Of a DNA stretch of 49,271 nucleotides, positions 1 to 49,271 are shown one piece after another. Position numbers and translations under genes: made by a program. The number at the start of each line of letters is the position of its first letter. Positions within the stretch are counted from its first letter, which is position 1. Where the stretch lies: assembly GCA_017551025.1 (NCBI GenBank), contig JAFZNG010000027.1:1-49271 (forward strand). Direction: 5' to 3'. Under the pieces are notes generated by a model that worked only from the letters and a program-made list of their open reading frames with translations, searched no databases and was not told the origin of the DNA. Source of the DNA: Paludibacteraceae bacterium (GTDB lineage: Bacteria; Bacteroidota; Bacteroidia; Bacteroidales; Paludibacteraceae).

Positions 1-69
1 CTACACCCTACACCCTACACTCTACACCATACACCATACACTAGTCAACCCCCTACACCATACAATAGT
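1..69. repeat. Degenerate heptamer array, ctacacc type
   Basis: Seven-base units such as ctacacc, ctacact and atacacc follow each other, broken once by agtcaacc near 44. The same unit type recurs at 36601-36640 and at the very end of the window (49201-49271). The window therefore starts inside a dispersed repeat. No gene is visible in 1-471 apart from this array, the 11-mer array that follows it and the promoter near 400. Confidence 0.9.
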
Positions 70-131
70 AGGTGATTAGTAGGTTATTAGTAGGTGATTA
101 GTAGGTTATTAGTAGGTGATTAGTAGGTGAT
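66..131. repeat. Six tandem 11-mers
   Basis: Six exact-length 11-base units follow directly on the heptamer array. They read tagtaggtgat or tagtaggttat; the two forms alternate for the first five units and the last is again the gat form. Positions 132-360 after it hold T/C-rich sequence in which I see no gene. Confidence 0.92.
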
Positions 132-365
132 AATGCTTGTGAATCCCATTTTTCCAGACTGTTTCCTTGCTCAAACTCCATTAATTTCCTTCATTTCCCT
201 CACATATTCCTCCGGTTTCCTTCATAATTTCTTCCAAATCTGATCGCATTTTTTCGAAACATTACGAAAGCGTTTTGTTTTCTGTTTTGCTTTCATGTAA
301 TATGCACATATTCAATAAAATCCGCTTCCGTTATGGCTATTCTTTCAAAAATATGTTATAAAACA

Positions 366-408
366 TATACGCGTATACCTTATATTACGCGCGAAAGTAG
401 TATCTTTG
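366..408 (+). promoter_or_regulatory. Promoter of the first secreted protein with a palindrome at -33
   Basis: TATCTTTG at 401-408 matches the Bacteroidota -7 box TAnnTTTG. No TTG lies 20 nt upstream; instead a perfect 12-bp palindrome, tatacgcgtata, occupies 366-377, about where the -33 box would be. The start codon follows at 472, giving a leader of roughly 55 nt. The palindrome could be an operator; that is inference. Confidence 0.6.
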
Positions 409-471
409 CACCGATTTTTATGGCCCTGTGCCATTCAGTAAAGCAAAATAAACACTTAAAATACTAATTGT

Positions 472-3400
472 ATGAAAAAAATTTTCTTATTAATTCCACT
501 TCTAGCCTTCGCGATGATAGCGAATGCAGCGACCACAACAATTTCTGGAGGAAAGAACACTCTTCGGAATGCTCTTAATGCCGCATCCCCTAATGATGTT
601 ATTATTCTTAATGCAGGTACTTACACCGATGACAACTACATTGAGTTCACAAAGAATGTAGAAGTTAAGGCTGCTGATAATGCTACAACAAAGCCTATCA
701 TTCAAGTAACTACGTATATCAAAATTTCCAGTGGGGCAAAGGTGAAGATTTCCGGTATTAAACTGGATGGTAGCCAGCAAGGTTCGCGTGACCAAGTAAT
801 CAGAGCCTATGAGGGAGCCAATAGCTTAGTAATGGAAGATTGTGAAATTACTGCGGGTAAAAAACCGATGTTCCGAGTAGAAAATGGCAAAAATCTTGAT
901 GAACTTACATTGAAAAACTGTACAGTGTACAGTAATACTGATAAAATCGTATCTAACGAAGCTGGTGGTACAATCGGTGCATTAAAAATTGAGGGAAGCG
1001 ATTTCTATACCAATTCCAAAAGTGTAGTATCCAATTCTGGAACGATAACCACAATTAACTTTGACGGTTGTGATTTTACAACTAATAGTGAGACGGTTAT
1101 TTATAGTTCAAGTTCTGCACACGTTGGTTCTTGTACGGTAAATAATAGTTATTTCCATGATTTTGCGCAATGTGCCATAAATATCAACGAAACTACTTCG
1201 TCTGAACTGAAAGTGAAAAATTCAACGTTTGCAAATATTGACGCTCGCGCGTTTCAAGCAGGAATGATTGAGTCCAAGACGGCAGACGGAGTTTATGTGG
1301 TTGACCATTGTACATTCTATAATTGTCAGATCTATAGCACCGATTATGGAACAGTAAAAGTAAACTCTCCAAGTGCAAAGGTGTCTAATTGTATTTTTGC
1401 TATGCCGGTGAGTACAGGTAGCCTAAGAACGGTTTATGTTCCGGATGGTCTTGCAGCAGGCACAAGTGTTACGAACTGTATGATGCACAACTATACGAAA
1501 GATGATAATATCGGTATCCCCTCCCGTTCTGGTCTTACAAAGGCATATTGCTTAGTAGCTAATCCGAACTTTGAAGACGCTGAGAATGGAGACTTCTCAT
1601 TAGTAGGCAACGATTGGACTACAATGACTCTTTCTCCTGCTTGTGGCGCAGCTACCGATGGCCTCGACCTTGGAGATCCGCGTTGGCATAGTAATGGCAC
1701 GTTGCCCGAAACGGGTTTTGCTACCGCTTATACGTGCTCAGGTCAATATGCCCAGATCCACGGAAATATTTGGAAAGATGCTAACAATTACCTATATGGT
1801 GATGGAGGCAATAAGTATGGGAAAGGCTCTAATAGTGCCTACGGTCTTGCAACATGGAGAATACATGCCACAGCTGCTACCGCAATAAAAGTAACATTGG
1901 ACATGGATCCTGATGCGGCTAAAAGCGGACATATATTCAAAGTCGAAATATTTGATGAGAAGGGCGTTAAAATGGGCGAAGTAGAAGAAAGTGGATATTC
2001 GGATTCTAATACCTCAACCCCATTAAATGGATGTATTTATCTCCCCAAGGCAGGAAACTATTCTATAAGACTTAGCAACTCACAGACATATTCCTCTGCT
2101 AAGATTAAAGGTGTTATTCTGGCTCATGAAGGTGGAGCCGTTCAAGCTATACCTAAAACATTAGATGTTAGCGAAGCATGGTATTCTGCTAAGGGTTCGC
2201 GTGCTGATAATAAGATTTCCTTTACATCTTACTCGGATAGTTGGGTTAAGTGGAATATTGCTACTACCGGATCGCATGTAAAAGCTTATGCAGTCACTTT
2301 GACAATTGATAATCCGACAAAATATGGACATAATTTCTCTGTAAGTGTTTATGAGGAAGGAGATGAGGATCATGCTCAAACCGTTAGCGAACACGCATGG
2401 AATGAAACCTTTGATGCTGACGCTCCGTTAGCTCTTCCACTTGGCCTTGTGGCGCTGGAAGGCGGAAAGAACTATGTAGTGAAAGTAACGAATGCAGAAA
2501 GTGGAGCTCAACCGAAGATTGTTAGCGTCGGCTTTGCTCACGCCGGTGGTGCAGTACAAACTATTCCGGGAACATTCGCTATCAATGAAGCATGGTATGG
2601 TAATGGCGGAACTCGTGAGAATGGAACAATAACCTTCAGTAGTTGGAGTTCAGATAACTCATGGATTAAATGGAACGCTGCAACGACCGACGATGTTTTC
2701 TGCAATGTTACTTTGCGTATCAATACCACCAATGACCACCACTTTGCGGTTAATATTTACGAAGAGGGAAATGAAGTAGCGTTTGCTACGCTAAGTGAGA
2801 AATATTCAGAAACAACAGGTGATGCGTTGGATATTGATTTAGGACGTGTTCATATCGCAGCGGACAAGAACTTGCTTGTTAAGGTTACTAACCCTGTCAG
2901 CGGTTCTGCTGCAAAAGTGGTAAGCCTTAAATTTGAAGAAGTAGTTATACCTACTATTGAATTACCCAACACACTCCTTCCTGCAGCTGCAATGTTAAGC
3001 GAAAGAGCTTGGGTGGACACCGAGAGCGCAGTGGATTCTCTCCTCTTTACAGCACGCGGTGATGAGGGATATAACTCCTCTCAGTGGGCTAAATGGAAAA
3101 TCCATGCTGCAACTCGCGGTTATTACAAGTTCACGCTCAATGCGTATACCGGCACTCCGACTAAGGCACAGCAGTATATTCTCTCTGTTCTTTCCAATGA
3201 TGAGAGCGAAGTTATCGCAACTAAGACAACGGCGTGGGATAATGAGAACAATGAATATACAGATTTTGTATGTGCCGAATTACTTCCTGGAAACTACATT
3301 GTAAAAGTGCAAAATCCGGAATGGGGATCAAGAGGTCGTGTTTTGAGTATTGTTCCTTCCTATGATGGAGGTGCATTCACTGAAATCCCGACAGATCCTC

Positions 3401-4452
3401 TGCTTGGCACTGAAGCAATGATGCACCCTACCAAAATGACTCGCGATGCAAACAACGACATTCAGTATGGCGACAATGGTAATCCTCTCGATGAATTTGT
3501 TATGTGGAATATCCATGTGACAGATCCTGACGAGATGGAAGTTACCTTCAATGTCCTTAGTGGAGGACACCAGTTCAGTCTCGAACTGTACAAAGCAGGC
3601 GTTCTTGTGGGTAGTGCTGCAGAACCGACAGCCAATTGGGATGCTAGTGTTAAACTGAGCGACCACCTGACATTCCCCGAGGCAGGCGATTACCAACTGA
3701 AATTGATCAATAATCAAGAGAACTCTGTGGGCCTTCTCCACAGCATCACCTTTACTCCGTACGTAGCTCCGGAACCTGTCATTATTGATGAGACGGCCAC
3801 GACGATCGAAGCCTGGGAAACTTATGTGAATGGCAATCCTATCGATCTGTCCATCAAGCGTACCCTCAAGGGTGGTGTTTATAATACCATCTGCCTCCCG
3901 TTTGTAATAGGTTCGACCAATTCTATGAATGCTGCATTCGGTACTGGTTACGAACTCCTGAGACTCAAAGAAGCTACATTAGAAAACGGTGTCCTCAATT
4001 TAATCTTCGAGCCGAAGACTACCATGGAGTCCGGTGTTCCGTATCTGATTAAGCCTGTAAATGACGTAATCGATCCAAGCTTTACAGGCAGAACGATAGA
4101 CAAAACAGCCGCTTACACCGAAACGAAGGGTGATGTACAATTCATCGGTACGTTCGTAAAGCAGACGATTGACCAAGACGAGCACAACCTATACCTCGGT
4201 AATGACAATTCGCTCTACTTTGTGAACAACGATGTAACCATAAAAGGTATGCGCGGATACTTCCATCTGAATATTCAGAACCCGCAACAAGTGATCCGTC
4301 GTGCAAACATCGTAGCCGGTGGTCAGGTCATTACCTCGATCGACCTGATTAAGGATACGAATAACGGCTTCCTCAAGACTATCGAAGACGGACAAATCGT
4401 CATCATCCGCGAGGGCGTTCGTTACAATGTAATGGGTGTTAAATTACAATAA
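472..4452 (+). CDS. Large secreted beta-helix protein with five repeated beta-sandwich-like modules
   Basis: The 1326-residue product has a signal peptide (about residues 1-19, cut near ANA-ATT). Residues 20 to about 400 look like a right-handed parallel beta-helix of the pectate lyase / chondroitinase B-like kind (DUF4957/DUF5123 style), with recurring 'v.nc.f' turns. Five related modules of 110-140 residues follow, starting near 418, 569, 706, 845 and 990. They share an 'AWY' opening, 'WxKWNI/WRIHA', and an ending such as 'GGAVQ.IP'. The last 220 residues resemble the C-terminal domain of large extracellular Bacteroidales proteins and end in YNVMGVKLQ, which is reminiscent of a type IX sorting tail. 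It probably binds or cleaves polysaccharide outside the cell; I see no proven catalytic residue. Base composition of the first ~3 kb looks AT-richer than neighbouring genes. Confidence 0.85.
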   Translation: MKKIFLLIPLLAFAMIANAATTTISGGKNTLRNALNAASPNDVIILNAGTYTDDNYIEFTKNVEVKAADNATTKPIIQVTTYIKISSGAKVKISGIKLDGSQQGSRDQVIRAYEGANSLVMEDCEITAGKKPMFRVENGKNLDELTLKNCTVYSNTDKIVSNEAGGTIGALKIEGSDFYTNSKSVVSNSGTITTINFDGCDFTTNSETVIYSSSSAHVGSCTVNNSYFHDFAQCAININETTSSELKVKNSTFANIDARAFQAGMIESKTADGVYVVDHCTFYNCQIYSTDYGTVKVNSPSAKVSNCIFAMPVSTGSLRTVYVPDGLAAGTSVTNCMMHNYTKDDNIGIPSRSGLTKAYCLVANPNFEDAENGDFSLVGNDWTTMTLSPACGAATDGLDLGDPRWHSNGTLPETGFATAYTCSGQYAQIHGNIWKDANNYLYGDGGNKYGKGSNSAYGLATWRIHATAATAIKVTLDMDPDAAKSGHIFKVEIFDEKGVKMGEVEESGYSDSNTSTPLNGCIYLPKAGNYSIRLSNSQTYSSAKIKGVILAHEGGAVQAIPKTLDVSEAWYSAKGSRADNKISFTSYSDSWVKWNIATTGSHVKAYAVTLTIDNPTKYGHNFSVSVYEEGDEDHAQTVSEHAWNETFDADAPLALPLGLVALEGGKNYVVKVTNAESGAQPKIVSVGFAHAGGAVQTIPGTFAINEAWYGNGGTRENGTITFSSWSSDNSWIKWNAATTDDVFCNVTLRINTTNDHHFAVNIYEEGNEVAFATLSEKYSETTGDALDIDLGRVHIAADKNLLVKVTNPVSGSAAKVVSLKFEEVVIPTIELPNTLLPAAAMLSERAWVDTESAVDSLLFTARGDEGYNSSQWAKWKIHAATRGYYKFTLNAYTGTPTKAQQYILSVLSNDESEVIATKTTAWDNENNEYTDFVCAELLPGNYIVKVQNPEWGSRGRVLSIVPSYDGGAFTEIPTDPLLGTEAMMHPTKMTRDANNDIQYGDNGNPLDEFVMWNIHVTDPDEMEVTFNVLSGGHQFSLELYKAGVLVGSAAEPTANWDASVKLSDHLTFPEAGDYQLKLINNQENSVGLLHSITFTPYVAPEPVIIDETATTIEAWETYVNGNPIDLSIKRTLKGGVYNTICLPFVIGSTNSMNAAFGTGYELLRLKEATLENGVLNLIFEPKTTMESGVPYLIKPVNDVIDPSFTGRTIDKTAAYTETKGDVQFIGTFVKQTIDQDEHNLYLGNDNSLYFVNNDVTIKGMRGYFHLNIQNPQQVIRRANIVAGGQVITSIDLIKDTNNGFLKTIEDGQIVIIREGVRYNVMGVKLQ

Positions 4453-4454
4453 TT

Positions 4455-4489
4455 CCAGAATACCAGTAAACCAGAATACTAGTACACTA
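4455..4489. repeat. Degenerate heptamer array after the first secreted protein
   Basis: Units ccagaat, accagta, aaccaga, atactag and tacacta run directly after the stop codon at 4450-4452. A similar degenerate array follows the OPT transporter stop near 13793. Confidence 0.6.
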
Positions 4490-4505
4490 TAAAATTATAC
4501 GAATT

Positions 4506-4643
4506 ATGAAAAAGCATTATAATATACCAACCACGAACTCCGTTTCGTTCCGAACAGATTCATTATGCGATTTTTTGGTGACATCTGTTCAGGGTGGAAC
4601 GCTAAATTACGGTGGTGAAATGGATAACATCGATCCAAACTAA
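4506..4643 (+). CDS. Small Bacteroidales-type protein of 45 residues
   Basis: An ATG at 4506 opens a 45-codon frame ending in TAA at 4641. It starts MKKHYNIP, has a central Cys (residue 21) and SVQGG, and ends in a Gly/Asn/Asp-rich tail with NIDPN. Many short Bacteroidales proteins have this layout: MKK.Y..P at the start, a V/T-rich middle, then a Gly/Asp-rich end. They often sit beside genes for exported proteins. Here it lies between two beta-helix protein genes. There is no typical hydrophobic signal peptide. Function is unknown; a peptide precursor is one possibility. Confidence rests on composition and position only. Confidence 0.6.
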   Translation: MKKHYNIPTTNSVSFRTDSLCDFLVTSVQGGTLNYGGEMDNIDPN

Positions 4644-4687
4644 AGCGTGTAACGTGATAATAAGATGCACGCGTATCTTTACATCAG

Positions 4688-4709
4688 CAGCCCGATCACA
4701 TTCGGGCTG
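4688..4709 (+). promoter_or_regulatory. Hairpin upstream of the phosphatase fusion gene
   Basis: cagcccga at 4688-4695 pairs perfectly with tcgggctg at 4702-4709 around a 6-nt loop. No T run follows, so it is not a classic terminator. It lies 25 nt before the start codon at 4734 and could be a leader element or attenuator. Confidence 0.5.
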
Positions 4710-4733
4710 TTGGTGTACAATCTGAAATGCGAT

Positions 4734-7700
4734 ATGAAACGCGTCTTTATTTCCATTTTTATTTGCGCGCTCCTGTGCGCGATGAACCTTCAGGCTGCAA
4801 CCATCAATGTGGCTCCGGGTTCGGGTACCCTTAAATCGGCGATCAATAATGCGACGGCCGGAGATGAGTTGGTCTTGACAGACGGCGAATATACCGAGTC
4901 GTCTACCCTTCGCCCCGCCGTGCCCCTTACTATCCGCGCAGCCGAAGGCTCCCAACCTATCCTCAAGTTCTCTGCCCGAATGGAAATAAAAGCGGATTTC
5001 ACGCTGCGGGGTGTAACCGTCCAAACTTCTACCGACGTATTGCGTGTCGTGACCGGAGATACGCTCTTCAACCTTACCGTCGACCGTTGCCTCTTCCGCC
5101 TTGGCGCGACCGCCAACACTGCCCGCGCCATCTATGCGGCCGATGCGCCCAACCAACTCCGTACGGTCTCCATCACCCGCTGCACCTTCGACGGCGGCAA
5201 CGGTACCGGCCGTTTTATCTACCTATATGGCGGTTCTGACCTTACCCCGATCTCCGGCTCTGTACTTATCGATCATTGCACCTTCTATCATTCGTCTGAC
5301 ACCCGCGGCGTCTATCCCGCCAACCTTGACAATACGCATATCACCAACTGTATCTTCATGAACCCCACCGAACGCGACAACACCAACAGTTTCGCAGTCT
5401 ATGGTTCCAATTCCTACGTGTACAATTGCCTTGTTTTCAATGCGCCCGTCAAAGTAAGTACCGGCGCTTCGCAATCCGGTTGCATCGCCCGTAATCCCTA
5501 TTTCGTCGATCCCGCGAACGGCAATTTCCAACTATTCGCCAATAGTCCCGCCATTCATGCCGGCACCGACAACACCACCCTCGGTGACCCGCGTTGGGGC
5601 GTCTCTACCGACCTCTACGACAACAGCAACGACCCGTACATCCCGTACAAGCAACCGTACTCCATGGCGCCGACTACCACCTCCGTCAAGATCCTTTGGC
5701 AGATGAACGAAGAGACGGCTCCCACCGACGCACTCGTTTATTATGGCACCGACCCCGATAACCTCAACCAATCTATCTCCACCTCCGACGGATGGAACGT
5801 GCCGGAAGAAGGTTTCGTGCATATCGTGACCCTCACAGATCTCCAACCTAACACGCGCTATTTCTTCTCAGTTGGCGCGAGTGCCACTCGCCGTTTCGAT
5901 CGTATATGCTCCACCAAGACGGCTCCCGAAGCCGGCACGGCCTTCCGTATCTTTACCATTAGCGATATACATGGCAATGCCTGCAGCAACTGGTCCAACA
6001 TGCAGGACTTCATCTGCGCCCTCAATTGCGATATATCCCTCATGAACGGTGACTTTGTCTCCAGCAAAGGTAACGACCGTAATTGGAATAACTATTTCTT
6101 TACCCCCGGCGCACCTTTCCTCGGCCAAGTGCCGCTCATGTCCTCCGTTGGCAACCATGAGACCGGTGATCCGCGTGGACTGCGTTGGTCGTCCTTCTAC
6201 GATTATTTCCATCAGTTCGCCCACGAAGGACCCTGCGAAGGTGACACCATCGACCCGCGTAATGAATCTTACTTCCATTTCGTCTATGGCAATGCAGACA
6301 TCATCATGCTTAACCTTAACGGCGATGAGTCTTCTCCCGCCTTCCTCCCCGGTAGCCGTCAGTACGCGTGGGCGGACTCCGTACTAAGTACCTGCACCCG
6401 TCCGTGGATCATCATATGCCACCATGTAGGCGTTCATACCTCCGGTTACCATGGCCAGTGGGCCGATGAACCCCGCCAAATGGGCAAGCTCTTCGAGAAA
6501 TATGCTGCCGAACCCTACAACAAACGCATCATCTCCCTCTCCGGTGACGACCACTCCTTCGAGCACCTCTACAAGAAAGGCGTGCATTACCTCCGCCCGG
6601 GTTGCGGACGAGATGCGAACTACGACCAGCAGAAACAACTCTCTGACTGCCGTTACTCCCTCTTCTACCGCCGCGTATCATGCTTCTCTACGCTCGACAT
6701 GTCTGCCGATGCCTCCACGATTACTCTTACTGCCTACGACTCCGTCGGCACACCCTTCTATACCTACACCTTCCTGCACGAGGGCGAAGTGATCGACCTC
6801 CCACGAGATACCATTGCACCTCCTGCACCCTCCCACCTTATCGGCCAACTCGATAACGGCACTTACCAACTCACTTGGCGCAATCCTACGCACCTCGTTT
6901 ATACAGATGAACTTCTCGCAGACTTCAGCGATGGAGTAGGAAGTATGCTTACCGTCAATGATGAAGGTGCTACGATGGACATCCTGCCCTCCGATGGCGC
7001 CCTCCAATGCAACTATGCCATCACCACCCCTTGGGCAACCGCATCCGTCGACTATCCCTTTGATGCTGCCGTAGAACGGCAACTACCACCGATCCTCTCC
7101 TTCCGACTCAAGGGCAACGGATCGCCTACCGACCTGCGCATCGTGTGCAAAAACATCTTTGACGATCACGAAGACTGGTGGTACACCGAATCCGTCAACC
7201 TCTCCTCTACCGAATGGCAAACCATCACACTTGATCTGCGAACCCTACAAGCCTTTGATTGGTACACCAATACCTCCGATAGCAACCGCTGTGAAGGATT
7301 AGTCGGTCTCTCCTTTGGCGTCTCTACCGGTAATCCTGTCTCCGGCACCTTCTTTCTCGATGACATCCACCTCTCCGGAGATATCTATCCTGCGCCCGAT
7401 TATGCGCAGACAGTCATTGTACGCAACGAAGACGCTTTCCCCTTATCCCCTACGGATGGTACGGAGATTTATCGCGGAACAGCAGAGAACTGCATCGATG
7501 CTTCCGTCTCGCCAAACCAAGTCTATTATTATGCAGCCTTTGCGGCCGACACTCATAACAATTGGTCTGCCCCAACCCCCGGCGCACAGTGGAAAGCCGA
7601 TCCCTTACAAGGCGTAGAAAACATAGAAGGAACTTCCGTTCCCCGGAAATTCCTTCTAAATGGTCACCTGTATATCCGTCACGGAGCAGGTATCTATACT

Positions 7701-7748
7701 GTTCTTGGTCAGCCTAACTCTATTTCTCCAAAAAACTCCGGACAGTGA
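4734..7748 (+). CDS. Secreted beta-helix / purple acid phosphatase-like fusion protein
   Basis: I chose the ATG at 4734 because it places a clear signal peptide (residues 1-21, cut near LQA-ATI) at the start; the longer frame adds 23 unlikely residues. The 1004-residue product has a beta-helix (22 to ~290), a fibronectin III-like domain (~300-400) as in purple acid phosphatases, then a calcineurin-like metallophosphoesterase. Its metal-binding motifs are DIHG (~407), NGDFV (~438), GNHE (~473), HHVG (~563) and GDDHSFEH (~604). A second fibronectin III domain starts near 699 (LTWRNPT) and resumes near 888 (TVIVRN), split by about 165 residues that look like a carbohydrate-binding jelly roll. 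The end, with LYIRHGAGIYTVLG, resembles the tail of the first secreted protein. A secreted phosphatase or phosphodiesterase acting on a carbohydrate-bound substrate is plausible. Confidence 0.85.
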   Translation: MKRVFISIFICALLCAMNLQAATINVAPGSGTLKSAINNATAGDELVLTDGEYTESSTLRPAVPLTIRAAEGSQPILKFSARMEIKADFTLRGVTVQTSTDVLRVVTGDTLFNLTVDRCLFRLGATANTARAIYAADAPNQLRTVSITRCTFDGGNGTGRFIYLYGGSDLTPISGSVLIDHCTFYHSSDTRGVYPANLDNTHITNCIFMNPTERDNTNSFAVYGSNSYVYNCLVFNAPVKVSTGASQSGCIARNPYFVDPANGNFQLFANSPAIHAGTDNTTLGDPRWGVSTDLYDNSNDPYIPYKQPYSMAPTTTSVKILWQMNEETAPTDALVYYGTDPDNLNQSISTSDGWNVPEEGFVHIVTLTDLQPNTRYFFSVGASATRRFDRICSTKTAPEAGTAFRIFTISDIHGNACSNWSNMQDFICALNCDISLMNGDFVSSKGNDRNWNNYFFTPGAPFLGQVPLMSSVGNHETGDPRGLRWSSFYDYFHQFAHEGPCEGDTIDPRNESYFHFVYGNADIIMLNLNGDESSPAFLPGSRQYAWADSVLSTCTRPWIIICHHVGVHTSGYHGQWADEPRQMGKLFEKYAAEPYNKRIISLSGDDHSFEHLYKKGVHYLRPGCGRDANYDQQKQLSDCRYSLFYRRVSCFSTLDMSADASTITLTAYDSVGTPFYTYTFLHEGEVIDLPRDTIAPPAPSHLIGQLDNGTYQLTWRNPTHLVYTDELLADFSDGVGSMLTVNDEGATMDILPSDGALQCNYAITTPWATASVDYPFDAAVERQLPPILSFRLKGNGSPTDLRIVCKNIFDDHEDWWYTESVNLSSTEWQTITLDLRTLQAFDWYTNTSDSNRCEGLVGLSFGVSTGNPVSGTFFLDDIHLSGDIYPAPDYAQTVIVRNEDAFPLSPTDGTEIYRGTAENCIDASVSPNQVYYYAAFAADTHNNWSAPTPGAQWKADPLQGVENIEGTSVPRKFLLNGHLYIRHGAGIYTVLGQPNSISPKNSGQ

Positions 7749-8278
7749 AAATTCGGCTGCGGCAAGTCAATCTTCTGCCAACTCAAGAAATGCGGCCGTT
7801 TGGTCTTGTCTGCACACTTGTAGAAATTGCAGCGTAGTTTCTGCGGGAAGACAGGCGCCTTGCCCCTAAAAATCAAATCCAGCGGAATCCGTAATGCTAC
7901 CGTCCATTCGTACAAACCATCCTTCTCCTCAAACGCCTCTCTCGGATACGTGCACTTTCGTTCGATACGCCCCATTTCATCGGCCGTAAACGGTTGTACT
8001 TCCTCCGCTCTGCTCAGTCGCCACGAACCAACCATCGCGCCGATGCAGTTGCACTCAAAATTCATATATCCCCTCTCGCCCGGCACCTGACAGAAAAACT
8101 CGACACAACTGTCCTCCCATACCGGTCCCTGGTCCTCCGTCGTTACTGCCCGCAACTGCTCACCCTTCACGTGATACTGTAGCCGCAATGCCTCGTGGTC
8201 ATTGCTCACCTCTACCGTTACTTCCGGCTTCTCCGGCCACTCCTCCGGCCAGTTGACTTGATCAACAGAATATTTCAT
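7709..8278 (-). CDS. CBM9-like carbohydrate-binding protein, cytoplasmic
   Basis: The 189-residue product resembles the carbohydrate-binding family 9-like (DOMON-type) proteins common in Bacteroidales. Visible landmarks are VWEDSCVEFF, the FECNCIG segment, YEWTVALRIPL and a final HCPEFFGEIELG. There is no signal peptide, so it is probably cytoplasmic. The last 40 bp overlap the end of the converging phosphatase gene. Upstream, 19 bp separate it from the sugar kinase-like gene on the same strand, so the two are probably cotranscribed. The ligand is unknown. Confidence 0.75.
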   Translation of the reverse strand: MKYSVDQVNWPEEWPEKPEVTVEVSNDHEALRLQYHVKGEQLRAVTTEDQGPVWEDSCVEFFCQVPGERGYMNFECNCIGAMVGSWRLSRAEEVQPFTADEMGRIERKCTYPREAFEEKDGLYEWTVALRIPLDLIFRGKAPVFPQKLRCNFYKCADKTKRPHFLSWQKIDLPQPNFHCPEFFGEIELG

Positions 8279-8297
8279 GTTTTCTTTCGTTATATCG

Positions 8298-9386
8298 TTA
8301 TATCGAAAGTTTTTTGATTATTGCCTCCATCGCCTCGCGCGATTTCTCCTGCTCTTCTACCAGCCGCAACTGCGCTTTGGTTCGTACCAGATTATGCTCC
8401 GGATAGGCAATCTTATAATACGTGTCGCCGTTCAGATAATCCGTGAAGAACCGCACCGTCTGCATGTAGCTCAACAATCGGCATCCGTAAGGCAGCAATT
8501 CTTTCTCTATCTCCGTCAGGAAGGTAGCCTCCTTTAGATAACCGCGTGTATAGGCTTCAAATACCTCGAGATCGACATGAATGTTGTCTAGATTCGGGTC
8601 GTCTTCCAGTCCTGTATTGGCCGCCGTACGCATGAAGTCGCCGAAGTCGCTGAAGACGAAGCCCGGCATTACCGTGTCCAAATCGACAATACAGATCGGC
8701 CTTCCCTCTTCGTCAAACAGCACGTTATTCACCTTCGTATCACAGTGGTTGATACGCTTCACTAGTTTCCCTTCCCGAAACAGCCGCTCCGCCAGACACA
8801 TTTCCTCTCGCCGCTTATCAATCCAATCGATAATAGCTCCGCACGCAGCCTTTCTTCCTGCCTGATCTGCTGCCAGCGCTTCGTCCAACTGCTTCAATCT
8901 AAACTCCATATTATGGAAGTTGGGAATCGATTCGCACAGCGCATCAAACGGTAAATCCGACAACTGGCACTGGAACTTACCAAAAGCCTCACCCGTCAAC
9001 TCTGCCGATGCCGGAGTTACTTTCTCCTGCGAAGTGGCCGGTTCTACCAGTACATACAAGCGCCAGTAATCCCCTTCCGGCGTCTTATGATACAATTTGC
9101 CGTCCTTGGTCGGAACCAGTTGCAGCACGCGGCGCTCAATATCCTGCTCGCCTGCGGCTTCCAACTTATGCCGTATATGATCCGTCACGAGCTGAATATT
9201 GCGCATCAGGCCCTCTACATTCGTGAAGATCTTGTGGTTAATACGCTGCAGACAGTACGATTTCTCGCCAATGCGCTTTGCGCGAACAATAAACGAATCG
9301 TTAATGAATCCGATTCGTAACGGCTCTGCCTCTCCTACTTCGTTGGGGATGGCAAAATGATTCAATATATCTTTCATGTTTTCCAT
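8298..9386 (-). CDS. Phosphotransferase of the aminoglycoside/choline kinase fold, N-acetylhexosamine 1-kinase-like
   Basis: The 362-residue product has the catalytic loop HCDTKVNN (near residue 214) and the metal-binding DLDT (near 232) of the APH/choline kinase fold. The N-terminus, with GFINDSF and YCLQRINHKIF followed by GLMRNI.LVT, is like N-acetylhexosamine 1-kinase (NahK) and its Bacteroidales relatives. It probably phosphorylates an amino sugar at C1 in the cytoplasm; substrate is inferred. Two starts are possible, 9386 or the ATG three codons later; I kept the longer. It has its own promoter at 9422-9453, divergent from that of the glycyl radical enzyme. Confidence 0.75.
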   Translation of the reverse strand: MENMKDILNHFAIPNEVGEAEPLRIGFINDSFIVRAKRIGEKSYCLQRINHKIFTNVEGLMRNIQLVTDHIRHKLEAAGEQDIERRVLQLVPTKDGKLYHKTPEGDYWRLYVLVEPATSQEKVTPASAELTGEAFGKFQCQLSDLPFDALCESIPNFHNMEFRLKQLDEALAADQAGRKAACGAIIDWIDKRREEMCLAERLFREGKLVKRINHCDTKVNNVLFDEEGRPICIVDLDTVMPGFVFSDFGDFMRTAANTGLEDDPNLDNIHVDLEVFEAYTRGYLKEATFLTEIEKELLPYGCRLLSYMQTVRFFTDYLNGDTYYKIAYPEHNLVRTKAQLRLVEEQEKSREAMEAIIKKLSI

Positions 9387-9421
9387 AGATTATATTCGTG
9401 TTTTATGTCCTGTTCAGCATG

Positions 9422-9453
9422 CAAAGATACGATTTTTATTTGAATTACGCAAA
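9422..9453 (-). promoter_or_regulatory. Promoter of the sugar kinase-like gene
   Basis: On the minus strand TTTG (complement of 9450-9453) is followed after 20 nt by TATCTTTG (complement of 9422-9429), a full match to the Bacteroidota -33/-7 pair. The start codon lies about 36 nt downstream. Confidence 0.8.
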
Positions 9454-9478
9454 TATATTTTGATTTTTTGCTATTTAT

Positions 9479-9509
9479 TTGCATATGTCGCGGAAAAGCA
9501 GTACTTTTG
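9479..9509 (+). promoter_or_regulatory. Promoter of the YjjI-type gene, extended motif
   Basis: TTG (9479-9481), 20 nt, then TACTTTTG (9502-9509). The spacer begins CATATGTC and ends GAAAAGCAG, nearly the same as the promoters at 29389-29419 and 28590-28620. Transcription would begin near 9516, downstream of the ATG codons at 9479 and 9485, which argues for the start codon at 9530. Confidence 0.85.
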
Positions 9510-9529
9510 TACGCAAATACTATCCAAAT

Positions 9530-11017
9530 ATGTCTGATATCTATTCGATCGTTACATCGCGCAATCTGAGTTACGAACAGAAAGTAGTCGCCCTCGCTCA
9601 TGCGGCTGAAGATACCTTGTCGGTGATTCCTATGCCCGAAAAGACCCGCAAATACTTCGAGCAGGGCGTCATCTGTAACCTCAATGAGGGGAATGCCCCC
9701 TACCGTCCGCGGTATATCATGCCCGACTATGAGAAAGCCGTGCGCCAGGGTGTCAAGTTCCTCCAAATGGCGCCTCCCAGCGACCTGGACGAGTTGCTTA
9801 CCTTCCTGCAAGTCCTTTATCGCCACGTACCGTCTATCACGACCTATCCCGTCTTTCTCGGTGACCTGGACCGATTGGTCGAGCCCTTCATCGGCGATCT
9901 CAGCGACGAAGAAGTAAAACGCAAATTGCGCAACTTCTTCATCTATCTCGATCGCACCATTACCGACTCTTTCTGCCATGCCAACCTTGGCCCCGAAGCT
10001 ACGCGTGCCGGACGACTCATCCTGGAAGTTGATCGCGAACTGGAGCAGGCCGTTCCTAACCTTACGCTCAAGTATGATCCCTCGATTACACCCGATGAAT
10101 TCGCCGAAAAAGCGATCTATACCTCGCTCTGCGTAGCCAACCCTGCTATCTGCAACGATGCGCTCAATCGCCAAACCTACGACCGCTACGGTATCTCGTC
10201 GTGCTATAATATCCTGCCTATTGCCGGCGGTAGTTATACGCTCACCCGTCTGGTCCTGCCTCGTCTGGCCGATCTGACCGATGACTTCGAGGAATTCCTT
10301 CATCGCTTGTTGCCGGACGCTATGCTGTGCATGGCCGACTATATGAGCGAGCGCATCCGTTTTATCGTGGAGCAGTCCGGTTTCTTCGAGAGCCACTTCC
10401 TGGCAACCGAAGGCCTCGTCTCGCGCGACCGCTTCGTGGCGATGTTCGGACTGGTAGGACTGGCCGAAGCCGCCAACCACTTTGTACCCGGTAAGAAGTA
10501 CGGCACCGATCCCGAGGCTGATGCGGCTGCAGAGCAAATCATGCAGGTTATCACCGACTTCGTCTCCCGCTACGAATGTCCCTATTGCGAAATAGCCAAC
10601 CATCGTTTGTTGCTGCATGCCCAAGTAGGTATCGACTCCGATCATGGCATCACTTCCGGTATCCGTATTCCGGTAGGCGATGAACCAGAGTCTATCTACG
10701 ACCATTTGCGTCATTCTGCCCGATTCCATCGGTTTATTCCAACCGGTTGTTCGGATATCCTGCCGTTTGACATTACCGGCAAGCAAAACCCTGCAGCCGT
10801 ACTCGATATTGTCAAGGGAGCTTTCTCCCTCGGCCAGAAATATATCGCCTTCTATGCCTCCGACTCCGACTTGGTGCGTATTACCGGTTATCTGGTGAAG
10901 CGCTCGGAGATAGAGAAATGGAATAGTGGCCAAGCCGTACTCCAAAATACCACCCAACTCGGTGCACCAACCTACGCCTCGGCCCACTTAGCCAACCGCA
11001 AAGTGCGAGGTGTCTAA
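9530..11017 (+). CDS. yjjI: YjjI-type glycyl radical enzyme
   Basis: The product (495 residues from the ATG at 9530) resembles the YjjI family (formerly DUF3029) of glycyl radical enzymes, whose reaction is not established. The likely radical site is Gly453 within VRITGYLV, which matches the R[VI].GY pattern near the C-terminus of glycyl radical enzymes. Other landmarks are GISSCYNILPIAGGSYT and CPYCEIANH. The start at 9530 is preferred because the promoter -7 box (9502-9509) lies downstream of the in-frame ATGs at 9479 and 9485. The next gene is its probable activase, 20 bp downstream. Such enzymes work only without oxygen, in keeping with an anaerobe. Confidence 0.88.
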   Translation: MSDIYSIVTSRNLSYEQKVVALAHAAEDTLSVIPMPEKTRKYFEQGVICNLNEGNAPYRPRYIMPDYEKAVRQGVKFLQMAPPSDLDELLTFLQVLYRHVPSITTYPVFLGDLDRLVEPFIGDLSDEEVKRKLRNFFIYLDRTITDSFCHANLGPEATRAGRLILEVDRELEQAVPNLTLKYDPSITPDEFAEKAIYTSLCVANPAICNDALNRQTYDRYGISSCYNILPIAGGSYTLTRLVLPRLADLTDDFEEFLHRLLPDAMLCMADYMSERIRFIVEQSGFFESHFLATEGLVSRDRFVAMFGLVGLAEAANHFVPGKKYGTDPEADAAAEQIMQVITDFVSRYECPYCEIANHRLLLHAQVGIDSDHGITSGIRIPVGDEPESIYDHLRHSARFHRFIPTGCSDILPFDITGKQNPAAVLDIVKGAFSLGQKYIAFYASDSDLVRITGYLVKRSEIEKWNSGQAVLQNTTQLGAPTYASAHLANRKVRGV

Positions 11018-11049
11018 TAGCTAACAGCCCATAGCCAATGGCTAAAGTC
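11015..11049. repeat. Heptamer array containing the yjjI stop and the yjjW start
   Basis: Units taatagc, taacagc, ccatagc, caatggc and taaagtc. The array begins with the TAA stop of the upstream gene and includes the ATG (11038) and first codons of the downstream gene. Confidence 0.85.
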
Positions 11050-11757
11050 AGAAAAATCATACCGCAATCTACTGTAGACGGACCGGGCAACCGATTCGCC
11101 GTCTTTATGCAGGGCTGTAACATCCGTTGCACCTACTGCCATAATCCCGAGACGCAATCGCCGGATGACCCGGAGGCTCGCGAGATGAGTGTCGAGGATG
11201 TGTTACACGAATTGCATCCTTGTGTGCCGTTTGTGCGTGGTATTACGGTGTCCGGCGGTGAATGTATGCTCCAGGTCGAATGGCTGACCGAATTATTTCT
11301 TGCGGTTAAAGCCCTCGCCGATGAAACCGGCCATTCGCTCACTTGCCTCATCGATAGTAACGGTACGATTCCCTTTGTCCGCTATCCGGAACTCATGGCT
11401 TTGTGCGACGGTGTCATGCTTGATGTGAAATCTTGGGACGAAACGGTCTATCGCCGCCTAACCGGCGCAACCGACAATCATGTAGTCAAAGAAAACCTCC
11501 AATGGCTACTTCGTGCGCATAAACTGGAGGAGGTGCGTATCGTCTGCCTGCCCGAACGAGTGGATATAGGAAACTGCCTCAAGCACGTGGCTGAAACATT
11601 CGATTCTATCGGACGAAAAGTGCCGGTACGATTGCTGCGATTCCGTCCTCACGGAGTCGTAGGCGAACTGGCGCATCATCCCATGCCAACCGACGAACAA
11701 ATGGCCCGTTATGCTGACTTAGCAGCCCGACTCACCATCGAAGTGACCATTCGTTAG
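11038..11757 (+). CDS. yjjW: YjjW-type glycyl radical enzyme activase (radical SAM)
   Basis: A 239-residue radical SAM protein. Cys27, Cys31 and Cys34 in GCNIRCTYCHNP form the CxxxCxxC site that binds the 4Fe-4S cluster and S-adenosylmethionine. VSGGECMLQ and DSNGT are the usual next motifs. It should abstract a hydrogen atom from the radical glycine of the adjacent YjjI-type enzyme. It is shorter than activases that carry an inserted ferredoxin-like cluster domain, and I see no extra cluster motif. Its start codon and codons 2-4 fall inside a heptamer array. Confidence 0.88.
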   Translation: MAKVRKIIPQSTVDGPGNRFAVFMQGCNIRCTYCHNPETQSPDDPEAREMSVEDVLHELHPCVPFVRGITVSGGECMLQVEWLTELFLAVKALADETGHSLTCLIDSNGTIPFVRYPELMALCDGVMLDVKSWDETVYRRLTGATDNHVVKENLQWLLRAHKLEEVRIVCLPERVDIGNCLKHVAETFDSIGRKVPVRLLRFRPHGVVGELAHHPMPTDEQMARYADLAARLTIEVTIR

Positions 11758-11758
11758 C

Positions 11759-11775
11759 ATGCAATAAAATTGCAT
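11759..11775. terminator. Short hairpin after the activase gene
   Basis: atgcaat (11759-11765) pairs with attgcat (11769-11775) around an AAA loop, just after the stop codon. No T run follows on the plus strand, so this is at best a weak terminator. Confidence 0.35.
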
Positions 11776-11802
11776 ATTCACTTTCCAAAAATCCGAAAAT
11801 AC

Positions 11803-11833
11803 TTGCATATGTGCTTTTTTTTTCGTACCTTTG
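11803..11833 (+). promoter_or_regulatory. Promoter of the OPT transporter
   Basis: TTG (11803-11805), 20 nt, TACCTTTG (11826-11833). The -33 box is extended as TTGCATATGT, as in the promoters at 9479 and 29389. The start codon at 11861 is 27 nt downstream of the -7 box. Confidence 0.85.
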
Positions 11834-11860
11834 TGCCCGATTTTATAAATTAGGTACTAT

Positions 11861-13792
11861 ATGGAACAGAAGAAAAGTAAATTCACGCCGGTTCTCAAGC
11901 CGGACAAGCAGTACCCGGAGGTAACTCCTTACAGTGTACTGACTGGTGTTGTAATGGCCGTAATTTTCTCTGCTGCAGCCGCCTATCTGGGCCTGAAAGT
12001 GGGGCAGGTATTCGAAGCCGCGATTCCTATTGCTATCATTGCGGTCAGTCTGTCCTCTATTCTCAAGCGCAAAAATGCCATCGGCGAGAATGTCATGATC
12101 CAGTCGATCGGCGCCAGTTCGGGCGTTATCGTGGCCGGTGCGATTTTCACGCTGCCAGCGCTCTATATCTTGCAGGCTAAGTATCCGGACATGACCGTGA
12201 CGTTTACCCAGATCTTCTTCTCGTCCATGCTTGGTGGATGCCTCGGTATCTTGTTCCTTATTCCTTTCCGCAAGTACTTCGTGCATGAGATGGATGGCGA
12301 ATACCCCTTCCCCGAAGCAACGGCTACGACCCAGGTGCTGCTCTCCGGTGAGACCGGCGATGAGTCGAAGGGCGAGAGTGCGTCCAGCGCGAAGCCGCTG
12401 CTATGGGCTGCTGTGATAGGTGGTCTGTACGACTTTGTGGTGAGTACCTTCGGCCTTTGGACGGAGCAGATCACGACACGCATGACAGCGTGGGGTGCTA
12501 CGATGGCTGCTAAGACCAAACTGATCTTCTCGATGAATACTTCGGCGGCCGTACTCGGTCTGGGTTATATCATCGGACTGAAATATGCGGCTATTATCTG
12601 CGCAGGTTCTATCTTTATATGGTGGGTGATGATGCCTGTTATGGGTTCTATGCCCGGTTTGCAGGATATCGACCCGCTTTACCTTTATCTTAATTACGGC
12701 CGTAATATCGGTATCGGTGCCATCGCAATGGCCGGACTGATCGGTATTATCAAGTCCTGGGGTGTGATCAAGAGTGCTGTGGGCCTGATCAAAGCTGAAG
12801 GACGAAAGGTGAAAGGCGAAACTGAGACCGTTGTGCGTACTCAGCAGGATCTGAATATGAAGTTGCTGGTGATTGCTATTGCGGTAGCGCTGGTAGCCAC
12901 ACTGGTGTTCTTCTGGGTAGGCGTGCTGCATAATTTCTGGCAGGCGCTGGTAGCCTTCCTCGTCGTAACCCTCATCGCGTTCCTGTTTACGACCGTAGCA
13001 GCCAATGCCATCGCTATCGTAGGTAGCAATCCCGTAAGCGGTATGACGCTGATGACGCTGATCGTAGCCTCGGTGGTATTTGTTGCCATCGGTATGAAGG
13101 GCGCGAGCGGTATGGTAGGTGCGATGGTTATCGGTGGTGTGGTATGTACGGCGCTGGCCATGGCCGGCGGATTCATTACCGACCTGAAGATCGGTTACTG
13201 GATTGGTAGTACGCCGCGTAAACAAGAGACCTGGAAATTCCTGGGTACGCTGGTTAGTGCGGCTACGGTAGGTGGCGTCATGATGGTGCTCAACGAGACC
13301 TACGGTTTCGTAGGTAAGAACTGCCTGATTGCCCCGCAGGCCAATGCCATGGCGGCCGTGATTGAGCCGCTTATGTCAGGTCAGGGTGCACCGTGGATGC
13401 TCTACTTCGCGGGTGCCATGCTGGCGCTGGTGCTCAACTTCCTGAAGGTGCCTGTTCTGCCGTTCGCATTAGGTATGTTTATCCCGCTGCATCTAAACCT
13501 GCCGCTGCTGGTAGGTGGTGCTATCGCTTGGGCGATGGGGCGCAAGAAGGTGAGCGATGGCGAAGAGGCTGAGCAACGAGCTCAGGCTCGCCAGGAGAAA
13601 GGTACGCTCGTAGCCTCCGGATTTATTGCCGGTGGTGCCCTGATGGGTGTTGTATCGGCCATCGTAAAGTTCTGCGGTGCCGACTGGTATATGACGAGCT
13701 GGGCAGAGAGTAGCGGTGCAGCCATCCTTGGCATCGTGGCGTATCTTGCCCTTGTGGTCTACTTTATCGTTGCATCGAGAAAGACGAACTAG
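11861..13792 (+). CDS. OPT family oligopeptide transporter
   Basis: The 643-residue product is very hydrophobic with about 14-16 likely membrane segments. It begins with the typical YPEVTPYSVLTG lead-in to the first helix, then AAAYLGLKVGQVFEA. NPVSGMTLMTL (near 390) and ALGMFIPLHLNLPLLVGG (near 535) are recognisable family segments. It should import small peptides or peptide-derived compounds by proton symport across the inner membrane; the exact substrate is unknown. A hydrophilic loop near residues 311-321 is encoded by a heptamer array (12794-12823). It has its own promoter and is followed by 62 bp before the aldolase gene. Confidence 0.88.
   Translation: MEQKKSKFTPVLKPDKQYPEVTPYSVLTGVVMAVIFSAAAAYLGLKVGQVFEAAIPIAIIAVSLSSILKRKNAIGENVMIQSIGASSGVIVAGAIFTLPALYILQAKYPDMTVTFTQIFFSSMLGGCLGILFLIPFRKYFVHEMDGEYPFPEATATTQVLLSGETGDESKGESASSAKPLLWAAVIGGLYDFVVSTFGLWTEQITTRMTAWGATMAAKTKLIFSMNTSAAVLGLGYIIGLKYAAIICAGSIFIWWVMMPVMGSMPGLQDIDPLYLYLNYGRNIGIGAIAMAGLIGIIKSWGVIKSAVGLIKAEGRKVKGETETVVRTQQDLNMKLLVIAIAVALVATLVFFWVGVLHNFWQALVAFLVVTLIAFLFTTVAANAIAIVGSNPVSGMTLMTLIVASVVFVAIGMKGASGMVGAMVIGGVVCTALAMAGGFITDLKIGYWIGSTPRKQETWKFLGTLVSAATVGGVMMVLNETYGFVGKNCLIAPQANAMAAVIEPLMSGQGAPWMLYFAGAMLALVLNFLKVPVLPFALGMFIPLHLNLPLLVGGAIAWAMGRKKVSDGEEAEQRAQARQEKGTLVASGFIAGGALMGVVSAIVKFCGADWYMTSWAESSGAAILGIVAYLALVVYFIVASRKTN
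12794..12823 (+). repeat. Heptamer-like array inside the OPT transporter gene
   Basis: Units of the type ctgaagg, acgaaag, gtgaaag and gcgaaac lie in frame and encode part of a loop, EGRKVKGET. The unit type is that of the intergenic arrays at 22364 and 39497. Confidence 0.55.
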
Positions 13793-13854
13793 CATACCAG
13801 TTGACTAGAATACTAAAAAACCAAATAAATTAACTTTTTTAAATTCAAACAATT

Positions 13855-14856
13855 ATGGTAAGTTTTAAAGAATTGGGCCTCGTGAACACCCGTGAGATGT
13901 TCGCTAAGGCAATCAAGGGAGGCTATGCTATCCCTGCTTTCAATTTCAACAACATGGAGCAACTGCAGGCTATCATCAAAGCTGCTGCAGAGACCAAGTC
14001 TCCGGTGATCCTTCAGGTATCGAAAGGTGCACGTAACTACGCTAATCAGACCCTGCTCCGTTACATGGCACAGGGTGCTGTAGAGTACGCTAAGGAACTC
14101 GGTTGGGAGCATCCGCAGATCGTGCTGCACCTCGACCACGGAGATAGCTTCGAACTGTGCAAGAGCTGCGTGGACTTCGGTTTCTCGAGCGTGATGATCG
14201 ACGCTTCGCATCTTCCCTACGAGGAGAATATTGCCCTGACCAAGAAGGTCGTTGACTACGCACATCAATATGATGTAACCGTTGAGGCTGAACTCGGAGT
14301 ATTGGCAGGTGTTGAGGACGAAGTATCGTCTGCAGTTAGCCACTATACCAAACCCGAAGAGGTTGTTGACTTCGCTACCCGTACCGGTTGCGACAGCCTT
14401 GCTATCTCCATAGGTACCAGCCACGGCGCATACAAGTTCACGCCGGAGCAGTGCACCCGTGACCCGAAGACCGGTAAACTCGTTCCTCCTCCATTGGCAT
14501 TCGATGTATTGGACGCTATCATGGAGCAGCTCCCGGGCTTCCCGATCGTGCTGCACGGTTCGTCCAGCGTTCCGCAGGAGTACGTAGATATGATCAACTC
14601 GATGGGCGGCAAGTTGCCTGATGCAGTAGGTATTCCTGAGGAGCAACTCCGCAAGGCTTCTGAGAGCGCTGTTTGCAAGATCAATATCGACTCCGATAGC
14701 CGTCTGGCCTTCACCGCTGCTGTTCGCAAGGTGCTGACCGAGAAGCCGGGTGAGTTCGATCCGCGTAAGTACTGCGGCGTAGCTCGTGATTACATGGAGG
14801 AACTGTACAAGCACAAAATCATTGACGTGCTCGGTTCCAACGGCAAAGCCGAGTAA
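13855..14856 (+). CDS. fba: Class II fructose-1,6-bisphosphate aldolase
   Basis: A 333-residue zinc-dependent aldolase of glycolysis and gluconeogenesis, converting fructose 1,6-bisphosphate to two triose phosphates in the cytoplasm. Metal and phosphate sites are visible as HLDHGDS (near residue 92), EAELG (near 144), SHGAYKF (near 188), HGSSSVP (near 235) and NIDSDSR (near 278). Length is usual for the class II family. The gene after it starts 31 bp downstream across a heptamer array, so cotranscription is likely. Confidence 0.93.
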   Translation: MVSFKELGLVNTREMFAKAIKGGYAIPAFNFNNMEQLQAIIKAAAETKSPVILQVSKGARNYANQTLLRYMAQGAVEYAKELGWEHPQIVLHLDHGDSFELCKSCVDFGFSSVMIDASHLPYEENIALTKKVVDYAHQYDVTVEAELGVLAGVEDEVSSAVSHYTKPEEVVDFATRTGCDSLAISIGTSHGAYKFTPEQCTRDPKTGKLVPPPLAFDVLDAIMEQLPGFPIVLHGSSSVPQEYVDMINSMGGKLPDAVGIPEEQLRKASESAVCKINIDSDSRLAFTAAVRKVLTEKPGEFDPRKYCGVARDYMEELYKHKIIDVLGSNGKAE

Positions 14857-14888
14857 ACTGAATACTGAACACTGAAAACTGAAAGCTA
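14854..14888. repeat. Heptamer array filling the aldolase to CoA-transferase spacer
   Basis: Units taaactg, aatactg, aacactg, aaaactg, aaagcta. The first unit begins with the TAA stop of the aldolase and the last ends at the first base of the next ATG. Confidence 0.88.
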
Positions 14889-16381
14889 TGCTTCCATTTA
14901 TGTCAGCCGAACAGGCTGCCGAATTAATCCAACATGGTGACGTCTTGGGCATGGGTGGCTTTACCGCCACCGGTGTGCCCAAGGCAGTGCCGTTTGCCTT
15001 GGCGCAACGTGCGGAACGTCTGCATGCCGAAGGTAAACCTTTCCGCGTAGGTCTGGAGACCGGTGCGTCGATGGGTGACAGTTGTGACGGTGCGTTGGCA
15101 CGTGCTCACGCCGTCGAGTTCCGTACGCCGTACCAGTCCAATAAGTCCATGCGCGACGAGATCAATGCCGAGGGAACCCATTATTTCGATATGCACCTGA
15201 GCCATATGGCGCAGGACATCCGTTACGGTTTCCTTCCGAAGCCTAACTGGGCCATTATCGAGGCCTCATACGTAGGTGAGGATGGTACCATCGTACCGGC
15301 TGCCGGTATCGGTATCATGCCGACCATCTGCAACCAGGCCGACCGCATTATCATCGAGCTCAACGAGATGTTCCCGGCTGCTATGCGCGGTATGCACGAT
15401 CTCTACGAACCGCTCGACCCGCCTTACCGCAAGGAGATACCTATCTATAAGCCCTCCGACCGCTGCGGCTCGGATCATATCAAGGTAGACCCCAGCAAGA
15501 TTGCAGCTGTCGTTCGTACCAATCGCCCGAACGAGATCCCGGCCTTCACACCGGTAGATGCGATTACGGCGAAGATAGGTGAGAACGTAGCGCTCTTCCT
15601 GGAAAAGGAGATGCACGAAGGACGTATTCCTGCTACGTTCCTGCCGATCCAATCGGGTGTGGGTAATGTAGCCAATGCTGTCCTCGGTGAACTGGGTAAG
15701 AACCCGCATATCCCGCCGTTTGAGATGTATTCGGAAGTGGTTCAAGACTCCGTTGTAGACCTCATCAAAGCCGGACATTGTAAGTTCGCCAGCGGTTGCT
15801 CGTTGCGTTTGGTAGAATCGAAGATGGCGGAAGTACTGGCAGACCTCGATTTCTATCGCGATAAGCTGTTGCTCCGTCCGCAGGAGACCTCCAACAACCC
15901 GGAGATCATCCGTCGACTCGGACTGATTGCTATCAACACGGCGCTCGAGGCAGATATCTACGGAAACGTCAACTCGACGCACGTCACGGGAACGAAGATG
16001 ATGAACGGTATCGGTGGTTCGGGTGATTTTGCCCGTAACGCGTATATCTCTATCTTCACGACCGCCTCTACGGCGAAGAACGGTGCTATCTCGTCGATCG
16101 TACCGATGGTGACCCACCTCGACCATAGTGAGCACTCCGTGAAGGTGCTCGTGACCGAGCAGGGTGTAGCCGATCTGCGTGGCAAGAGTCCGCGTCAGCG
16201 TGCCGAGGAGATCATCCGTAACTGTGTGGCTCCGGAGTATCGCGAGATGCTGCGTGACTATCTGAAGTTCGCTAAGCACGGACAGACTCAGCACAACCTC
16301 TCGCTCGCTTTTGCGATGCATGAGGAGTTCCTGAAGTCCGGCGATATGCGTAACACCAAGTGGGAGAATTACCTTCGCTAA
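14888..16381 (+). CDS. Acetyl-CoA hydrolase/transferase family protein, probably succinyl-CoA:acetate CoA-transferase
   Basis: The 497-residue product belongs to the acetate CoA-transferase family (Cat1/AarC/ScpC type). Landmarks are GFTATGVPKAVP near the start, the GVGNVANAVLGEL stretch (~258), the MYSEVVQDS segment (~283) that should carry the catalytic glutamate, and GIGGSGDFARNAY (~376). It probably moves CoA between succinate or propionate and acetate in fermentation, or makes acetate from acetyl-CoA. The acceptor cannot be decided from the sequence. It lies between aldolase and clpP genes on the same strand. Confidence 0.88.
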   Translation: MLPFMSAEQAAELIQHGDVLGMGGFTATGVPKAVPFALAQRAERLHAEGKPFRVGLETGASMGDSCDGALARAHAVEFRTPYQSNKSMRDEINAEGTHYFDMHLSHMAQDIRYGFLPKPNWAIIEASYVGEDGTIVPAAGIGIMPTICNQADRIIIELNEMFPAAMRGMHDLYEPLDPPYRKEIPIYKPSDRCGSDHIKVDPSKIAAVVRTNRPNEIPAFTPVDAITAKIGENVALFLEKEMHEGRIPATFLPIQSGVGNVANAVLGELGKNPHIPPFEMYSEVVQDSVVDLIKAGHCKFASGCSLRLVESKMAEVLADLDFYRDKLLLRPQETSNNPEIIRRLGLIAINTALEADIYGNVNSTHVTGTKMMNGIGGSGDFARNAYISIFTTASTAKNGAISSIVPMVTHLDHSEHSVKVLVTEQGVADLRGKSPRQRAEEIIRNCVAPEYREMLRDYLKFAKHGQTQHNLSLAFAMHEEFLKSGDMRNTKWENYLR

Positions 16382-16398
16382 GCGGGGGTAATTTTTCC

Positions 16399-16426
16399 AA
16401 TTGTAAATTGAAAATGACAAGTTGAA
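16399..16426. repeat. Heptamer array ending at the clpP start codon
   Basis: Units aattgta, aattgaa, aatgaca and agttgaa end exactly before the ATG at 16427. Confidence 0.8.
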
Positions 16427-17086
16427 ATGAATGATTTTTTGAAGTTTGCCAAGGCGCAAGGTCTCAATACCATGCACGTGGAGAAGACCATGGAAGTCTC
16501 GGCTAATTATATCTCGCCTTCGATCCTCGAGGAGCGCCAGTTGAATGTTACCCAGATGGACGTGTTCTCGCGCCTCATGATGGACCGCATCATCTTCCTG
16601 GGTACCGAGATTAACGACTATACGGCTAACGTGATTCAGGCGCAGTTGCTCTACTTGGAATCGGCCGACTCGGAGCGAGACATCAATATCTACCTCAACA
16701 CCCCGGGTGGCTCGGTATATGCGGGCCTGGGTATCTATGACACGATGCAGTTTGTGCATGCCAAGGTAGGCACGATCTGTACCGGTATGGCTGCCTCGAT
16801 GGGTGCAATCCTGCTGGTAGCAGGTGAGAAAGGCATGCGTGCTGCATTGCCTCATTCGCGCGTCATGATCCATCAGCCGCTTGGCGGTATCCAGGGTCAA
16901 GCCTCGGATATCGAGATCACCGCACGCGAGATTCTCAAACTCAAGGACGAACTCTATCAGATCATCGCCGATCATAGCGGTCAGGCCGTGGAGCGTATCC
17001 GTCAGGACGCCGACCGCGACTACTGGATGACCTCGCACGAGGCCCTGGACTATGGTATGATTGATCGTGTATATACCCGTAAGTAA
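16427..17086 (+). CDS. clpP: ATP-dependent Clp protease proteolytic subunit
   Basis: A 219-residue serine peptidase of family S14. The nucleophile lies in [10 protein letters not shown] (~124), the histidine in SRVMIHQP (~149), and the Asp near residue 198. [19 protein letters not shown] is the usual substrate-strand region. It forms the tetradecameric chamber that degrades proteins fed by ClpX. The clpX start is 2 bp after its stop, a tight operon. Confidence 0.96.
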
Positions 17087-17088
17087 CG

Positions 17089-18366
17089 ATGGGAAAGAAA
17101 CCGAAATGTAGTTTTTGTGGACGTGACAACGTGCACTTGTTCTCCGGCAAGGATGGCAGTTATATCTGTCCGGACTGTATCGAGTCCGGTCATCTGCTGC
17201 TGATGGAATCGATGCAGCAGGAGGAAGCTCCCGAACCGCAACCCAAGCCCACGAGTTCGGCCGGTCAACCCGCACCCGACTTTGGCCTGAACCTGGAGAC
17301 CTTGCCGCGTCCGAAGGATATCAAACAGTTCCTCGACCTGTATGTTATCGGACAAGAGGAAGCCAAGAAATACCTGTCTGTAGCGGTATATAACCACTAT
17401 AAGCGCCTGCTGCAGCCTAAGGACGAGAACGAGGTGGAGATCGAGAAGTCGAATATCCTGCTGGTAGGTTCTACCGGTACGGGTAAGACGCTGCTGGCAC
17501 GTACGATCGCTAAGATGCTCAAGGTGCCCTTTGCCATCGTAGATGCTACGGCACTTACTCAGGCGGGTTACGTGGGCGAAGATGTTGAATCCTTGCTTAC
17601 GCGCCTATTGCAGGACTGCAACTACGATATCCCTCAGGCCGAGCGAGGCATCGTTTTTATCGATGAAATCGACAAGATCGCCCGTAAGTCGGAGAATCCG
17701 TCCATCACGCGTGACGTGTCGGGAGAAGGCGTACAGCAGAGCCTGCTGAAGTTGCTGGAAGGTGCCCTGATCAACGTGCCGCCCGAGGGTGGACGCAAGC
17801 ACCCCGAACAGGAGTTCCTGCATGTAGAGACCAAGAATATCCTCTTTATCTGCGGTGGTGCGTTCGACGGCATCGAGAAGAAGATCGCCCAACGAATGAA
17901 TACCCAGGTGGTGGGCTTTGAGGCGCAAGAGCGTAAGCAGAAGATCGACAAGGATAACCTGCTGCAATATATCGCGCCCCACGACCTCAAATCGTTTGGC
18001 CTGATACCCGAGATCATCGGTCGTCTACCGATTATCACGTATCTGCATCCGCTCGACAAACAAGCGCTGCGGAATATCCTGACCGAACCCAAGAATGCCA
18101 TTACCAAGCAGTACGAAAAACTGCTGGAGATGGACGGCATAAAACTTAGTTTTGCCCCCGACATGCTGGACTACATAGTGGATAAGGCAGTCGAGAACAA
18201 ACTGGGTGCCCGTGGTCTGCGCGGACTGATGGAGAGCATCATGATTGACGTCATGTACGAGTTGCCTTCCGATAAGCAGACCGACAGCTTTGAGGTGACA
18301 CGCGAATATGCCGAGAAGAAAATAGAAAAGGCAGATTTTTATAAACTGAAAAACACCGAAGAATAA
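17089..18366 (+). CDS. clpX: ATP-dependent Clp protease ATPase subunit
   Basis: A 425-residue AAA+ unfoldase. The N-terminal zinc-binding domain has Cys7, Cys10, Cys27 and Cys30. The Walker A motif GSTGTGKT starts near residue 127, GYVGEDVES near 162, and Walker [10 protein letters not shown] near 187. Arg-containing sensor motifs and [10 protein letters not shown] follow. It recognises and unfolds substrates for ClpP. It is followed after one base by the pullulanase gene, an unusual neighbour; translation of the two may be coupled. Confidence 0.96.
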
Positions 18367-18367
18367 T

Positions 18368-20362
18368 ATGAATCGTACCTGGTGCATTTTTATGGCGCTG
18401 ACGCTCGTCAGTTGTGCCGGACAGAAAATGGGACTCGTGACGTCCCCCGCAGATTATCCCGCTAAGCAAGGTTCGCTTCGCGAGTTGGTATATACCCCCG
18501 CTTCCAGCCAGTTCTCGCTCTGGAGTCCGGGTGCTAAGGCTGTCGTGCTGCGCATCTATGCCGACCAAGAGACGACCGAGCCGCTTCGTCAGGTCAAGAT
18601 GCGTCGTCAGGAGGACGGCTCCTGGACGGCTACCGTCAAGGGTGACCTGAAAGGCCGCTACTACACCTTCCAGGTGCAACAACCGCTCTCTCGCTGGAAA
18701 CTCCACGAGACGCCCGGTATCTTTGCTACCGCCGTAGGTGTCAATGGTCGCCGTGCTGCCATCATTGATATGCGCGAGACTGACCCGGAGGGTTGGCAAG
18801 AGGACCGTCGTCCCGCACTTCGTGGGGCACAGGATGCCATCGTCTATGAGATGCACCATCGGGACTATTCGATTCATCCCTCTTCGGGTATTCAGCATCG
18901 CGGTAAGTTCCTGGCGCTGACCGAACCCGGTACGCGCTCGCCGGAGGGTATGAAGACCGGTATCGACCATTTGGTCGAACTGGGCGTTACCCACGTACAG
19001 ATCCTGCCGAGCTATGACTATGCGTCGGTAGATGAAGCGCATCCCGAGCGTCCGCAATACAACTGGGGTTACGACCCGCAGAACTATAACGTGCCCGAGG
19101 GATCCTATGCCACGGATGCTGCGGATCCGGCATGCCGTATTCGCGAACTCAAGCAGATGATCCAGGCGCTGCATAAGGCCGGCATCCGCGTCATTATGGA
19201 CGTCGTGTACAACCACACGTTCGACGTTGAGAACAGTGCCTTCACCCAGACTTGCCCGGATTATTTCTACCGCCTCACGCCGGACGGCCATCTGGGCAAT
19301 GCCTCTGGCTGCGGCAACGAGACGGCCTCCGAACGCGAGATGATGCATCGTTATATCGTCGAGTCGGCGCGCTACTGGGTAGAAGAGTACCATATGGACG
19401 GTTTCCGCTTCGATTTGATGGGTATTCACGACCAGGCTACGATGCGCGATGTGCGCCGCATGTTGGATAGTATCGACCCCTCGCTGTTGCTCTATGGCGA
19501 AGGATGGGCTGCGGGCAGTCCGCTCTTGGACTATAACCAGCTGGCGATGAAAGCCCTCATGCCGAACCTGCCGGGTATCGGTGCGTTCTGCGACGATATG
19601 CGTGACGCTATCCGTGGTCCGTTCCATGATGATCATCAGGCAGCCTTCCTGGATGCCCAACCCGGCCACGAAGAGTCGATTAAGTTCGGTCTGGTAGGTT
19701 GTATCGCCCATCCGGATATCGACATGAACAAGGTCAACTACTCACGTCAACCCTGGACGCTCCAGCCGACGCAGTCGATCAACTACGTCTCCTGCCACGA
19801 CGATATGATGCTTACCGACCGTCTGCGTGCGTCTATCGCATTGCAGCCGGGTGAGATGGAGCGTCTGGACAAACTGGCACAGACGACCGTGCTGACCAGC
19901 CAGGGTATCCCGTTCCTGTGGGCAGGCGAAGAAGTGATGCGCGATAAGAAAGGAGTGCACAATAGTTACAATTCTCCCGATTCCATCAACCAAATCGACT
20001 GGTCGCTCAAGCACCGTAACCAGGACCTCTTCCGCTACTATCAGGGACTCATAGCGCTGCGTAAAGCCCATCCGGCTTTCCGTCTGGGCGATGCCGAACT
20101 GGTGCGCCGTCATATGCATTTCCTGCCGGCCGAGGAGGGTGTGGTGGCTTTTGTGCTGCGCGAGCATGCCGGTGGCGATGCGTGGGAAGATATCGTGGTT
20201 ATCTTGAATAGCCGTCGCGAGGCGGTACAGGTCGCTCTGCCGGAAGGCAAATCGTTCATCGCCGTCTGTGCGGACGGACAATGCCCGTGCAACGGCACTC
20301 AAATGGCATATACCGCTGCGGCTATCGTTTCACCTCAATCAGCACTAATTCTCCACGATTGA
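18368..20362 (+). CDS. pulA: Type I pullulanase-like GH13 lipoprotein
   Basis: The 664-residue product has a lipoprotein signal (LTLVSCAG, acylated Cys16), a CBM48-like domain (~40-130) and a GH13 catalytic domain. YNWGYDPQNYNVPEGSY (~234) is the pullulanase signature. The four GH13 regions are visible: DVVYNHTF (~278), GFRFDLMG with the Asp nucleophile (~345), LYGEGW with the acid/base Glu (~376), and YVSCHDD (~474). It should cleave alpha-1,6 links in pullulan, starch or glycogen, anchored to a membrane facing the periplasm or cell surface. It overlaps the next start by one base (TGATG). Confidence 0.92.
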   Translation: MNRTWCIFMALTLVSCAGQKMGLVTSPADYPAKQGSLRELVYTPASSQFSLWSPGAKAVVLRIYADQETTEPLRQVKMRRQEDGSWTATVKGDLKGRYYTFQVQQPLSRWKLHETPGIFATAVGVNGRRAAIIDMRETDPEGWQEDRRPALRGAQDAIVYEMHHRDYSIHPSSGIQHRGKFLALTEPGTRSPEGMKTGIDHLVELGVTHVQILPSYDYASVDEAHPERPQYNWGYDPQNYNVPEGSYATDAADPACRIRELKQMIQALHKAGIRVIMDVVYNHTFDVENSAFTQTCPDYFYRLTPDGHLGNASGCGNETASEREMMHRYIVESARYWVEEYHMDGFRFDLMGIHDQATMRDVRRMLDSIDPSLLLYGEGWAAGSPLLDYNQLAMKALMPNLPGIGAFCDDMRDAIRGPFHDDHQAAFLDAQPGHEESIKFGLVGCIAHPDIDMNKVNYSRQPWTLQPTQSINYVSCHDDMMLTDRLRASIALQPGEMERLDKLAQTTVLTSQGIPFLWAGEEVMRDKKGVHNSYNSPDSINQIDWSLKHRNQDLFRYYQGLIALRKAHPAFRLGDAELVRRHMHFLPAEEGVVAFVLREHAGGDAWEDIVVILNSRREAVQVALPEGKSFIAVCADGQCPCNGTQMAYTAAAIVSPQSALILHD

Positions 20363-21021
20363 TGAGACGGCATCTACTGCTCATACTACTGCTTCTTCCA
20401 TTCCTAAGCGGAGTGGCACAAGCCGAGACGCGCCGCGAACGCACGTTGATGCCCAGCGAGTTGCGTATCGGGTGGGGTGATATGTTGTTCGAGACGCTTA
20501 TGTGGCATAATCCCAAGTCGGTTATTACCACGATGCCTGCCTCCTATCGGCGTACCTATGCCGAGAACTATCGCTACCATCAGCACCTCTTCCTGGAGTA
20601 CCAGTACCGTTTCAATTACTGGTTTGGTCTGGGTGGTATGATGGATCTGGGCGAAGTAGGTTGGGATCAGGTGACGCGTGACGGTACGGGCTTGGAATTG
20701 ATGCGTGATCCGGGACATTATTTCTATAATCTCACCATCATGCCTACCGTGCGTTTTACCTACTACCATCACGACCATGTGAATCTCTATTCCGGCTTGG
20801 GGTTGGGCATGGTTATCAACGGTGGAACCGAACAAAACGTCCATGGCAACCGTACCGAACTGGGTGCTGCGATCAATCTGACGGCCTTTGGCGTGAGTGC
20901 CAATTACAAGCGTTTCTTTATGGCTGTTGAGTTGGGCGGACTGTACGGACTGCGCAATACCAATACGATTTATATGGCCTCTTCGCGTATCTTTACCGCG
21001 TCGATAGGCGTGCGATTCTAA
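20362..21021 (+). CDS. Small outer-membrane beta-barrel-like protein
   Basis: The ATG at 20362 overlaps the pullulanase TGA. It begins with a clear signal peptide (MRRHLLLILLLLPFL, cut near AQA-ETR). The 219-residue product has alternating hydrophobic/aromatic strands such as FLEYQYRFNYWFGLGG, RFTYYHHDHVNLYSGLGLGM and a C-terminal strand ending in FTASIGVRF. This pattern and the final aromatic residue fit an eight-stranded outer-membrane barrel. I do not recognise a named family. Its operon position suggests an envelope role, possibly linked to the lipoproteins that follow. Confidence 0.7.
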   Translation: MRRHLLLILLLLPFLSGVAQAETRRERTLMPSELRIGWGDMLFETLMWHNPKSVITTMPASYRRTYAENYRYHQHLFLEYQYRFNYWFGLGGMMDLGEVGWDQVTRDGTGLELMRDPGHYFYNLTIMPTVRFTYYHHDHVNLYSGLGLGMVINGGTEQNVHGNRTELGAAINLTAFGVSANYKRFFMAVELGGLYGLRNTNTIYMASSRIFTASIGVRF

Positions 21022-21040
21022 TCTATTGAAAACGGAAAGG

Positions 21041-22366
21041 ATGAAATTGAAAAGCATCATATTATCGCTCGTAATTCTCGGTCTGACGGCTTGCCGGTTC
21101 GGCCGGGAAGAGGTGATGGATTTTACCCAAGTGACCGGTCTCGACTCTACGATGTTTCGCGTTACGGCTCAGCACGAGATAGATCTTACGTCCGGATTCC
21201 CTACCGACTGCTACCTGCCGGATGGTACCCGCATCAACGAGTATGCGGATGACGACCCGATGGAATCGGGTGTTCAGTCGCGTAAGACCAGTTCGGTCAC
21301 GGGTACGGCTATCGTGCAGAGCCTGCTCGATTGGGGCAATGGCAAAAAGGTGATCGAGGTGGTAGGTACGTATAAGAGTTTTGATACCGATCTGATGCCG
21401 ATTACGCTTTCCGGTAAGGTGATGCTGCCTGTCGGACGCAAACCCAAGCGCATGATCCTGGTTAGCCACTATACCGTCGGCAGCAATGCCGAGGCACCGA
21501 GCAATGCCTTCTCGCTGGAGGGTGTGCTGGTGAAGATGGGTTACGGATTGGTGATCCCTGATTACCTAGGCTATGGTGTGACGGCCGATAAGATCCATCC
21601 CTATCTCTGTATGGATATTACGGCGCTGAACGTCGTGGATATGTGGTTGGCGGTCAAGCCGTGGCTTAAGGCGGTAGGTATGGAACCCGAGCATGAGGAG
21701 ATCAACCTCATGGGCTATTCCCAGGGTGGTGCCACGACGATGGCGGTATTACGACTGATTGAAATGCTGTACAACGATCCGAAGTTGGATTCCTACGTAC
21801 CGGTGCATCGTGTCTTTGCCGGAGGTGGTCCGTACGACGTGAAGGCCACGTATGAACGGTTCGTCAATACCGATACGGCGGGCTATCCGGTGGCGGTACC
21901 GCTGGTGCTGCAGGGCATGATAGCGGGCTACGGGATCGATGTGAAGATGACGGAGATGGTACAACCCTGGTTGTGCGCCAAAGTGGATGAATGGATCAAT
22001 TCCAAGCGCTATTCTACCGGTCAGATCAATACGTTCATCGGTACCAAGGTGACCCACGAACTGCTGACGGCCGAGGCGATGGCACAGACTTCGGATAAGG
22101 TGGCCGAACTGTACAAGGCCATGACCGACAACTCCATCATCGCCTACGATTGGGATCCGAAGGCACCTATCTACATGATGCACTCGATGGATGACGAGAC
22201 GGTGCCGTATACCAATGCCGTGAACGCCAAGAATAGATGGCACAATGCCAATATAGAGTACAACTTCGGCCACTATGGTTCGCACGTGCGGACCTGTCTA
22301 CGCTTTATCTATTCGGTGCAGACCCTGCTGGAGGAAGAAGAAAAAGAAAGGGGGCAGTATGAGTAA
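21041..22366 (+). CDS. Alpha/beta hydrolase lipoprotein, secretory lipase-like
   Basis: I chose the ATG at 21041, preceded by a purine-rich GGAAAGG, rather than the TTG at 21026. It gives a lipoprotein signal with lipobox LTAC. The 441-residue product has the nucleophile elbow GYSQGG (Ser227), a probable catalytic Asp in SMDDETVP (~383) and His in HYGSH (~412), and an N-terminal region with ILVSHYTVGSNAEAPS. This matches the secretory lipase-like subgroup of alpha/beta hydrolases. The substrate could be a lipid or another ester. Its TAA stop at 22364 is the first codon of a heptamer array, and the next gene starts 5 bp before it. Confidence 0.82.
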   Translation: MKLKSIILSLVILGLTACRFGREEVMDFTQVTGLDSTMFRVTAQHEIDLTSGFPTDCYLPDGTRINEYADDDPMESGVQSRKTSSVTGTAIVQSLLDWGNGKKVIEVVGTYKSFDTDLMPITLSGKVMLPVGRKPKRMILVSHYTVGSNAEAPSNAFSLEGVLVKMGYGLVIPDYLGYGVTADKIHPYLCMDITALNVVDMWLAVKPWLKAVGMEPEHEEINLMGYSQGGATTMAVLRLIEMLYNDPKLDSYVPVHRVFAGGGPYDVKATYERFVNTDTAGYPVAVPLVLQGMIAGYGIDVKMTEMVQPWLCAKVDEWINSKRYSTGQINTFIGTKVTHELLTAEAMAQTSDKVAELYKAMTDNSIIAYDWDPKAPIYMMHSMDDETVPYTNAVNAKNRWHNANIEYNFGHYGSHVRTCLRFIYSVQTLLEEEEKERGQYE

Positions 22367-23306
22367 AGGTGAATGGCTAAAGGCGAAAGGCGAAAGGTTA
22401 ATGGTTATCGGTTTCCTTTCGATGCACATTTTTCAATTTTTAATGCCGTCATGTAAGCCCTTGCCTACCTTTGAGACCGACGGCGTGACCATCTCGTCCG
22501 AGACGCGTGTGCTGTCCTCGGGCTTTGTGGAGCAACGTTTCTCTACCGACCGGGATGCGTATTATCTCATCGGTATCGAGCCGATACGTATGGGCTATAA
22601 TCCCCTGAATTCGGAGAACCAGAAGCAGTTTATGACCCTGGAGTTGGATTCTGCGTATGCGGAGTATCTCGATTGGCGCAAGCAATTGCTGCAGCAGGGT
22701 GAGTTTACCATTGCCTCCTTTGCCAGCCATAGTCTGCAGTATGGTGAGACCGACTATTTCTTTACGGGTCTTAAGCCCGGCACCGACTATTGGGTGTATG
22801 CTTTTGTGGTCGATCCCGAGAAGATGCAACCAAAGGGTAAATTACACCTGGTTAGCGTGCGGACCATGGACCAAAGTACCGTGGATGTGCATTTCGAATA
22901 CCGCGTGAAGTCCGGTTGGGATTATATCTATCCGCTCGACTCTACGGGACAGCATATCCAGGCCCATTTCCCTTATGTGCAGGCGCAGGTGGACAGTATG
23001 ACGATCGTGCGGTCGGGTAAGACGCCGCAACAGTTCTTCGCGGATAGCTTGAACTATATGCTCGCGCATCCTCAGGAGGCGGATGTACTCTACGGCGTTT
23101 ACGCACGCGACTTCCGTTACTGGTTGTTCGAAGAGGTAATCATGGGACGGATAGATATTGATGATTGTACGATCTATACAGCTATGGCCGGTTTTGACGG
23201 CCTCATATGCCATCCTACTATCTATAAGTTCCATTTCAGTCCCGAACAGGAATTGTACCGATACGACACCGACTCCACCAATCTGGTGAAGTCGGGTACG
23301 TGGTAA
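22359..23306 (+). CDS. Unknown lipoprotein with a fibronectin III-like region
   Basis: The ATG at 22359 overlaps the upstream stop by 8 bp and follows the purine run GAAAGGGGG; an ATG at 22401 is the alternative. Either gives a hydrophobic segment ending in the lipobox LMPSC. With the first start, the charged n-region (KGEWLKAKGERL) is encoded by heptamer repeat. The rest has a fibronectin-like stretch around LKPGTDYWVYAFVVDPE and is otherwise unrecognised (315 residues). It probably sits in the outer membrane with the upstream hydrolase and barrel protein. The stop TAA at 23304 opens another heptamer array. Confidence 0.75.
   Translation: MSKGEWLKAKGERLMVIGFLSMHIFQFLMPSCKPLPTFETDGVTISSETRVLSSGFVEQRFSTDRDAYYLIGIEPIRMGYNPLNSENQKQFMTLELDSAYAEYLDWRKQLLQQGEFTIASFASHSLQYGETDYFFTGLKPGTDYWVYAFVVDPEKMQPKGKLHLVSVRTMDQSTVDVHFEYRVKSGWDYIYPLDSTGQHIQAHFPYVQAQVDSMTIVRSGKTPQQFFADSLNYMLAHPQEADVLYGVYARDFRYWLFEEVIMGRIDIDDCTIYTAMAGFDGLICHPTIYKFHFSPEQELYRYDTDSTNLVKSGTW
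22364..22405 (+). repeat. Six-unit heptamer array across a gene junction
   Basis: Units taaaggt, gaatggc, taaaggc, gaaaggc, gaaaggt, taatggt. The array starts with the TAA stop of the hydrolase and covers the coding sequence for the n-region of the next lipoprotein. Confidence 0.9.
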
Positions 23307-23345
23307 TGGCGAATGGCTAATGGCTAATGGCTAAAGGCTAAAGTT
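23304..23345. repeat. Six-unit heptamer array between converging genes
   Basis: Units taatggc, gaatggc, taatggc, taatggc, taaaggc, taaagtt. It begins at the TAA of the lipoprotein gene and reaches into the stop codon of the rhomboid gene on the other strand (23344-23346), so it fills the whole spacer. Confidence 0.92.
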
Positions 23346-24069
23346 ATAGCTTCCGCTGATAGTGATAGTCTTTCCATCGATCGTCGGTGCTGTCGTCATC
23401 CGTGCCCCGCAGACGATGCCAGAAGGCTTTTACTTTCTGTTCACCATAACGCCAGTAGAGCAGCACGAGCAGGCCGAAGACCATACCGCCCAGGTGGGCG
23501 AAGTGGGCTACGTGGTCGGCGCTGGTGATACCTGTGATGGTTCCCAGTCCGGCCATGAGTTCGATAATGGCATATCCTATAACAAGGATGCGCGCGCGTA
23601 TAGGAATCGGGATAAAGAGGATAAACATCCTTACTTCCGGGAATAGCCATCCGAAGGCCAGCAGGATGCCGAATACGGCACCCGAGGCACCGATGGTTAC
23701 CAGTTGTTCTGCCAGGTAGGGGTAGGCGGCTATCTCACGACCGAACATACCCATCCATACCAATTCCTGCGCCAGGGCGGCTCCCAATCCGCAGATGAGG
23801 TAGTAGATGATAAACTTCTTCTCGCCCCATTCGCGCTCCAGCACGGGCGCGAACATCAGCACCGCAAACATATTAAAGAATATATGATCGAAGCCGGCGT
23901 GCATGAACATATAGGTCACGGGTTGCCACCAGTGGAAACTGTCCGCCGTCCAATAATGCAGACCCAATACCTGGTCCAGATCTACTCCGAACGGACGAAG
24001 CGAACTTAGAAAAAAGACAATAATGTTAAGCAACAACAGGTTGCGCGTAATAGTCGGTAATCTTCTCAT
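23344..24069 (-). CDS. Rhomboid family intramembrane serine protease
   Basis: A 241-residue membrane protein with six or more hydrophobic segments. The catalytic Ser is in GASGAVFG (~128) and the His in HFAHLGGMVFG (~190). The HAGFDHIFFNMFA segment near residue 55 is the family's conserved loop and helix. It cleaves membrane proteins within or near the bilayer; its targets are not predictable. The -7 box TACTTTTG lies only 9 nt upstream of the start codon, so the mRNA may be nearly leaderless. Confidence 0.92.
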   Translation of the reverse strand: MRRLPTITRNLLLLNIIVFFLSSLRPFGVDLDQVLGLHYWTADSFHWWQPVTYMFMHAGFDHIFFNMFAVLMFAPVLEREWGEKKFIIYYLICGLGAALAQELVWMGMFGREIAAYPYLAEQLVTIGASGAVFGILLAFGWLFPEVRMFILFIPIPIRARILVIGYAIIELMAGLGTITGITSADHVAHFAHLGGMVFGLLVLLYWRYGEQKVKAFWHRLRGTDDDSTDDRWKDYHYQRKL

Positions 24070-24077
24070 AACGGCTG

Positions 24078-24085
24078 CAAAAGTA
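24078..24085 (-). promoter_or_regulatory. -7 box of the rhomboid gene
   Basis: The complement reads TACTTTTG, a match to TAnnTTTG. No TTG lies at the usual 20-nt spacing. The start codon at 24069 is close enough that transcription would begin at or just before it. Confidence 0.55.
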
Positions 24086-24178
24086 CTATTTTTTTCGCAA
24101 ATATCCTTACAAAAATCGTGCTTTTTAGTAAAAAAAGCCGTTTTTGGCAGAAAAAAAGCATTTTTTTTGCATTTTTTC

Positions 24179-24209
24179 TTGGTTGTATCATATTTTTGTC
24201 GTATCTTTG
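24179..24209 (+). promoter_or_regulatory. Promoter of the HU gene
   Basis: TTG (24179-24181), 20 nt, TATCTTTG (24202-24209): a full match to the Bacteroidota pair. The leader to the start codon at 24287 is about 70 nt. Confidence 0.88.
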
Positions 24210-24219
24210 CACTTGCAAT

Positions 24220-24262
24220 TGCGGGTCATGTGCCCGCAGGGTAAGAAATTAAACGTTTAATT
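24220..24262 (+). promoter_or_regulatory. Hairpin and palindrome in the HU leader
   Basis: tgcggg (24220-24225) pairs with cccgca (24233-24238), plus a T-G pair, around a short loop. A perfect 16-bp palindrome, aattaaacgtttaatt, follows at 24247-24262. Both are between the promoter and the start codon. They could be sites for feedback control by HU or another regulator; this is inference. Confidence 0.5.
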
Positions 24263-24286
24263 ATTAATTATTAAAACTTATTTTGT

Positions 24287-24550
24287 ATGAATAAGACTGG
24301 ACTTGTTGAAGCAGTAGCTCTGAAGGCTAATGTTTCGAAGGCAGAGGCTGCTAAGGTTGTTGACGCAGCTATCGAGGCTGTTGTAGAAGGCCTGAAGAAA
24401 GACGGTAAGGTAGAGGTTGTAGGTTTTGCATCTCTTAAGGTTGCTGAGCGTGGTGAGCGCAAGGGTATCAACCCGCTGACCAAGCAGGCTATCGTTATCC
24501 CCGCTAAGAAGGTCGTTAAGTTCAAAGCCGGCTCGAAGCTCGCTTTCTAA
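24287..24550 (+). CDS. hup: HU family DNA-binding protein
   Basis: An 87-residue basic protein of usual HU length. It starts MNKTGLVEAVALKANVSKAE, and has the dimer helices and the GFASLKVAERGERKGINP region that forms the DNA-bending arm; RKGINP is the well-known arm motif. It compacts and bends DNA as a dimer. It is a single-gene unit with its own promoter and a strong terminator. Codon use is strongly biased, as for an abundant protein. Confidence 0.95.
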   Translation: MNKTGLVEAVALKANVSKAEAAKVVDAAIEAVVEGLKKDGKVEVVGFASLKVAERGERKGINPLTKQAIVIPAKKVVKFKAGSKLAF

Positions 24551-24569
24551 ACTTTACAACTATGCATAA

Positions 24570-24599
24570 ACGAGTTGCTCGCATGGGCAACTCGTTTTT
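24570..24599 (+). terminator. Intrinsic terminator after the HU gene
   Basis: acgagttgc (24570-24578) pairs perfectly with gcaactcgt (24587-24595) around an 8-nt loop and is followed by a run of five T. This is the clearest intrinsic terminator in the window. Confidence 0.9.
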
Positions 24600-24667
24600 G
24601 CGTGAGCGCTTGCGCGCGGACGCGTCGCGTAGCGTATAAATAGGTATTAGTTTTTTTAGGTCAAAAT

Positions 24668-25246
24668 ATGTTGAATATCATTCTTTGCGGTGCACCCGGT
24701 AGTGGTAAGGGAACGCAATCGCAATATATAGTGGAGAAATTCGGACTGCAACACCTCTCTACGGGTGATGTGCTGCGTGCCGAAATAGCGAGCGGCAGCA
24801 AACTGGGTGTACATATCGACGCCCTCATCTCGCGTGGTAATCTGGTGCCGGACGATATGATGTACGGTGTGATCGACAATTACTTCCGCACCCTGCCTAA
24901 GGATTGCAAGGGCATTATCCTGGATGGTTATCCTCGTACGGTGCCGCAGGCTGAGGCGCTGACCGAACTGCTTAAGAAATATAAGATGGACGCCATCATG
25001 ATTGACCTGCTCGTAGATGAGCAACTGCTGATCCAGCGACTCATCGAGCGTGGCAAGGTGAGTGGTCGTGCGGATGATAACCTGAATACGATTCGCCACC
25101 GCATTGCCGTTTATCACAATCAGACGGAGCCTATCGCCCATTATTACCTCCACCATGGCAACTACTGCCCGGTGAACGGTAATCATAGCGTAGAGGATGT
25201 GTTCCTCCAGATCGAGAACATCATCCGCCGCGAAACCAAAAAATAA
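24668..25246 (+). CDS. adk: Adenylate kinase
   Basis: A 192-residue enzyme that balances ATP, ADP and AMP. The P-loop GAPGSGKGTQ starts at residue 7, the AMP site LSTGDVLRAE near 34, and LDGYPRT near 85. The LID is the short form without the zinc-binding insert, as usual in Bacteroidota. The next gene, obgE, starts 21 bp downstream. Confidence 0.96.
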   Translation: MLNIILCGAPGSGKGTQSQYIVEKFGLQHLSTGDVLRAEIASGSKLGVHIDALISRGNLVPDDMMYGVIDNYFRTLPKDCKGIILDGYPRTVPQAEALTELLKKYKMDAIMIDLLVDEQLLIQRLIERGKVSGRADDNLNTIRHRIAVYHNQTEPIAHYYLHHGNYCPVNGNHSVEDVFLQIENIIRRETKK

Positions 25247-25267
25247 TTACCCATAACCCATCCACTC

Positions 25268-26446
25268 ATGGCCAGCAATTTCATCGATTACGTGAAGATC
25301 TACTGCCGCTCCGGTAAGGGCGGTGCAGGTAGTATGCATTTCCATCGCGCCAAGTATCTGCCTAAGGGCGGACCTGACGGCGGTGACGGCGGTCGCGGGG
25401 GTAGTATTATCCTGCATGGCAACCGTAATCTATGGACCTTGCTCCACCTGAAGTACCAGAAGCATATCATGGCTACCGACGGCGGACGCGGTGGCGAGAG
25501 TCGTTCGTCGGGCAAGGATGGTGAGGATCGTATCATCGAGGTGCCCTGTGGCACGGTAGTCTATGACGGCGATACGGGTGAGTACCTCTGCGAGGTGAAG
25601 GAGCATGACGAGCGTGTCGTGCTGCTCCGTGGCGGTAAGGGGGGCTTAGGTAACTGGAATTTCCGTACGGCCACCAACCAGGCACCGCGTTATGCGCAGC
25701 CGGGTGAACCCTGTCAGGAGCGCAACGTGATCCTGCAGCTGAAGGTGCTGGCCGACGTCGGACTGGTGGGCTTCCCGAATGCCGGTAAGTCGACGCTGCT
25801 GAGCGTGGTCTCGGCGGCCAAACCCGAGATAGCCGACTATCCCTTTACGACCTTGACACCCCAATTGGGTATCGTCAAGTATCGTGACGAGCGATCGTTC
25901 TGCATGGCAGATATCCCCGGTATCATCGAGGGCGCAAGCGAAGGACGCGGACTGGGATTGCGCTTCTTGCGGCATATCGAGCGTAATGCGGTGCTGCTGT
26001 TTATGGTGCCGGCGGCTACGGCAGATATCGTGGCGGAATACCGCATCCTGCTTTCCGAACTGGAGAAATACAATCCCGAATTGCTGACCAAGGCACGCGT
26101 GCTGGCGATCTCCAAGTGCGACGTACCGGCTTATGACGAACAGGGTGAACCCCTGCCCATAGCCAATAGCGAAGAGCTAACGGCCGAATTAGGTATTCCG
26201 GTGGTATGTATCTCGTCCTTTACGGGCGAGGGCATCGACCGGCTCAAGGATATCCTCTGGGAGGAACTATCCAAAGAGCAGAACCAAGTCATCGAGATCA
26301 GCCATGCGCCGATCGATATCAAGGTTATCGAGCGCGACGAAGAACCGGCTCAGGAGGACGAGGAAGAAGAGGGTACGATCTATCTCAACGAGGTAGAGGA
26401 AGAATGGGACCTCTCGAAGTATAAAGGCATCGGTTGGGACGATTAA
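25268..26446 (+). CDS. obgE: GTPase ObgE/CgtA
   Basis: A 392-residue ribosome-associated GTPase. The glycine-rich Obg domain (residues 1-158) has the GGPDGGDGGRGGS and GGKGGLGN segments. G motifs follow: GFPNAGKST (~167), DIPGIIEGA (~213), SKCD (~280, in the G4 position where NKxD is commoner) and a G5 segment near CISSF. A short acidic tail ends the protein. It acts in late large-subunit assembly and growth control. Downstream, a heptamer array leads into the ClC gene. Confidence 0.95.
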   Translation: MASNFIDYVKIYCRSGKGGAGSMHFHRAKYLPKGGPDGGDGGRGGSIILHGNRNLWTLLHLKYQKHIMATDGGRGGESRSSGKDGEDRIIEVPCGTVVYDGDTGEYLCEVKEHDERVVLLRGGKGGLGNWNFRTATNQAPRYAQPGEPCQERNVILQLKVLADVGLVGFPNAGKSTLLSVVSAAKPEIADYPFTTLTPQLGIVKYRDERSFCMADIPGIIEGASEGRGLGLRFLRHIERNAVLLFMVPAATADIVAEYRILLSELEKYNPELLTKARVLAISKCDVPAYDEQGEPLPIANSEELTAELGIPVVCISSFTGEGIDRLKDILWEELSKEQNQVIEISHAPIDIKVIERDEEPAQEDEEEEGTIYLNEVEEEWDLSKYKGIGWDD

Positions 26447-26474
26447 AAATTCAAAATTCAAAATTAAAAATTGA
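26447..26474. repeat. Heptamer array between obgE and the ClC gene
   Basis: Units aaattca, aaattca, aaattaa, aaattga directly follow the TAA of obgE. The last unit contains the TTG start proposed for the next gene. Confidence 0.88.
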
Positions 26475-28258
26475 AGGGGGAGAAGCTAAATAGTTTCATT
26501 GAATGGCGCGAGGGGCATGTGCCTAATAAGCAGTTTGTGCTGCTACTCTCGTTCTTTGTGGGCTGTTTCTCGGCTTGTGCGGCTGTGATCCTGAAGTCGT
26601 TTATCCACCTCATTCAATATTTCGTAGAGAATCATCTTATCGCCGGTGGGCATACCTGGTGGTACCTGATCACGCCGATGATTGGTATCACGCTGGCGGC
26701 GCTGTTTGTGCGCTATGTGGTGCGCGACGATATCTCCCACGGAATCACTAAGATACTCTATGCTATCTCGCAGCGCAAATCGATCATCAAGGCGCATAAT
26801 ATGTGGTCGTCGGTGATTGGTTCGGGACTGACGATCGGTTTTGGTGGATCGGTCGGAGCCGAGGCACCTATCGTGTTGACCGGAGCGGCTATCGGTAGCA
26901 ACCTGGCGAAGGCTTTCCGGCTTGACCAGAAGACGATGATGCTCATGATCGGCTGCGGTGCAGCGGGTGCGATAGGCGGTATCTTCAAGGCACCTATCGC
27001 CGGACTGGTCTTCACGCTGGAGGTGCTCATGATGGATATTACGATGACTTCGGTGGCGCCGCTGCTCATCTCGTCGGTCACGGCTACGGCGATCTCGTAT
27101 ATCGCTACGGGCACCGATCCGATGTTCCCGCTCGACCAGTACGATGCTTTCTCTGTCAGTCGTATCCCGTGGTATCTGCTGCTGGGTGTGGTATGCGGCT
27201 TTGCGAGCCTGTACTTCACGCGCGGCATGAACCGGCTGGAGCAATTCATGAAGCATCATGTGCGTAGTATCGGCGTGAAGATACTCGTAGGAGGACTGAC
27301 CCTGAGTGTGCTGATTTTCCTCTTCCCGCCGCTCTACGGTGAGGGATATGACGTGATTACCCAACTGATCAACGGCCATAGCGAACTCGCGCTTGCCTAT
27401 AGTCCGCTTACCAACGGCACGTGGCTAACGGCCAACAGCCAATGGCTGATCGTTGGCTACTTTGTAGCCATCATACTGCTTAAGATCGTGGCTTCCGTAG
27501 CTACCAACGGCGGTGGCGGTGTCGGAGGTATCTTTGCTCCCTCGCTGTTTATGGGCGCGTTGGTGGGCTTTGTTACGGCGCGTGTGCTCAACCTGTCGGG
27601 CGTATGGGTGCCGGCTACTAATTTCTCGCTCGTCGGTATGGCGGGTCTGATGTCGGGTGTGATGCATGCCCCGCTGACCGGTATCTTCCTTATTGCCGAA
27701 CTGACGGGTGGTTACCATCTGTTTATGCCGCTTATGATCGTGAGCGTCATATCCTATCTGACGATCATGATTTTTGAGCCGCACTCGTTGTATGCGATGC
27801 GTCTGGCGCAGAAGGGTGAGCTGCTTACGCATAACAAGGATCGCAATGTGCTCACGCTGCTCAAGATGGATAATGTGCTGGAGACCGACCTCGTTACCGT
27901 CTTCCCCGAGATGACCTTGGGCGAACTGGTGAAGGTTATTTCCGAGAGCCGCCGCAATATATTCCCGGTCATCGACCATGACGGCCGTCTGAAGGGTGTT
28001 CTCTTGCTTGACGAGGTGCGTAATATCATGTTCCAGCCGCGATTGTACAAGCGCTTTACGGTGGGCCAACTGATGACCTCTCCGCTGGCGGTGCTGCGGT
28101 TTGATATGCCGATGGAGAAGGTGATGGAGACCTTTGAGGACACGGGTGCGTGGAACCTGCCTGTCGTGGATCAGGACCGCCGTTATCTGGGTTTTGTGAG
28201 CAAGTCCAAGATATTCAATTCCTACCGCAACGTCCTCGTTCATTTCTCCGAAGAGTAA
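26471..28258 (+). CDS. ClC-type chloride channel or transporter with CBS domains
   Basis: The best start is a TTG at 26471; no in-frame ATG precedes the conserved first helix, and family members begin about here with a similar WRE..... KQF segment. The 595-residue product has the ClC motifs GSGLTIGFGGSVGAEAP (gating Glu retained), GGIFKAPIAG and GGGGVGGIFAPSLFMG. Two CBS domains follow (about 465-520 and 530-590), which often sense nucleotides. It moves chloride or a similar anion, with or without protons. A hydrophilic loop near residues 317-326 (NGTWLTANSQ) is encoded by a heptamer array. Confidence 0.9.
   Translation: MKGEKLNSFIEWREGHVPNKQFVLLLSFFVGCFSACAAVILKSFIHLIQYFVENHLIAGGHTWWYLITPMIGITLAALFVRYVVRDDISHGITKILYAISQRKSIIKAHNMWSSVIGSGLTIGFGGSVGAEAPIVLTGAAIGSNLAKAFRLDQKTMMLMIGCGAAGAIGGIFKAPIAGLVFTLEVLMMDITMTSVAPLLISSVTATAISYIATGTDPMFPLDQYDAFSVSRIPWYLLLGVVCGFASLYFTRGMNRLEQFMKHHVRSIGVKILVGGLTLSVLIFLFPPLYGEGYDVITQLINGHSELALAYSPLTNGTWLTANSQWLIVGYFVAIILLKIVASVATNGGGGVGGIFAPSLFMGALVGFVTARVLNLSGVWVPATNFSLVGMAGLMSGVMHAPLTGIFLIAELTGGYHLFMPLMIVSVISYLTIMIFEPHSLYAMRLAQKGELLTHNKDRNVLTLLKMDNVLETDLVTVFPEMTLGELVKVISESRRNIFPVIDHDGRLKGVLLLDEVRNIMFQPRLYKRFTVGQLMTSPLAVLRFDMPMEKVMETFEDTGAWNLPVVDQDRRYLGFVSKSKIFNSYRNVLVHFSEE
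27420..27447 (+). repeat. Heptamer array inside the ClC gene
   Basis: Units cgtggct, aacggcc, aacagcc, aatggct, in frame, encode a loop between two membrane helices. The same unit type occurs in the spacer at 11015-11049. Confidence 0.7.
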
Positions 28259-28322
28259 ACCCTAATTTTACCAAGGCTCCGTTAACCGTCTTGATAGCGT
28301 CTGCCCATTCTACTTTTGCCAT
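28215..28322 (-). pseudogene. Remnant of a small Bacteroidales protein gene
   Basis: An ATG at 28322 on the minus strand opens a 35-codon frame, MAKVEWADAIKTVNGALVK and then unrelated sequence that runs antisense into the end of the ClC gene. Its first 19 residues resemble the start of longer Bacteroidales hypothetical proteins (MAKV.W...I..V.GAL.K). The homology seems to stop abruptly, so I read it as a 5' fragment of a broken gene. It follows the small gene at 28386-28562 on the same strand. The family match is from memory and weak. Confidence 0.35.
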
Positions 28323-28354
28323 TTCGTGCCGATCATGTTTTGCCTCCGATCGGC

Positions 28355-28375
28355 GTAGAGGGGTTAAGGGTTAGG
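28355..28375. repeat. Short heptamer array
   Basis: Units gtagagg, ggttaag and ggttagg lie between the two small minus-strand reading frames. Confidence 0.5.
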
Positions 28376-28385
28376 TTTTAAATGT

Positions 28386-28562
28386 TTATCTCCCGATGTT
28401 GGTTCGATGTTGGTTCGGTGTTCCCAGGACATTGGACCGATAAGGATCTTTGTGCACGAAGACCTTGCAGGTTCCATCGGGTTGTTTTCGTGATCGGTAG
28501 ATCTTGTCGCCAAGTCTGCCGTGGATGGCAAGGATGCCATCGGGTAGTTGGATTTGTGCCAT
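28386..28562 (-). CDS. Small protein of 58 residues with its own promoter, possibly truncated
   Basis: The ATG at 28562 opens MAQIQLPDGILAIHG followed by RLGDKIYRSR and CKVFVHKDPYRS. The pattern 'G[KR].GD..[YF]R' is shared with short Bacteroidales proteins of unknown function. The last 15 or so residues come from an 11-bp tandem repeat (gatgttggttc twice on the plus strand near 28394), so the native end has probably been lost. A full promoter of the extended type lies 28 nt upstream (28590-28620), which supports that the gene is expressed. Function unknown. Confidence 0.55.
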   Translation of the reverse strand: MAQIQLPDGILAIHGRLGDKIYRSRKQPDGTCKVFVHKDPYRSNVLGTPNQHRTNIGR

Positions 28563-28589
28563 AGTCGTAGTGGTTTTTAAAATCTGGTG

Positions 28590-28620
28590 CAAAGGTACTG
28601 CTTTTCGCTGACATACGCAA
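28590..28620 (-). promoter_or_regulatory. Promoter of the 58-residue gene, extended motif
   Basis: On the minus strand TTG (complement of 28618-28620), 20 nt, TACCTTTG (complement of 28590-28597). The spacer begins CGTATGTC and ends GAAAAGCAG, nearly the same as at 9479 and 29389. Confidence 0.82.
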
Positions 28621-28663
28621 TACCTTGTCCCCCGACAGTTGTCTTCTGTCCCGAAAGGAGAAG

Positions 28664-28684
28664 TATAACCTATAACCTATAACC
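28664..28684. repeat. Three exact heptamers, tataacc
   Basis: tataacc occurs three times in a row. The 28621-28860 stretch has no gene; it holds this array and the inverted repeat at 28706-28782. Confidence 0.8.
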
Positions 28685-28705
28685 TTTATTAATTAAAATA
28701 AGGTA

Positions 28706-28782
28706 AAAAGTAAAAAGTATCGAATTTGAAAATGACATGTTCTCGCGCGCGATATATCGTTATGAAGATACTTTTTACTTTT
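28706..28782. repeat. 16-bp inverted repeat in a divergent spacer
   Basis: aaaagtaaaaagtatc (28706-28721) is the exact reverse complement of gatactttttactttt (28767-28782); 45 nt separate them and contain the palindrome cgatatatcg. A third related copy, acttttgacttttt, lies near 28831. The arms themselves have a 7-bp period. Confidence 0.8.
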
Positions 28783-28919
28783 ACCCTTTTTGTCGGTAGC
28801 GATGTGTATATGCAAAAACAAAATCCCTTACTTTTGACTTTTTACCTTTTTTTGGAGAGTGACAAAAAATCGTTTGTTAATAACTTTTAACTCTAAACTG
28901 AAAAAAATCTTATTTTTTC

Positions 28920-28950
28920 TTGTCTATCTCAAAAATTTTTCGTATCTTTG
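28920..28950 (+). promoter_or_regulatory. Promoter of the unknown gene at 28973
   Basis: TTG (28920-28922), 20 nt, TATCTTTG (28943-28950). The start codon is 22 nt further on, which fixes the start at 28973 rather than at an upstream codon. Confidence 0.85.
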
Positions 28951-28972
28951 CACCAAAATAACAGCTCTGCTT

Positions 28973-29338
28973 ATGCAAAAACAATTCGGGCGGCATTATC
29001 AGCCGAATAAATTCGGGACGGATTACAATCACGCTTCCGATAAGATGTGCAACATCGACGCCCTCGGTGTGCAGCAAACCAAGTGGAACAGTATCTGCCA
29101 TGACCTGCACGGCAACCACCAGAAGCTCTACTGCCATCTGGCCTCGGGCGAGGACGTGCTGCTTAAGTGCGAGTACTCTAAGGAATCGGCCCTCGTCGCC
29201 GTATATCAGCCCTGCCGGTTTATGAGCATCGGAGACCCGGCACCGGAACTGATCCCTGCCGTACTTGCCGCCATCCGGACGGTCTATCCCCAAGCCGAAG
29301 TGGTCGGCGAAGAGCGGTTCATACGCGTCGTTTTTTGA
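28973..29338 (+). CDS. Unknown cytoplasmic protein of 121 residues
   Basis: The start at 28973 is set by the promoter at 28920-28950; the longer frame would begin upstream of the promoter. The product begins MQKQFGRHYQPNKFGTDY, has five Cys residues (CNI, ICHD, YCHL, KCEY, PCRF) and ends VVGEERFIRVVF. No signal peptide or membrane segment is visible, and I do not recognise the family. The gene stands alone with its own promoter, 170 bp before acpP. The scattered Cys residues could bind a metal, but the spacing does not match a motif I know. Confidence 0.7.
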   Translation: MQKQFGRHYQPNKFGTDYNHASDKMCNIDALGVQQTKWNSICHDLHGNHQKLYCHLASGEDVLLKCEYSKESALVAVYQPCRFMSIGDPAPELIPAVLAAIRTVYPQAEVVGEERFIRVVF

Positions 29339-29362
29339 CACGTTAGGTAGACAAATTGCACT

Positions 29363-29376
29363 TTTTTCGCGAAAAA
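29363..29376. promoter_or_regulatory. Palindrome upstream of the acpP promoter
   Basis: tttttcgcgaaaaa is a perfect 14-bp palindrome, 13 bp upstream of the -33 box. It shares the core TTTCGCGAAA with the palindrome at 29441-29454. Confidence 0.7.
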
Positions 29377-29388
29377 GGGGGCGAAAAT

Positions 29389-29419
29389 TTGCATATGTCA
29401 GAAAAAAGCAGTAATTTTG
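29389..29419 (+). promoter_or_regulatory. Promoter of acpP, extended motif
   Basis: TTG (29389-29391), 20 nt, TAATTTTG (29412-29419). The spacer starts CATATGTC and ends AAAAAGCAG, as at 9479 and 28590. The leader to acpP is about 80 nt. Confidence 0.87.
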
Positions 29420-29440
29420 CACGCTTTTTCGAGAGTATGC

Positions 29441-29454
29441 CCTTTCGCGAAAGG
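29441..29454. promoter_or_regulatory. Palindrome in the acpP leader
   Basis: cctttcgcgaaagg is a perfect 14-bp palindrome downstream of the acpP promoter. Its centre is 78 bp from that of the related palindrome at 29363-29376. Confidence 0.7.
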
Positions 29455-29508
29455 ACCTCGGAAAGCACGTAAACGATAGAAATAAAACAATCTAAAGTAT
29501 ATAAGATT

Positions 29509-29745
29509 ATGTCAGAAATTGAATCGAAAGTAAAAGCTATCATCGTTGATAAGCTCGGCGTAGAGGAGTCGCAAGTGACCCCCGAAGCTAATTTCCAGGC
29601 AGACTTGAACGCTGACTCTCTGGACACCGTAGAACTCATCATGGAGTTTGAGAAAGAGTTTGGTATCTCGATCCCGGACGAGGACACGCAGAAGATCAGC
29701 ACCGTTGGTGATGTAATTGATTACATCAAGAACGCACAAGCTTAA
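29509..29745 (+). CDS. acpP: Acyl carrier protein
   Basis: A 78-residue acidic protein. The Ser of [11 protein letters not shown] (near residue 38) receives phosphopantetheine. It carries growing acyl chains in type II fatty acid synthesis. fabF follows after 82 bp that contain a 13-bp stem hairpin, so the pair is probably one operon with unequal expression. Confidence 0.97.
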
Positions 29746-29765
29746 TACACTGTACGGATGATTGG

Positions 29766-29799
29766 TTTACGAGTTTACGGGAGACTGTAAACTCGTAAA
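29766..29799 (+). promoter_or_regulatory. Strong hairpin between acpP and fabF
   Basis: tttacgagtttac (29766-29778) pairs perfectly with gtaaactcgtaaa (29787-29799) around an 8-nt loop. The sequence also has an 8-bp period (gtttacga, gtttacgg). No T run follows, so it is more likely an mRNA-stabilising or processing element, or a partial terminator, than a full stop. Confidence 0.7.
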
Positions 29800-29827
29800 T
29801 TCATGTGTTATTACATACTACACGAAG

Positions 29828-31090
29828 ATGCAATTAAGAAGAGTAGTTATAACTGGTTTAGGCGCGCTCACGCCCGTAGGCAATAGTGCGCGCGAAACGT
29901 GGGAATCATTGGTAGCCGGCAAGAGCGGCATCGCACCCATTACGGCTTTTGATGCCAGTCTGTTTAAGACACAGTTCGCCGGTGAGGTGAAAGGTTTCGA
30001 TCCTACGCCGCTGCTTGACCGCAAGGAGTTGCGCAAGCTCGATCGCTATGCGCAGTTCTCGGTATGCGTGGCTGAGGAGGCTCTGAAAGATAGTGGACTG
30101 GATCTGGAGAAAGAGGATCGTAGCCGCGTAGGTGTCGTTTGGGGAAGCGGTATGGGAGGCCTGCAGTCTATCGAGCAGGAGCTATACCAGTATGCTGAGG
30201 GCGATCGCGTACCTCGCTTCAATCCCTTCATGATCCCGAAGTCGATTCCGAGCATTGCTGCCGGCCAGATATCTATCCTGTTTGGCTTAGGTGGACTGAG
30301 TTTCTCGGTTAGTACGGCTTGTTCGTCGTCTTCGCATGCTGTAGCCTCGGCTTTTGACCAGATTCGTCTGGGCCATGCGGATGTGCTGCTGACCGGTGGT
30401 GCGGATGCAGATATCTCTCCGGCCGGTATTGGCGGTTTCAACTCGCTGCATGCCCTCTCGACGCGCAACGACGACCCGCAGGGTGCCAGCCGTCCGTTCT
30501 CCAAGTCGCGTGACGGATTCGTGCTGAGCGAAGGTGCGGCCTGCCTCGTGATGGAGGATTACGAGCATGCCAAGGCACGTGGCGCACATATCTACGCCGA
30601 GATGGTAGGTGAGGGTATGACCTCGGATGCCTACCATATGACGGCGCCGGATCCGGATGCCAAGGGTGCACAGCGCGTGATGCAGCAAGCCATACAGGAT
30701 GCCGGTATTCGTCCCGAAGATATTGATTATATCAATACCCACGGTACGTCCACGCCGCTCGGCGACCTGGCCGAACTCAAGGCGATCCTCAATGTATTCG
30801 GCGAACATGCGTACGAACTCAACCTCGACTCGACCAAGTCGATGACCGGTCATATGATCGGAGCAACGGGTGCCGTAGAGTCGATGGCTTGTATCATGGC
30901 GCTCAAGGAAGGCGTCGTGCCGCCTACGATCAACCACTCGCCGGACGATGAGGACGAGCAGATTGACTATCGTCTTAATTTCACCTTCGGTAAGGCGCAA
31001 CACCGCCCGCTGCGTTATGCGCTGACCAATACCTTCGGGTTCGGCGGACATAATGCCTGCTTGATCTTCAAGCGCTGGGAAGATAAATAA
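29828..31090 (+). CDS. fabF: 3-oxoacyl-ACP synthase II
   Basis: The ATG at 29828 gives the usual start MQLRRVVITGLGALTPVGN; the longer frame would include the hairpin. The 420-residue product has the active Cys in STACSSSSHA (~164), His in NTHGTSTPLGD (~304) and His in SMTGHMIGATG (~341). It extends acyl-ACP with malonyl-ACP in fatty acid synthesis. Downstream the spacer of 203 bp holds heptamer arrays in opposite senses that may end transcription. Confidence 0.96.
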   Translation: MQLRRVVITGLGALTPVGNSARETWESLVAGKSGIAPITAFDASLFKTQFAGEVKGFDPTPLLDRKELRKLDRYAQFSVCVAEEALKDSGLDLEKEDRSRVGVVWGSGMGGLQSIEQELYQYAEGDRVPRFNPFMIPKSIPSIAAGQISILFGLGGLSFSVSTACSSSSHAVASAFDQIRLGHADVLLTGGADADISPAGIGGFNSLHALSTRNDDPQGASRPFSKSRDGFVLSEGAACLVMEDYEHAKARGAHIYAEMVGEGMTSDAYHMTAPDPDAKGAQRVMQQAIQDAGIRPEDIDYINTHGTSTPLGDLAELKAILNVFGEHAYELNLDSTKSMTGHMIGATGAVESMACIMALKEGVVPPTINHSPDDEDEQIDYRLNFTFGKAQHRPLRYALTNTFGFGGHNACLIFKRWEDK

Positions 31091-31227
31091 GTTGATAGTT
31101 AAAAGTTGAAAGTTTAGAGAAGCGGGAAAGTTTATAAGTTGAAAGTTTTGGAGTTTTTTTTAAAACTAGACGGCTCTCTTCTAGACGACTTCTCTCAACT
31201 CTCAACTCTAAACTAGAATACTAAAAA
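31091..31227. repeat. Heptamer arrays of opposite sense after fabF
   Basis: Units gttgata, gttaaaa, gttgaaa, gtttaga (31091-31118) are followed by complementary-type units ctctcaa, ctctcaa, ctctaaa, ctagaat, actaaaa (31193-31227). The two halves could pair imperfectly, with a T run and ctagacg direct repeats between them. They may act as the fabF terminator. Confidence 0.7.
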
Positions 31228-31293
31228 TAGTATAGGGAAGGGTGCCCCTAAGAAGTACCCTATTAGTCACTAAATATTTAAGGTTTTATTATT

Positions 31294-31491
31294 ATGAACG
31301 TAGCAAAGATTGGTGAGAATGCAGGCCTCATTTGGGCTGCTCTCGAGAACGGTGCACTGGCACTGAAGGCTTTGAAGAAAGCTACCAAACTGAAAAACGA
31401 GGACCTCTACCTGGCACTCGGTTGGCTGGCTCGTGAGGGCAAACTGACCTTCGCTGAGGGTGAGGCTGATGTAACTGTAGCACTCGCATAA
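31294..31491 (+). CDS. Small winged helix-turn-helix protein (DUF2582 type)
   Basis: A 65-residue protein beginning MNVAKIGENAGLIWAALE, with KKATKLKNEDLYLALGWLAREGKL as helix-turn-helix and a short wing. This is the PF10771-type single domain common in Bacteroidota. It may bind DNA or be a chromatin-like factor; its target is unknown. Six bases separate it from asd. Confidence 0.85.
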   Translation: MNVAKIGENAGLIWAALENGALALKALKKATKLKNEDLYLALGWLAREGKLTFAEGEADVTVALA

Positions 31492-31497
31492 GACACT

Positions 31498-32511
31498 ATG
31501 ACGATAGCTATCGTAGGCGCCTCCGGCGCCGTAGGACAGGAACTGCTGCGTGTTCTCGAACAGCGGCAGTTTCCTATCACAGAACTTAAACTGTTCGGTT
31601 CGCCTCGCAGCGCCGGACAGACCTATATATTCCGGGGCAAACAGCATATCGTGCAACTGCTCCAACATGACGACGCCTTCCGGGGCGTCGATATTGCGTT
31701 TGCCAGCGCGGGTGCGGGCGTATCACGCGAGTACGCGGAGGATATTACCCGTTATGGCGCAATCCTGATTGACAACTCGTCGGCTTTCCGTATGGACGAA
31801 GACGTGCCGTTGGTGGTGCCGGAAGTCAATCCGGAGGATGCCCTCAATCGGCCGCGTAATATTATTGCCAACCCCAATTGTACCACGATACAGATGGTCG
31901 TAGCGCTCCAAGCCATAGAGCGCCTCAGTCATATTCGTCGTGTCCACGTGGCGACCTATCAGGCCGCTTCGGGTGCGGGCGCACAGGCTATGGCCGAACT
32001 GGAGACGCAGTATCGCGAGGTGCTCGACGGACAACCCGCCACCGTGCGTAAGTTCCAGCACCAACTGGCATTCAATGTCATTCCTCATATCGATGTCTTT
32101 ACCGATAACGACTACACCAAGGAGGAGATGAAGATGTACAACGAGACGCGCAAGATCATGCACTCGGATATCCGGGTAAGTGCTACCTGTGTGCGGGTGC
32201 CGTCGTTGCGTGCTCACTCCGAGGCTGTATGGGTAGAGACCGAGCAGCCCGTGAGCGTGGCAGATGCACGCGAAGCTTTCAGCAGTTCGCAAGGATGCGT
32301 GCTGATGGACAACCCCAAAGAGAACGAATATCCGATGCCGCTCTTCTTGAGCGGGAAGGATCCTGTATATATCGGTCGTGTGCGTCAGGATATCAGCAAC
32401 GACCATGGACTGAGTTTCTGGTGCGTAAGCGACCAGATCCGCAAGGGTGCAGCTCTGAACGCTGTGCAAATAGCAGAGTACCTGCTAAAGACCGCTTCGC
32501 TGAAGGAGTAA
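31498..32511 (+). CDS. asd: Aspartate-semialdehyde dehydrogenase
   Basis: A 337-residue enzyme of the aspartate pathway, making the shared precursor of lysine/diaminopimelate, threonine and methionine. The NADP-binding [11 protein letters not shown] starts at residue 7; the active Cys is in NPNCTTIQM (~129), and a catalytic His lies in LRAHSE (~241). The last codons, for TASLKE, lie in a 23-bp tandem duplication (32487-32532) so that the gene end, including its stop codon, occurs twice. Confidence 0.95.
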
Positions 32512-32532
32512 AGACCGCTTCGCTGAAAGAGT
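32487..32532. repeat. 23-bp tandem duplication at the end of asd
   Basis: Two copies of a 23-bp unit starting aaagaccgcttcgctgaa differ at one base. Each contains gagt at its end and is followed by aaag, so the stop codon context is duplicated. Confidence 0.92.
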
Positions 32533-32565
32533 AAAGATAGAATGCTGAAAACTGAAAGCTCAAAT
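32531..32565. repeat. Heptamer array containing the U32 peptidase start
   Basis: Units gtaaaga, tagaatg, ctgaaaa, ctgaaag, ctcaaat. The ATG at 32542 and codons for LKTESSN lie inside the array. Confidence 0.75.
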
Positions 32566-33813
32566 ATTGAGATCATGGCCCCGGTAGGGTGCTGGGAGAG
32601 TCTGGCTGCGGCTATTCAGGCCGGAGCTACGAGCGTCTATTTCGGTATCGAGTACCTGAATATGCGTGCCCGCAGTTCGGCTAACTTTACAACCGCCGAC
32701 CTGCACACCATCGTCGACCGTTGTCGCGAAGCAGGCGTAAAGACCTATCTTACGCTCAATACCGTCATGTATCCCGAGGACCTGAAGTTGATGCGCGAGA
32801 TCGTGGATCATGCCCGTGAGGCCGGTCTGGACGCCATCATTGCCAGCGATATTGCCGTGATGCAGTATGCGCGCGAAGTAGGGGTGGAGGTGCACCTTTC
32901 CACCCAACTCAACATCGCCAATACCGAGGCCCTGCGTTTCTATGCGCAGTTTGCCGATGTTGTGGTGCTGGCGCGCGAACTGAACATGGAACAGGTGGCC
33001 GGCATCTATCGCGATATCTGCGAACAGCATATCTGCGGTCCGAAGGGCGAGTTGCTGCGCATCGAGATGTTCTGCCACGGCGCGTTGTGCATGGCGGTCA
33101 GCGGTAAGTGTTATCTGAGCCTCAACAACCTCGGCCACTCCGCCAATCGTGGTGCATGTATGCAGATTTGTCGTCGCGGCTATACGGTCAAGGACAAGTC
33201 CTCGGACCTGGAACTGGACATCGACAACCAGTATATCATGTCGCCCAAGGATCTGAAGACAATCGGCTTTCTCAACAAGATGCTCGATGCCGGTGTACGC
33301 GTGCTCAAGATCGAAGGCCGCGCCCGTGGACCGGAGTACGTACAGACCGTAGTCGGTTGTTATCGTGAAGCCGTAGAGGCTTGGCAGAAGGGTGAATGGT
33401 CGGACGAGACAAGCGGTATCGATGAGAAGATAGCCCGTTGGGACGAACGTCTGGCACGCGTCTTCAATCGTGGTTTCTGGGACGGTTATTACCAGGGACA
33501 GCGTTTGGGCGAATGGACCCGTCATTACGGCAGTCAGGCTACCCGCAAGAAAGTATATGCCGGTAAGTGCACCAATTTCTTCAAGCAGCTAAGCGTAGCC
33601 GAGTTCTACCTGGAGGCGGTAGAAGCGGTACAGGCCGGTGACGAATTGCTGGTCACGGGTGAGACGACGGGTGCGTACGAACTGACGGCAGAAGGTATGC
33701 GTGACGGTGACGGTCAGCCTGCGGATAAGGTGGGCAAGGGCCAGTACTTCTCGCTCAAGACCGACCGACTGATTCATCGAGGAGACAAACTGTATATAAT
33801 GGCGAAAGGCTAA
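32542..33813 (+). CDS. U32 family peptidase-like protein
   Basis: A 423-residue member of the U32 family. IMAPVGCWESLAAAIQAGA followed by VYFG...LNMRARSSANF is the family start. MFCHGALCMAVSGKCYLS and ANRGACMQICRRGY carry the conserved Cys residues that bind an Fe-S cluster in studied relatives. Members such as TrhP and RlhA hydroxylate RNA rather than cleave proteins; tRNA or rRNA modification is thus as likely as proteolysis. Both ends lie in heptamer arrays: the first codons in one and the last (MAKG and the stop) in another. Confidence 0.88.
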   Translation: MLKTESSNIEIMAPVGCWESLAAAIQAGATSVYFGIEYLNMRARSSANFTTADLHTIVDRCREAGVKTYLTLNTVMYPEDLKLMREIVDHAREAGLDAIIASDIAVMQYAREVGVEVHLSTQLNIANTEALRFYAQFADVVVLARELNMEQVAGIYRDICEQHICGPKGELLRIEMFCHGALCMAVSGKCYLSLNNLGHSANRGACMQICRRGYTVKDKSSDLELDIDNQYIMSPKDLKTIGFLNKMLDAGVRVLKIEGRARGPEYVQTVVGCYREAVEAWQKGEWSDETSGIDEKIARWDERLARVFNRGFWDGYYQGQRLGEWTRHYGSQATRKKVYAGKCTNFFKQLSVAEFYLEAVEAVQAGDELLVTGETTGAYELTAEGMRDGDGQPADKVGKGQYFSLKTDRLIHRGDKLYIMAKG

Positions 33814-33831
33814 TGGCGAATGGCTAAAGTA
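33797..33831. repeat. Heptamer array containing the U32 gene stop
   Basis: Units taatggc, gaaaggc, taatggc, gaatggc, taaagta. The TAA stop at 33811-33813 is the start of the third unit. Confidence 0.88.
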
Positions 33832-33833
33832 AG

Positions 33834-34496
33834 ATGAGCATCTCGATACCTCTCATATCATCTCCTGTTTCCGAGCCTTGGACGGCTTGGGCATTGCTTG
33901 TGCTGCTCGTGCTGGCCAGCCTGGCCAACGTGCTGCAACCGGGTGTGGTAGCCGGGAGTTTTATGACCGTCCTGGCCAAACCCGAACGGCAATATACCGA
34001 GACGCAACATACGGTGCTGGGCCAGATCTGTCTGCATCTCTTTCAGATGGGCACCCTGGCGATGGCTTATTACCTGCTCTGCTTCCAAACGGGCGCGTTT
34101 ACTGCGATGCGTTACGGCGTGATCCTGTTGCTTATCGCTGTCTTGTATGGCGCGAAAGTGCTGTCGATGTTGCTGGTGGGTTATACCTTCCAGTTGCGCA
34201 AACGCTGTGCTTCGATCGGTACGCATTACGGCAATCTGATCTGCGTCTTCTGCTGCTGTCTGTATCCCGTGCTGCTCCTCTTGTACCACTATGGAGTGAC
34301 GCCTTTTTTGCGCGTACTCCTGCTGGTTTTGACCGGTATGTTTATCGTACTGGTGTTTTTGAAATATTGTCGCGCCTATCTGGTCAAACCGATGGCGCTT
34401 TGCTATATACTGTTAGCTGTGCTGACGATGGATGTCCTGCCGCTGGTGGGTGCTTATTACGGCACAGTATATATACTTAGTCAACGTTTTGTGTAA
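33834..34496 (+). CDS. DUF4271 membrane protein
   Basis: A 220-residue protein with about six hydrophobic helices and the VLQPGVVAGSF segment after the first. DUF4271 proteins are typical of Bacteroidota and commonly precede hemD, as here. Function is unknown; a role at the inner membrane is the most one can say. The hemD start follows after 2 bp. Confidence 0.83.
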   Translation: MSISIPLISSPVSEPWTAWALLVLLVLASLANVLQPGVVAGSFMTVLAKPERQYTETQHTVLGQICLHLFQMGTLAMAYYLLCFQTGAFTAMRYGVILLLIAVLYGAKVLSMLLVGYTFQLRKRCASIGTHYGNLICVFCCCLYPVLLLLYHYGVTPFLRVLLLVLTGMFIVLVFLKYCRAYLVKPMALCYILLAVLTMDVLPLVGAYYGTVYILSQRFV

Positions 34497-34498
34497 TT

Positions 34499-35248
34499 AT
34501 GATAAACAAGATTCTTATTTCACAACCCAAGCCGCTGAACGAGCGTAATCCGTATTCCGAAATGGAGGCGCAGTTTGGCGTGACATTTGATTTTCAACAA
34601 CTCATCCACGTAGAAGGTCTTACTGCACGCGAATTTCGCATGCAGCACATCAACCCGCTGGATTATACGGCCGTGATACTGAATTCGCGTCTGGGCATAG
34701 AGCATTACTTCCGTCTTTGCGAGGAGATGCGACTCAACGTGCCTGACTCGATGCACTACTATTGTATCTCTGAGGCGGTAGGCAACTACCTGCAGAAATT
34801 TATCCAGTACCGCAAACGTAAGGTCTTCTTCTCCGAGCACAACCGCTTTGAGGATCTGCTGCCGGCTATGTACCGTCGTCCGCAGGAGAAATACTTGATG
34901 GTACTCAGCGATATCCATAACGACGACCAGATCAATATGTTCGCCGAGAACAAGATAACCGTGCAACCGGCTATCATGTATCGTACGGTCTCCAGCAAGT
35001 GGGATGAGAAGAAGACGTTCGACTATGATATGATTGCCCTGTTTACCCCCTCCGGCGTGAAGTCGATTCGCGAGAACTTTCCGGACTGGAAGCAAGGCGA
35101 GACCGTCATCGCAGCCTTTGGTGCCGGTACGGTGCAGGCGCTCGAAGAGGCCGGTTTTCGCGTGGATATCCGTGTGCCGAACCAAAAGCACCAGTCGCTC
35201 ACGGCGGCTATCAAAGATTACCTGGAGCAGCAACAGAACGCCGAATAA
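34499..35248 (+). CDS. hemD: Uroporphyrinogen-III synthase
   Basis: A 249-residue HemD family protein. KILISQPKPLNERNPYSE at the start, VILNSRLGIEHYF near 60 and IALFTPSGVKSIRENF near 180 are typical of the Bacteroidota form. It closes hydroxymethylbilane to uroporphyrinogen III in heme, siroheme and cobalamin synthesis. No other heme gene is in the window. rnpA starts 15 bp downstream. Confidence 0.88.
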   Translation: MINKILISQPKPLNERNPYSEMEAQFGVTFDFQQLIHVEGLTAREFRMQHINPLDYTAVILNSRLGIEHYFRLCEEMRLNVPDSMHYYCISEAVGNYLQKFIQYRKRKVFFSEHNRFEDLLPAMYRRPQEKYLMVLSDIHNDDQINMFAENKITVQPAIMYRTVSSKWDEKKTFDYDMIALFTPSGVKSIRENFPDWKQGETVIAAFGAGTVQALEEAGFRVDIRVPNQKHQSLTAAIKDYLEQQQNAE

Positions 35249-35263
35249 GAAACAACTGAGAAG

Positions 35264-35623
35264 GTGTCGTACGAGTTGGCAAAACAAGAACGATTGTGCG
35301 GCAAGATGCGTATCCAGCAGCTCTACCGCGAGGGACAGCATTTCGTGTGCTGGCCTTTGCGCGTGACCTACCAGCCGGCAGAGGACGAGACGACGCAAGT
35401 ACTCATCTGGGCACCTAAGTCCCTCTTCAAGCATGCCGTTGATCGCAACCGCTTACGCCGCCAGATGCGCGAAGCCTACCGGCTCAATCGGCACGTACTG
35501 GAGGAGGCGCAACCCGAGAAGCATTTTTTGATCGCCATGAACTATATCGACCGCGAACAGCAGCCGTATACGGTCATCGAGAAAGCTATGCGAAAAACCC
35601 TGAGAAAACTTGCTGCGCTATGA
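35264..35623 (+). CDS. rnpA: Ribonuclease P protein component
   Basis: The start is a GTG at 35264. The 119-residue basic product has the RNA-binding RNR motif in [17 protein letters not shown] (~60-76). It joins the RNase P RNA to trim tRNA 5' ends. It overlaps yidD by 4 bp, the usual arrangement. rpmH is not next to it. Confidence 0.93.
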
Positions 35624-35847
35624 ACTGGAGAATTGCCCTTAGGAAAGTGTTTTTGCTGCCGGTCTATTTCTACCGCGCATGCATCTCGCCGCTCACGCCG
35701 CCCTCGTGCCGGTTTACGCCGACCTGCAGCCAGTATATGGTAGAGGCCGTGATGAAATACGGTCCGTTCAAGGGCGGTTGGCTGGGCATAAAACGTATCC
35801 TGCGTTGCAACCCCTGGGGAGGAAGCGGATACGATCCCGTGCCGTAA
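35620..35847 (+). CDS. yidD: Membrane protein insertion efficiency factor
   Basis: A 75-residue protein with the YidD signature [15 protein letters not shown], then [16 protein letters not shown] and GGYDPVP-like end (GSGYDPVP). It helps YidC insert inner-membrane proteins. Translationally coupled to rnpA by a 4-bp overlap. Confidence 0.95.
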
Positions 35848-35864
35848 AGAGACCGCTACGCCAC

Positions 35865-35924
35865 GTTAAAGTGTTAAATAGTTAAAATGGTTTTGATTGC
35901 ATCAAAACGTTAAACGGTTAGTTT
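35865..35924. repeat. 8-bp array with a hairpin upstream of trmD
   Basis: Units gttaaagt, gttaaata, gttaaaat (35865-35888), then a perfect 8-bp stem (gttttgat at 35890-35897 with atcaaaac at 35901-35908), then gttaaacg and gttagttt, ending exactly at the trmD ATG. The hairpin might slow transcription or shape the leader. Confidence 0.75.
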
Positions 35925-36599
35925 ATGCGAATTGATATTATAACTTGTTGTCCGGAACTGTTGGAGTCGCCGTTGAACCACTCCATCATCCAGCGCGCGA
36001 AGGATAAAGGCCTTTGCGAGATCTACGTGCATAACCTGCGCGACTGGACCCTGGATAAGCATCGTAAGGTAGATGACTATGCCTTTGGTTTTGGTGCGGG
36101 GATGGTGCTGCAAATCGAACCTATCGACCGTCTTATCACCCACCTTACCTCCGAGCGCCGGTACGACGAGATTATCTTTACCGCCCCCGATGGCGAACGC
36201 TTTGACCAGCGAGCCGCCAATTCGCTCTCGCTCAAGGAGAATATTATCATCCTCTGCGGCCACTACAAGGGCGTAGATCAGCGTGTGCGCGACCATTTGA
36301 TCACCAAGGAATACTCGATCGGCGATTTTGTGTTGACCGGAGGCGAGATGCCTGCCGCTATGATGACCGATGCTATCGTGCGTCTGCTGCCCGGAGCGCT
36401 GGGTGACGTAGAGAGTGCGCTGAACGACTCCTTCCAGGACGGCCTGCTCGAACCCGGCGTATATACCCGTCCGGCGGAATATAAGGGCTGGCGCGTACCG
36501 GATATCCTGCTCTCGGGCCATCAGGCTAAGATAGAGGAATGGCTCTACGACGAGGCACTACGCCACACCGAAGAACGCCGCCCGGATTTGCTGGAGTAA
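35925..36599 (+). CDS. trmD: tRNA (guanine-37-N1)-methyltransferase
   Basis: A 224-residue SPOUT enzyme. The knot motifs are visible: [14 protein letters not shown] near 105 and [14 protein letters not shown] near 132, where S-adenosylmethionine binds. The protein methylates G37 next to the anticodon to prevent frameshifting. It lacks its usual partners rimM and rplS nearby, as is common in Bacteroidota. Confidence 0.95.
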
Positions 36600-36600
36600 T

Positions 36601-36640
36601 CCACTCTACACCCTACACCCTACACTCTACACCGTACACT
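36601..36640. repeat. Heptamer array, ctacacc type
   Basis: Units ctctaca, ccctaca, ccctaca, ctctaca, ccgtaca follow the trmD stop. It is the same type as at both ends of the window. Confidence 0.92.
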
Positions 36641-36653
36641 AAAATTAAACACC

Positions 36654-37565
36654 ATGAATAAATACCTATCTATCTCCCCCGAAGTAGAAGAGGCACTACG
36701 TAACCATCAGCCCGTAGTAGCCCTCGAGTCCACTATTATCAGTCACGGCATGCCTTATCCGCAGAACGTGGAGACGGCTTTGCGCGTGGAGCAGACGATC
36801 CGTGATCACGGAGCCGTTCCGGCTACGATTGCTATTATCGGCGGTCGGCTGAAAGCCGGTTGTACCCCCGAGGAAATAGAATACCTGGGAAAGAAGGGGC
36901 CTGCCGTTACCAAGGCATCACGGCGTGACTTGCCGGTACTTATCGCCCGCGGCGAAGACGGTGCCACGACCGTTACGACGACGATGATTATCGCCGCCAT
37001 GGCCGGCATACAAGTGTTTGCTACCGGTGGTATCGGCGGTGTACACCATCATGCCCAGCAGACCTTTGATATCTCGGCCGACTTGGAAGAATTGGCGCAG
37101 ACGCCTGTGATGGTTATTTGTGCCGGACCGAAAGGTATTCTGGATCTGGGTCTGACGCTCGAGTACCTGGAGACCAAGGGTGTGCCTGTTATCGGTTACC
37201 AGACCGACGAACTGCCGGCGTTTTATACCCGTCATAGTGGATTTGAGGTAGATTACCGTCTGGATACGCCCCAAGAACTGGCTGCTGCTTTTCGTGCCAA
37301 ACAGGCTCTGGGCCTTCGTGGCGGTATGCTCGTGAACAATCCTATCCCGGAGGAATACTCCATGCCTGCGGACGTGATCAATTTCGCCATCAATATGGCC
37401 TTGCGCGAAGCCGAAGAAAAAGGCGTGCATGGTAAACAATGCACGCCCTTCTTACTCGAACGAGTAAAGGATATAACCGGCGGAGATAGCCTGGCGGCGA
37501 ATATCCAGCTGGTGCTGAATAATGCCCGCCTGGCGGCTATGACTGCTGCAGCGATGTGCGTTTAA
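36654..37565 (+). CDS. psuG: Pseudouridine-5'-phosphate glycosidase
   Basis: A 303-residue enzyme that splits pseudouridine 5'-phosphate into uracil and ribose 5-phosphate. [14 protein letters not shown] near 25 and GRLKAG near 65 carry the catalytic Glu and Lys, and [20 protein letters not shown] near 125 the metal-site Asp. No PsuK kinase gene is adjacent. Its stop overlaps that of the converging efp by 4 bp within a palindrome. Confidence 0.93.
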
Positions 37566-37570
37566 CGCAC
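37556..37570. terminator. Palindrome holding both stop codons of psuG and efp
   Basis: gtgcgtt (37556-37562), a central T, then aacgcac (37564-37570). Both genes stop inside it. It may act as a bidirectional weak terminator, although no T run follows. Confidence 0.4.
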
Positions 37571-38125
37571 ACGCTCGCAGTAGCTACCGTCGCGGGTGTC
37601 GATACGAATGGTCTCACCCTCGTTGATGAACAACGGAACACGTACCTCTGCGCCCGTCTCAACGGTAGCAGGCTTCAGCGTGTTGGTTGCGGTGTCACCC
37701 TTCAGACCCGGCTCGGTATAGGTTACCAGCAGTTCTACCTTGGTCGGCAGTTCGGCAAAGAGTACCGTGTCGGTCGAAGCATCGGATACTACCTCTACGG
37801 TCATACCTTCCTTGAGGAAGTCTACACCCGTGATGAGGTCGTGTGCGATAGGCGCCTGGTCAAAGGTCTCGTTGTTCATGAAGATATAATCCTCACCCTC
37901 CTTATAGAGGAATTGGTACGGACGACGCTCTACGCGTACATCTTCCAATTTCTCACCGATATTGAAGCGGCGCTCCAGAACGCGACCGTCCACAACATCC
38001 TTAAACTTCACACGCATGATCGTGTTACCCTTACCGGGCTTTACGTGCAGGAACTCAATTACAAAGTACAAACGGCCGTCCATACGAATGCATACGCCGT
38101 TCTTGATGTCTTGACTATTAATCAT
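37562..38125 (-). CDS. efp: Elongation factor P
   Basis: A 187-residue protein with three beta-barrel domains. The loop that reaches the peptidyl-transferase centre is HVKPGKGNT (Lys in the modified position, near 34); the C-terminal [25 protein letters not shown] is the EF-P signature. It rescues ribosomes stalled at polyproline. It has a promoter at 38183-38213 that overlaps the marC promoter. Confidence 0.95.
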
Positions 38126-38127
38126 AT

Positions 38128-38162
38128 AATTTAAAATTAAAAATTACGAATTAAAAATTCCG
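38128..38162. repeat. Heptamer array in the efp leader
   Basis: Units aatttaa, aattaaa, aattacg, aattaaa, aattccg lie between the efp start codon and its promoter. Confidence 0.85.
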
Positions 38163-38182
38163 CTTTCTCCCAAAAATCGCTG

Positions 38183-38230
38183 CAAAATTACAAATTTTCT
38201 TGCACATGTGCAAATTTTTTAGTAATTTTG
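38183..38230. promoter_or_regulatory. Overlapping divergent promoters of efp and marC sharing one palindrome
   Basis: A perfect 14-bp palindrome, ttgcacatgtgcaa, lies at 38200-38213. Its plus-strand TTG is followed after exactly 20 nt by TAATTTTG (38223-38230) for marC. Its minus-strand TTG is followed after exactly 20 nt by TAATTTTG (complement of 38183-38190) for efp. Two RNA polymerases could therefore not bind both at once. Confidence 0.85.
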
Positions 38231-38258
38231 CACACTAATCTGTAAAAAAACACAAGGC

Positions 38259-38873
38259 ATGTTACTAAGTATTCAGTCATTCTTCGGCCAAGTGGACATC
38301 TGGCAGGTCCTCTCGTCGTTCATTTTTCTGATCGCTATTATTGACCCGTTCGGTAATATTCCCGTAACCATTGGTATGGAGCAAAAGGGCGCTAAGATTA
38401 ATGCGCTTCAGGTCTGTGTGATCAGTTTTGCCATCTTGTTGGCTTTCCTGTTTTTGGGAGAATGGATCCTCAAGCTTTTCGGTGTGCAGATCGAGTATTT
38501 TGCTATCGCCGGTGGTTTTATTATTTTCCTCATGGCGCTTGAGATGATACTGGATATTACGATTTTCCAGAACGACAAGCTGGAAAACGTAGACGCGGGT
38601 GCAGGTTCGATCGTGCCGCTGGCTTTCCCGATGTATGCCGGTCCGGGTGCATTTACGGCGCTACTGGCTATTACGGCCGAGTATAGCATTGCCAGCCTGT
38701 GCATCTCGCTGATGCTATGTATACTGGTGCTGTATCTGGTGCTGGTAGGTACCCACTGGTTGACCAAGTACCTCGGACAGACTGCGCTGTATATTATCCG
38801 CAAGTTCTTTGGCATCATCGTGCTTGCCATCGCTTGTAAATTGATGTTCGCCAATTTAGCTATCGTATTTTAA
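38259..38873 (+). CDS. MarC family integral membrane protein
   Basis: A 204-residue protein with six hydrophobic segments. IDPFGNIPVTIGM near 30 and the AFPMYAGPGAFTALLA stretch near 125 are the family motifs. Despite the name, MarC proteins have no proven link to drug resistance; the function is unknown. rpiB follows after one base. Confidence 0.9.
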   Translation: MLLSIQSFFGQVDIWQVLSSFIFLIAIIDPFGNIPVTIGMEQKGAKINALQVCVISFAILLAFLFLGEWILKLFGVQIEYFAIAGGFIIFLMALEMILDITIFQNDKLENVDAGAGSIVPLAFPMYAGPGAFTALLAITAEYSIASLCISLMLCILVLYLVLVGTHWLTKYLGQTALYIIRKFFGIIVLAIACKLMFANLAIVF

Positions 38874-38874
38874 T

Positions 38875-39327
38875 ATGAAACCATTTTCTGAAATGACTAT
38901 TGCGTTGGCAAGCGACCACGCAGGCTATGCGCTCAAGCAAAAGGTACAGCTCTTCCTGGAAGACAATGGTGCCAAAGTGAAGGACTTCGGTTGCTACAAT
39001 ACCGACAGTTGCGACTATCCTGACTATGCACACCCCCTGGCAGAGGCTGTAGAGAAAGGCGACTATGAGTTTGGTGTGATTATCTGCTCTACGGGCAACG
39101 GTATCACCATGACGGCTAACAAGCACCAGGGTATCCGTGCTGCACTTTGCTGGGACACTAAGTTGGCTGAACTGGCTCGCCAGCACAACAATGCCAACGT
39201 GCTCGCCCTGCCGGCTAACTTTATCTCGAGTATCATGGCGCTGGATATCGTGCGTACGTTCTTCCAGACCGATTTCGAGGGTGGCCGCCACGAGCGTCGT
39301 GTCAGTAAAATAGCCATTAGCCATTAA
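38875..39327 (+). CDS. rpiB: Ribose 5-phosphate isomerase B
   Basis: A 150-residue RpiB/LacAB family enzyme of the pentose phosphate pathway. ALASDHAGYALK carries the substrate-binding Asp-His; ICSTGNGITMTANKHQGIRAALC holds the catalytic Cys and the loop. The last residues, KIAISH, and the TAA stop are encoded by the heptamer array at 39312-39346, so the C-terminus has probably been altered by repeat. Confidence 0.93.
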   Translation: MKPFSEMTIALASDHAGYALKQKVQLFLEDNGAKVKDFGCYNTDSCDYPDYAHPLAEAVEKGDYEFGVIICSTGNGITMTANKHQGIRAALCWDTKLAELARQHNNANVLALPANFISSIMALDIVRTFFQTDFEGGRHERRVSKIAISH

Positions 39328-39346
39328 CCATTGGCCATTCGCCATT
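39312..39346. repeat. Heptamer array joining rpiB and the radical SAM gene
   Basis: Units agccatt, agccatt, aaccatt, ggccatt, cgccatt. It contains the rpiB stop (39325-39327) and the proposed TTG start (39331) of the next gene. Confidence 0.92.
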
Positions 39347-40308
39347 CTATACTATCTCGATTCGGCAATGCGCTGCGTTGCTACGCGAGTTATGCACTGA
39401 GTCTCACGGGCTCGGTGCATGTTCGTCATATGCCTGTGTTTGTGTCGGTCGAACCGGCCGCTGTATGCCAATTGCGCTGTCCGGAGTGTCCGGTAGGAAA
39501 GGCGAATGGTGAAGGGCGAAAGGCTAAAGGTGAAAGGCTTATGGGACCGGAAGTGTGGGAACGGGTGCTTCGTGAAGTAAGTCCGTGGGTACATACCATC
39601 CAGTTCTTCTTCCAGGGCGAACCGCTGCTCAATCCTCATCTCGCGCACATGATACGCGATGCGCACGCGAACCGTATATATACTATTCTCTCCACCAATG
39701 CGCAGGCCTTGACACCCGATCTGGCGCACGAACTCATGCGTGCGGGATTGAATCGTATCATCGTATCGATCGACGGTCTTCGACCGGAGAGTTACGGTGC
39801 TTATCGCGTAGGCGGCAACCTGGAGAAGAGTCTGCAGGCGCTCCGCTGGTTACGCGAAGCCAAACAGGCGACGCATGCCCGCTGCACGATAGAGATGCAA
39901 TGTCTGCGTCTACGAACCAACGAGACGGAGTGGCGAGAGATGCAGCATCGCTATCGCGAACTGGGAGCTGACTGTCTGACGCTCAAGACAGCCCAACTCT
40001 ATGATTTCGAGCATGGGCATCCGCTCATGCCATCTGACTTGCGCTATGCGCGTTATGAGCAGACCAAGGACGGCACCTACCGACTGAAGCGTCGCCGCCG
40101 AATAGGTTGTCTACGATTATGGAGCGGCGTGGTCATTACAACGACGGGTGAGGTATTGCCTTGCTGCTATGACAAGCATGCTGATCATGCGCTGGGCAAT
40201 ATCATGCACGAGTCGCTGCAAGCTATTTTCCATAACGAAAAAGCCCGACGCTTTCGCAGTCAGGCTCTTCGATTCTCGCCCGCTATCTGCCACAACTGTT
40301 GGCAGTAA
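39331..40308 (+). CDS. Radical SAM/SPASM domain protein
   Basis: The start is placed at a TTG (39331) because residues 8-34 (ILSRFGNALRCYASYALSL and on) look like the normal N-terminus of this family; the first in-frame ATG (39430) would remove them. The 325-residue product has CxxxCxxC in CQLRCPECP for the radical SAM cluster, and a C-terminal SPASM domain with GEVLPCCYDKHADHALGN and CHNCW for a further cluster. The stretch after CPECPVG (about residues 57-71) is encoded by a heptamer array. It should be a redox enzyme acting on a peptide or other substrate; no target is evident nearby. Confidence 0.85.
   Translation: MAIRHSILSRFGNALRCYASYALSLTGSVHVRHMPVFVSVEPAAVCQLRCPECPVGKANGEGRKAKGERLMGPEVWERVLREVSPWVHTIQFFFQGEPLLNPHLAHMIRDAHANRIYTILSTNAQALTPDLAHELMRAGLNRIIVSIDGLRPESYGAYRVGGNLEKSLQALRWLREAKQATHARCTIEMQCLRLRTNETEWREMQHRYRELGADCLTLKTAQLYDFEHGHPLMPSDLRYARYEQTKDGTYRLKRRRRIGCLRLWSGVVITTTGEVLPCCYDKHADHALGNIMHESLQAIFHNEKARRFRSQALRFSPAICHNCWQ
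39497..39545 (+). repeat. Seven-unit heptamer array inside the radical SAM gene
   Basis: Units gaaaggc, gaatggt, gaagggc, gaaaggc, taaaggt, gaaaggc, ttatggg, in frame. They encode KANGEGRKAKGERLM, just after the cluster-binding Cys motif. Confidence 0.92.
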
Positions 40309-40327
40309 GCGGTTTTCAATACGTTTC

Positions 40328-42133
40328 TTAGAACTTATAGCCGGCACCAATCAGGAACTGGATACCCTGTGTCTGGTAGCCGTAATAGAGTTCGTTATGG
40401 CGATGGATGATATTATCCAACTGAAGGAATACTTCCAGGTTGGGTATCTCGCGTGCACCTCGCTTGACCGTACGTTTGCCTACCGCCATCTCGTATTTGC
40501 ATCCCAGCCCTATTTCGATGAGGGGACTGAGTGTATGGGTCTGTCCGTCGCTGGCCATGGCAAGACGCGAACCTACAAAGCGGTTGTCCGAGTAGAGCGA
40601 CCAATGGCTGTCGATACGTCCGTCGATACGCAGACCGGCTGCCCACTTGGCGCGGTCATAGACCGTAGCACTGTCGAGTACGGTAGCGGCATTGGTGTAA
40701 GTGTAGGCGGGTGCCTCATGGCCGAAGGATTGCCACATAAAGTAATCACCCCAAGCCTTGATATGCACGATATCGCGATAATGGTAGTCAACGAGTCCTC
40801 CTACCTTACCACAACCGTAGTCCGAGTAGGCATAACTGAAGATACCGGCATTAAGGGCTGTACTGTATTGCTTGCCGGTTGCAGCTCCGTCAGCGGTGGT
40901 GGCGATGAGCGTGGTCTGGTTTTTCTGGAGCGCATAGCCTCCGTGGAGTTCGATGAGCAGACCGCTGAGCGGCGAGATATGCAAGCCCAGTTCAGCATCT
41001 ATCGGCGTATAGGCGGCTACGTGATCGGACGTTATACCGTCGTGGATAAGGCGATAACGATTGCTCTCCATGTATTCTTGCAGACTACCTCTGCCGAAAC
41101 GGCCTTGCGCCGATGCATAGAGGGTCAACCATTGCTTAGCCACCTGTGCTTCGAGCGTGACGTTTGGCGAGGGAGCAAAACTGATCTGCTGGTTGCCAGA
41201 GAGTAGTTGTCCACGACCGATATTCATATCCAGGTTCACACCGGCATGCAGGTTGATGCGCTGGCCTTGGTACTCGTAGTAAGGCTCCAGACGGATGGCA
41301 TGACGTGCATTGTAGTCGGTGGCGGGAATCACGGCCGCCAGTCCGCGCAGTTGTAGGATGTTGTTCTGTACCGTCAGGTGGGCTCCTACGTGATGCGCCT
41401 CCGTACGCCAGTCGAGCATACCGGTGGTGCGGATCTGGTGCTCGGCTACGGTACCTATCTTAGCAAACAGCGCATAGCCGGTCTGCAGTTGGTATTTCAA
41501 GTCGGCCTTGCTCTTATTGGAACGAATACCTACAAAAGCCTCGGCGGTCCATAGTGCGGTCTTGTCTTCGGCCGTAAGCGGGATACTACGATCATATTGA
41601 TCGCCCAGGGTGTAGTTGAATATACGACCGAACTTATGGTAGTATATATTGCCACCGCTGACGCCGAAATAGAGATCTGTATTGGCAAAGCGATGAGTGA
41701 AGTCGAGTCCGATCTTGGTCCGACTCAGCGCACGCAGTCCCCACTCAGCACGATGATGGGCATATACATCCAGCAAGGAGTTCTTCTGGTCATCCTTGGT
41801 GTATTCCAGATCGAGCAGGGTGCCCGTATGTCCGAATCCCGCACGGATATAGCCGTTTTGCTGTCCGCTGGTGCGGAACGACTGGCGCGGCGTAGCCATA
41901 GGTGTTACGTTATGGTCGGGCGACAGGATAGGCGTATAGTCGGAGTAGCGCACCTCAACAGGCGTCATGCTTTCTTCTACCTGTTCCGGCTGAACCTGTA
42001 TCTTCTGCGCCTCCTGGATAGTAGGTTGATAGTCGCGTTCTACGGTGATGGTACGAGTATAGGTGCTGTCTTGTGCTGCGAAGGCCATGCTGCCTGCGAG
42101 TACGATGGATAGTATCGTTAGTATGCGTCTCAT
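40328..42133 (-). CDS. Outer-membrane beta-barrel-like protein
   Basis: A 601-residue exported protein with a signal peptide (cut near AFA-AQD). After an N-terminal periplasmic stretch (TITVERDYQPTIQEAQKI) it consists of many alternating strands, such as GYIRAGFGHTGTLLDLEYT and the C-terminal IQFLIGAGYKF with final Phe. This suggests an outer-membrane barrel of some 16 or more strands. I do not see a TonB plug domain. It lies 4 bp downstream of the TPR protein gene, so the two probably work together in the envelope. The exact role is unknown. Confidence 0.75.
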   Translation of the reverse strand: MRRILTILSIVLAGSMAFAAQDSTYTRTITVERDYQPTIQEAQKIQVQPEQVEESMTPVEVRYSDYTPILSPDHNVTPMATPRQSFRTSGQQNGYIRAGFGHTGTLLDLEYTKDDQKNSLLDVYAHHRAEWGLRALSRTKIGLDFTHRFANTDLYFGVSGGNIYYHKFGRIFNYTLGDQYDRSIPLTAEDKTALWTAEAFVGIRSNKSKADLKYQLQTGYALFAKIGTVAEHQIRTTGMLDWRTEAHHVGAHLTVQNNILQLRGLAAVIPATDYNARHAIRLEPYYEYQGQRINLHAGVNLDMNIGRGQLLSGNQQISFAPSPNVTLEAQVAKQWLTLYASAQGRFGRGSLQEYMESNRYRLIHDGITSDHVAAYTPIDAELGLHISPLSGLLIELHGGYALQKNQTTLIATTADGAATGKQYSTALNAGIFSYAYSDYGCGKVGGLVDYHYRDIVHIKAWGDYFMWQSFGHEAPAYTYTNAATVLDSATVYDRAKWAAGLRIDGRIDSHWSLYSDNRFVGSRLAMASDGQTHTLSPLIEIGLGCKYEMAVGKRTVKRGAREIPNLEVFLQLDNIIHRHNELYYGYQTQGIQFLIGAGYKF

Positions 42134-42137
42134 AATA

Positions 42138-45137
42138 TCAATCCTCCTCTTCTTCTGTAGTGGTTTGCGTTTGGTTGAGTGCTTCCAGGCGGTTAGCTAC
42201 AAGGGTGCGGATATCGTCCTCACCGCTATAGTTGGCCTGGATGGAGAGCAGGTACTGCTGTGCCTGGAAATCATCTCCCTGGGCTCGGCTGATATCCGCG
42301 AGCAGGATGATGGCGCGTGCCAACCAGTACTGCTGGGTGGTGTTCATCTCCGTGAAGGAGAAGACTTCCTGTTCGGCCTGCTCCAGTTCGCCGTTGTTGA
42401 AGTATGCCTGTGCCAGTTGGTATTTGGCCTCCGCACCGACTGCGGTACGTACCTCGCGGCTCAGTTCCTGGAGGTCGGGCATGGCTTCAGTCCATTTGTG
42501 CTGGGCAAGATAAGCCTTGGCGCGGTTGTAGCGGGCTTCCTGACGCAGCGAAGCCGTAGCTTGCTCTTCCAGGATCTGGGTGGCGATGGTCACCGTACCC
42601 GGGTAGTCGTTGGTATTGTAGCAGCACCGCAGTACACCAAGTTTGGCTACGGCCGTGTTCTCACGTGTTGTGGCCAGCGAGAGCAACTGCTCGAAATAGT
42701 GCTTGGCTTTGGCGTAGTCCTTGCTGTCGTAACTGATTTCGGCGGCGCGGATACAAGCCTCCTCGATATATGCGTTACCGGCCATCTGGGTCAGTTCTTC
42801 GTAGAAGGGCAACGCCTGCTCGTAGTCCTCGAGATGATACAGACAATCGGCGGCGGAGTAAGTGGCTATCGTGTAGTAACGACTACCGACACCATAGTGC
42901 TGACGGTAGGTAGTCATAGCTGCAGCGGCCTCGCGATAGCGAGCCTGCATGTACAGCAATTCAGCGGCCGCATAGGTCAGCGAGTCGTCTTTGGTAACCA
43001 CCTTCATCGACTTGAGCGACTTGGTATAGCGCACGTATTCCGATACGCGGTTGGTCTCTACGTATAGGGCTTCCAGTCCGCTAAGAGCGGTATAGGCCTC
43101 GTCGGTAGAGGGATAGTTGCTGATAGTATATTTATAGGCCTTGATAGCCTCCTCGGTCTTGCCCAGGTTGCGATATAGCATAGCGCGCTCCAGTGCCGAC
43201 TTGGCACCGAACTTAGGATTGCGTCCGTACTGCGAGAGCAACTGGTCGTAGGTCTTGATGGCCTCGTCCTCGCGCTGCAACTCGATGAGCGTACGGGCTT
43301 TCTCGTATAGGGCTTGTACCACGAAATCCGATTTCGGATACTTCGTGACCACCGTATTCATGTCTTCGAGTTTCTCGTTGTAACGGTGGAGCAGACCGAA
43401 GGCGTAGCCGCGTTGGTAGGTGGCGTAGTCGGCTCCGGTCACGTTGCTTGATGTCTTGCTCTGCTCTACCACGCGACCGTAGTAGGTATTGGCCTGCTCA
43501 TACTGGCGGGCGTTGAAGTAGCAGTCTCCGATACGATTGAGCGCGTCGGTATAGGTGCGGTCCTGCTGATTGACGAGACCGATGTATTTGATAAACTGTT
43601 CCCGCGCTGCCGGATAGTTCTTCTGGGCAAAACGAGCATAGGCGGCCAGGTAGATGGATGGCAGCCGGTTGGCCGATTGCTGGTAGTCCGGGCGGCGGCT
43701 GAAGGTCTCCAGGTCGTTGATACAAGCCTCGAAGTCGCGCAGACGATAGGCGGCTTCGGCACGCCAATAGAGGGCTTCGGTCACGTATTTGCCGGACTCG
43801 GCCTGATGGTCGATGACCTCGGTCATCTTAGCCCGCGAATCGGCCATATTACCCTGCAGGAAAGCGTCTACACCCATCTGGTAGCGCAAGAACTGCTCGG
43901 TCTGGCGTATCTCGGGTGTCTGCTGCGGGTTACGCTCCAGCACGTGGAGGGCTTCCTCGCGGTTGTTGGCCTGCATATAGGCGTCGCACTGGAGGCTGTA
44001 GATCCGCTGGGCGTACTTGCTGTCGGGATATTCCTGCAGAAAACCGTCGAAGGCGGCTACGATATCACCCAGAGCGGAGTTGGATTGATACATGGTCAGG
44101 GCATAGTTATAGGCGGCCTCTTCGGTCACGGCGGGCGTGATAGCCAGTTGCTTGGCGGCTTCGAAGTTGAGTTTGGCGGCCGGGATATTCTCCTGACGCA
44201 GATAGATAGCGCCGAGCGTCATGTATGTGCTCTCGGATATCGTGTCGCGCTGCGGTTTGACTTTCTTCAGATACTCGATGGCTTTCTTGGCCTGGTTGGT
44301 CTTATAGTACGTCATACCCAGCAGGTACATGTCGTTACGCTCCAGTTCCAGGGGCTTCTTCGGTTTGTTCTTGCCGTACTCGTCGCCGGAGTTGATGGTG
44401 TTGATCCAGCTCTCGTAGCGCTGTAGGTGGTTGACAGCCTCGGTATATTCGCCGCGCTGGTAGTATATCTCGCCGAGCATGCGATGGAGCTCGGCATTGT
44501 TACTGTTATCGGGGTCGGCCGTCAAGAGGGCATTGGCACGCGAGAGCACTTCGTCGTAGTTCTTGCGTGCGTAATACATCTGTACCATATAGTACGGAGC
44601 CGTTTGCCGGCAGACGGGTTCTTTCTCTACCTGTCGGAAGAGGGGCATCGCCTTGTCGTAGTTGCCCTGGCGGTACTCGCAATAGGCAGCATAGTAAGTG
44701 GCCTGGGTACGGTAGGGGTTCTCCGGATCCCGGGAAGAGAGCAAGGCTTGGAATTGCTCCTTGGCCTTGGCGAACTGCTCGTTATGCACGTAGCAGTATC
44801 CCAAGTAGTAGCAGTAGTCCAGGTAATGAGGACGCGTGAGCAGTTTTGGTTTCTGGATCTTCTGCAGTTCCTTGAGCGGACGGCTGAAGTCCTCTTTCTT
44901 GTTCTGCTCCACCTGAATGATGGCATACATCAGTTGTACCTCTTCTAGATACGTGCTATAGGGGTAGGCTTTCTGATATGCCCGTAGGTCGATGGGCAGG
45001 TTTTTGTCGTCTTTTACGCGCTTGTCATAGCGCTCGGAGAGTCGCAAATAATCGCGCTCCATAGGTAATTGTTGCGCCGACAGGTTGATGCCGGTGAGCA
45101 GCAACAATCCAAACAGAATAATACGTAGTTGTTTCAT
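42138..45137 (-). CDS. Long periplasmic tetratricopeptide repeat protein
   Basis: The ATG at 45137, one base after the upstream stop, gives a signal peptide (MKQLRIILFGLLLLTGINLSA). The 999-residue product is almost wholly TPR-like helical repeats, e.g. YYLGYCYVHNEQFAKAKEQF and YRQGNYDKAMPLFRQ, through to about residue 970, with a short acidic tail (TTEEEED). It should be a periplasmic scaffold, and the tight link with the barrel gene downstream suggests partnership in envelope assembly, transport or polymer export. No enzyme domain is visible. Confidence 0.85.
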   Translation of the reverse strand: MKQLRIILFGLLLLTGINLSAQQLPMERDYLRLSERYDKRVKDDKNLPIDLRAYQKAYPYSTYLEEVQLMYAIIQVEQNKKEDFSRPLKELQKIQKPKLLTRPHYLDYCYYLGYCYVHNEQFAKAKEQFQALLSSRDPENPYRTQATYYAAYCEYRQGNYDKAMPLFRQVEKEPVCRQTAPYYMVQMYYARKNYDEVLSRANALLTADPDNSNNAELHRMLGEIYYQRGEYTEAVNHLQRYESWINTINSGDEYGKNKPKKPLELERNDMYLLGMTYYKTNQAKKAIEYLKKVKPQRDTISESTYMTLGAIYLRQENIPAAKLNFEAAKQLAITPAVTEEAAYNYALTMYQSNSALGDIVAAFDGFLQEYPDSKYAQRIYSLQCDAYMQANNREEALHVLERNPQQTPEIRQTEQFLRYQMGVDAFLQGNMADSRAKMTEVIDHQAESGKYVTEALYWRAEAAYRLRDFEACINDLETFSRRPDYQQSANRLPSIYLAAYARFAQKNYPAAREQFIKYIGLVNQQDRTYTDALNRIGDCYFNARQYEQANTYYGRVVEQSKTSSNVTGADYATYQRGYAFGLLHRYNEKLEDMNTVVTKYPKSDFVVQALYEKARTLIELQREDEAIKTYDQLLSQYGRNPKFGAKSALERAMLYRNLGKTEEAIKAYKYTISNYPSTDEAYTALSGLEALYVETNRVSEYVRYTKSLKSMKVVTKDDSLTYAAAELLYMQARYREAAAAMTTYRQHYGVGSRYYTIATYSAADCLYHLEDYEQALPFYEELTQMAGNAYIEEACIRAAEISYDSKDYAKAKHYFEQLLSLATTRENTAVAKLGVLRCCYNTNDYPGTVTIATQILEEQATASLRQEARYNRAKAYLAQHKWTEAMPDLQELSREVRTAVGAEAKYQLAQAYFNNGELEQAEQEVFSFTEMNTTQQYWLARAIILLADISRAQGDDFQAQQYLLSIQANYSGEDDIRTLVANRLEALNQTQTTTEEEED

Positions 45138-45138
45138 A

Positions 45139-46566
45139 TTAGAATCCGCAATACACAAGTTTTAGGGTCAGACCGCTCTGAGCGGAGCGAATCTTGGTAG
45201 CAGATAATGCCTGGGCTTCGCGTACGGAGGAGATGACCGTAGTAGACGAACTGGTTGTCGTTGTTGTGACGTCCACAGGAAGCATGCGTAGTTGGAGTTG
45301 TTCGGGTACGCTATCCTGACGCAGTTCGCGCGTGAGCAGCGATGCCAGGTCGTAACTATAGTAGTAGATCGCATTGCCGGCCGAGTCGGTTCCCTGGGTC
45401 AGCGAGGCTACGATGGCGCAGGTATCGGAAGGCATTTCTTTGCCTCCCAGTACGCGTTCGGCTGCCGTTTCCTTGACCAGCAACATATACGGAGCGGGTT
45501 GCAGCCAGTCGTTGCGAGTCAATTCGCTACTCGAACCGGAGAAGACGTTGAGCACATCTACACGCAGTTCGGCCAGGTTGACGTACGGACGCTTGACGAG
45601 TGTATCGCCCGAGGCCAGTACGCTCTCGGCCAGGTTGTGGATCATCGAGCGTTGCATCTTCTTGACGGGCAGTGAAACACGCGTGAAGATACCCGCAGGA
45701 CCGATGATGTAGTTATATTGTGCCGAGTCCTTGACGAGTTTGTTGAGCAACTGGGATTTGTCCATATACTGCAAGTGGTTAACCGAACGCACTTCGGAGT
45801 TGGCGTAGAAGACCTTCATGTCGTTGACGGTGGTGTCACGACCGGCCTTATCGTACGAGAAGTGGTAGTACACGCCCATGGCAACGTCTTTGATATTAAG
45901 CATGGTGCTACTACCGAAATCGGTTTCGATCATCAGTCCCTTGAACTGTCGGTTGAAGTCCTCTTGGGTGGTGAACGACCGAATCGCGGCGAAGCGATGG
46001 AAGAAAGCGGAGGACGAGTCGGTCATCATGCGCACCATCGGTACGTACGTACCATCGGATGCCTGCACCGAGTCGCGCTTCTCCGAGGCTACGATGATGC
46101 GGCGGTTGCGCAGGATACTCTTGGTGCGTGAGCAGTACTGCGATACGTCGATATCCGTTGTGTACTGCTTGGCATAACTGAGCGAGAGGCCGTCCATCTC
46201 ATAGACATTGATGGAGAGCGGTGCATGTCCGTCACCTGTCCAGGTAGTATAGTAGAAGAAAAGTGATATCGAGTCGATGACGGCATTGCTCGGATAGGAA
46301 TAGCCTTCCGGGCAGGTCAACTGAGTAAGTATCTCGGCGCGGAGCGTACCGTAATCGGTCTCTATCTCGCCTAGTAAGGCAGAGTCGGGCAGCGAGACGA
46401 TAGCGGAACTGCTATCGATACTACTGGTGATCTCAAACGTATCGGCAATAACGATGATACTGTCTGCCGAGTCAAGGATTCCGCTTCCCGTGTGCGTCAC
46501 ATCATCCTTGCAACCTACCATCAGTAGGGCAAGGGCGAATAGTATAAATAGGTGTTTATGCTTCAT
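45139..46566 (-). CDS. DUF4270 lipoprotein
   Basis: The 475-residue product starts with a lipoprotein signal (LLMVGCKDD) and has the DUF4270 layout: an early TGSGILDSADSIIVIADTF, then beta-rich domains. This family is widespread in Bacteroidota and often lies beside the starch synthase half gene and panC, as here. Its function is not known to me; it is probably exposed in the outer membrane. The start overlaps the upstream gene by 11 bp, so they are coupled. Confidence 0.87.
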   Translation of the reverse strand: MKHKHLFILFALALLMVGCKDDVTHTGSGILDSADSIIVIADTFEITSSIDSSSAIVSLPDSALLGEIETDYGTLRAEILTQLTCPEGYSYPSNAVIDSISLFFYYTTWTGDGHAPLSINVYEMDGLSLSYAKQYTTDIDVSQYCSRTKSILRNRRIIVASEKRDSVQASDGTYVPMVRMMTDSSSAFFHRFAAIRSFTTQEDFNRQFKGLMIETDFGSSTMLNIKDVAMGVYYHFSYDKAGRDTTVNDMKVFYANSEVRSVNHLQYMDKSQLLNKLVKDSAQYNYIIGPAGIFTRVSLPVKKMQRSMIHNLAESVLASGDTLVKRPYVNLAELRVDVLNVFSGSSSELTRNDWLQPAPYMLLVKETAAERVLGGKEMPSDTCAIVASLTQGTDSAGNAIYYYSYDLASLLTRELRQDSVPEQLQLRMLPVDVTTTTTSSSTTVISSVREAQALSATKIRSAQSGLTLKLVYCGF

Positions 46567-47389
46567 TATCCGTGTCTATCAGACCATTGTAGAACTCCAG
46601 GTAACGCTCTACGTTGCCAAAGTCTGTGTATTCGAGTATGGGTTTGTTTTTAGTGATGGCATAGTTCTGCACGCGCTGGTTCACCTTCTCGGAGGCAAAG
46701 ACGATAGCGTCGGAGTAGTCGATAGCCAGTCGCATCAGTTCCTCGTATCCCACCGGGAAACCGGCGATGCTGCGTACATCGTTCGACGTAATACCGTCGT
46801 GAGCACACAGCTTATCGGCAAACTTGGTGCTGAACGGAGTCTTGTATTCCTGATCATCAATCACGAGCACCACCTTAGCATCTTTGAAGAACGGCTCGTC
46901 GGCATATACGCGCTTGATGAAGATGGGCGCGAGCGCAGTCATCCAACCCGAACAATGGATCACGTTAGGAGTCCAGTGCTGCTTCTTGACAGTTTCCAGT
47001 ACACCGCGGGCAAAGAAGATACAGCGCTTGTCGTTGTCGGGATACTCTACGCCGTGCTCGTCGGCTATGCCCTTGCGACGGTGAAAGAGGTCATCGTTAT
47101 CGGTGAAGTAGACCTGGATACGGGCCGACTGAATCGACGCTACCTTGATGAGCAGCGGATGATCCGTATCATCTATGATCAGGTTCATACCCGAGAGCCG
47201 GATTACTTCATGCAACTGGTTGCGACGTTCGTTGATATCGCCGAACTTGGGCATAAAGTTGCGCGTCTCGAATCCGCGCGACTGAAACAACTCGGGCAAT
47301 CGACGATTGAGCATGCGTATAGGTGTCTCTTCCGCTAAATAGGGATATATCTCTTGCGAGAGAAATAGGATACGTTTTGGCTCTTTCAT
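46556..47389 (-). CDS. Glycogen/starch synthase N-terminal domain protein
   Basis: A 277-residue protein matching only the N-terminal (GT5) half of glycogen synthase: ILFLSQEIYPYLAEETPIR, FMPKFGDINERRNQL, and VIHCSGWMTALAP near 140. The KTGGL loop that binds ADP-glucose in full enzymes is replaced by EETPI, and the whole C-terminal GT1 half is absent. This short form is usual in Bacteroidota. It may bind a nucleotide sugar or be a regulator; full synthase activity looks unlikely. The -7 box TACCTTTG lies 37 nt upstream. Confidence 0.83.
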   Translation of the reverse strand: MKEPKRILFLSQEIYPYLAEETPIRMLNRRLPELFQSRGFETRNFMPKFGDINERRNQLHEVIRLSGMNLIIDDTDHPLLIKVASIQSARIQVYFTDNDDLFHRRKGIADEHGVEYPDNDKRCIFFARGVLETVKKQHWTPNVIHCSGWMTALAPIFIKRVYADEPFFKDAKVVLVIDDQEYKTPFSTKFADKLCAHDGITSNDVRSIAGFPVGYEELMRLAIDYSDAIVFASEKVNQRVQNYAITKNKPILEYTDFGNVERYLEFYNGLIDTDNEA

Positions 47390-47426
47390 AAGCGTAGTTT
47401 TGATAATTAGTTATACTAAGGCAGTG

Positions 47427-47434
47427 CAAAGGTA
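47427..47434 (-). promoter_or_regulatory. -7 box of the starch synthase half operon
   Basis: The complement reads TACCTTTG. The sequence 20 nt upstream is GTG, not TTG, so the -33 box is weak. It is divergent from the panC promoter; the two -7 boxes are 63 bp apart. Confidence 0.65.
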
Positions 47435-47497
47435 CAAAAAATTTTTGATATTTACACATTTTTTTGAAAAAAATTTTCATTTTCGAGCTTTTTTGTG

Positions 47498-47505
47498 TAA
47501 CTTTG
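47498..47505 (+). promoter_or_regulatory. -7 box of panC
   Basis: TAACTTTG matches TAnnTTTG, and the panC ATG is 31 nt downstream. The sequence at the -33 position is TTT in an A/T-rich stretch. Confidence 0.68.
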
Positions 47506-47536
47506 CACGATTTTTTGAACAAAACTATCCGAAAAT

Positions 47537-48394
47537 ATGCAAATTTTAACAACTAAACAGGCTTTGCAGGCCGCCGTGAGCGAATGTCAGCAGGCGGGCA
47601 AAACCATCGGTCTGGTACCTACTATGGGTGCCCTGCATGAGGGACACGCTACGCTCGTTCGTCGTGCCGTGAAGGAGAATGATGTATGCATTGTCAGCGT
47701 CTTTGTCAATCCTACCCAGTTCAACAATCAGGAGGACCTCAAGAAGTACCCCCGTAACCTCGAGCGCGATGCCGAACTGCTTCGTAGTATCGGTGCGGCA
47801 TATGTCTTTGCCCCGACGCCCGAGGAGATGTACTCCGCCGAGGAGATGAATACTACCTTCCAATTCGACTTTGCCGGATTGGACCAAGTCATGGAAGGTA
47901 AGATGCGTCCCGGCCATTTCAACGGCGTGGTACAGGTGGTGAGCCGTCTGTTCTATCTGACGAAACCTCGTCGCGCTTATTTCGGCGAGAAGGATTTCCA
48001 GCAACTGGCTATTATCCACCACATGGTAGAGCGCTCGTCGATGGCAGGCAGTTTTGGTGACCTGGAGATCGTAGATTGTCCGATCGTACGTGAGACTTCG
48101 GGGCTGGCGCTCAGCAGTCGCAACGAACGCCTCTCGGCTCAGGAACGCGAGACGGCACTGGCTATATCGCGTACGCTCTTCGCTTCGCTCGAGTGGTCAA
48201 AGTCGCAGACGGTCAAAGAAGTGCAACAACGCGTGATAGATACGATCAATGCCGTGCCCGGTCTGGAGGTAGAGTACTACGAGATTGTGGACCAATCCTC
48301 ATTGCTCCCGACCGATAGGTTCGACCACGCTATCGGTTGCGTCACGGTCTATTGCGGTCCCGTCCGCCTCATCGATAATATCAAGTACGCGTGA
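47537..48394 (+). CDS. panC: Pantothenate synthetase
   Basis: A 285-residue enzyme that joins pantoate and beta-alanine using ATP, giving pantothenate for coenzyme A. PTMGALHEGHATLVRRA near 29 has the HIGH-like ATP motif, FGEKDFQQ lies near 150, and LSSRNERLS near 190 is the KMSKS-like loop. The last base pairs overlap the GTG start of the next gene by 4 bp (GTGA). Confidence 0.96.
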   Translation: MQILTTKQALQAAVSECQQAGKTIGLVPTMGALHEGHATLVRRAVKENDVCIVSVFVNPTQFNNQEDLKKYPRNLERDAELLRSIGAAYVFAPTPEEMYSAEEMNTTFQFDFAGLDQVMEGKMRPGHFNGVVQVVSRLFYLTKPRRAYFGEKDFQQLAIIHHMVERSSMAGSFGDLEIVDCPIVRETSGLALSSRNERLSAQERETALAISRTLFASLEWSKSQTVKEVQQRVIDTINAVPGLEVEYYEIVDQSSLLPTDRFDHAIGCVTVYCGPVRLIDNIKYA

Positions 48395-49271
48395 CCATCG
48401 TCTTCGACCGACATATTCCCTTCCTGGCGGAGGCGGTGCGAGAGGCTTGGCCCGAGGTGACGGTTCGTCCGATGAATCCGGAGGATATCGACGCGCCGTC
48501 GGTACGTGATGCCGACGTGCTGGTCGTACGAACACGCACCAAGGTCAACGAGGCCTTGTTGGCCGGTTCGCGTGTGCGGCTCGTCTGCACCGCTACGATC
48601 GGTTACGACCATCTGGACACGGCCTGGCTTGAGACGCACGGCATTCGTTGGACGGCCTGCCCCGGGTGTAATGCTCAGGCGGTTTGCGACTATATTGCCG
48701 AGGCCTTGGATGAATCGCTGTATGCGTCCTGTTTCGAACGTAAGGACTTGTCTGACAAGACGATCGGTATTATCGGTGTCGGCCATGTAGGCAGTCTGGT
48801 GGCTTCGATGGCCCGGGCCCGCGGCATGCGCTTGCTGCTTAACGATCCGGCTAAGGGTCTGACCGACAGTTTGGAGCAGATCGCTCGCGAGAGTGATGTG
48901 ATTACCTTTCATGTACCGCTCGACGAGACTACGTATCATATGTGTGATGCATCGTTTTTGAGCCGGTGTAAGCCGAGTGTGTTGCTAATTAATGCCGCCC
49001 GTGGCGGAGTAGTCGATGAGGAGGCCTTGCTTAGGAGCGGAAGGCCGTACGTGCTGGATACTTGGGAGAATGAGCCCCGACTAAATGAAGAAGTGCTGGC
49101 GCATGCCCGCTTGGCCTCGATGCATATAGCGGGGTATTCCCTGGCGGGTAAACTGCGCGCCACGCAGATGTGTCTCGATGCCATTGCCGAGGCCTTTACC
49201 CTTACACCATACACCCTACACTCTACACCCTACACTCTACACTCTACACCCTACACTCTACACCCTACACC
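48391..49271 (+). CDS. pdxB: Erythronate-4-phosphate dehydrogenase, 3' end missing
   Basis: The GTG at 48391 overlaps the panC stop by 4 bp. The product is a D-2-hydroxyacid dehydrogenase of PdxB type: nucleotide-binding GIIGVGHVGSLVA (~128), catalytic Arg in NAARGGVVDEE (~210), Glu in WENEPRLN, and His in MHIAGYSLAGK (~250). It would act in pyridoxal phosphate synthesis. After AEAF (residue 269) the frame runs without a stop into the heptamer array and repeats TPYTLHS until the window ends. The dimerisation domain expected here is not seen, so the gene is either cut by the window edge or truncated by repeat. Confidence 0.85.
   Translation, partial: MTIVFDRHIPFLAEAVREAWPEVTVRPMNPEDIDAPSVRDADVLVVRTRTKVNEALLAGSRVRLVCTATIGYDHLDTAWLETHGIRWTACPGCNAQAVCDYIAEALDESLYASCFERKDLSDKTIGIIGVGHVGSLVASMARARGMRLLLNDPAKGLTDSLEQIARESDVITFHVPLDETTYHMCDASFLSRCKPSVLLINAARGGVVDEEALLRSGRPYVLDTWENEPRLNEEVLAHARLASMHIAGYSLAGKLRATQMCLDAIAEAFTLTPYTLHSTPYTLHSTPYTLHPT
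49201..49271. repeat. Heptamer array at the end of the window
   Basis: About ten units of ctacacc/ctacact type reach the last base. In the pdxB frame three units (21 bp) encode seven residues, TPYTLHS, which repeat three times. The type equals that at 1-69 and 36601-36640. Confidence 0.95.

Follow-up and report, generated by a model that had tools for sequence, protein, structure and literature searches.

Degenerate heptamer arrays built from a small set of recurring words in a Paludibacteraceae genome

The DNA studied here (the window) is a contig of 49,271 bp from a Paludibacteraceae bacterium, and many of its intergenic spacers hold short, imperfect tandem arrays that share a period of 7 bp while differing in sequence. 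This raised the question of whether such arrays exceed chance and, if so, how one period could become dispersed around a genome in so many sequences. A preliminary description of the window had counted at least fifteen arrays, and a period-7 scan likewise returned 15 at a score of at least 9, compared with a mean of 0.1 and a maximum of 1 in 20 dinucleotide shuffles. Of the 45 rows that TRF listed at a low threshold, 19 had period 7. Most of the sites first listed were recovered by the scan. Those at 11015 and 32531 fell under its period-7 threshold, yet are visible by eye; the one at 33797, also visible by eye, reached the threshold at period 14 only, with TRF giving period 7 too.

Spacers totalling 58.6 kb, within 445 kb of the window's genome, contained 60 arrays at a score of at least 14, against 0 in 20 shuffles, which excludes chance. 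The heptamer arrays are real and far above chance, and the proposed excess at period 7 is borne out. Periods 8, 9 and 11 were minor in the same spacers (8, 7 and 9 arrays), periods 4-6, 10, 12 and 13 gave 0 or 1 array each, and the higher counts at periods 14 and 21 (29 and 14) arise because both are multiples of 7. Perfect two-copy duplications in spacers numbered 209 at unit length 7 (8.5 in shuffles), 30 at length 8 (2.0), 13 at length 9 (0.7) and 17 at length 11 (0.1). Tandem 7-nt units beyond chance length, as in the heptanucleotide long simple sequence repeats of bacteria, are therefore present here. Altogether we counted 250 degenerate 7-bp arrays in 1.18 Mb of this genome, which is related to gut MAGs labelled Paludibacteraceae, arrays below the stated scores being dropped. 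Genes were called with a simple codon-usage caller, which places starts approximately and may leave missed genes in long 'spacers'.

The left end of the contig lies inside a CTACACC-type array of the TACACYM word (1..41; period-7 score 25). A weak array read directly at 11015..11043 (+) opens with the stop codon (TAA) of a YjjI-like glycyl radical enzyme gene (9479-11017; Pfam), and the equivalent site in a relative, G129, has a 54-bp array of a different word. An AAACTGA-type array (14857..14884, +; score 15) separates the genes for fructose-bisphosphate aldolase and acetyl-CoA hydrolase/transferase (Pfam). The KAAWGGY word forms one array behind a LIP-family lipase gene (gene 21026-22366; array 22364..22407, +; score 14 at period 7, 11 at period 14), with similar runs at the equivalent place in G129 and a further relative, G060. 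A second KAAWGGY array (23304..23343; score 26) sits between the convergent genes 22401-23306 (+) and rhomboid 23344-24069 (-); G060 has it with altered units, and G129 has no array there. Between obg and a ClC channel gene, which score above and below the NCBIfam cut-off respectively, an RAATTMM array (26442..26472, +; score 18) includes the obg stop and, at its own end, a TTG start. Relatives carry other words in this spacer; the comparison took in 36 loci, some from the same genome twice, and the 11 whose spacers came out strongly negative, through gene overlap or misplaced ends, were not interpreted.

Further along, a TATAACC array (28664..28685; score 15) lies inside a long spacer, an AAAGTTG-type array (31090..31114, +; score 9) directly behind fabF (NCBIfam), and a CTCTCAA array, the reverse complement of the AGTTGAG word, at 31192..31214 (score 13). 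The KAAWGGY array at 33797..33827 (+) shows a 14-bp alternation, scores 14 at period 14 and falls at the end of a U32 peptidase-like gene (32542-33813; NCBIfam PRK15452-like, below cut-off). TACACYM recurs between trmD and the next gene, of the Indigoidine_A family (36602..36639, +; score 19), and RAATTMM just upstream of the minus-strand EF-P gene 37562-38125 (38128..38159; score 10; Pfam). The complement of KAAWGGY covers the 3' end and stop of rpiB (39311..39347; score 18), where G060 has an array too. The genes that arrays border or interrupt in the window are housekeeping genes.

The arrays had been described as filling spacers. This is incomplete, as 85 of the 250 lie inside called open reading frames and 165 do not. 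About one third are in frame within genes, including two in the window. One of these (39497..39538, +), identified by TRF and in translation inside a radical SAM/SPASM gene (39331-40308; Pfam), encodes KANGEGRKAKGER directly after a CPECPVG motif, in a loop that is hypervariable in relatives. The other, a TACACYM array (49203..49271, +; score 41; TRF 21-bp period at 93%), ends a D-2-hydroxyacid dehydrogenase ORF, encoding TLTPYTLHSTPYTLHSTPYTLHPT, and is truncated by the contig end. Words open in all six frames made up 28 coding and 13 non-coding arrays, those open on one strand 37 and 62, and those open in none 20 and 90. A 21-bp higher-order periodicity gave no convincing sign that coding arrays are selected for frame: among arrays of at least 32 bp, lag 21 gave a higher identity than lag 7 in 12 of 23 that are coding and 27 of 67 that lie in spacers.

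It had also been proposed that the period, and not the unit, is conserved. The period is indeed conserved, but a small lexicon of units recurs as well. We found that 184 arrays fall into only 55 unit classes, where random spacer heptamers gave 162 on average, and that the largest class holds 61 of the 184, so the arrays are not independent inventions. That few words recur at unrelated places suggests they were copied around the genome and not made anew at each spot. In a typical word two or three positions are free and the rest form a fixed core. Among 37 TACACCC arrays, the number with any departure at successive unit positions was 4, 4, 2, 2, 2, 24 and 25, and departures were uneven in 8 of 8 words tested (chi-square p 3.2e-7 to 2.5e-75, values that are too small because letters within one array are not independent). 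The commonest word, RAATTMM (AAATTAA-type), accounts for 90 of the 250 arrays. Words were assigned at a fit of 72% of letters in the core/free analysis, where 16 of the 250 arrays fit no word, and at 90% in the lexicon, word-use, length and end-phase analyses, where 44 were classed as 'other'. The lexicon is common to the genus: 67 of 130 arrays from relatives match it, compared with a mean of 12.6 and a maximum of 38 for permuted lexicons (n=200). In a dispersal test the double variant TTACGAATT was weakly over-represented, in 7 arrays against a permuted mean of 2.2 and maximum of 8.

Array lengths are also narrowly distributed. The distribution is not a falling one but has its mode at 30-35 bp; most arrays measure 26-35 bp, and 192 of the 250 measure 26-39 bp, or about four to five units, a preference close to four units. 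In RAATTMM the ends are clearly fixed, with 78 of 90 arrays starting at word position 1 or 2, 80 of 90 ending at positions 4-6 and lengths clustering at 26 and 32-34 bp. AGTTDAR arrays largely share this property; those of TACACYM and KAAWGGY do not. That other periods have the same total length, near 33 bp, was not established: period 11 has no such peak, and in this genome 14 of 48 period-8 arrays form a peak at 32-35 bp and 13 of 48 another at 20-23 bp, with only 3 of 37 at 32-35 bp in relatives.

With respect to genes, arrays occupy 96 of 353 codirectional, 8 of 26 convergent and 5 of 44 divergent spacers. As convergent spacers carry arrays too, a downstream start is not a requirement. Codirectional spacers of 15-60 nt hold an array in 54 of 160 cases. 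Within those of 60-150 nt, 19 of 29 arrays have their first base between -14 and +7 relative to the end of the stop codon, and 5 of 29 finish no more than 15 nt from the called start; in spacers of at least 150 nt no clear upstream or downstream trend was seen (15 arrays). RAATTMM occurs in both orientations, which argues against a translation leader that depends on the A-rich strand being sense.

Comparison with relatives showed both retention and turnover, with arrays present in one species and absent from another and, at one site, one word replaced by another. Of the testable arrays, 8 of 16 are shared with G060 and 3 of 11 with G129; alignments below 72% identity (68% in the array-presence comparison with G129) or with fewer than 300 columns were left out of the sister comparisons. 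Between the sister species loci L150:14038 and L257:9461 we observed one length change of exactly 28 bp, or 4 units, and at L150:15014 the word shifts in register along the array. Word use is uneven, RAATTMM making up 1 of 14 arrays in G060, 0 of 17 in G129 and 1 of 29 in G114. Runs with its AATT core occur at 217 places in the window's genome (1.9 Mb), compared with 27 in G060 (1.3 Mb) and 12 in G129 (2.4 Mb). They also exceed 100 places per strand in 16 of 151 genomes and number 93 in G114, with a reversed control pattern outnumbering them in 18 of the 151. Such runs are thus not private to the window's genome, and a 'burst' rests on the contrast with its closest relatives. In arrays shared with G060 the letters kept were 176 of 192 in cores, 85 of 112 at free positions and 290 of 354 in flanks, in a small sample selected for arrays still periodic (adjusted-score cut 0.88), whose nine rows include one (window 26442) that, judged by eye, is not shared.

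The closest kin of these arrays are the heptamer repeats of Xanthomonas, Nostoc and Beggiatoaceae. As given in the available text of PMC4692102, the GGGAATC / GGGGA(C/T)T heptamers of Xanthomonas and Nostoc have fixed and free positions (GGGANTN), number 183-186 arrays per Xanthomonas genome, there mostly of four units, lie close behind the upstream gene, are few between divergent genes and vary between close species in length and sequence. Our arrays resemble them in the fixed and free unit positions (8 of 8 words), in a length of about four units and in lying nearer the upstream than the downstream gene (here in codirectional spacers of 60-150 nt). The coding share here, 85 of 250, is like that given there for Nostoc (32% not intergenic, 68% intergenic) and unlike that of Xanthomonas (7-11% coding, 89-93% intergenic). 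The same work followed a single G-rich word in each organism and relates the preference for four units to G-quadruplexes. In contrast, at least eight words of similar array length coexist here, the commonest without G-tracts. By inspection, six of the eight, the commonest included, lack a tandem run of three G or C, and TACACCC and GGTTACG have one. As words without G-tracts also form arrays of four to five units, G-quadruplexes are not the general cause of array length.

The statement that no description was established for Bacteroidales is nearly right. Our literature search for heptamer or 7-bp repeats in Bacteroidetes, including Bacteroidales and Paludibacteraceae, found MacGregor 2015 (PMC4679880) alone, which in its available text reports TAACTGA heptamer sets in five Bacteroidetes. 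Paludibacter propionicigenes has two of these sets, and some of the five carry further heptamers alongside. As far as that text goes, the TAACTGA repeats of Beggiatoaceae, cyanobacteria and these Bacteroidetes are, like ours, intergenic arrays that overlap stop codons and have in-ORF copies, and in Cyanothece they show 7-nt indels between close strains. They consist, however, of a single word, and its single-base variants seldom occur as repeats; in the Beggiatoaceae genome the TAACTGA repeats are mostly oriented toward a start codon. Here many degenerate words occur in both orientations, convergent spacers are occupied at a similar rate, and no orientation toward a downstream start was found. 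The exact TAACTGA unit is absent from our 55 unit classes (184 arrays), the nearest being AAAACTG in 2 of the 184. Mrazek et al. 2007, as described in PMC4692102 and PMC4679880, covered long simple sequence repeats of 5-11 nt, found heptanucleotides to be the commonest class in most genomes and proposed slippage; the available parts of these two accounts make no mention of a shared lexicon or of core/free structure. The comparison first drawn with the STRR heptamers of heterocystous cyanobacteria, three tandem heptanucleotides in Calothrix (PMC4692102, available text), is apt as an analogy, both being 7-bp tandem repeats.

What, then, made the arrays? We put at roughly even the chance that they form a genus-wide family of minimal, dispersed repeats, probably selfish or neutral, spread by ectopic copying and slippage and filtered by selection. 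A new array would in most cases begin as a copy, about 30 bp long, of part of an existing array placed elsewhere in the genome, possibly through template switching or through repair synthesis that a short core match primes. Arrays would afterwards lengthen, shorten and homogenise through slippage in 7-bp steps. Selection may act mostly as a filter, so that copies persist right after stop codons, where about 30 bp are tolerated, and within loops of proteins if the reading frame remains open. A purely neutral model does not predict that arrays shared with G060 keep their core letters better. The species compared yielded no case of copying from a donor array to a new site, and no clear target-site duplication was found at the arrays, only a weak excess (5-mers, 10 of 245 against 4.5 shuffled, maximum 10; 6-mers, 4 against 1.1, maximum 5; 8-mers, 2 against 0.1, maximum 1). 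Of other candidate causes, a reverse transcriptase was rejected, with no RVT_1 match in this genome (controls positive in 3 of 14), and two MutS_V matches rule against loss of mismatch repair.

A purely local origin, in which polymerase slippage with a preferred 7-nt step makes arrays independently at each site and they are kept in neutral spacers, is ascribed to Mrazek 2007 in the available texts of PMC4679880 and PMC4692102. The predominance of period 7, which extends to two-copy duplications, speaks for it. The preliminary description had named slippage or an amplification process that copies 7 bases at a time; the 28-bp sister difference and the in-register change of words support slippage in 7-bp steps. 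Slippage alone nevertheless fails on a lexicon with fixed cores common to unlinked loci, on word use uneven between close species, on a narrow range of lengths with its mode at 30-35 bp and on the fixed end phases of the commonest word, and we regard it as realistic but unlikely. We find it quite unlikely that the arrays are selected regulatory elements, each word being a site for an RNA- or DNA-binding protein, a translation leader or a multi-frame stop (compare MacGregor 2015). The better keeping of core letters fits such a role, as do the frequent occupation of short codirectional spacers and the stop codon contained in many words, which a 7-nt period places in all frames. Convergent spacers are, however, hit about as often, though few; in codirectional spacers of 60-150 nt arrays sit mostly at the upstream stop and not the downstream start; different words occupy the one obg-clc spacer; a third of arrays are coding; and many words would require many proteins.

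If a known transposase of short elements (REP/RAYT or MITE-like) mobilised the arrays, this would account for their dispersal, roughly fixed size, mostly intergenic position and unevenness between close species. Yet Y1_Tnp matches occur in 11 of 25 genus genomes, with one weak match in the window's own and none in 14 of 25 at E <= 0.001, and G026 and G031, which have strong matches, hold 0 and 1 arrays in 40-kb samples. The distribution of Y1 transposase/RAYT across genomes does not follow the arrays, and together with the lack of clear target duplication this makes such mobilisation very unlikely. That assembly or binning created the arrays is hardly credible. Although 3 of 37 contig ends lie in arrays, including both ends of the window (2 of the 37 read N), arrays are present in named MAGs from several independent projects, as orthologues in sister species and in frame within coding sequence, and are not an artefact of one assembly.

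In 2007 heptanucleotides were found over-represented among repeats in many bacterial genomes, and polymerase contact length was hypothesised as the reason (as told in the available text of PMC4692102). A genus with many coexisting, mutually replacing words, also in frame inside conserved enzymes, makes the process separable from any single sequence, speaks against a general cause in G-quadruplexes or in one binding protein, and renders the copying hypothesis testable by strain sequencing. It is possible, and we suggest it tentatively, that the heptamer arrays found here and in Xanthomonas, cyanobacteria and Beggiatoaceae belong to a single class, that of self-propagating 'word elements' of about 30 bp. 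Their cores would prime array-to-array copying by repair or polymerase activity, staying fixed for annealing while free letters drift, and words would burst like transposon families. If so, the four-to-five-unit length would be a property of the copying step and not of G-quadruplexes. At a practical level, heptamer arrays help account for several features of such genomes: spacers that are hypervariable, predicted proteins with odd seven-residue peptide repeats, and some of the contig breaks.

The preliminary description reported degenerate 7-bp tandem arrays dispersed across the window, and a period-7 scan bore this out, finding 15 arrays there against a mean of 0.1 across 20 shuffles. The excess of this period over random spacers held beyond the window. 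In 445 kb of the genome that contains it (1,937,726 bp in 36 contigs, 95% complete, the window being the entire 49,271 bp contig C22) spacers held 60 arrays at a stricter threshold and none in 20 shuffles; periods 8, 9 and 11 gave 8, 7 and 9 arrays in the same 445 kb. Perfect two-copy tandem duplications of length 7 numbered 209 in spacers versus 8.5 in shuffles. Overall we located 250 arrays in 1,182,073 bp of this genome, or roughly one every 4.7 kb. The relatives, which were species representatives rather than strains, had lower counts at that threshold: 14 in 152 kb of the sister species G060, 17 in 140 kb of G129 and 29 in 300 kb of G114. Loci L054-L098 held 66 arrays in 786 kb, L099-L133 held 14 in 623 kb, and five other families of the order gave 1 in 200 kb. 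Named loci were assigned to the genus by similarity of ribose-5-phosphate isomerase B (rpiB), for which the closest named records come from MAGs of rumen and gut origin that carry the label Paludibacteraceae or Bacteroidales. It is from the labels of these relatives that a position of the window's genome near Paludibacteraceae is inferred.

Seven is not the sole preferred step, since period 11 ranked second among short periods in the sampled relatives, with 74 arrays to 139 for period 7. The window itself carries period-11 arrays at 66-131 (TAGTAGGTGAT, six times) and 28394-28422 (CGATGTTGGTT), and at 32486-32550 a 23-bp tandem repeat with GACCGCTTCGCTGA inside. We counted GACCGCTNCGCTGA 13 times in the 1.18 Mb sampled from this genome and 14 times across loci L055-L098; it may therefore be a further dispersed repeat of the genus.

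The period had been thought conserved but not the unit. The first part stands; the second does not, as 184 arrays fell into 55 unit classes versus 162 in random draws. Eight words cover 234 of the 250 arrays at 72% fit, and their degenerate forms 206 at 90% fit. Within a word some positions are fixed, a core, and others free: in the TACACCC arrays (n = 37) each of positions 1-5 shows departures in 2-4 arrays, position 6 in 24 and position 7 in 25. This lexicon was fitted by 67 of 130 arrays from other members of the genus, compared to a mean of 12.6 and a maximum of 38 for permuted lexicons. None of the 14 arrays of L099-L133 fitted it, but the permuted mean there was 0.7, so this small set is little informative.

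Whole-genome counts covered the genus, where an obg-clc query (clc being the ClC channel gene) matched in 147 of 150 further genomes (148 of 151 including this one). Four AATT cores at 7-bp spacing are present in 134 of the 151; with overlapping places counted separately, and the pattern being its own reverse complement, this genome has 217 places per strand versus 20 for the reversed pattern. Counts range from 0 to 257 and exceed 100 in 16 genomes. In 18 of 151 the reversed pattern is the more frequent, and it may represent a word in its own right. Four TACAC cores are found in 82 of the 151 genomes; this genome has them at 98 places, overlaps again counted separately, and has none of the reversed pattern, a control that elsewhere is zero or small (at most 13). 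The use of words is uneven. RAATTMM, the commonest word, accounts for 90 of 250 arrays in this genome versus 1/14, 0/17 and 1/29 in G060, G129 and G114, a comparison resting on 14-29 arrays per relative. The AATT-core counts (217 here, then 27, 12 and 93) agree with these shares for the two nearest relatives, G060 and G129, and less for G114.

Of 184 arrays located in 845,634 bp, 116 lay in spacers and 59 in coding sequence, with 9 unplaced; gene starts are approximate throughout these counts. Among spacers of at least 15 nt, an array was present in 96 of 353 between codirectional genes, 8 of 26 between convergent genes and 5 of 44 between divergent genes. Of the arrays in codirectional spacers, 50 of 54 began -14 to +7 nt from the stop codon's end where the spacer measured 15-60 nt, and 19 of 29 did so where it measured 60-150 nt. 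In the latter class 5 of 29 arrays ended no more than 15 nt from the called start. No clear positional trend emerged for the 15 arrays in longer codirectional spacers. Array length has its mode at 30-35 bp and falls steeply above 36. RAATTMM arrays, whose lengths concentrate at 26 and 32-34, open on word position 1 or 2 in 78/90 and close on position 4, 5 or 6 in 80/90; they therefore start and finish on the core. AGTTDAR arrays behave similarly (start at position 1 in 12/19, end at position 2 in 15/19), and the ends of TACACYM and KAAWGGY arrays are less regular. The obg-clc spacer has arrays at 11 of 36 loci, with differing words and often spanning stop codon to start. The final repeat unit of the window's array at 26442-26472 contains the TTG start codon of the ClC gene. 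Locus L161 has obg and clc overlapping, stop on start, as TGATG, and the array may have grown from an overlap of this kind. Contigs end inside TACACYM arrays at window 1-41 and 49203-49271 and at 11-94 of locus L277. These make up 3 of the 37 contig ends inspected (two of the 37 read N), and long TACACYM arrays may break assemblies. The stretch 472-7748 of the window encodes two large proteins with DUF5123 domains, one of which also has a DUF4957 domain; the other adds domains of purple acid phosphatase and metallophosphatase. The G+C content is reduced where this stretch starts (0.40-0.44 in 1-4000).

Within called open reading frames we found 85 of the 250 arrays, encoding peptides such as HTPYTIHHTP, KSKVESRKSK and LKIKNEKLKI. 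In the window, a radical SAM/SPASM gene (39331-40308) encodes KANGEGRKAKGER directly after its CPECPVG motif, and a D-2-hydroxyacid dehydrogenase reading frame ends in a TPYTLHS run (49203-49271) where the contig terminates. Words free of stops in all six frames numbered 28 in coding versus 13 in non-coding arrays, those open on one strand 37 versus 62, and those with stops in every frame 20 versus 90. Coding arrays thus look like the survivors of a filter.

Between this genome and G060, whose DNA is ~80% identical, 8 of 16 testable arrays were shared and 7 of 12 G060 arrays had a counterpart; for G129 the values were 3 of 11 and 3 of 8. One array of this genome (L199:1020) also occurs in G060, and G129 lacks it, showing a clean gap of 36 bp. 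Within a gene, at L198:16173, this genome, G129 and G060 each carry a distinct seven-letter word, and eight residues are missing in two more distant relatives (L059, L238). In shared arrays, a small sample selected for those still periodic, 176/192 core, 85/112 free and 290/354 flanking letters were kept; the better-kept core leaves room for a selected function. Separately, at L287 ~3300-3390 and L246 ~6040-6130 the array stretch is nearly identical between this genome and G129, the rest being ~79% identical, and G060 has a shorter form; transfer or recombination is possible.

Slippage in 7-bp steps, as first proposed, accounts for the gain and loss of units, an exact four-unit length difference being seen at one shared site. 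Slippage alone is insufficient, because the words form a shared lexicon with fixed cores, because there is a preferred size, with fixed ends in the commonest word, and because word use is uneven between close species. We therefore favour, at about even confidence, a combination in which short array pieces would be copied ectopically, arrays would gain or lose units by slippage in steps of seven, and selection would act as a filter on their survival. No donor, no enzyme and no clear target duplication for such copying was demonstrated. The Xanthomonas and Nostoc repeats (PMC4692102) resemble these arrays in their degenerate unit, their place behind the upstream gene and their scarcity between divergent genes, and the Xanthomonas repeats share the four-unit preference, which the authors attribute to G-quadruplexes. 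Unlike that G-quadruplex-linked word, the commonest word here has no G-tract and yet a similar length, which argues against G-quadruplexes as the general cause. TAACTGA arrays are described in five Bacteroidetes (MacGregor 2015, PMC4679880); that paper also notes that such repeats place stop codons in all frames and may overlap gene ends. The literature searched, which contained few subscription papers, yielded no description of the many-word system, its genus-wide core and free structure, in-frame copies at such scale or word replacement.

In the window (39331-40308) and in many of the loci L054-L100, where it is encoded downstream of rpiB, the radical SAM/SPASM enzyme has a hypervariable stretch directly after the cysteine motif. 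This stretch is unrelated in sequence between species, and some versions carry 7-bp or other repeats, making it a natural recorder of repeat insertion.
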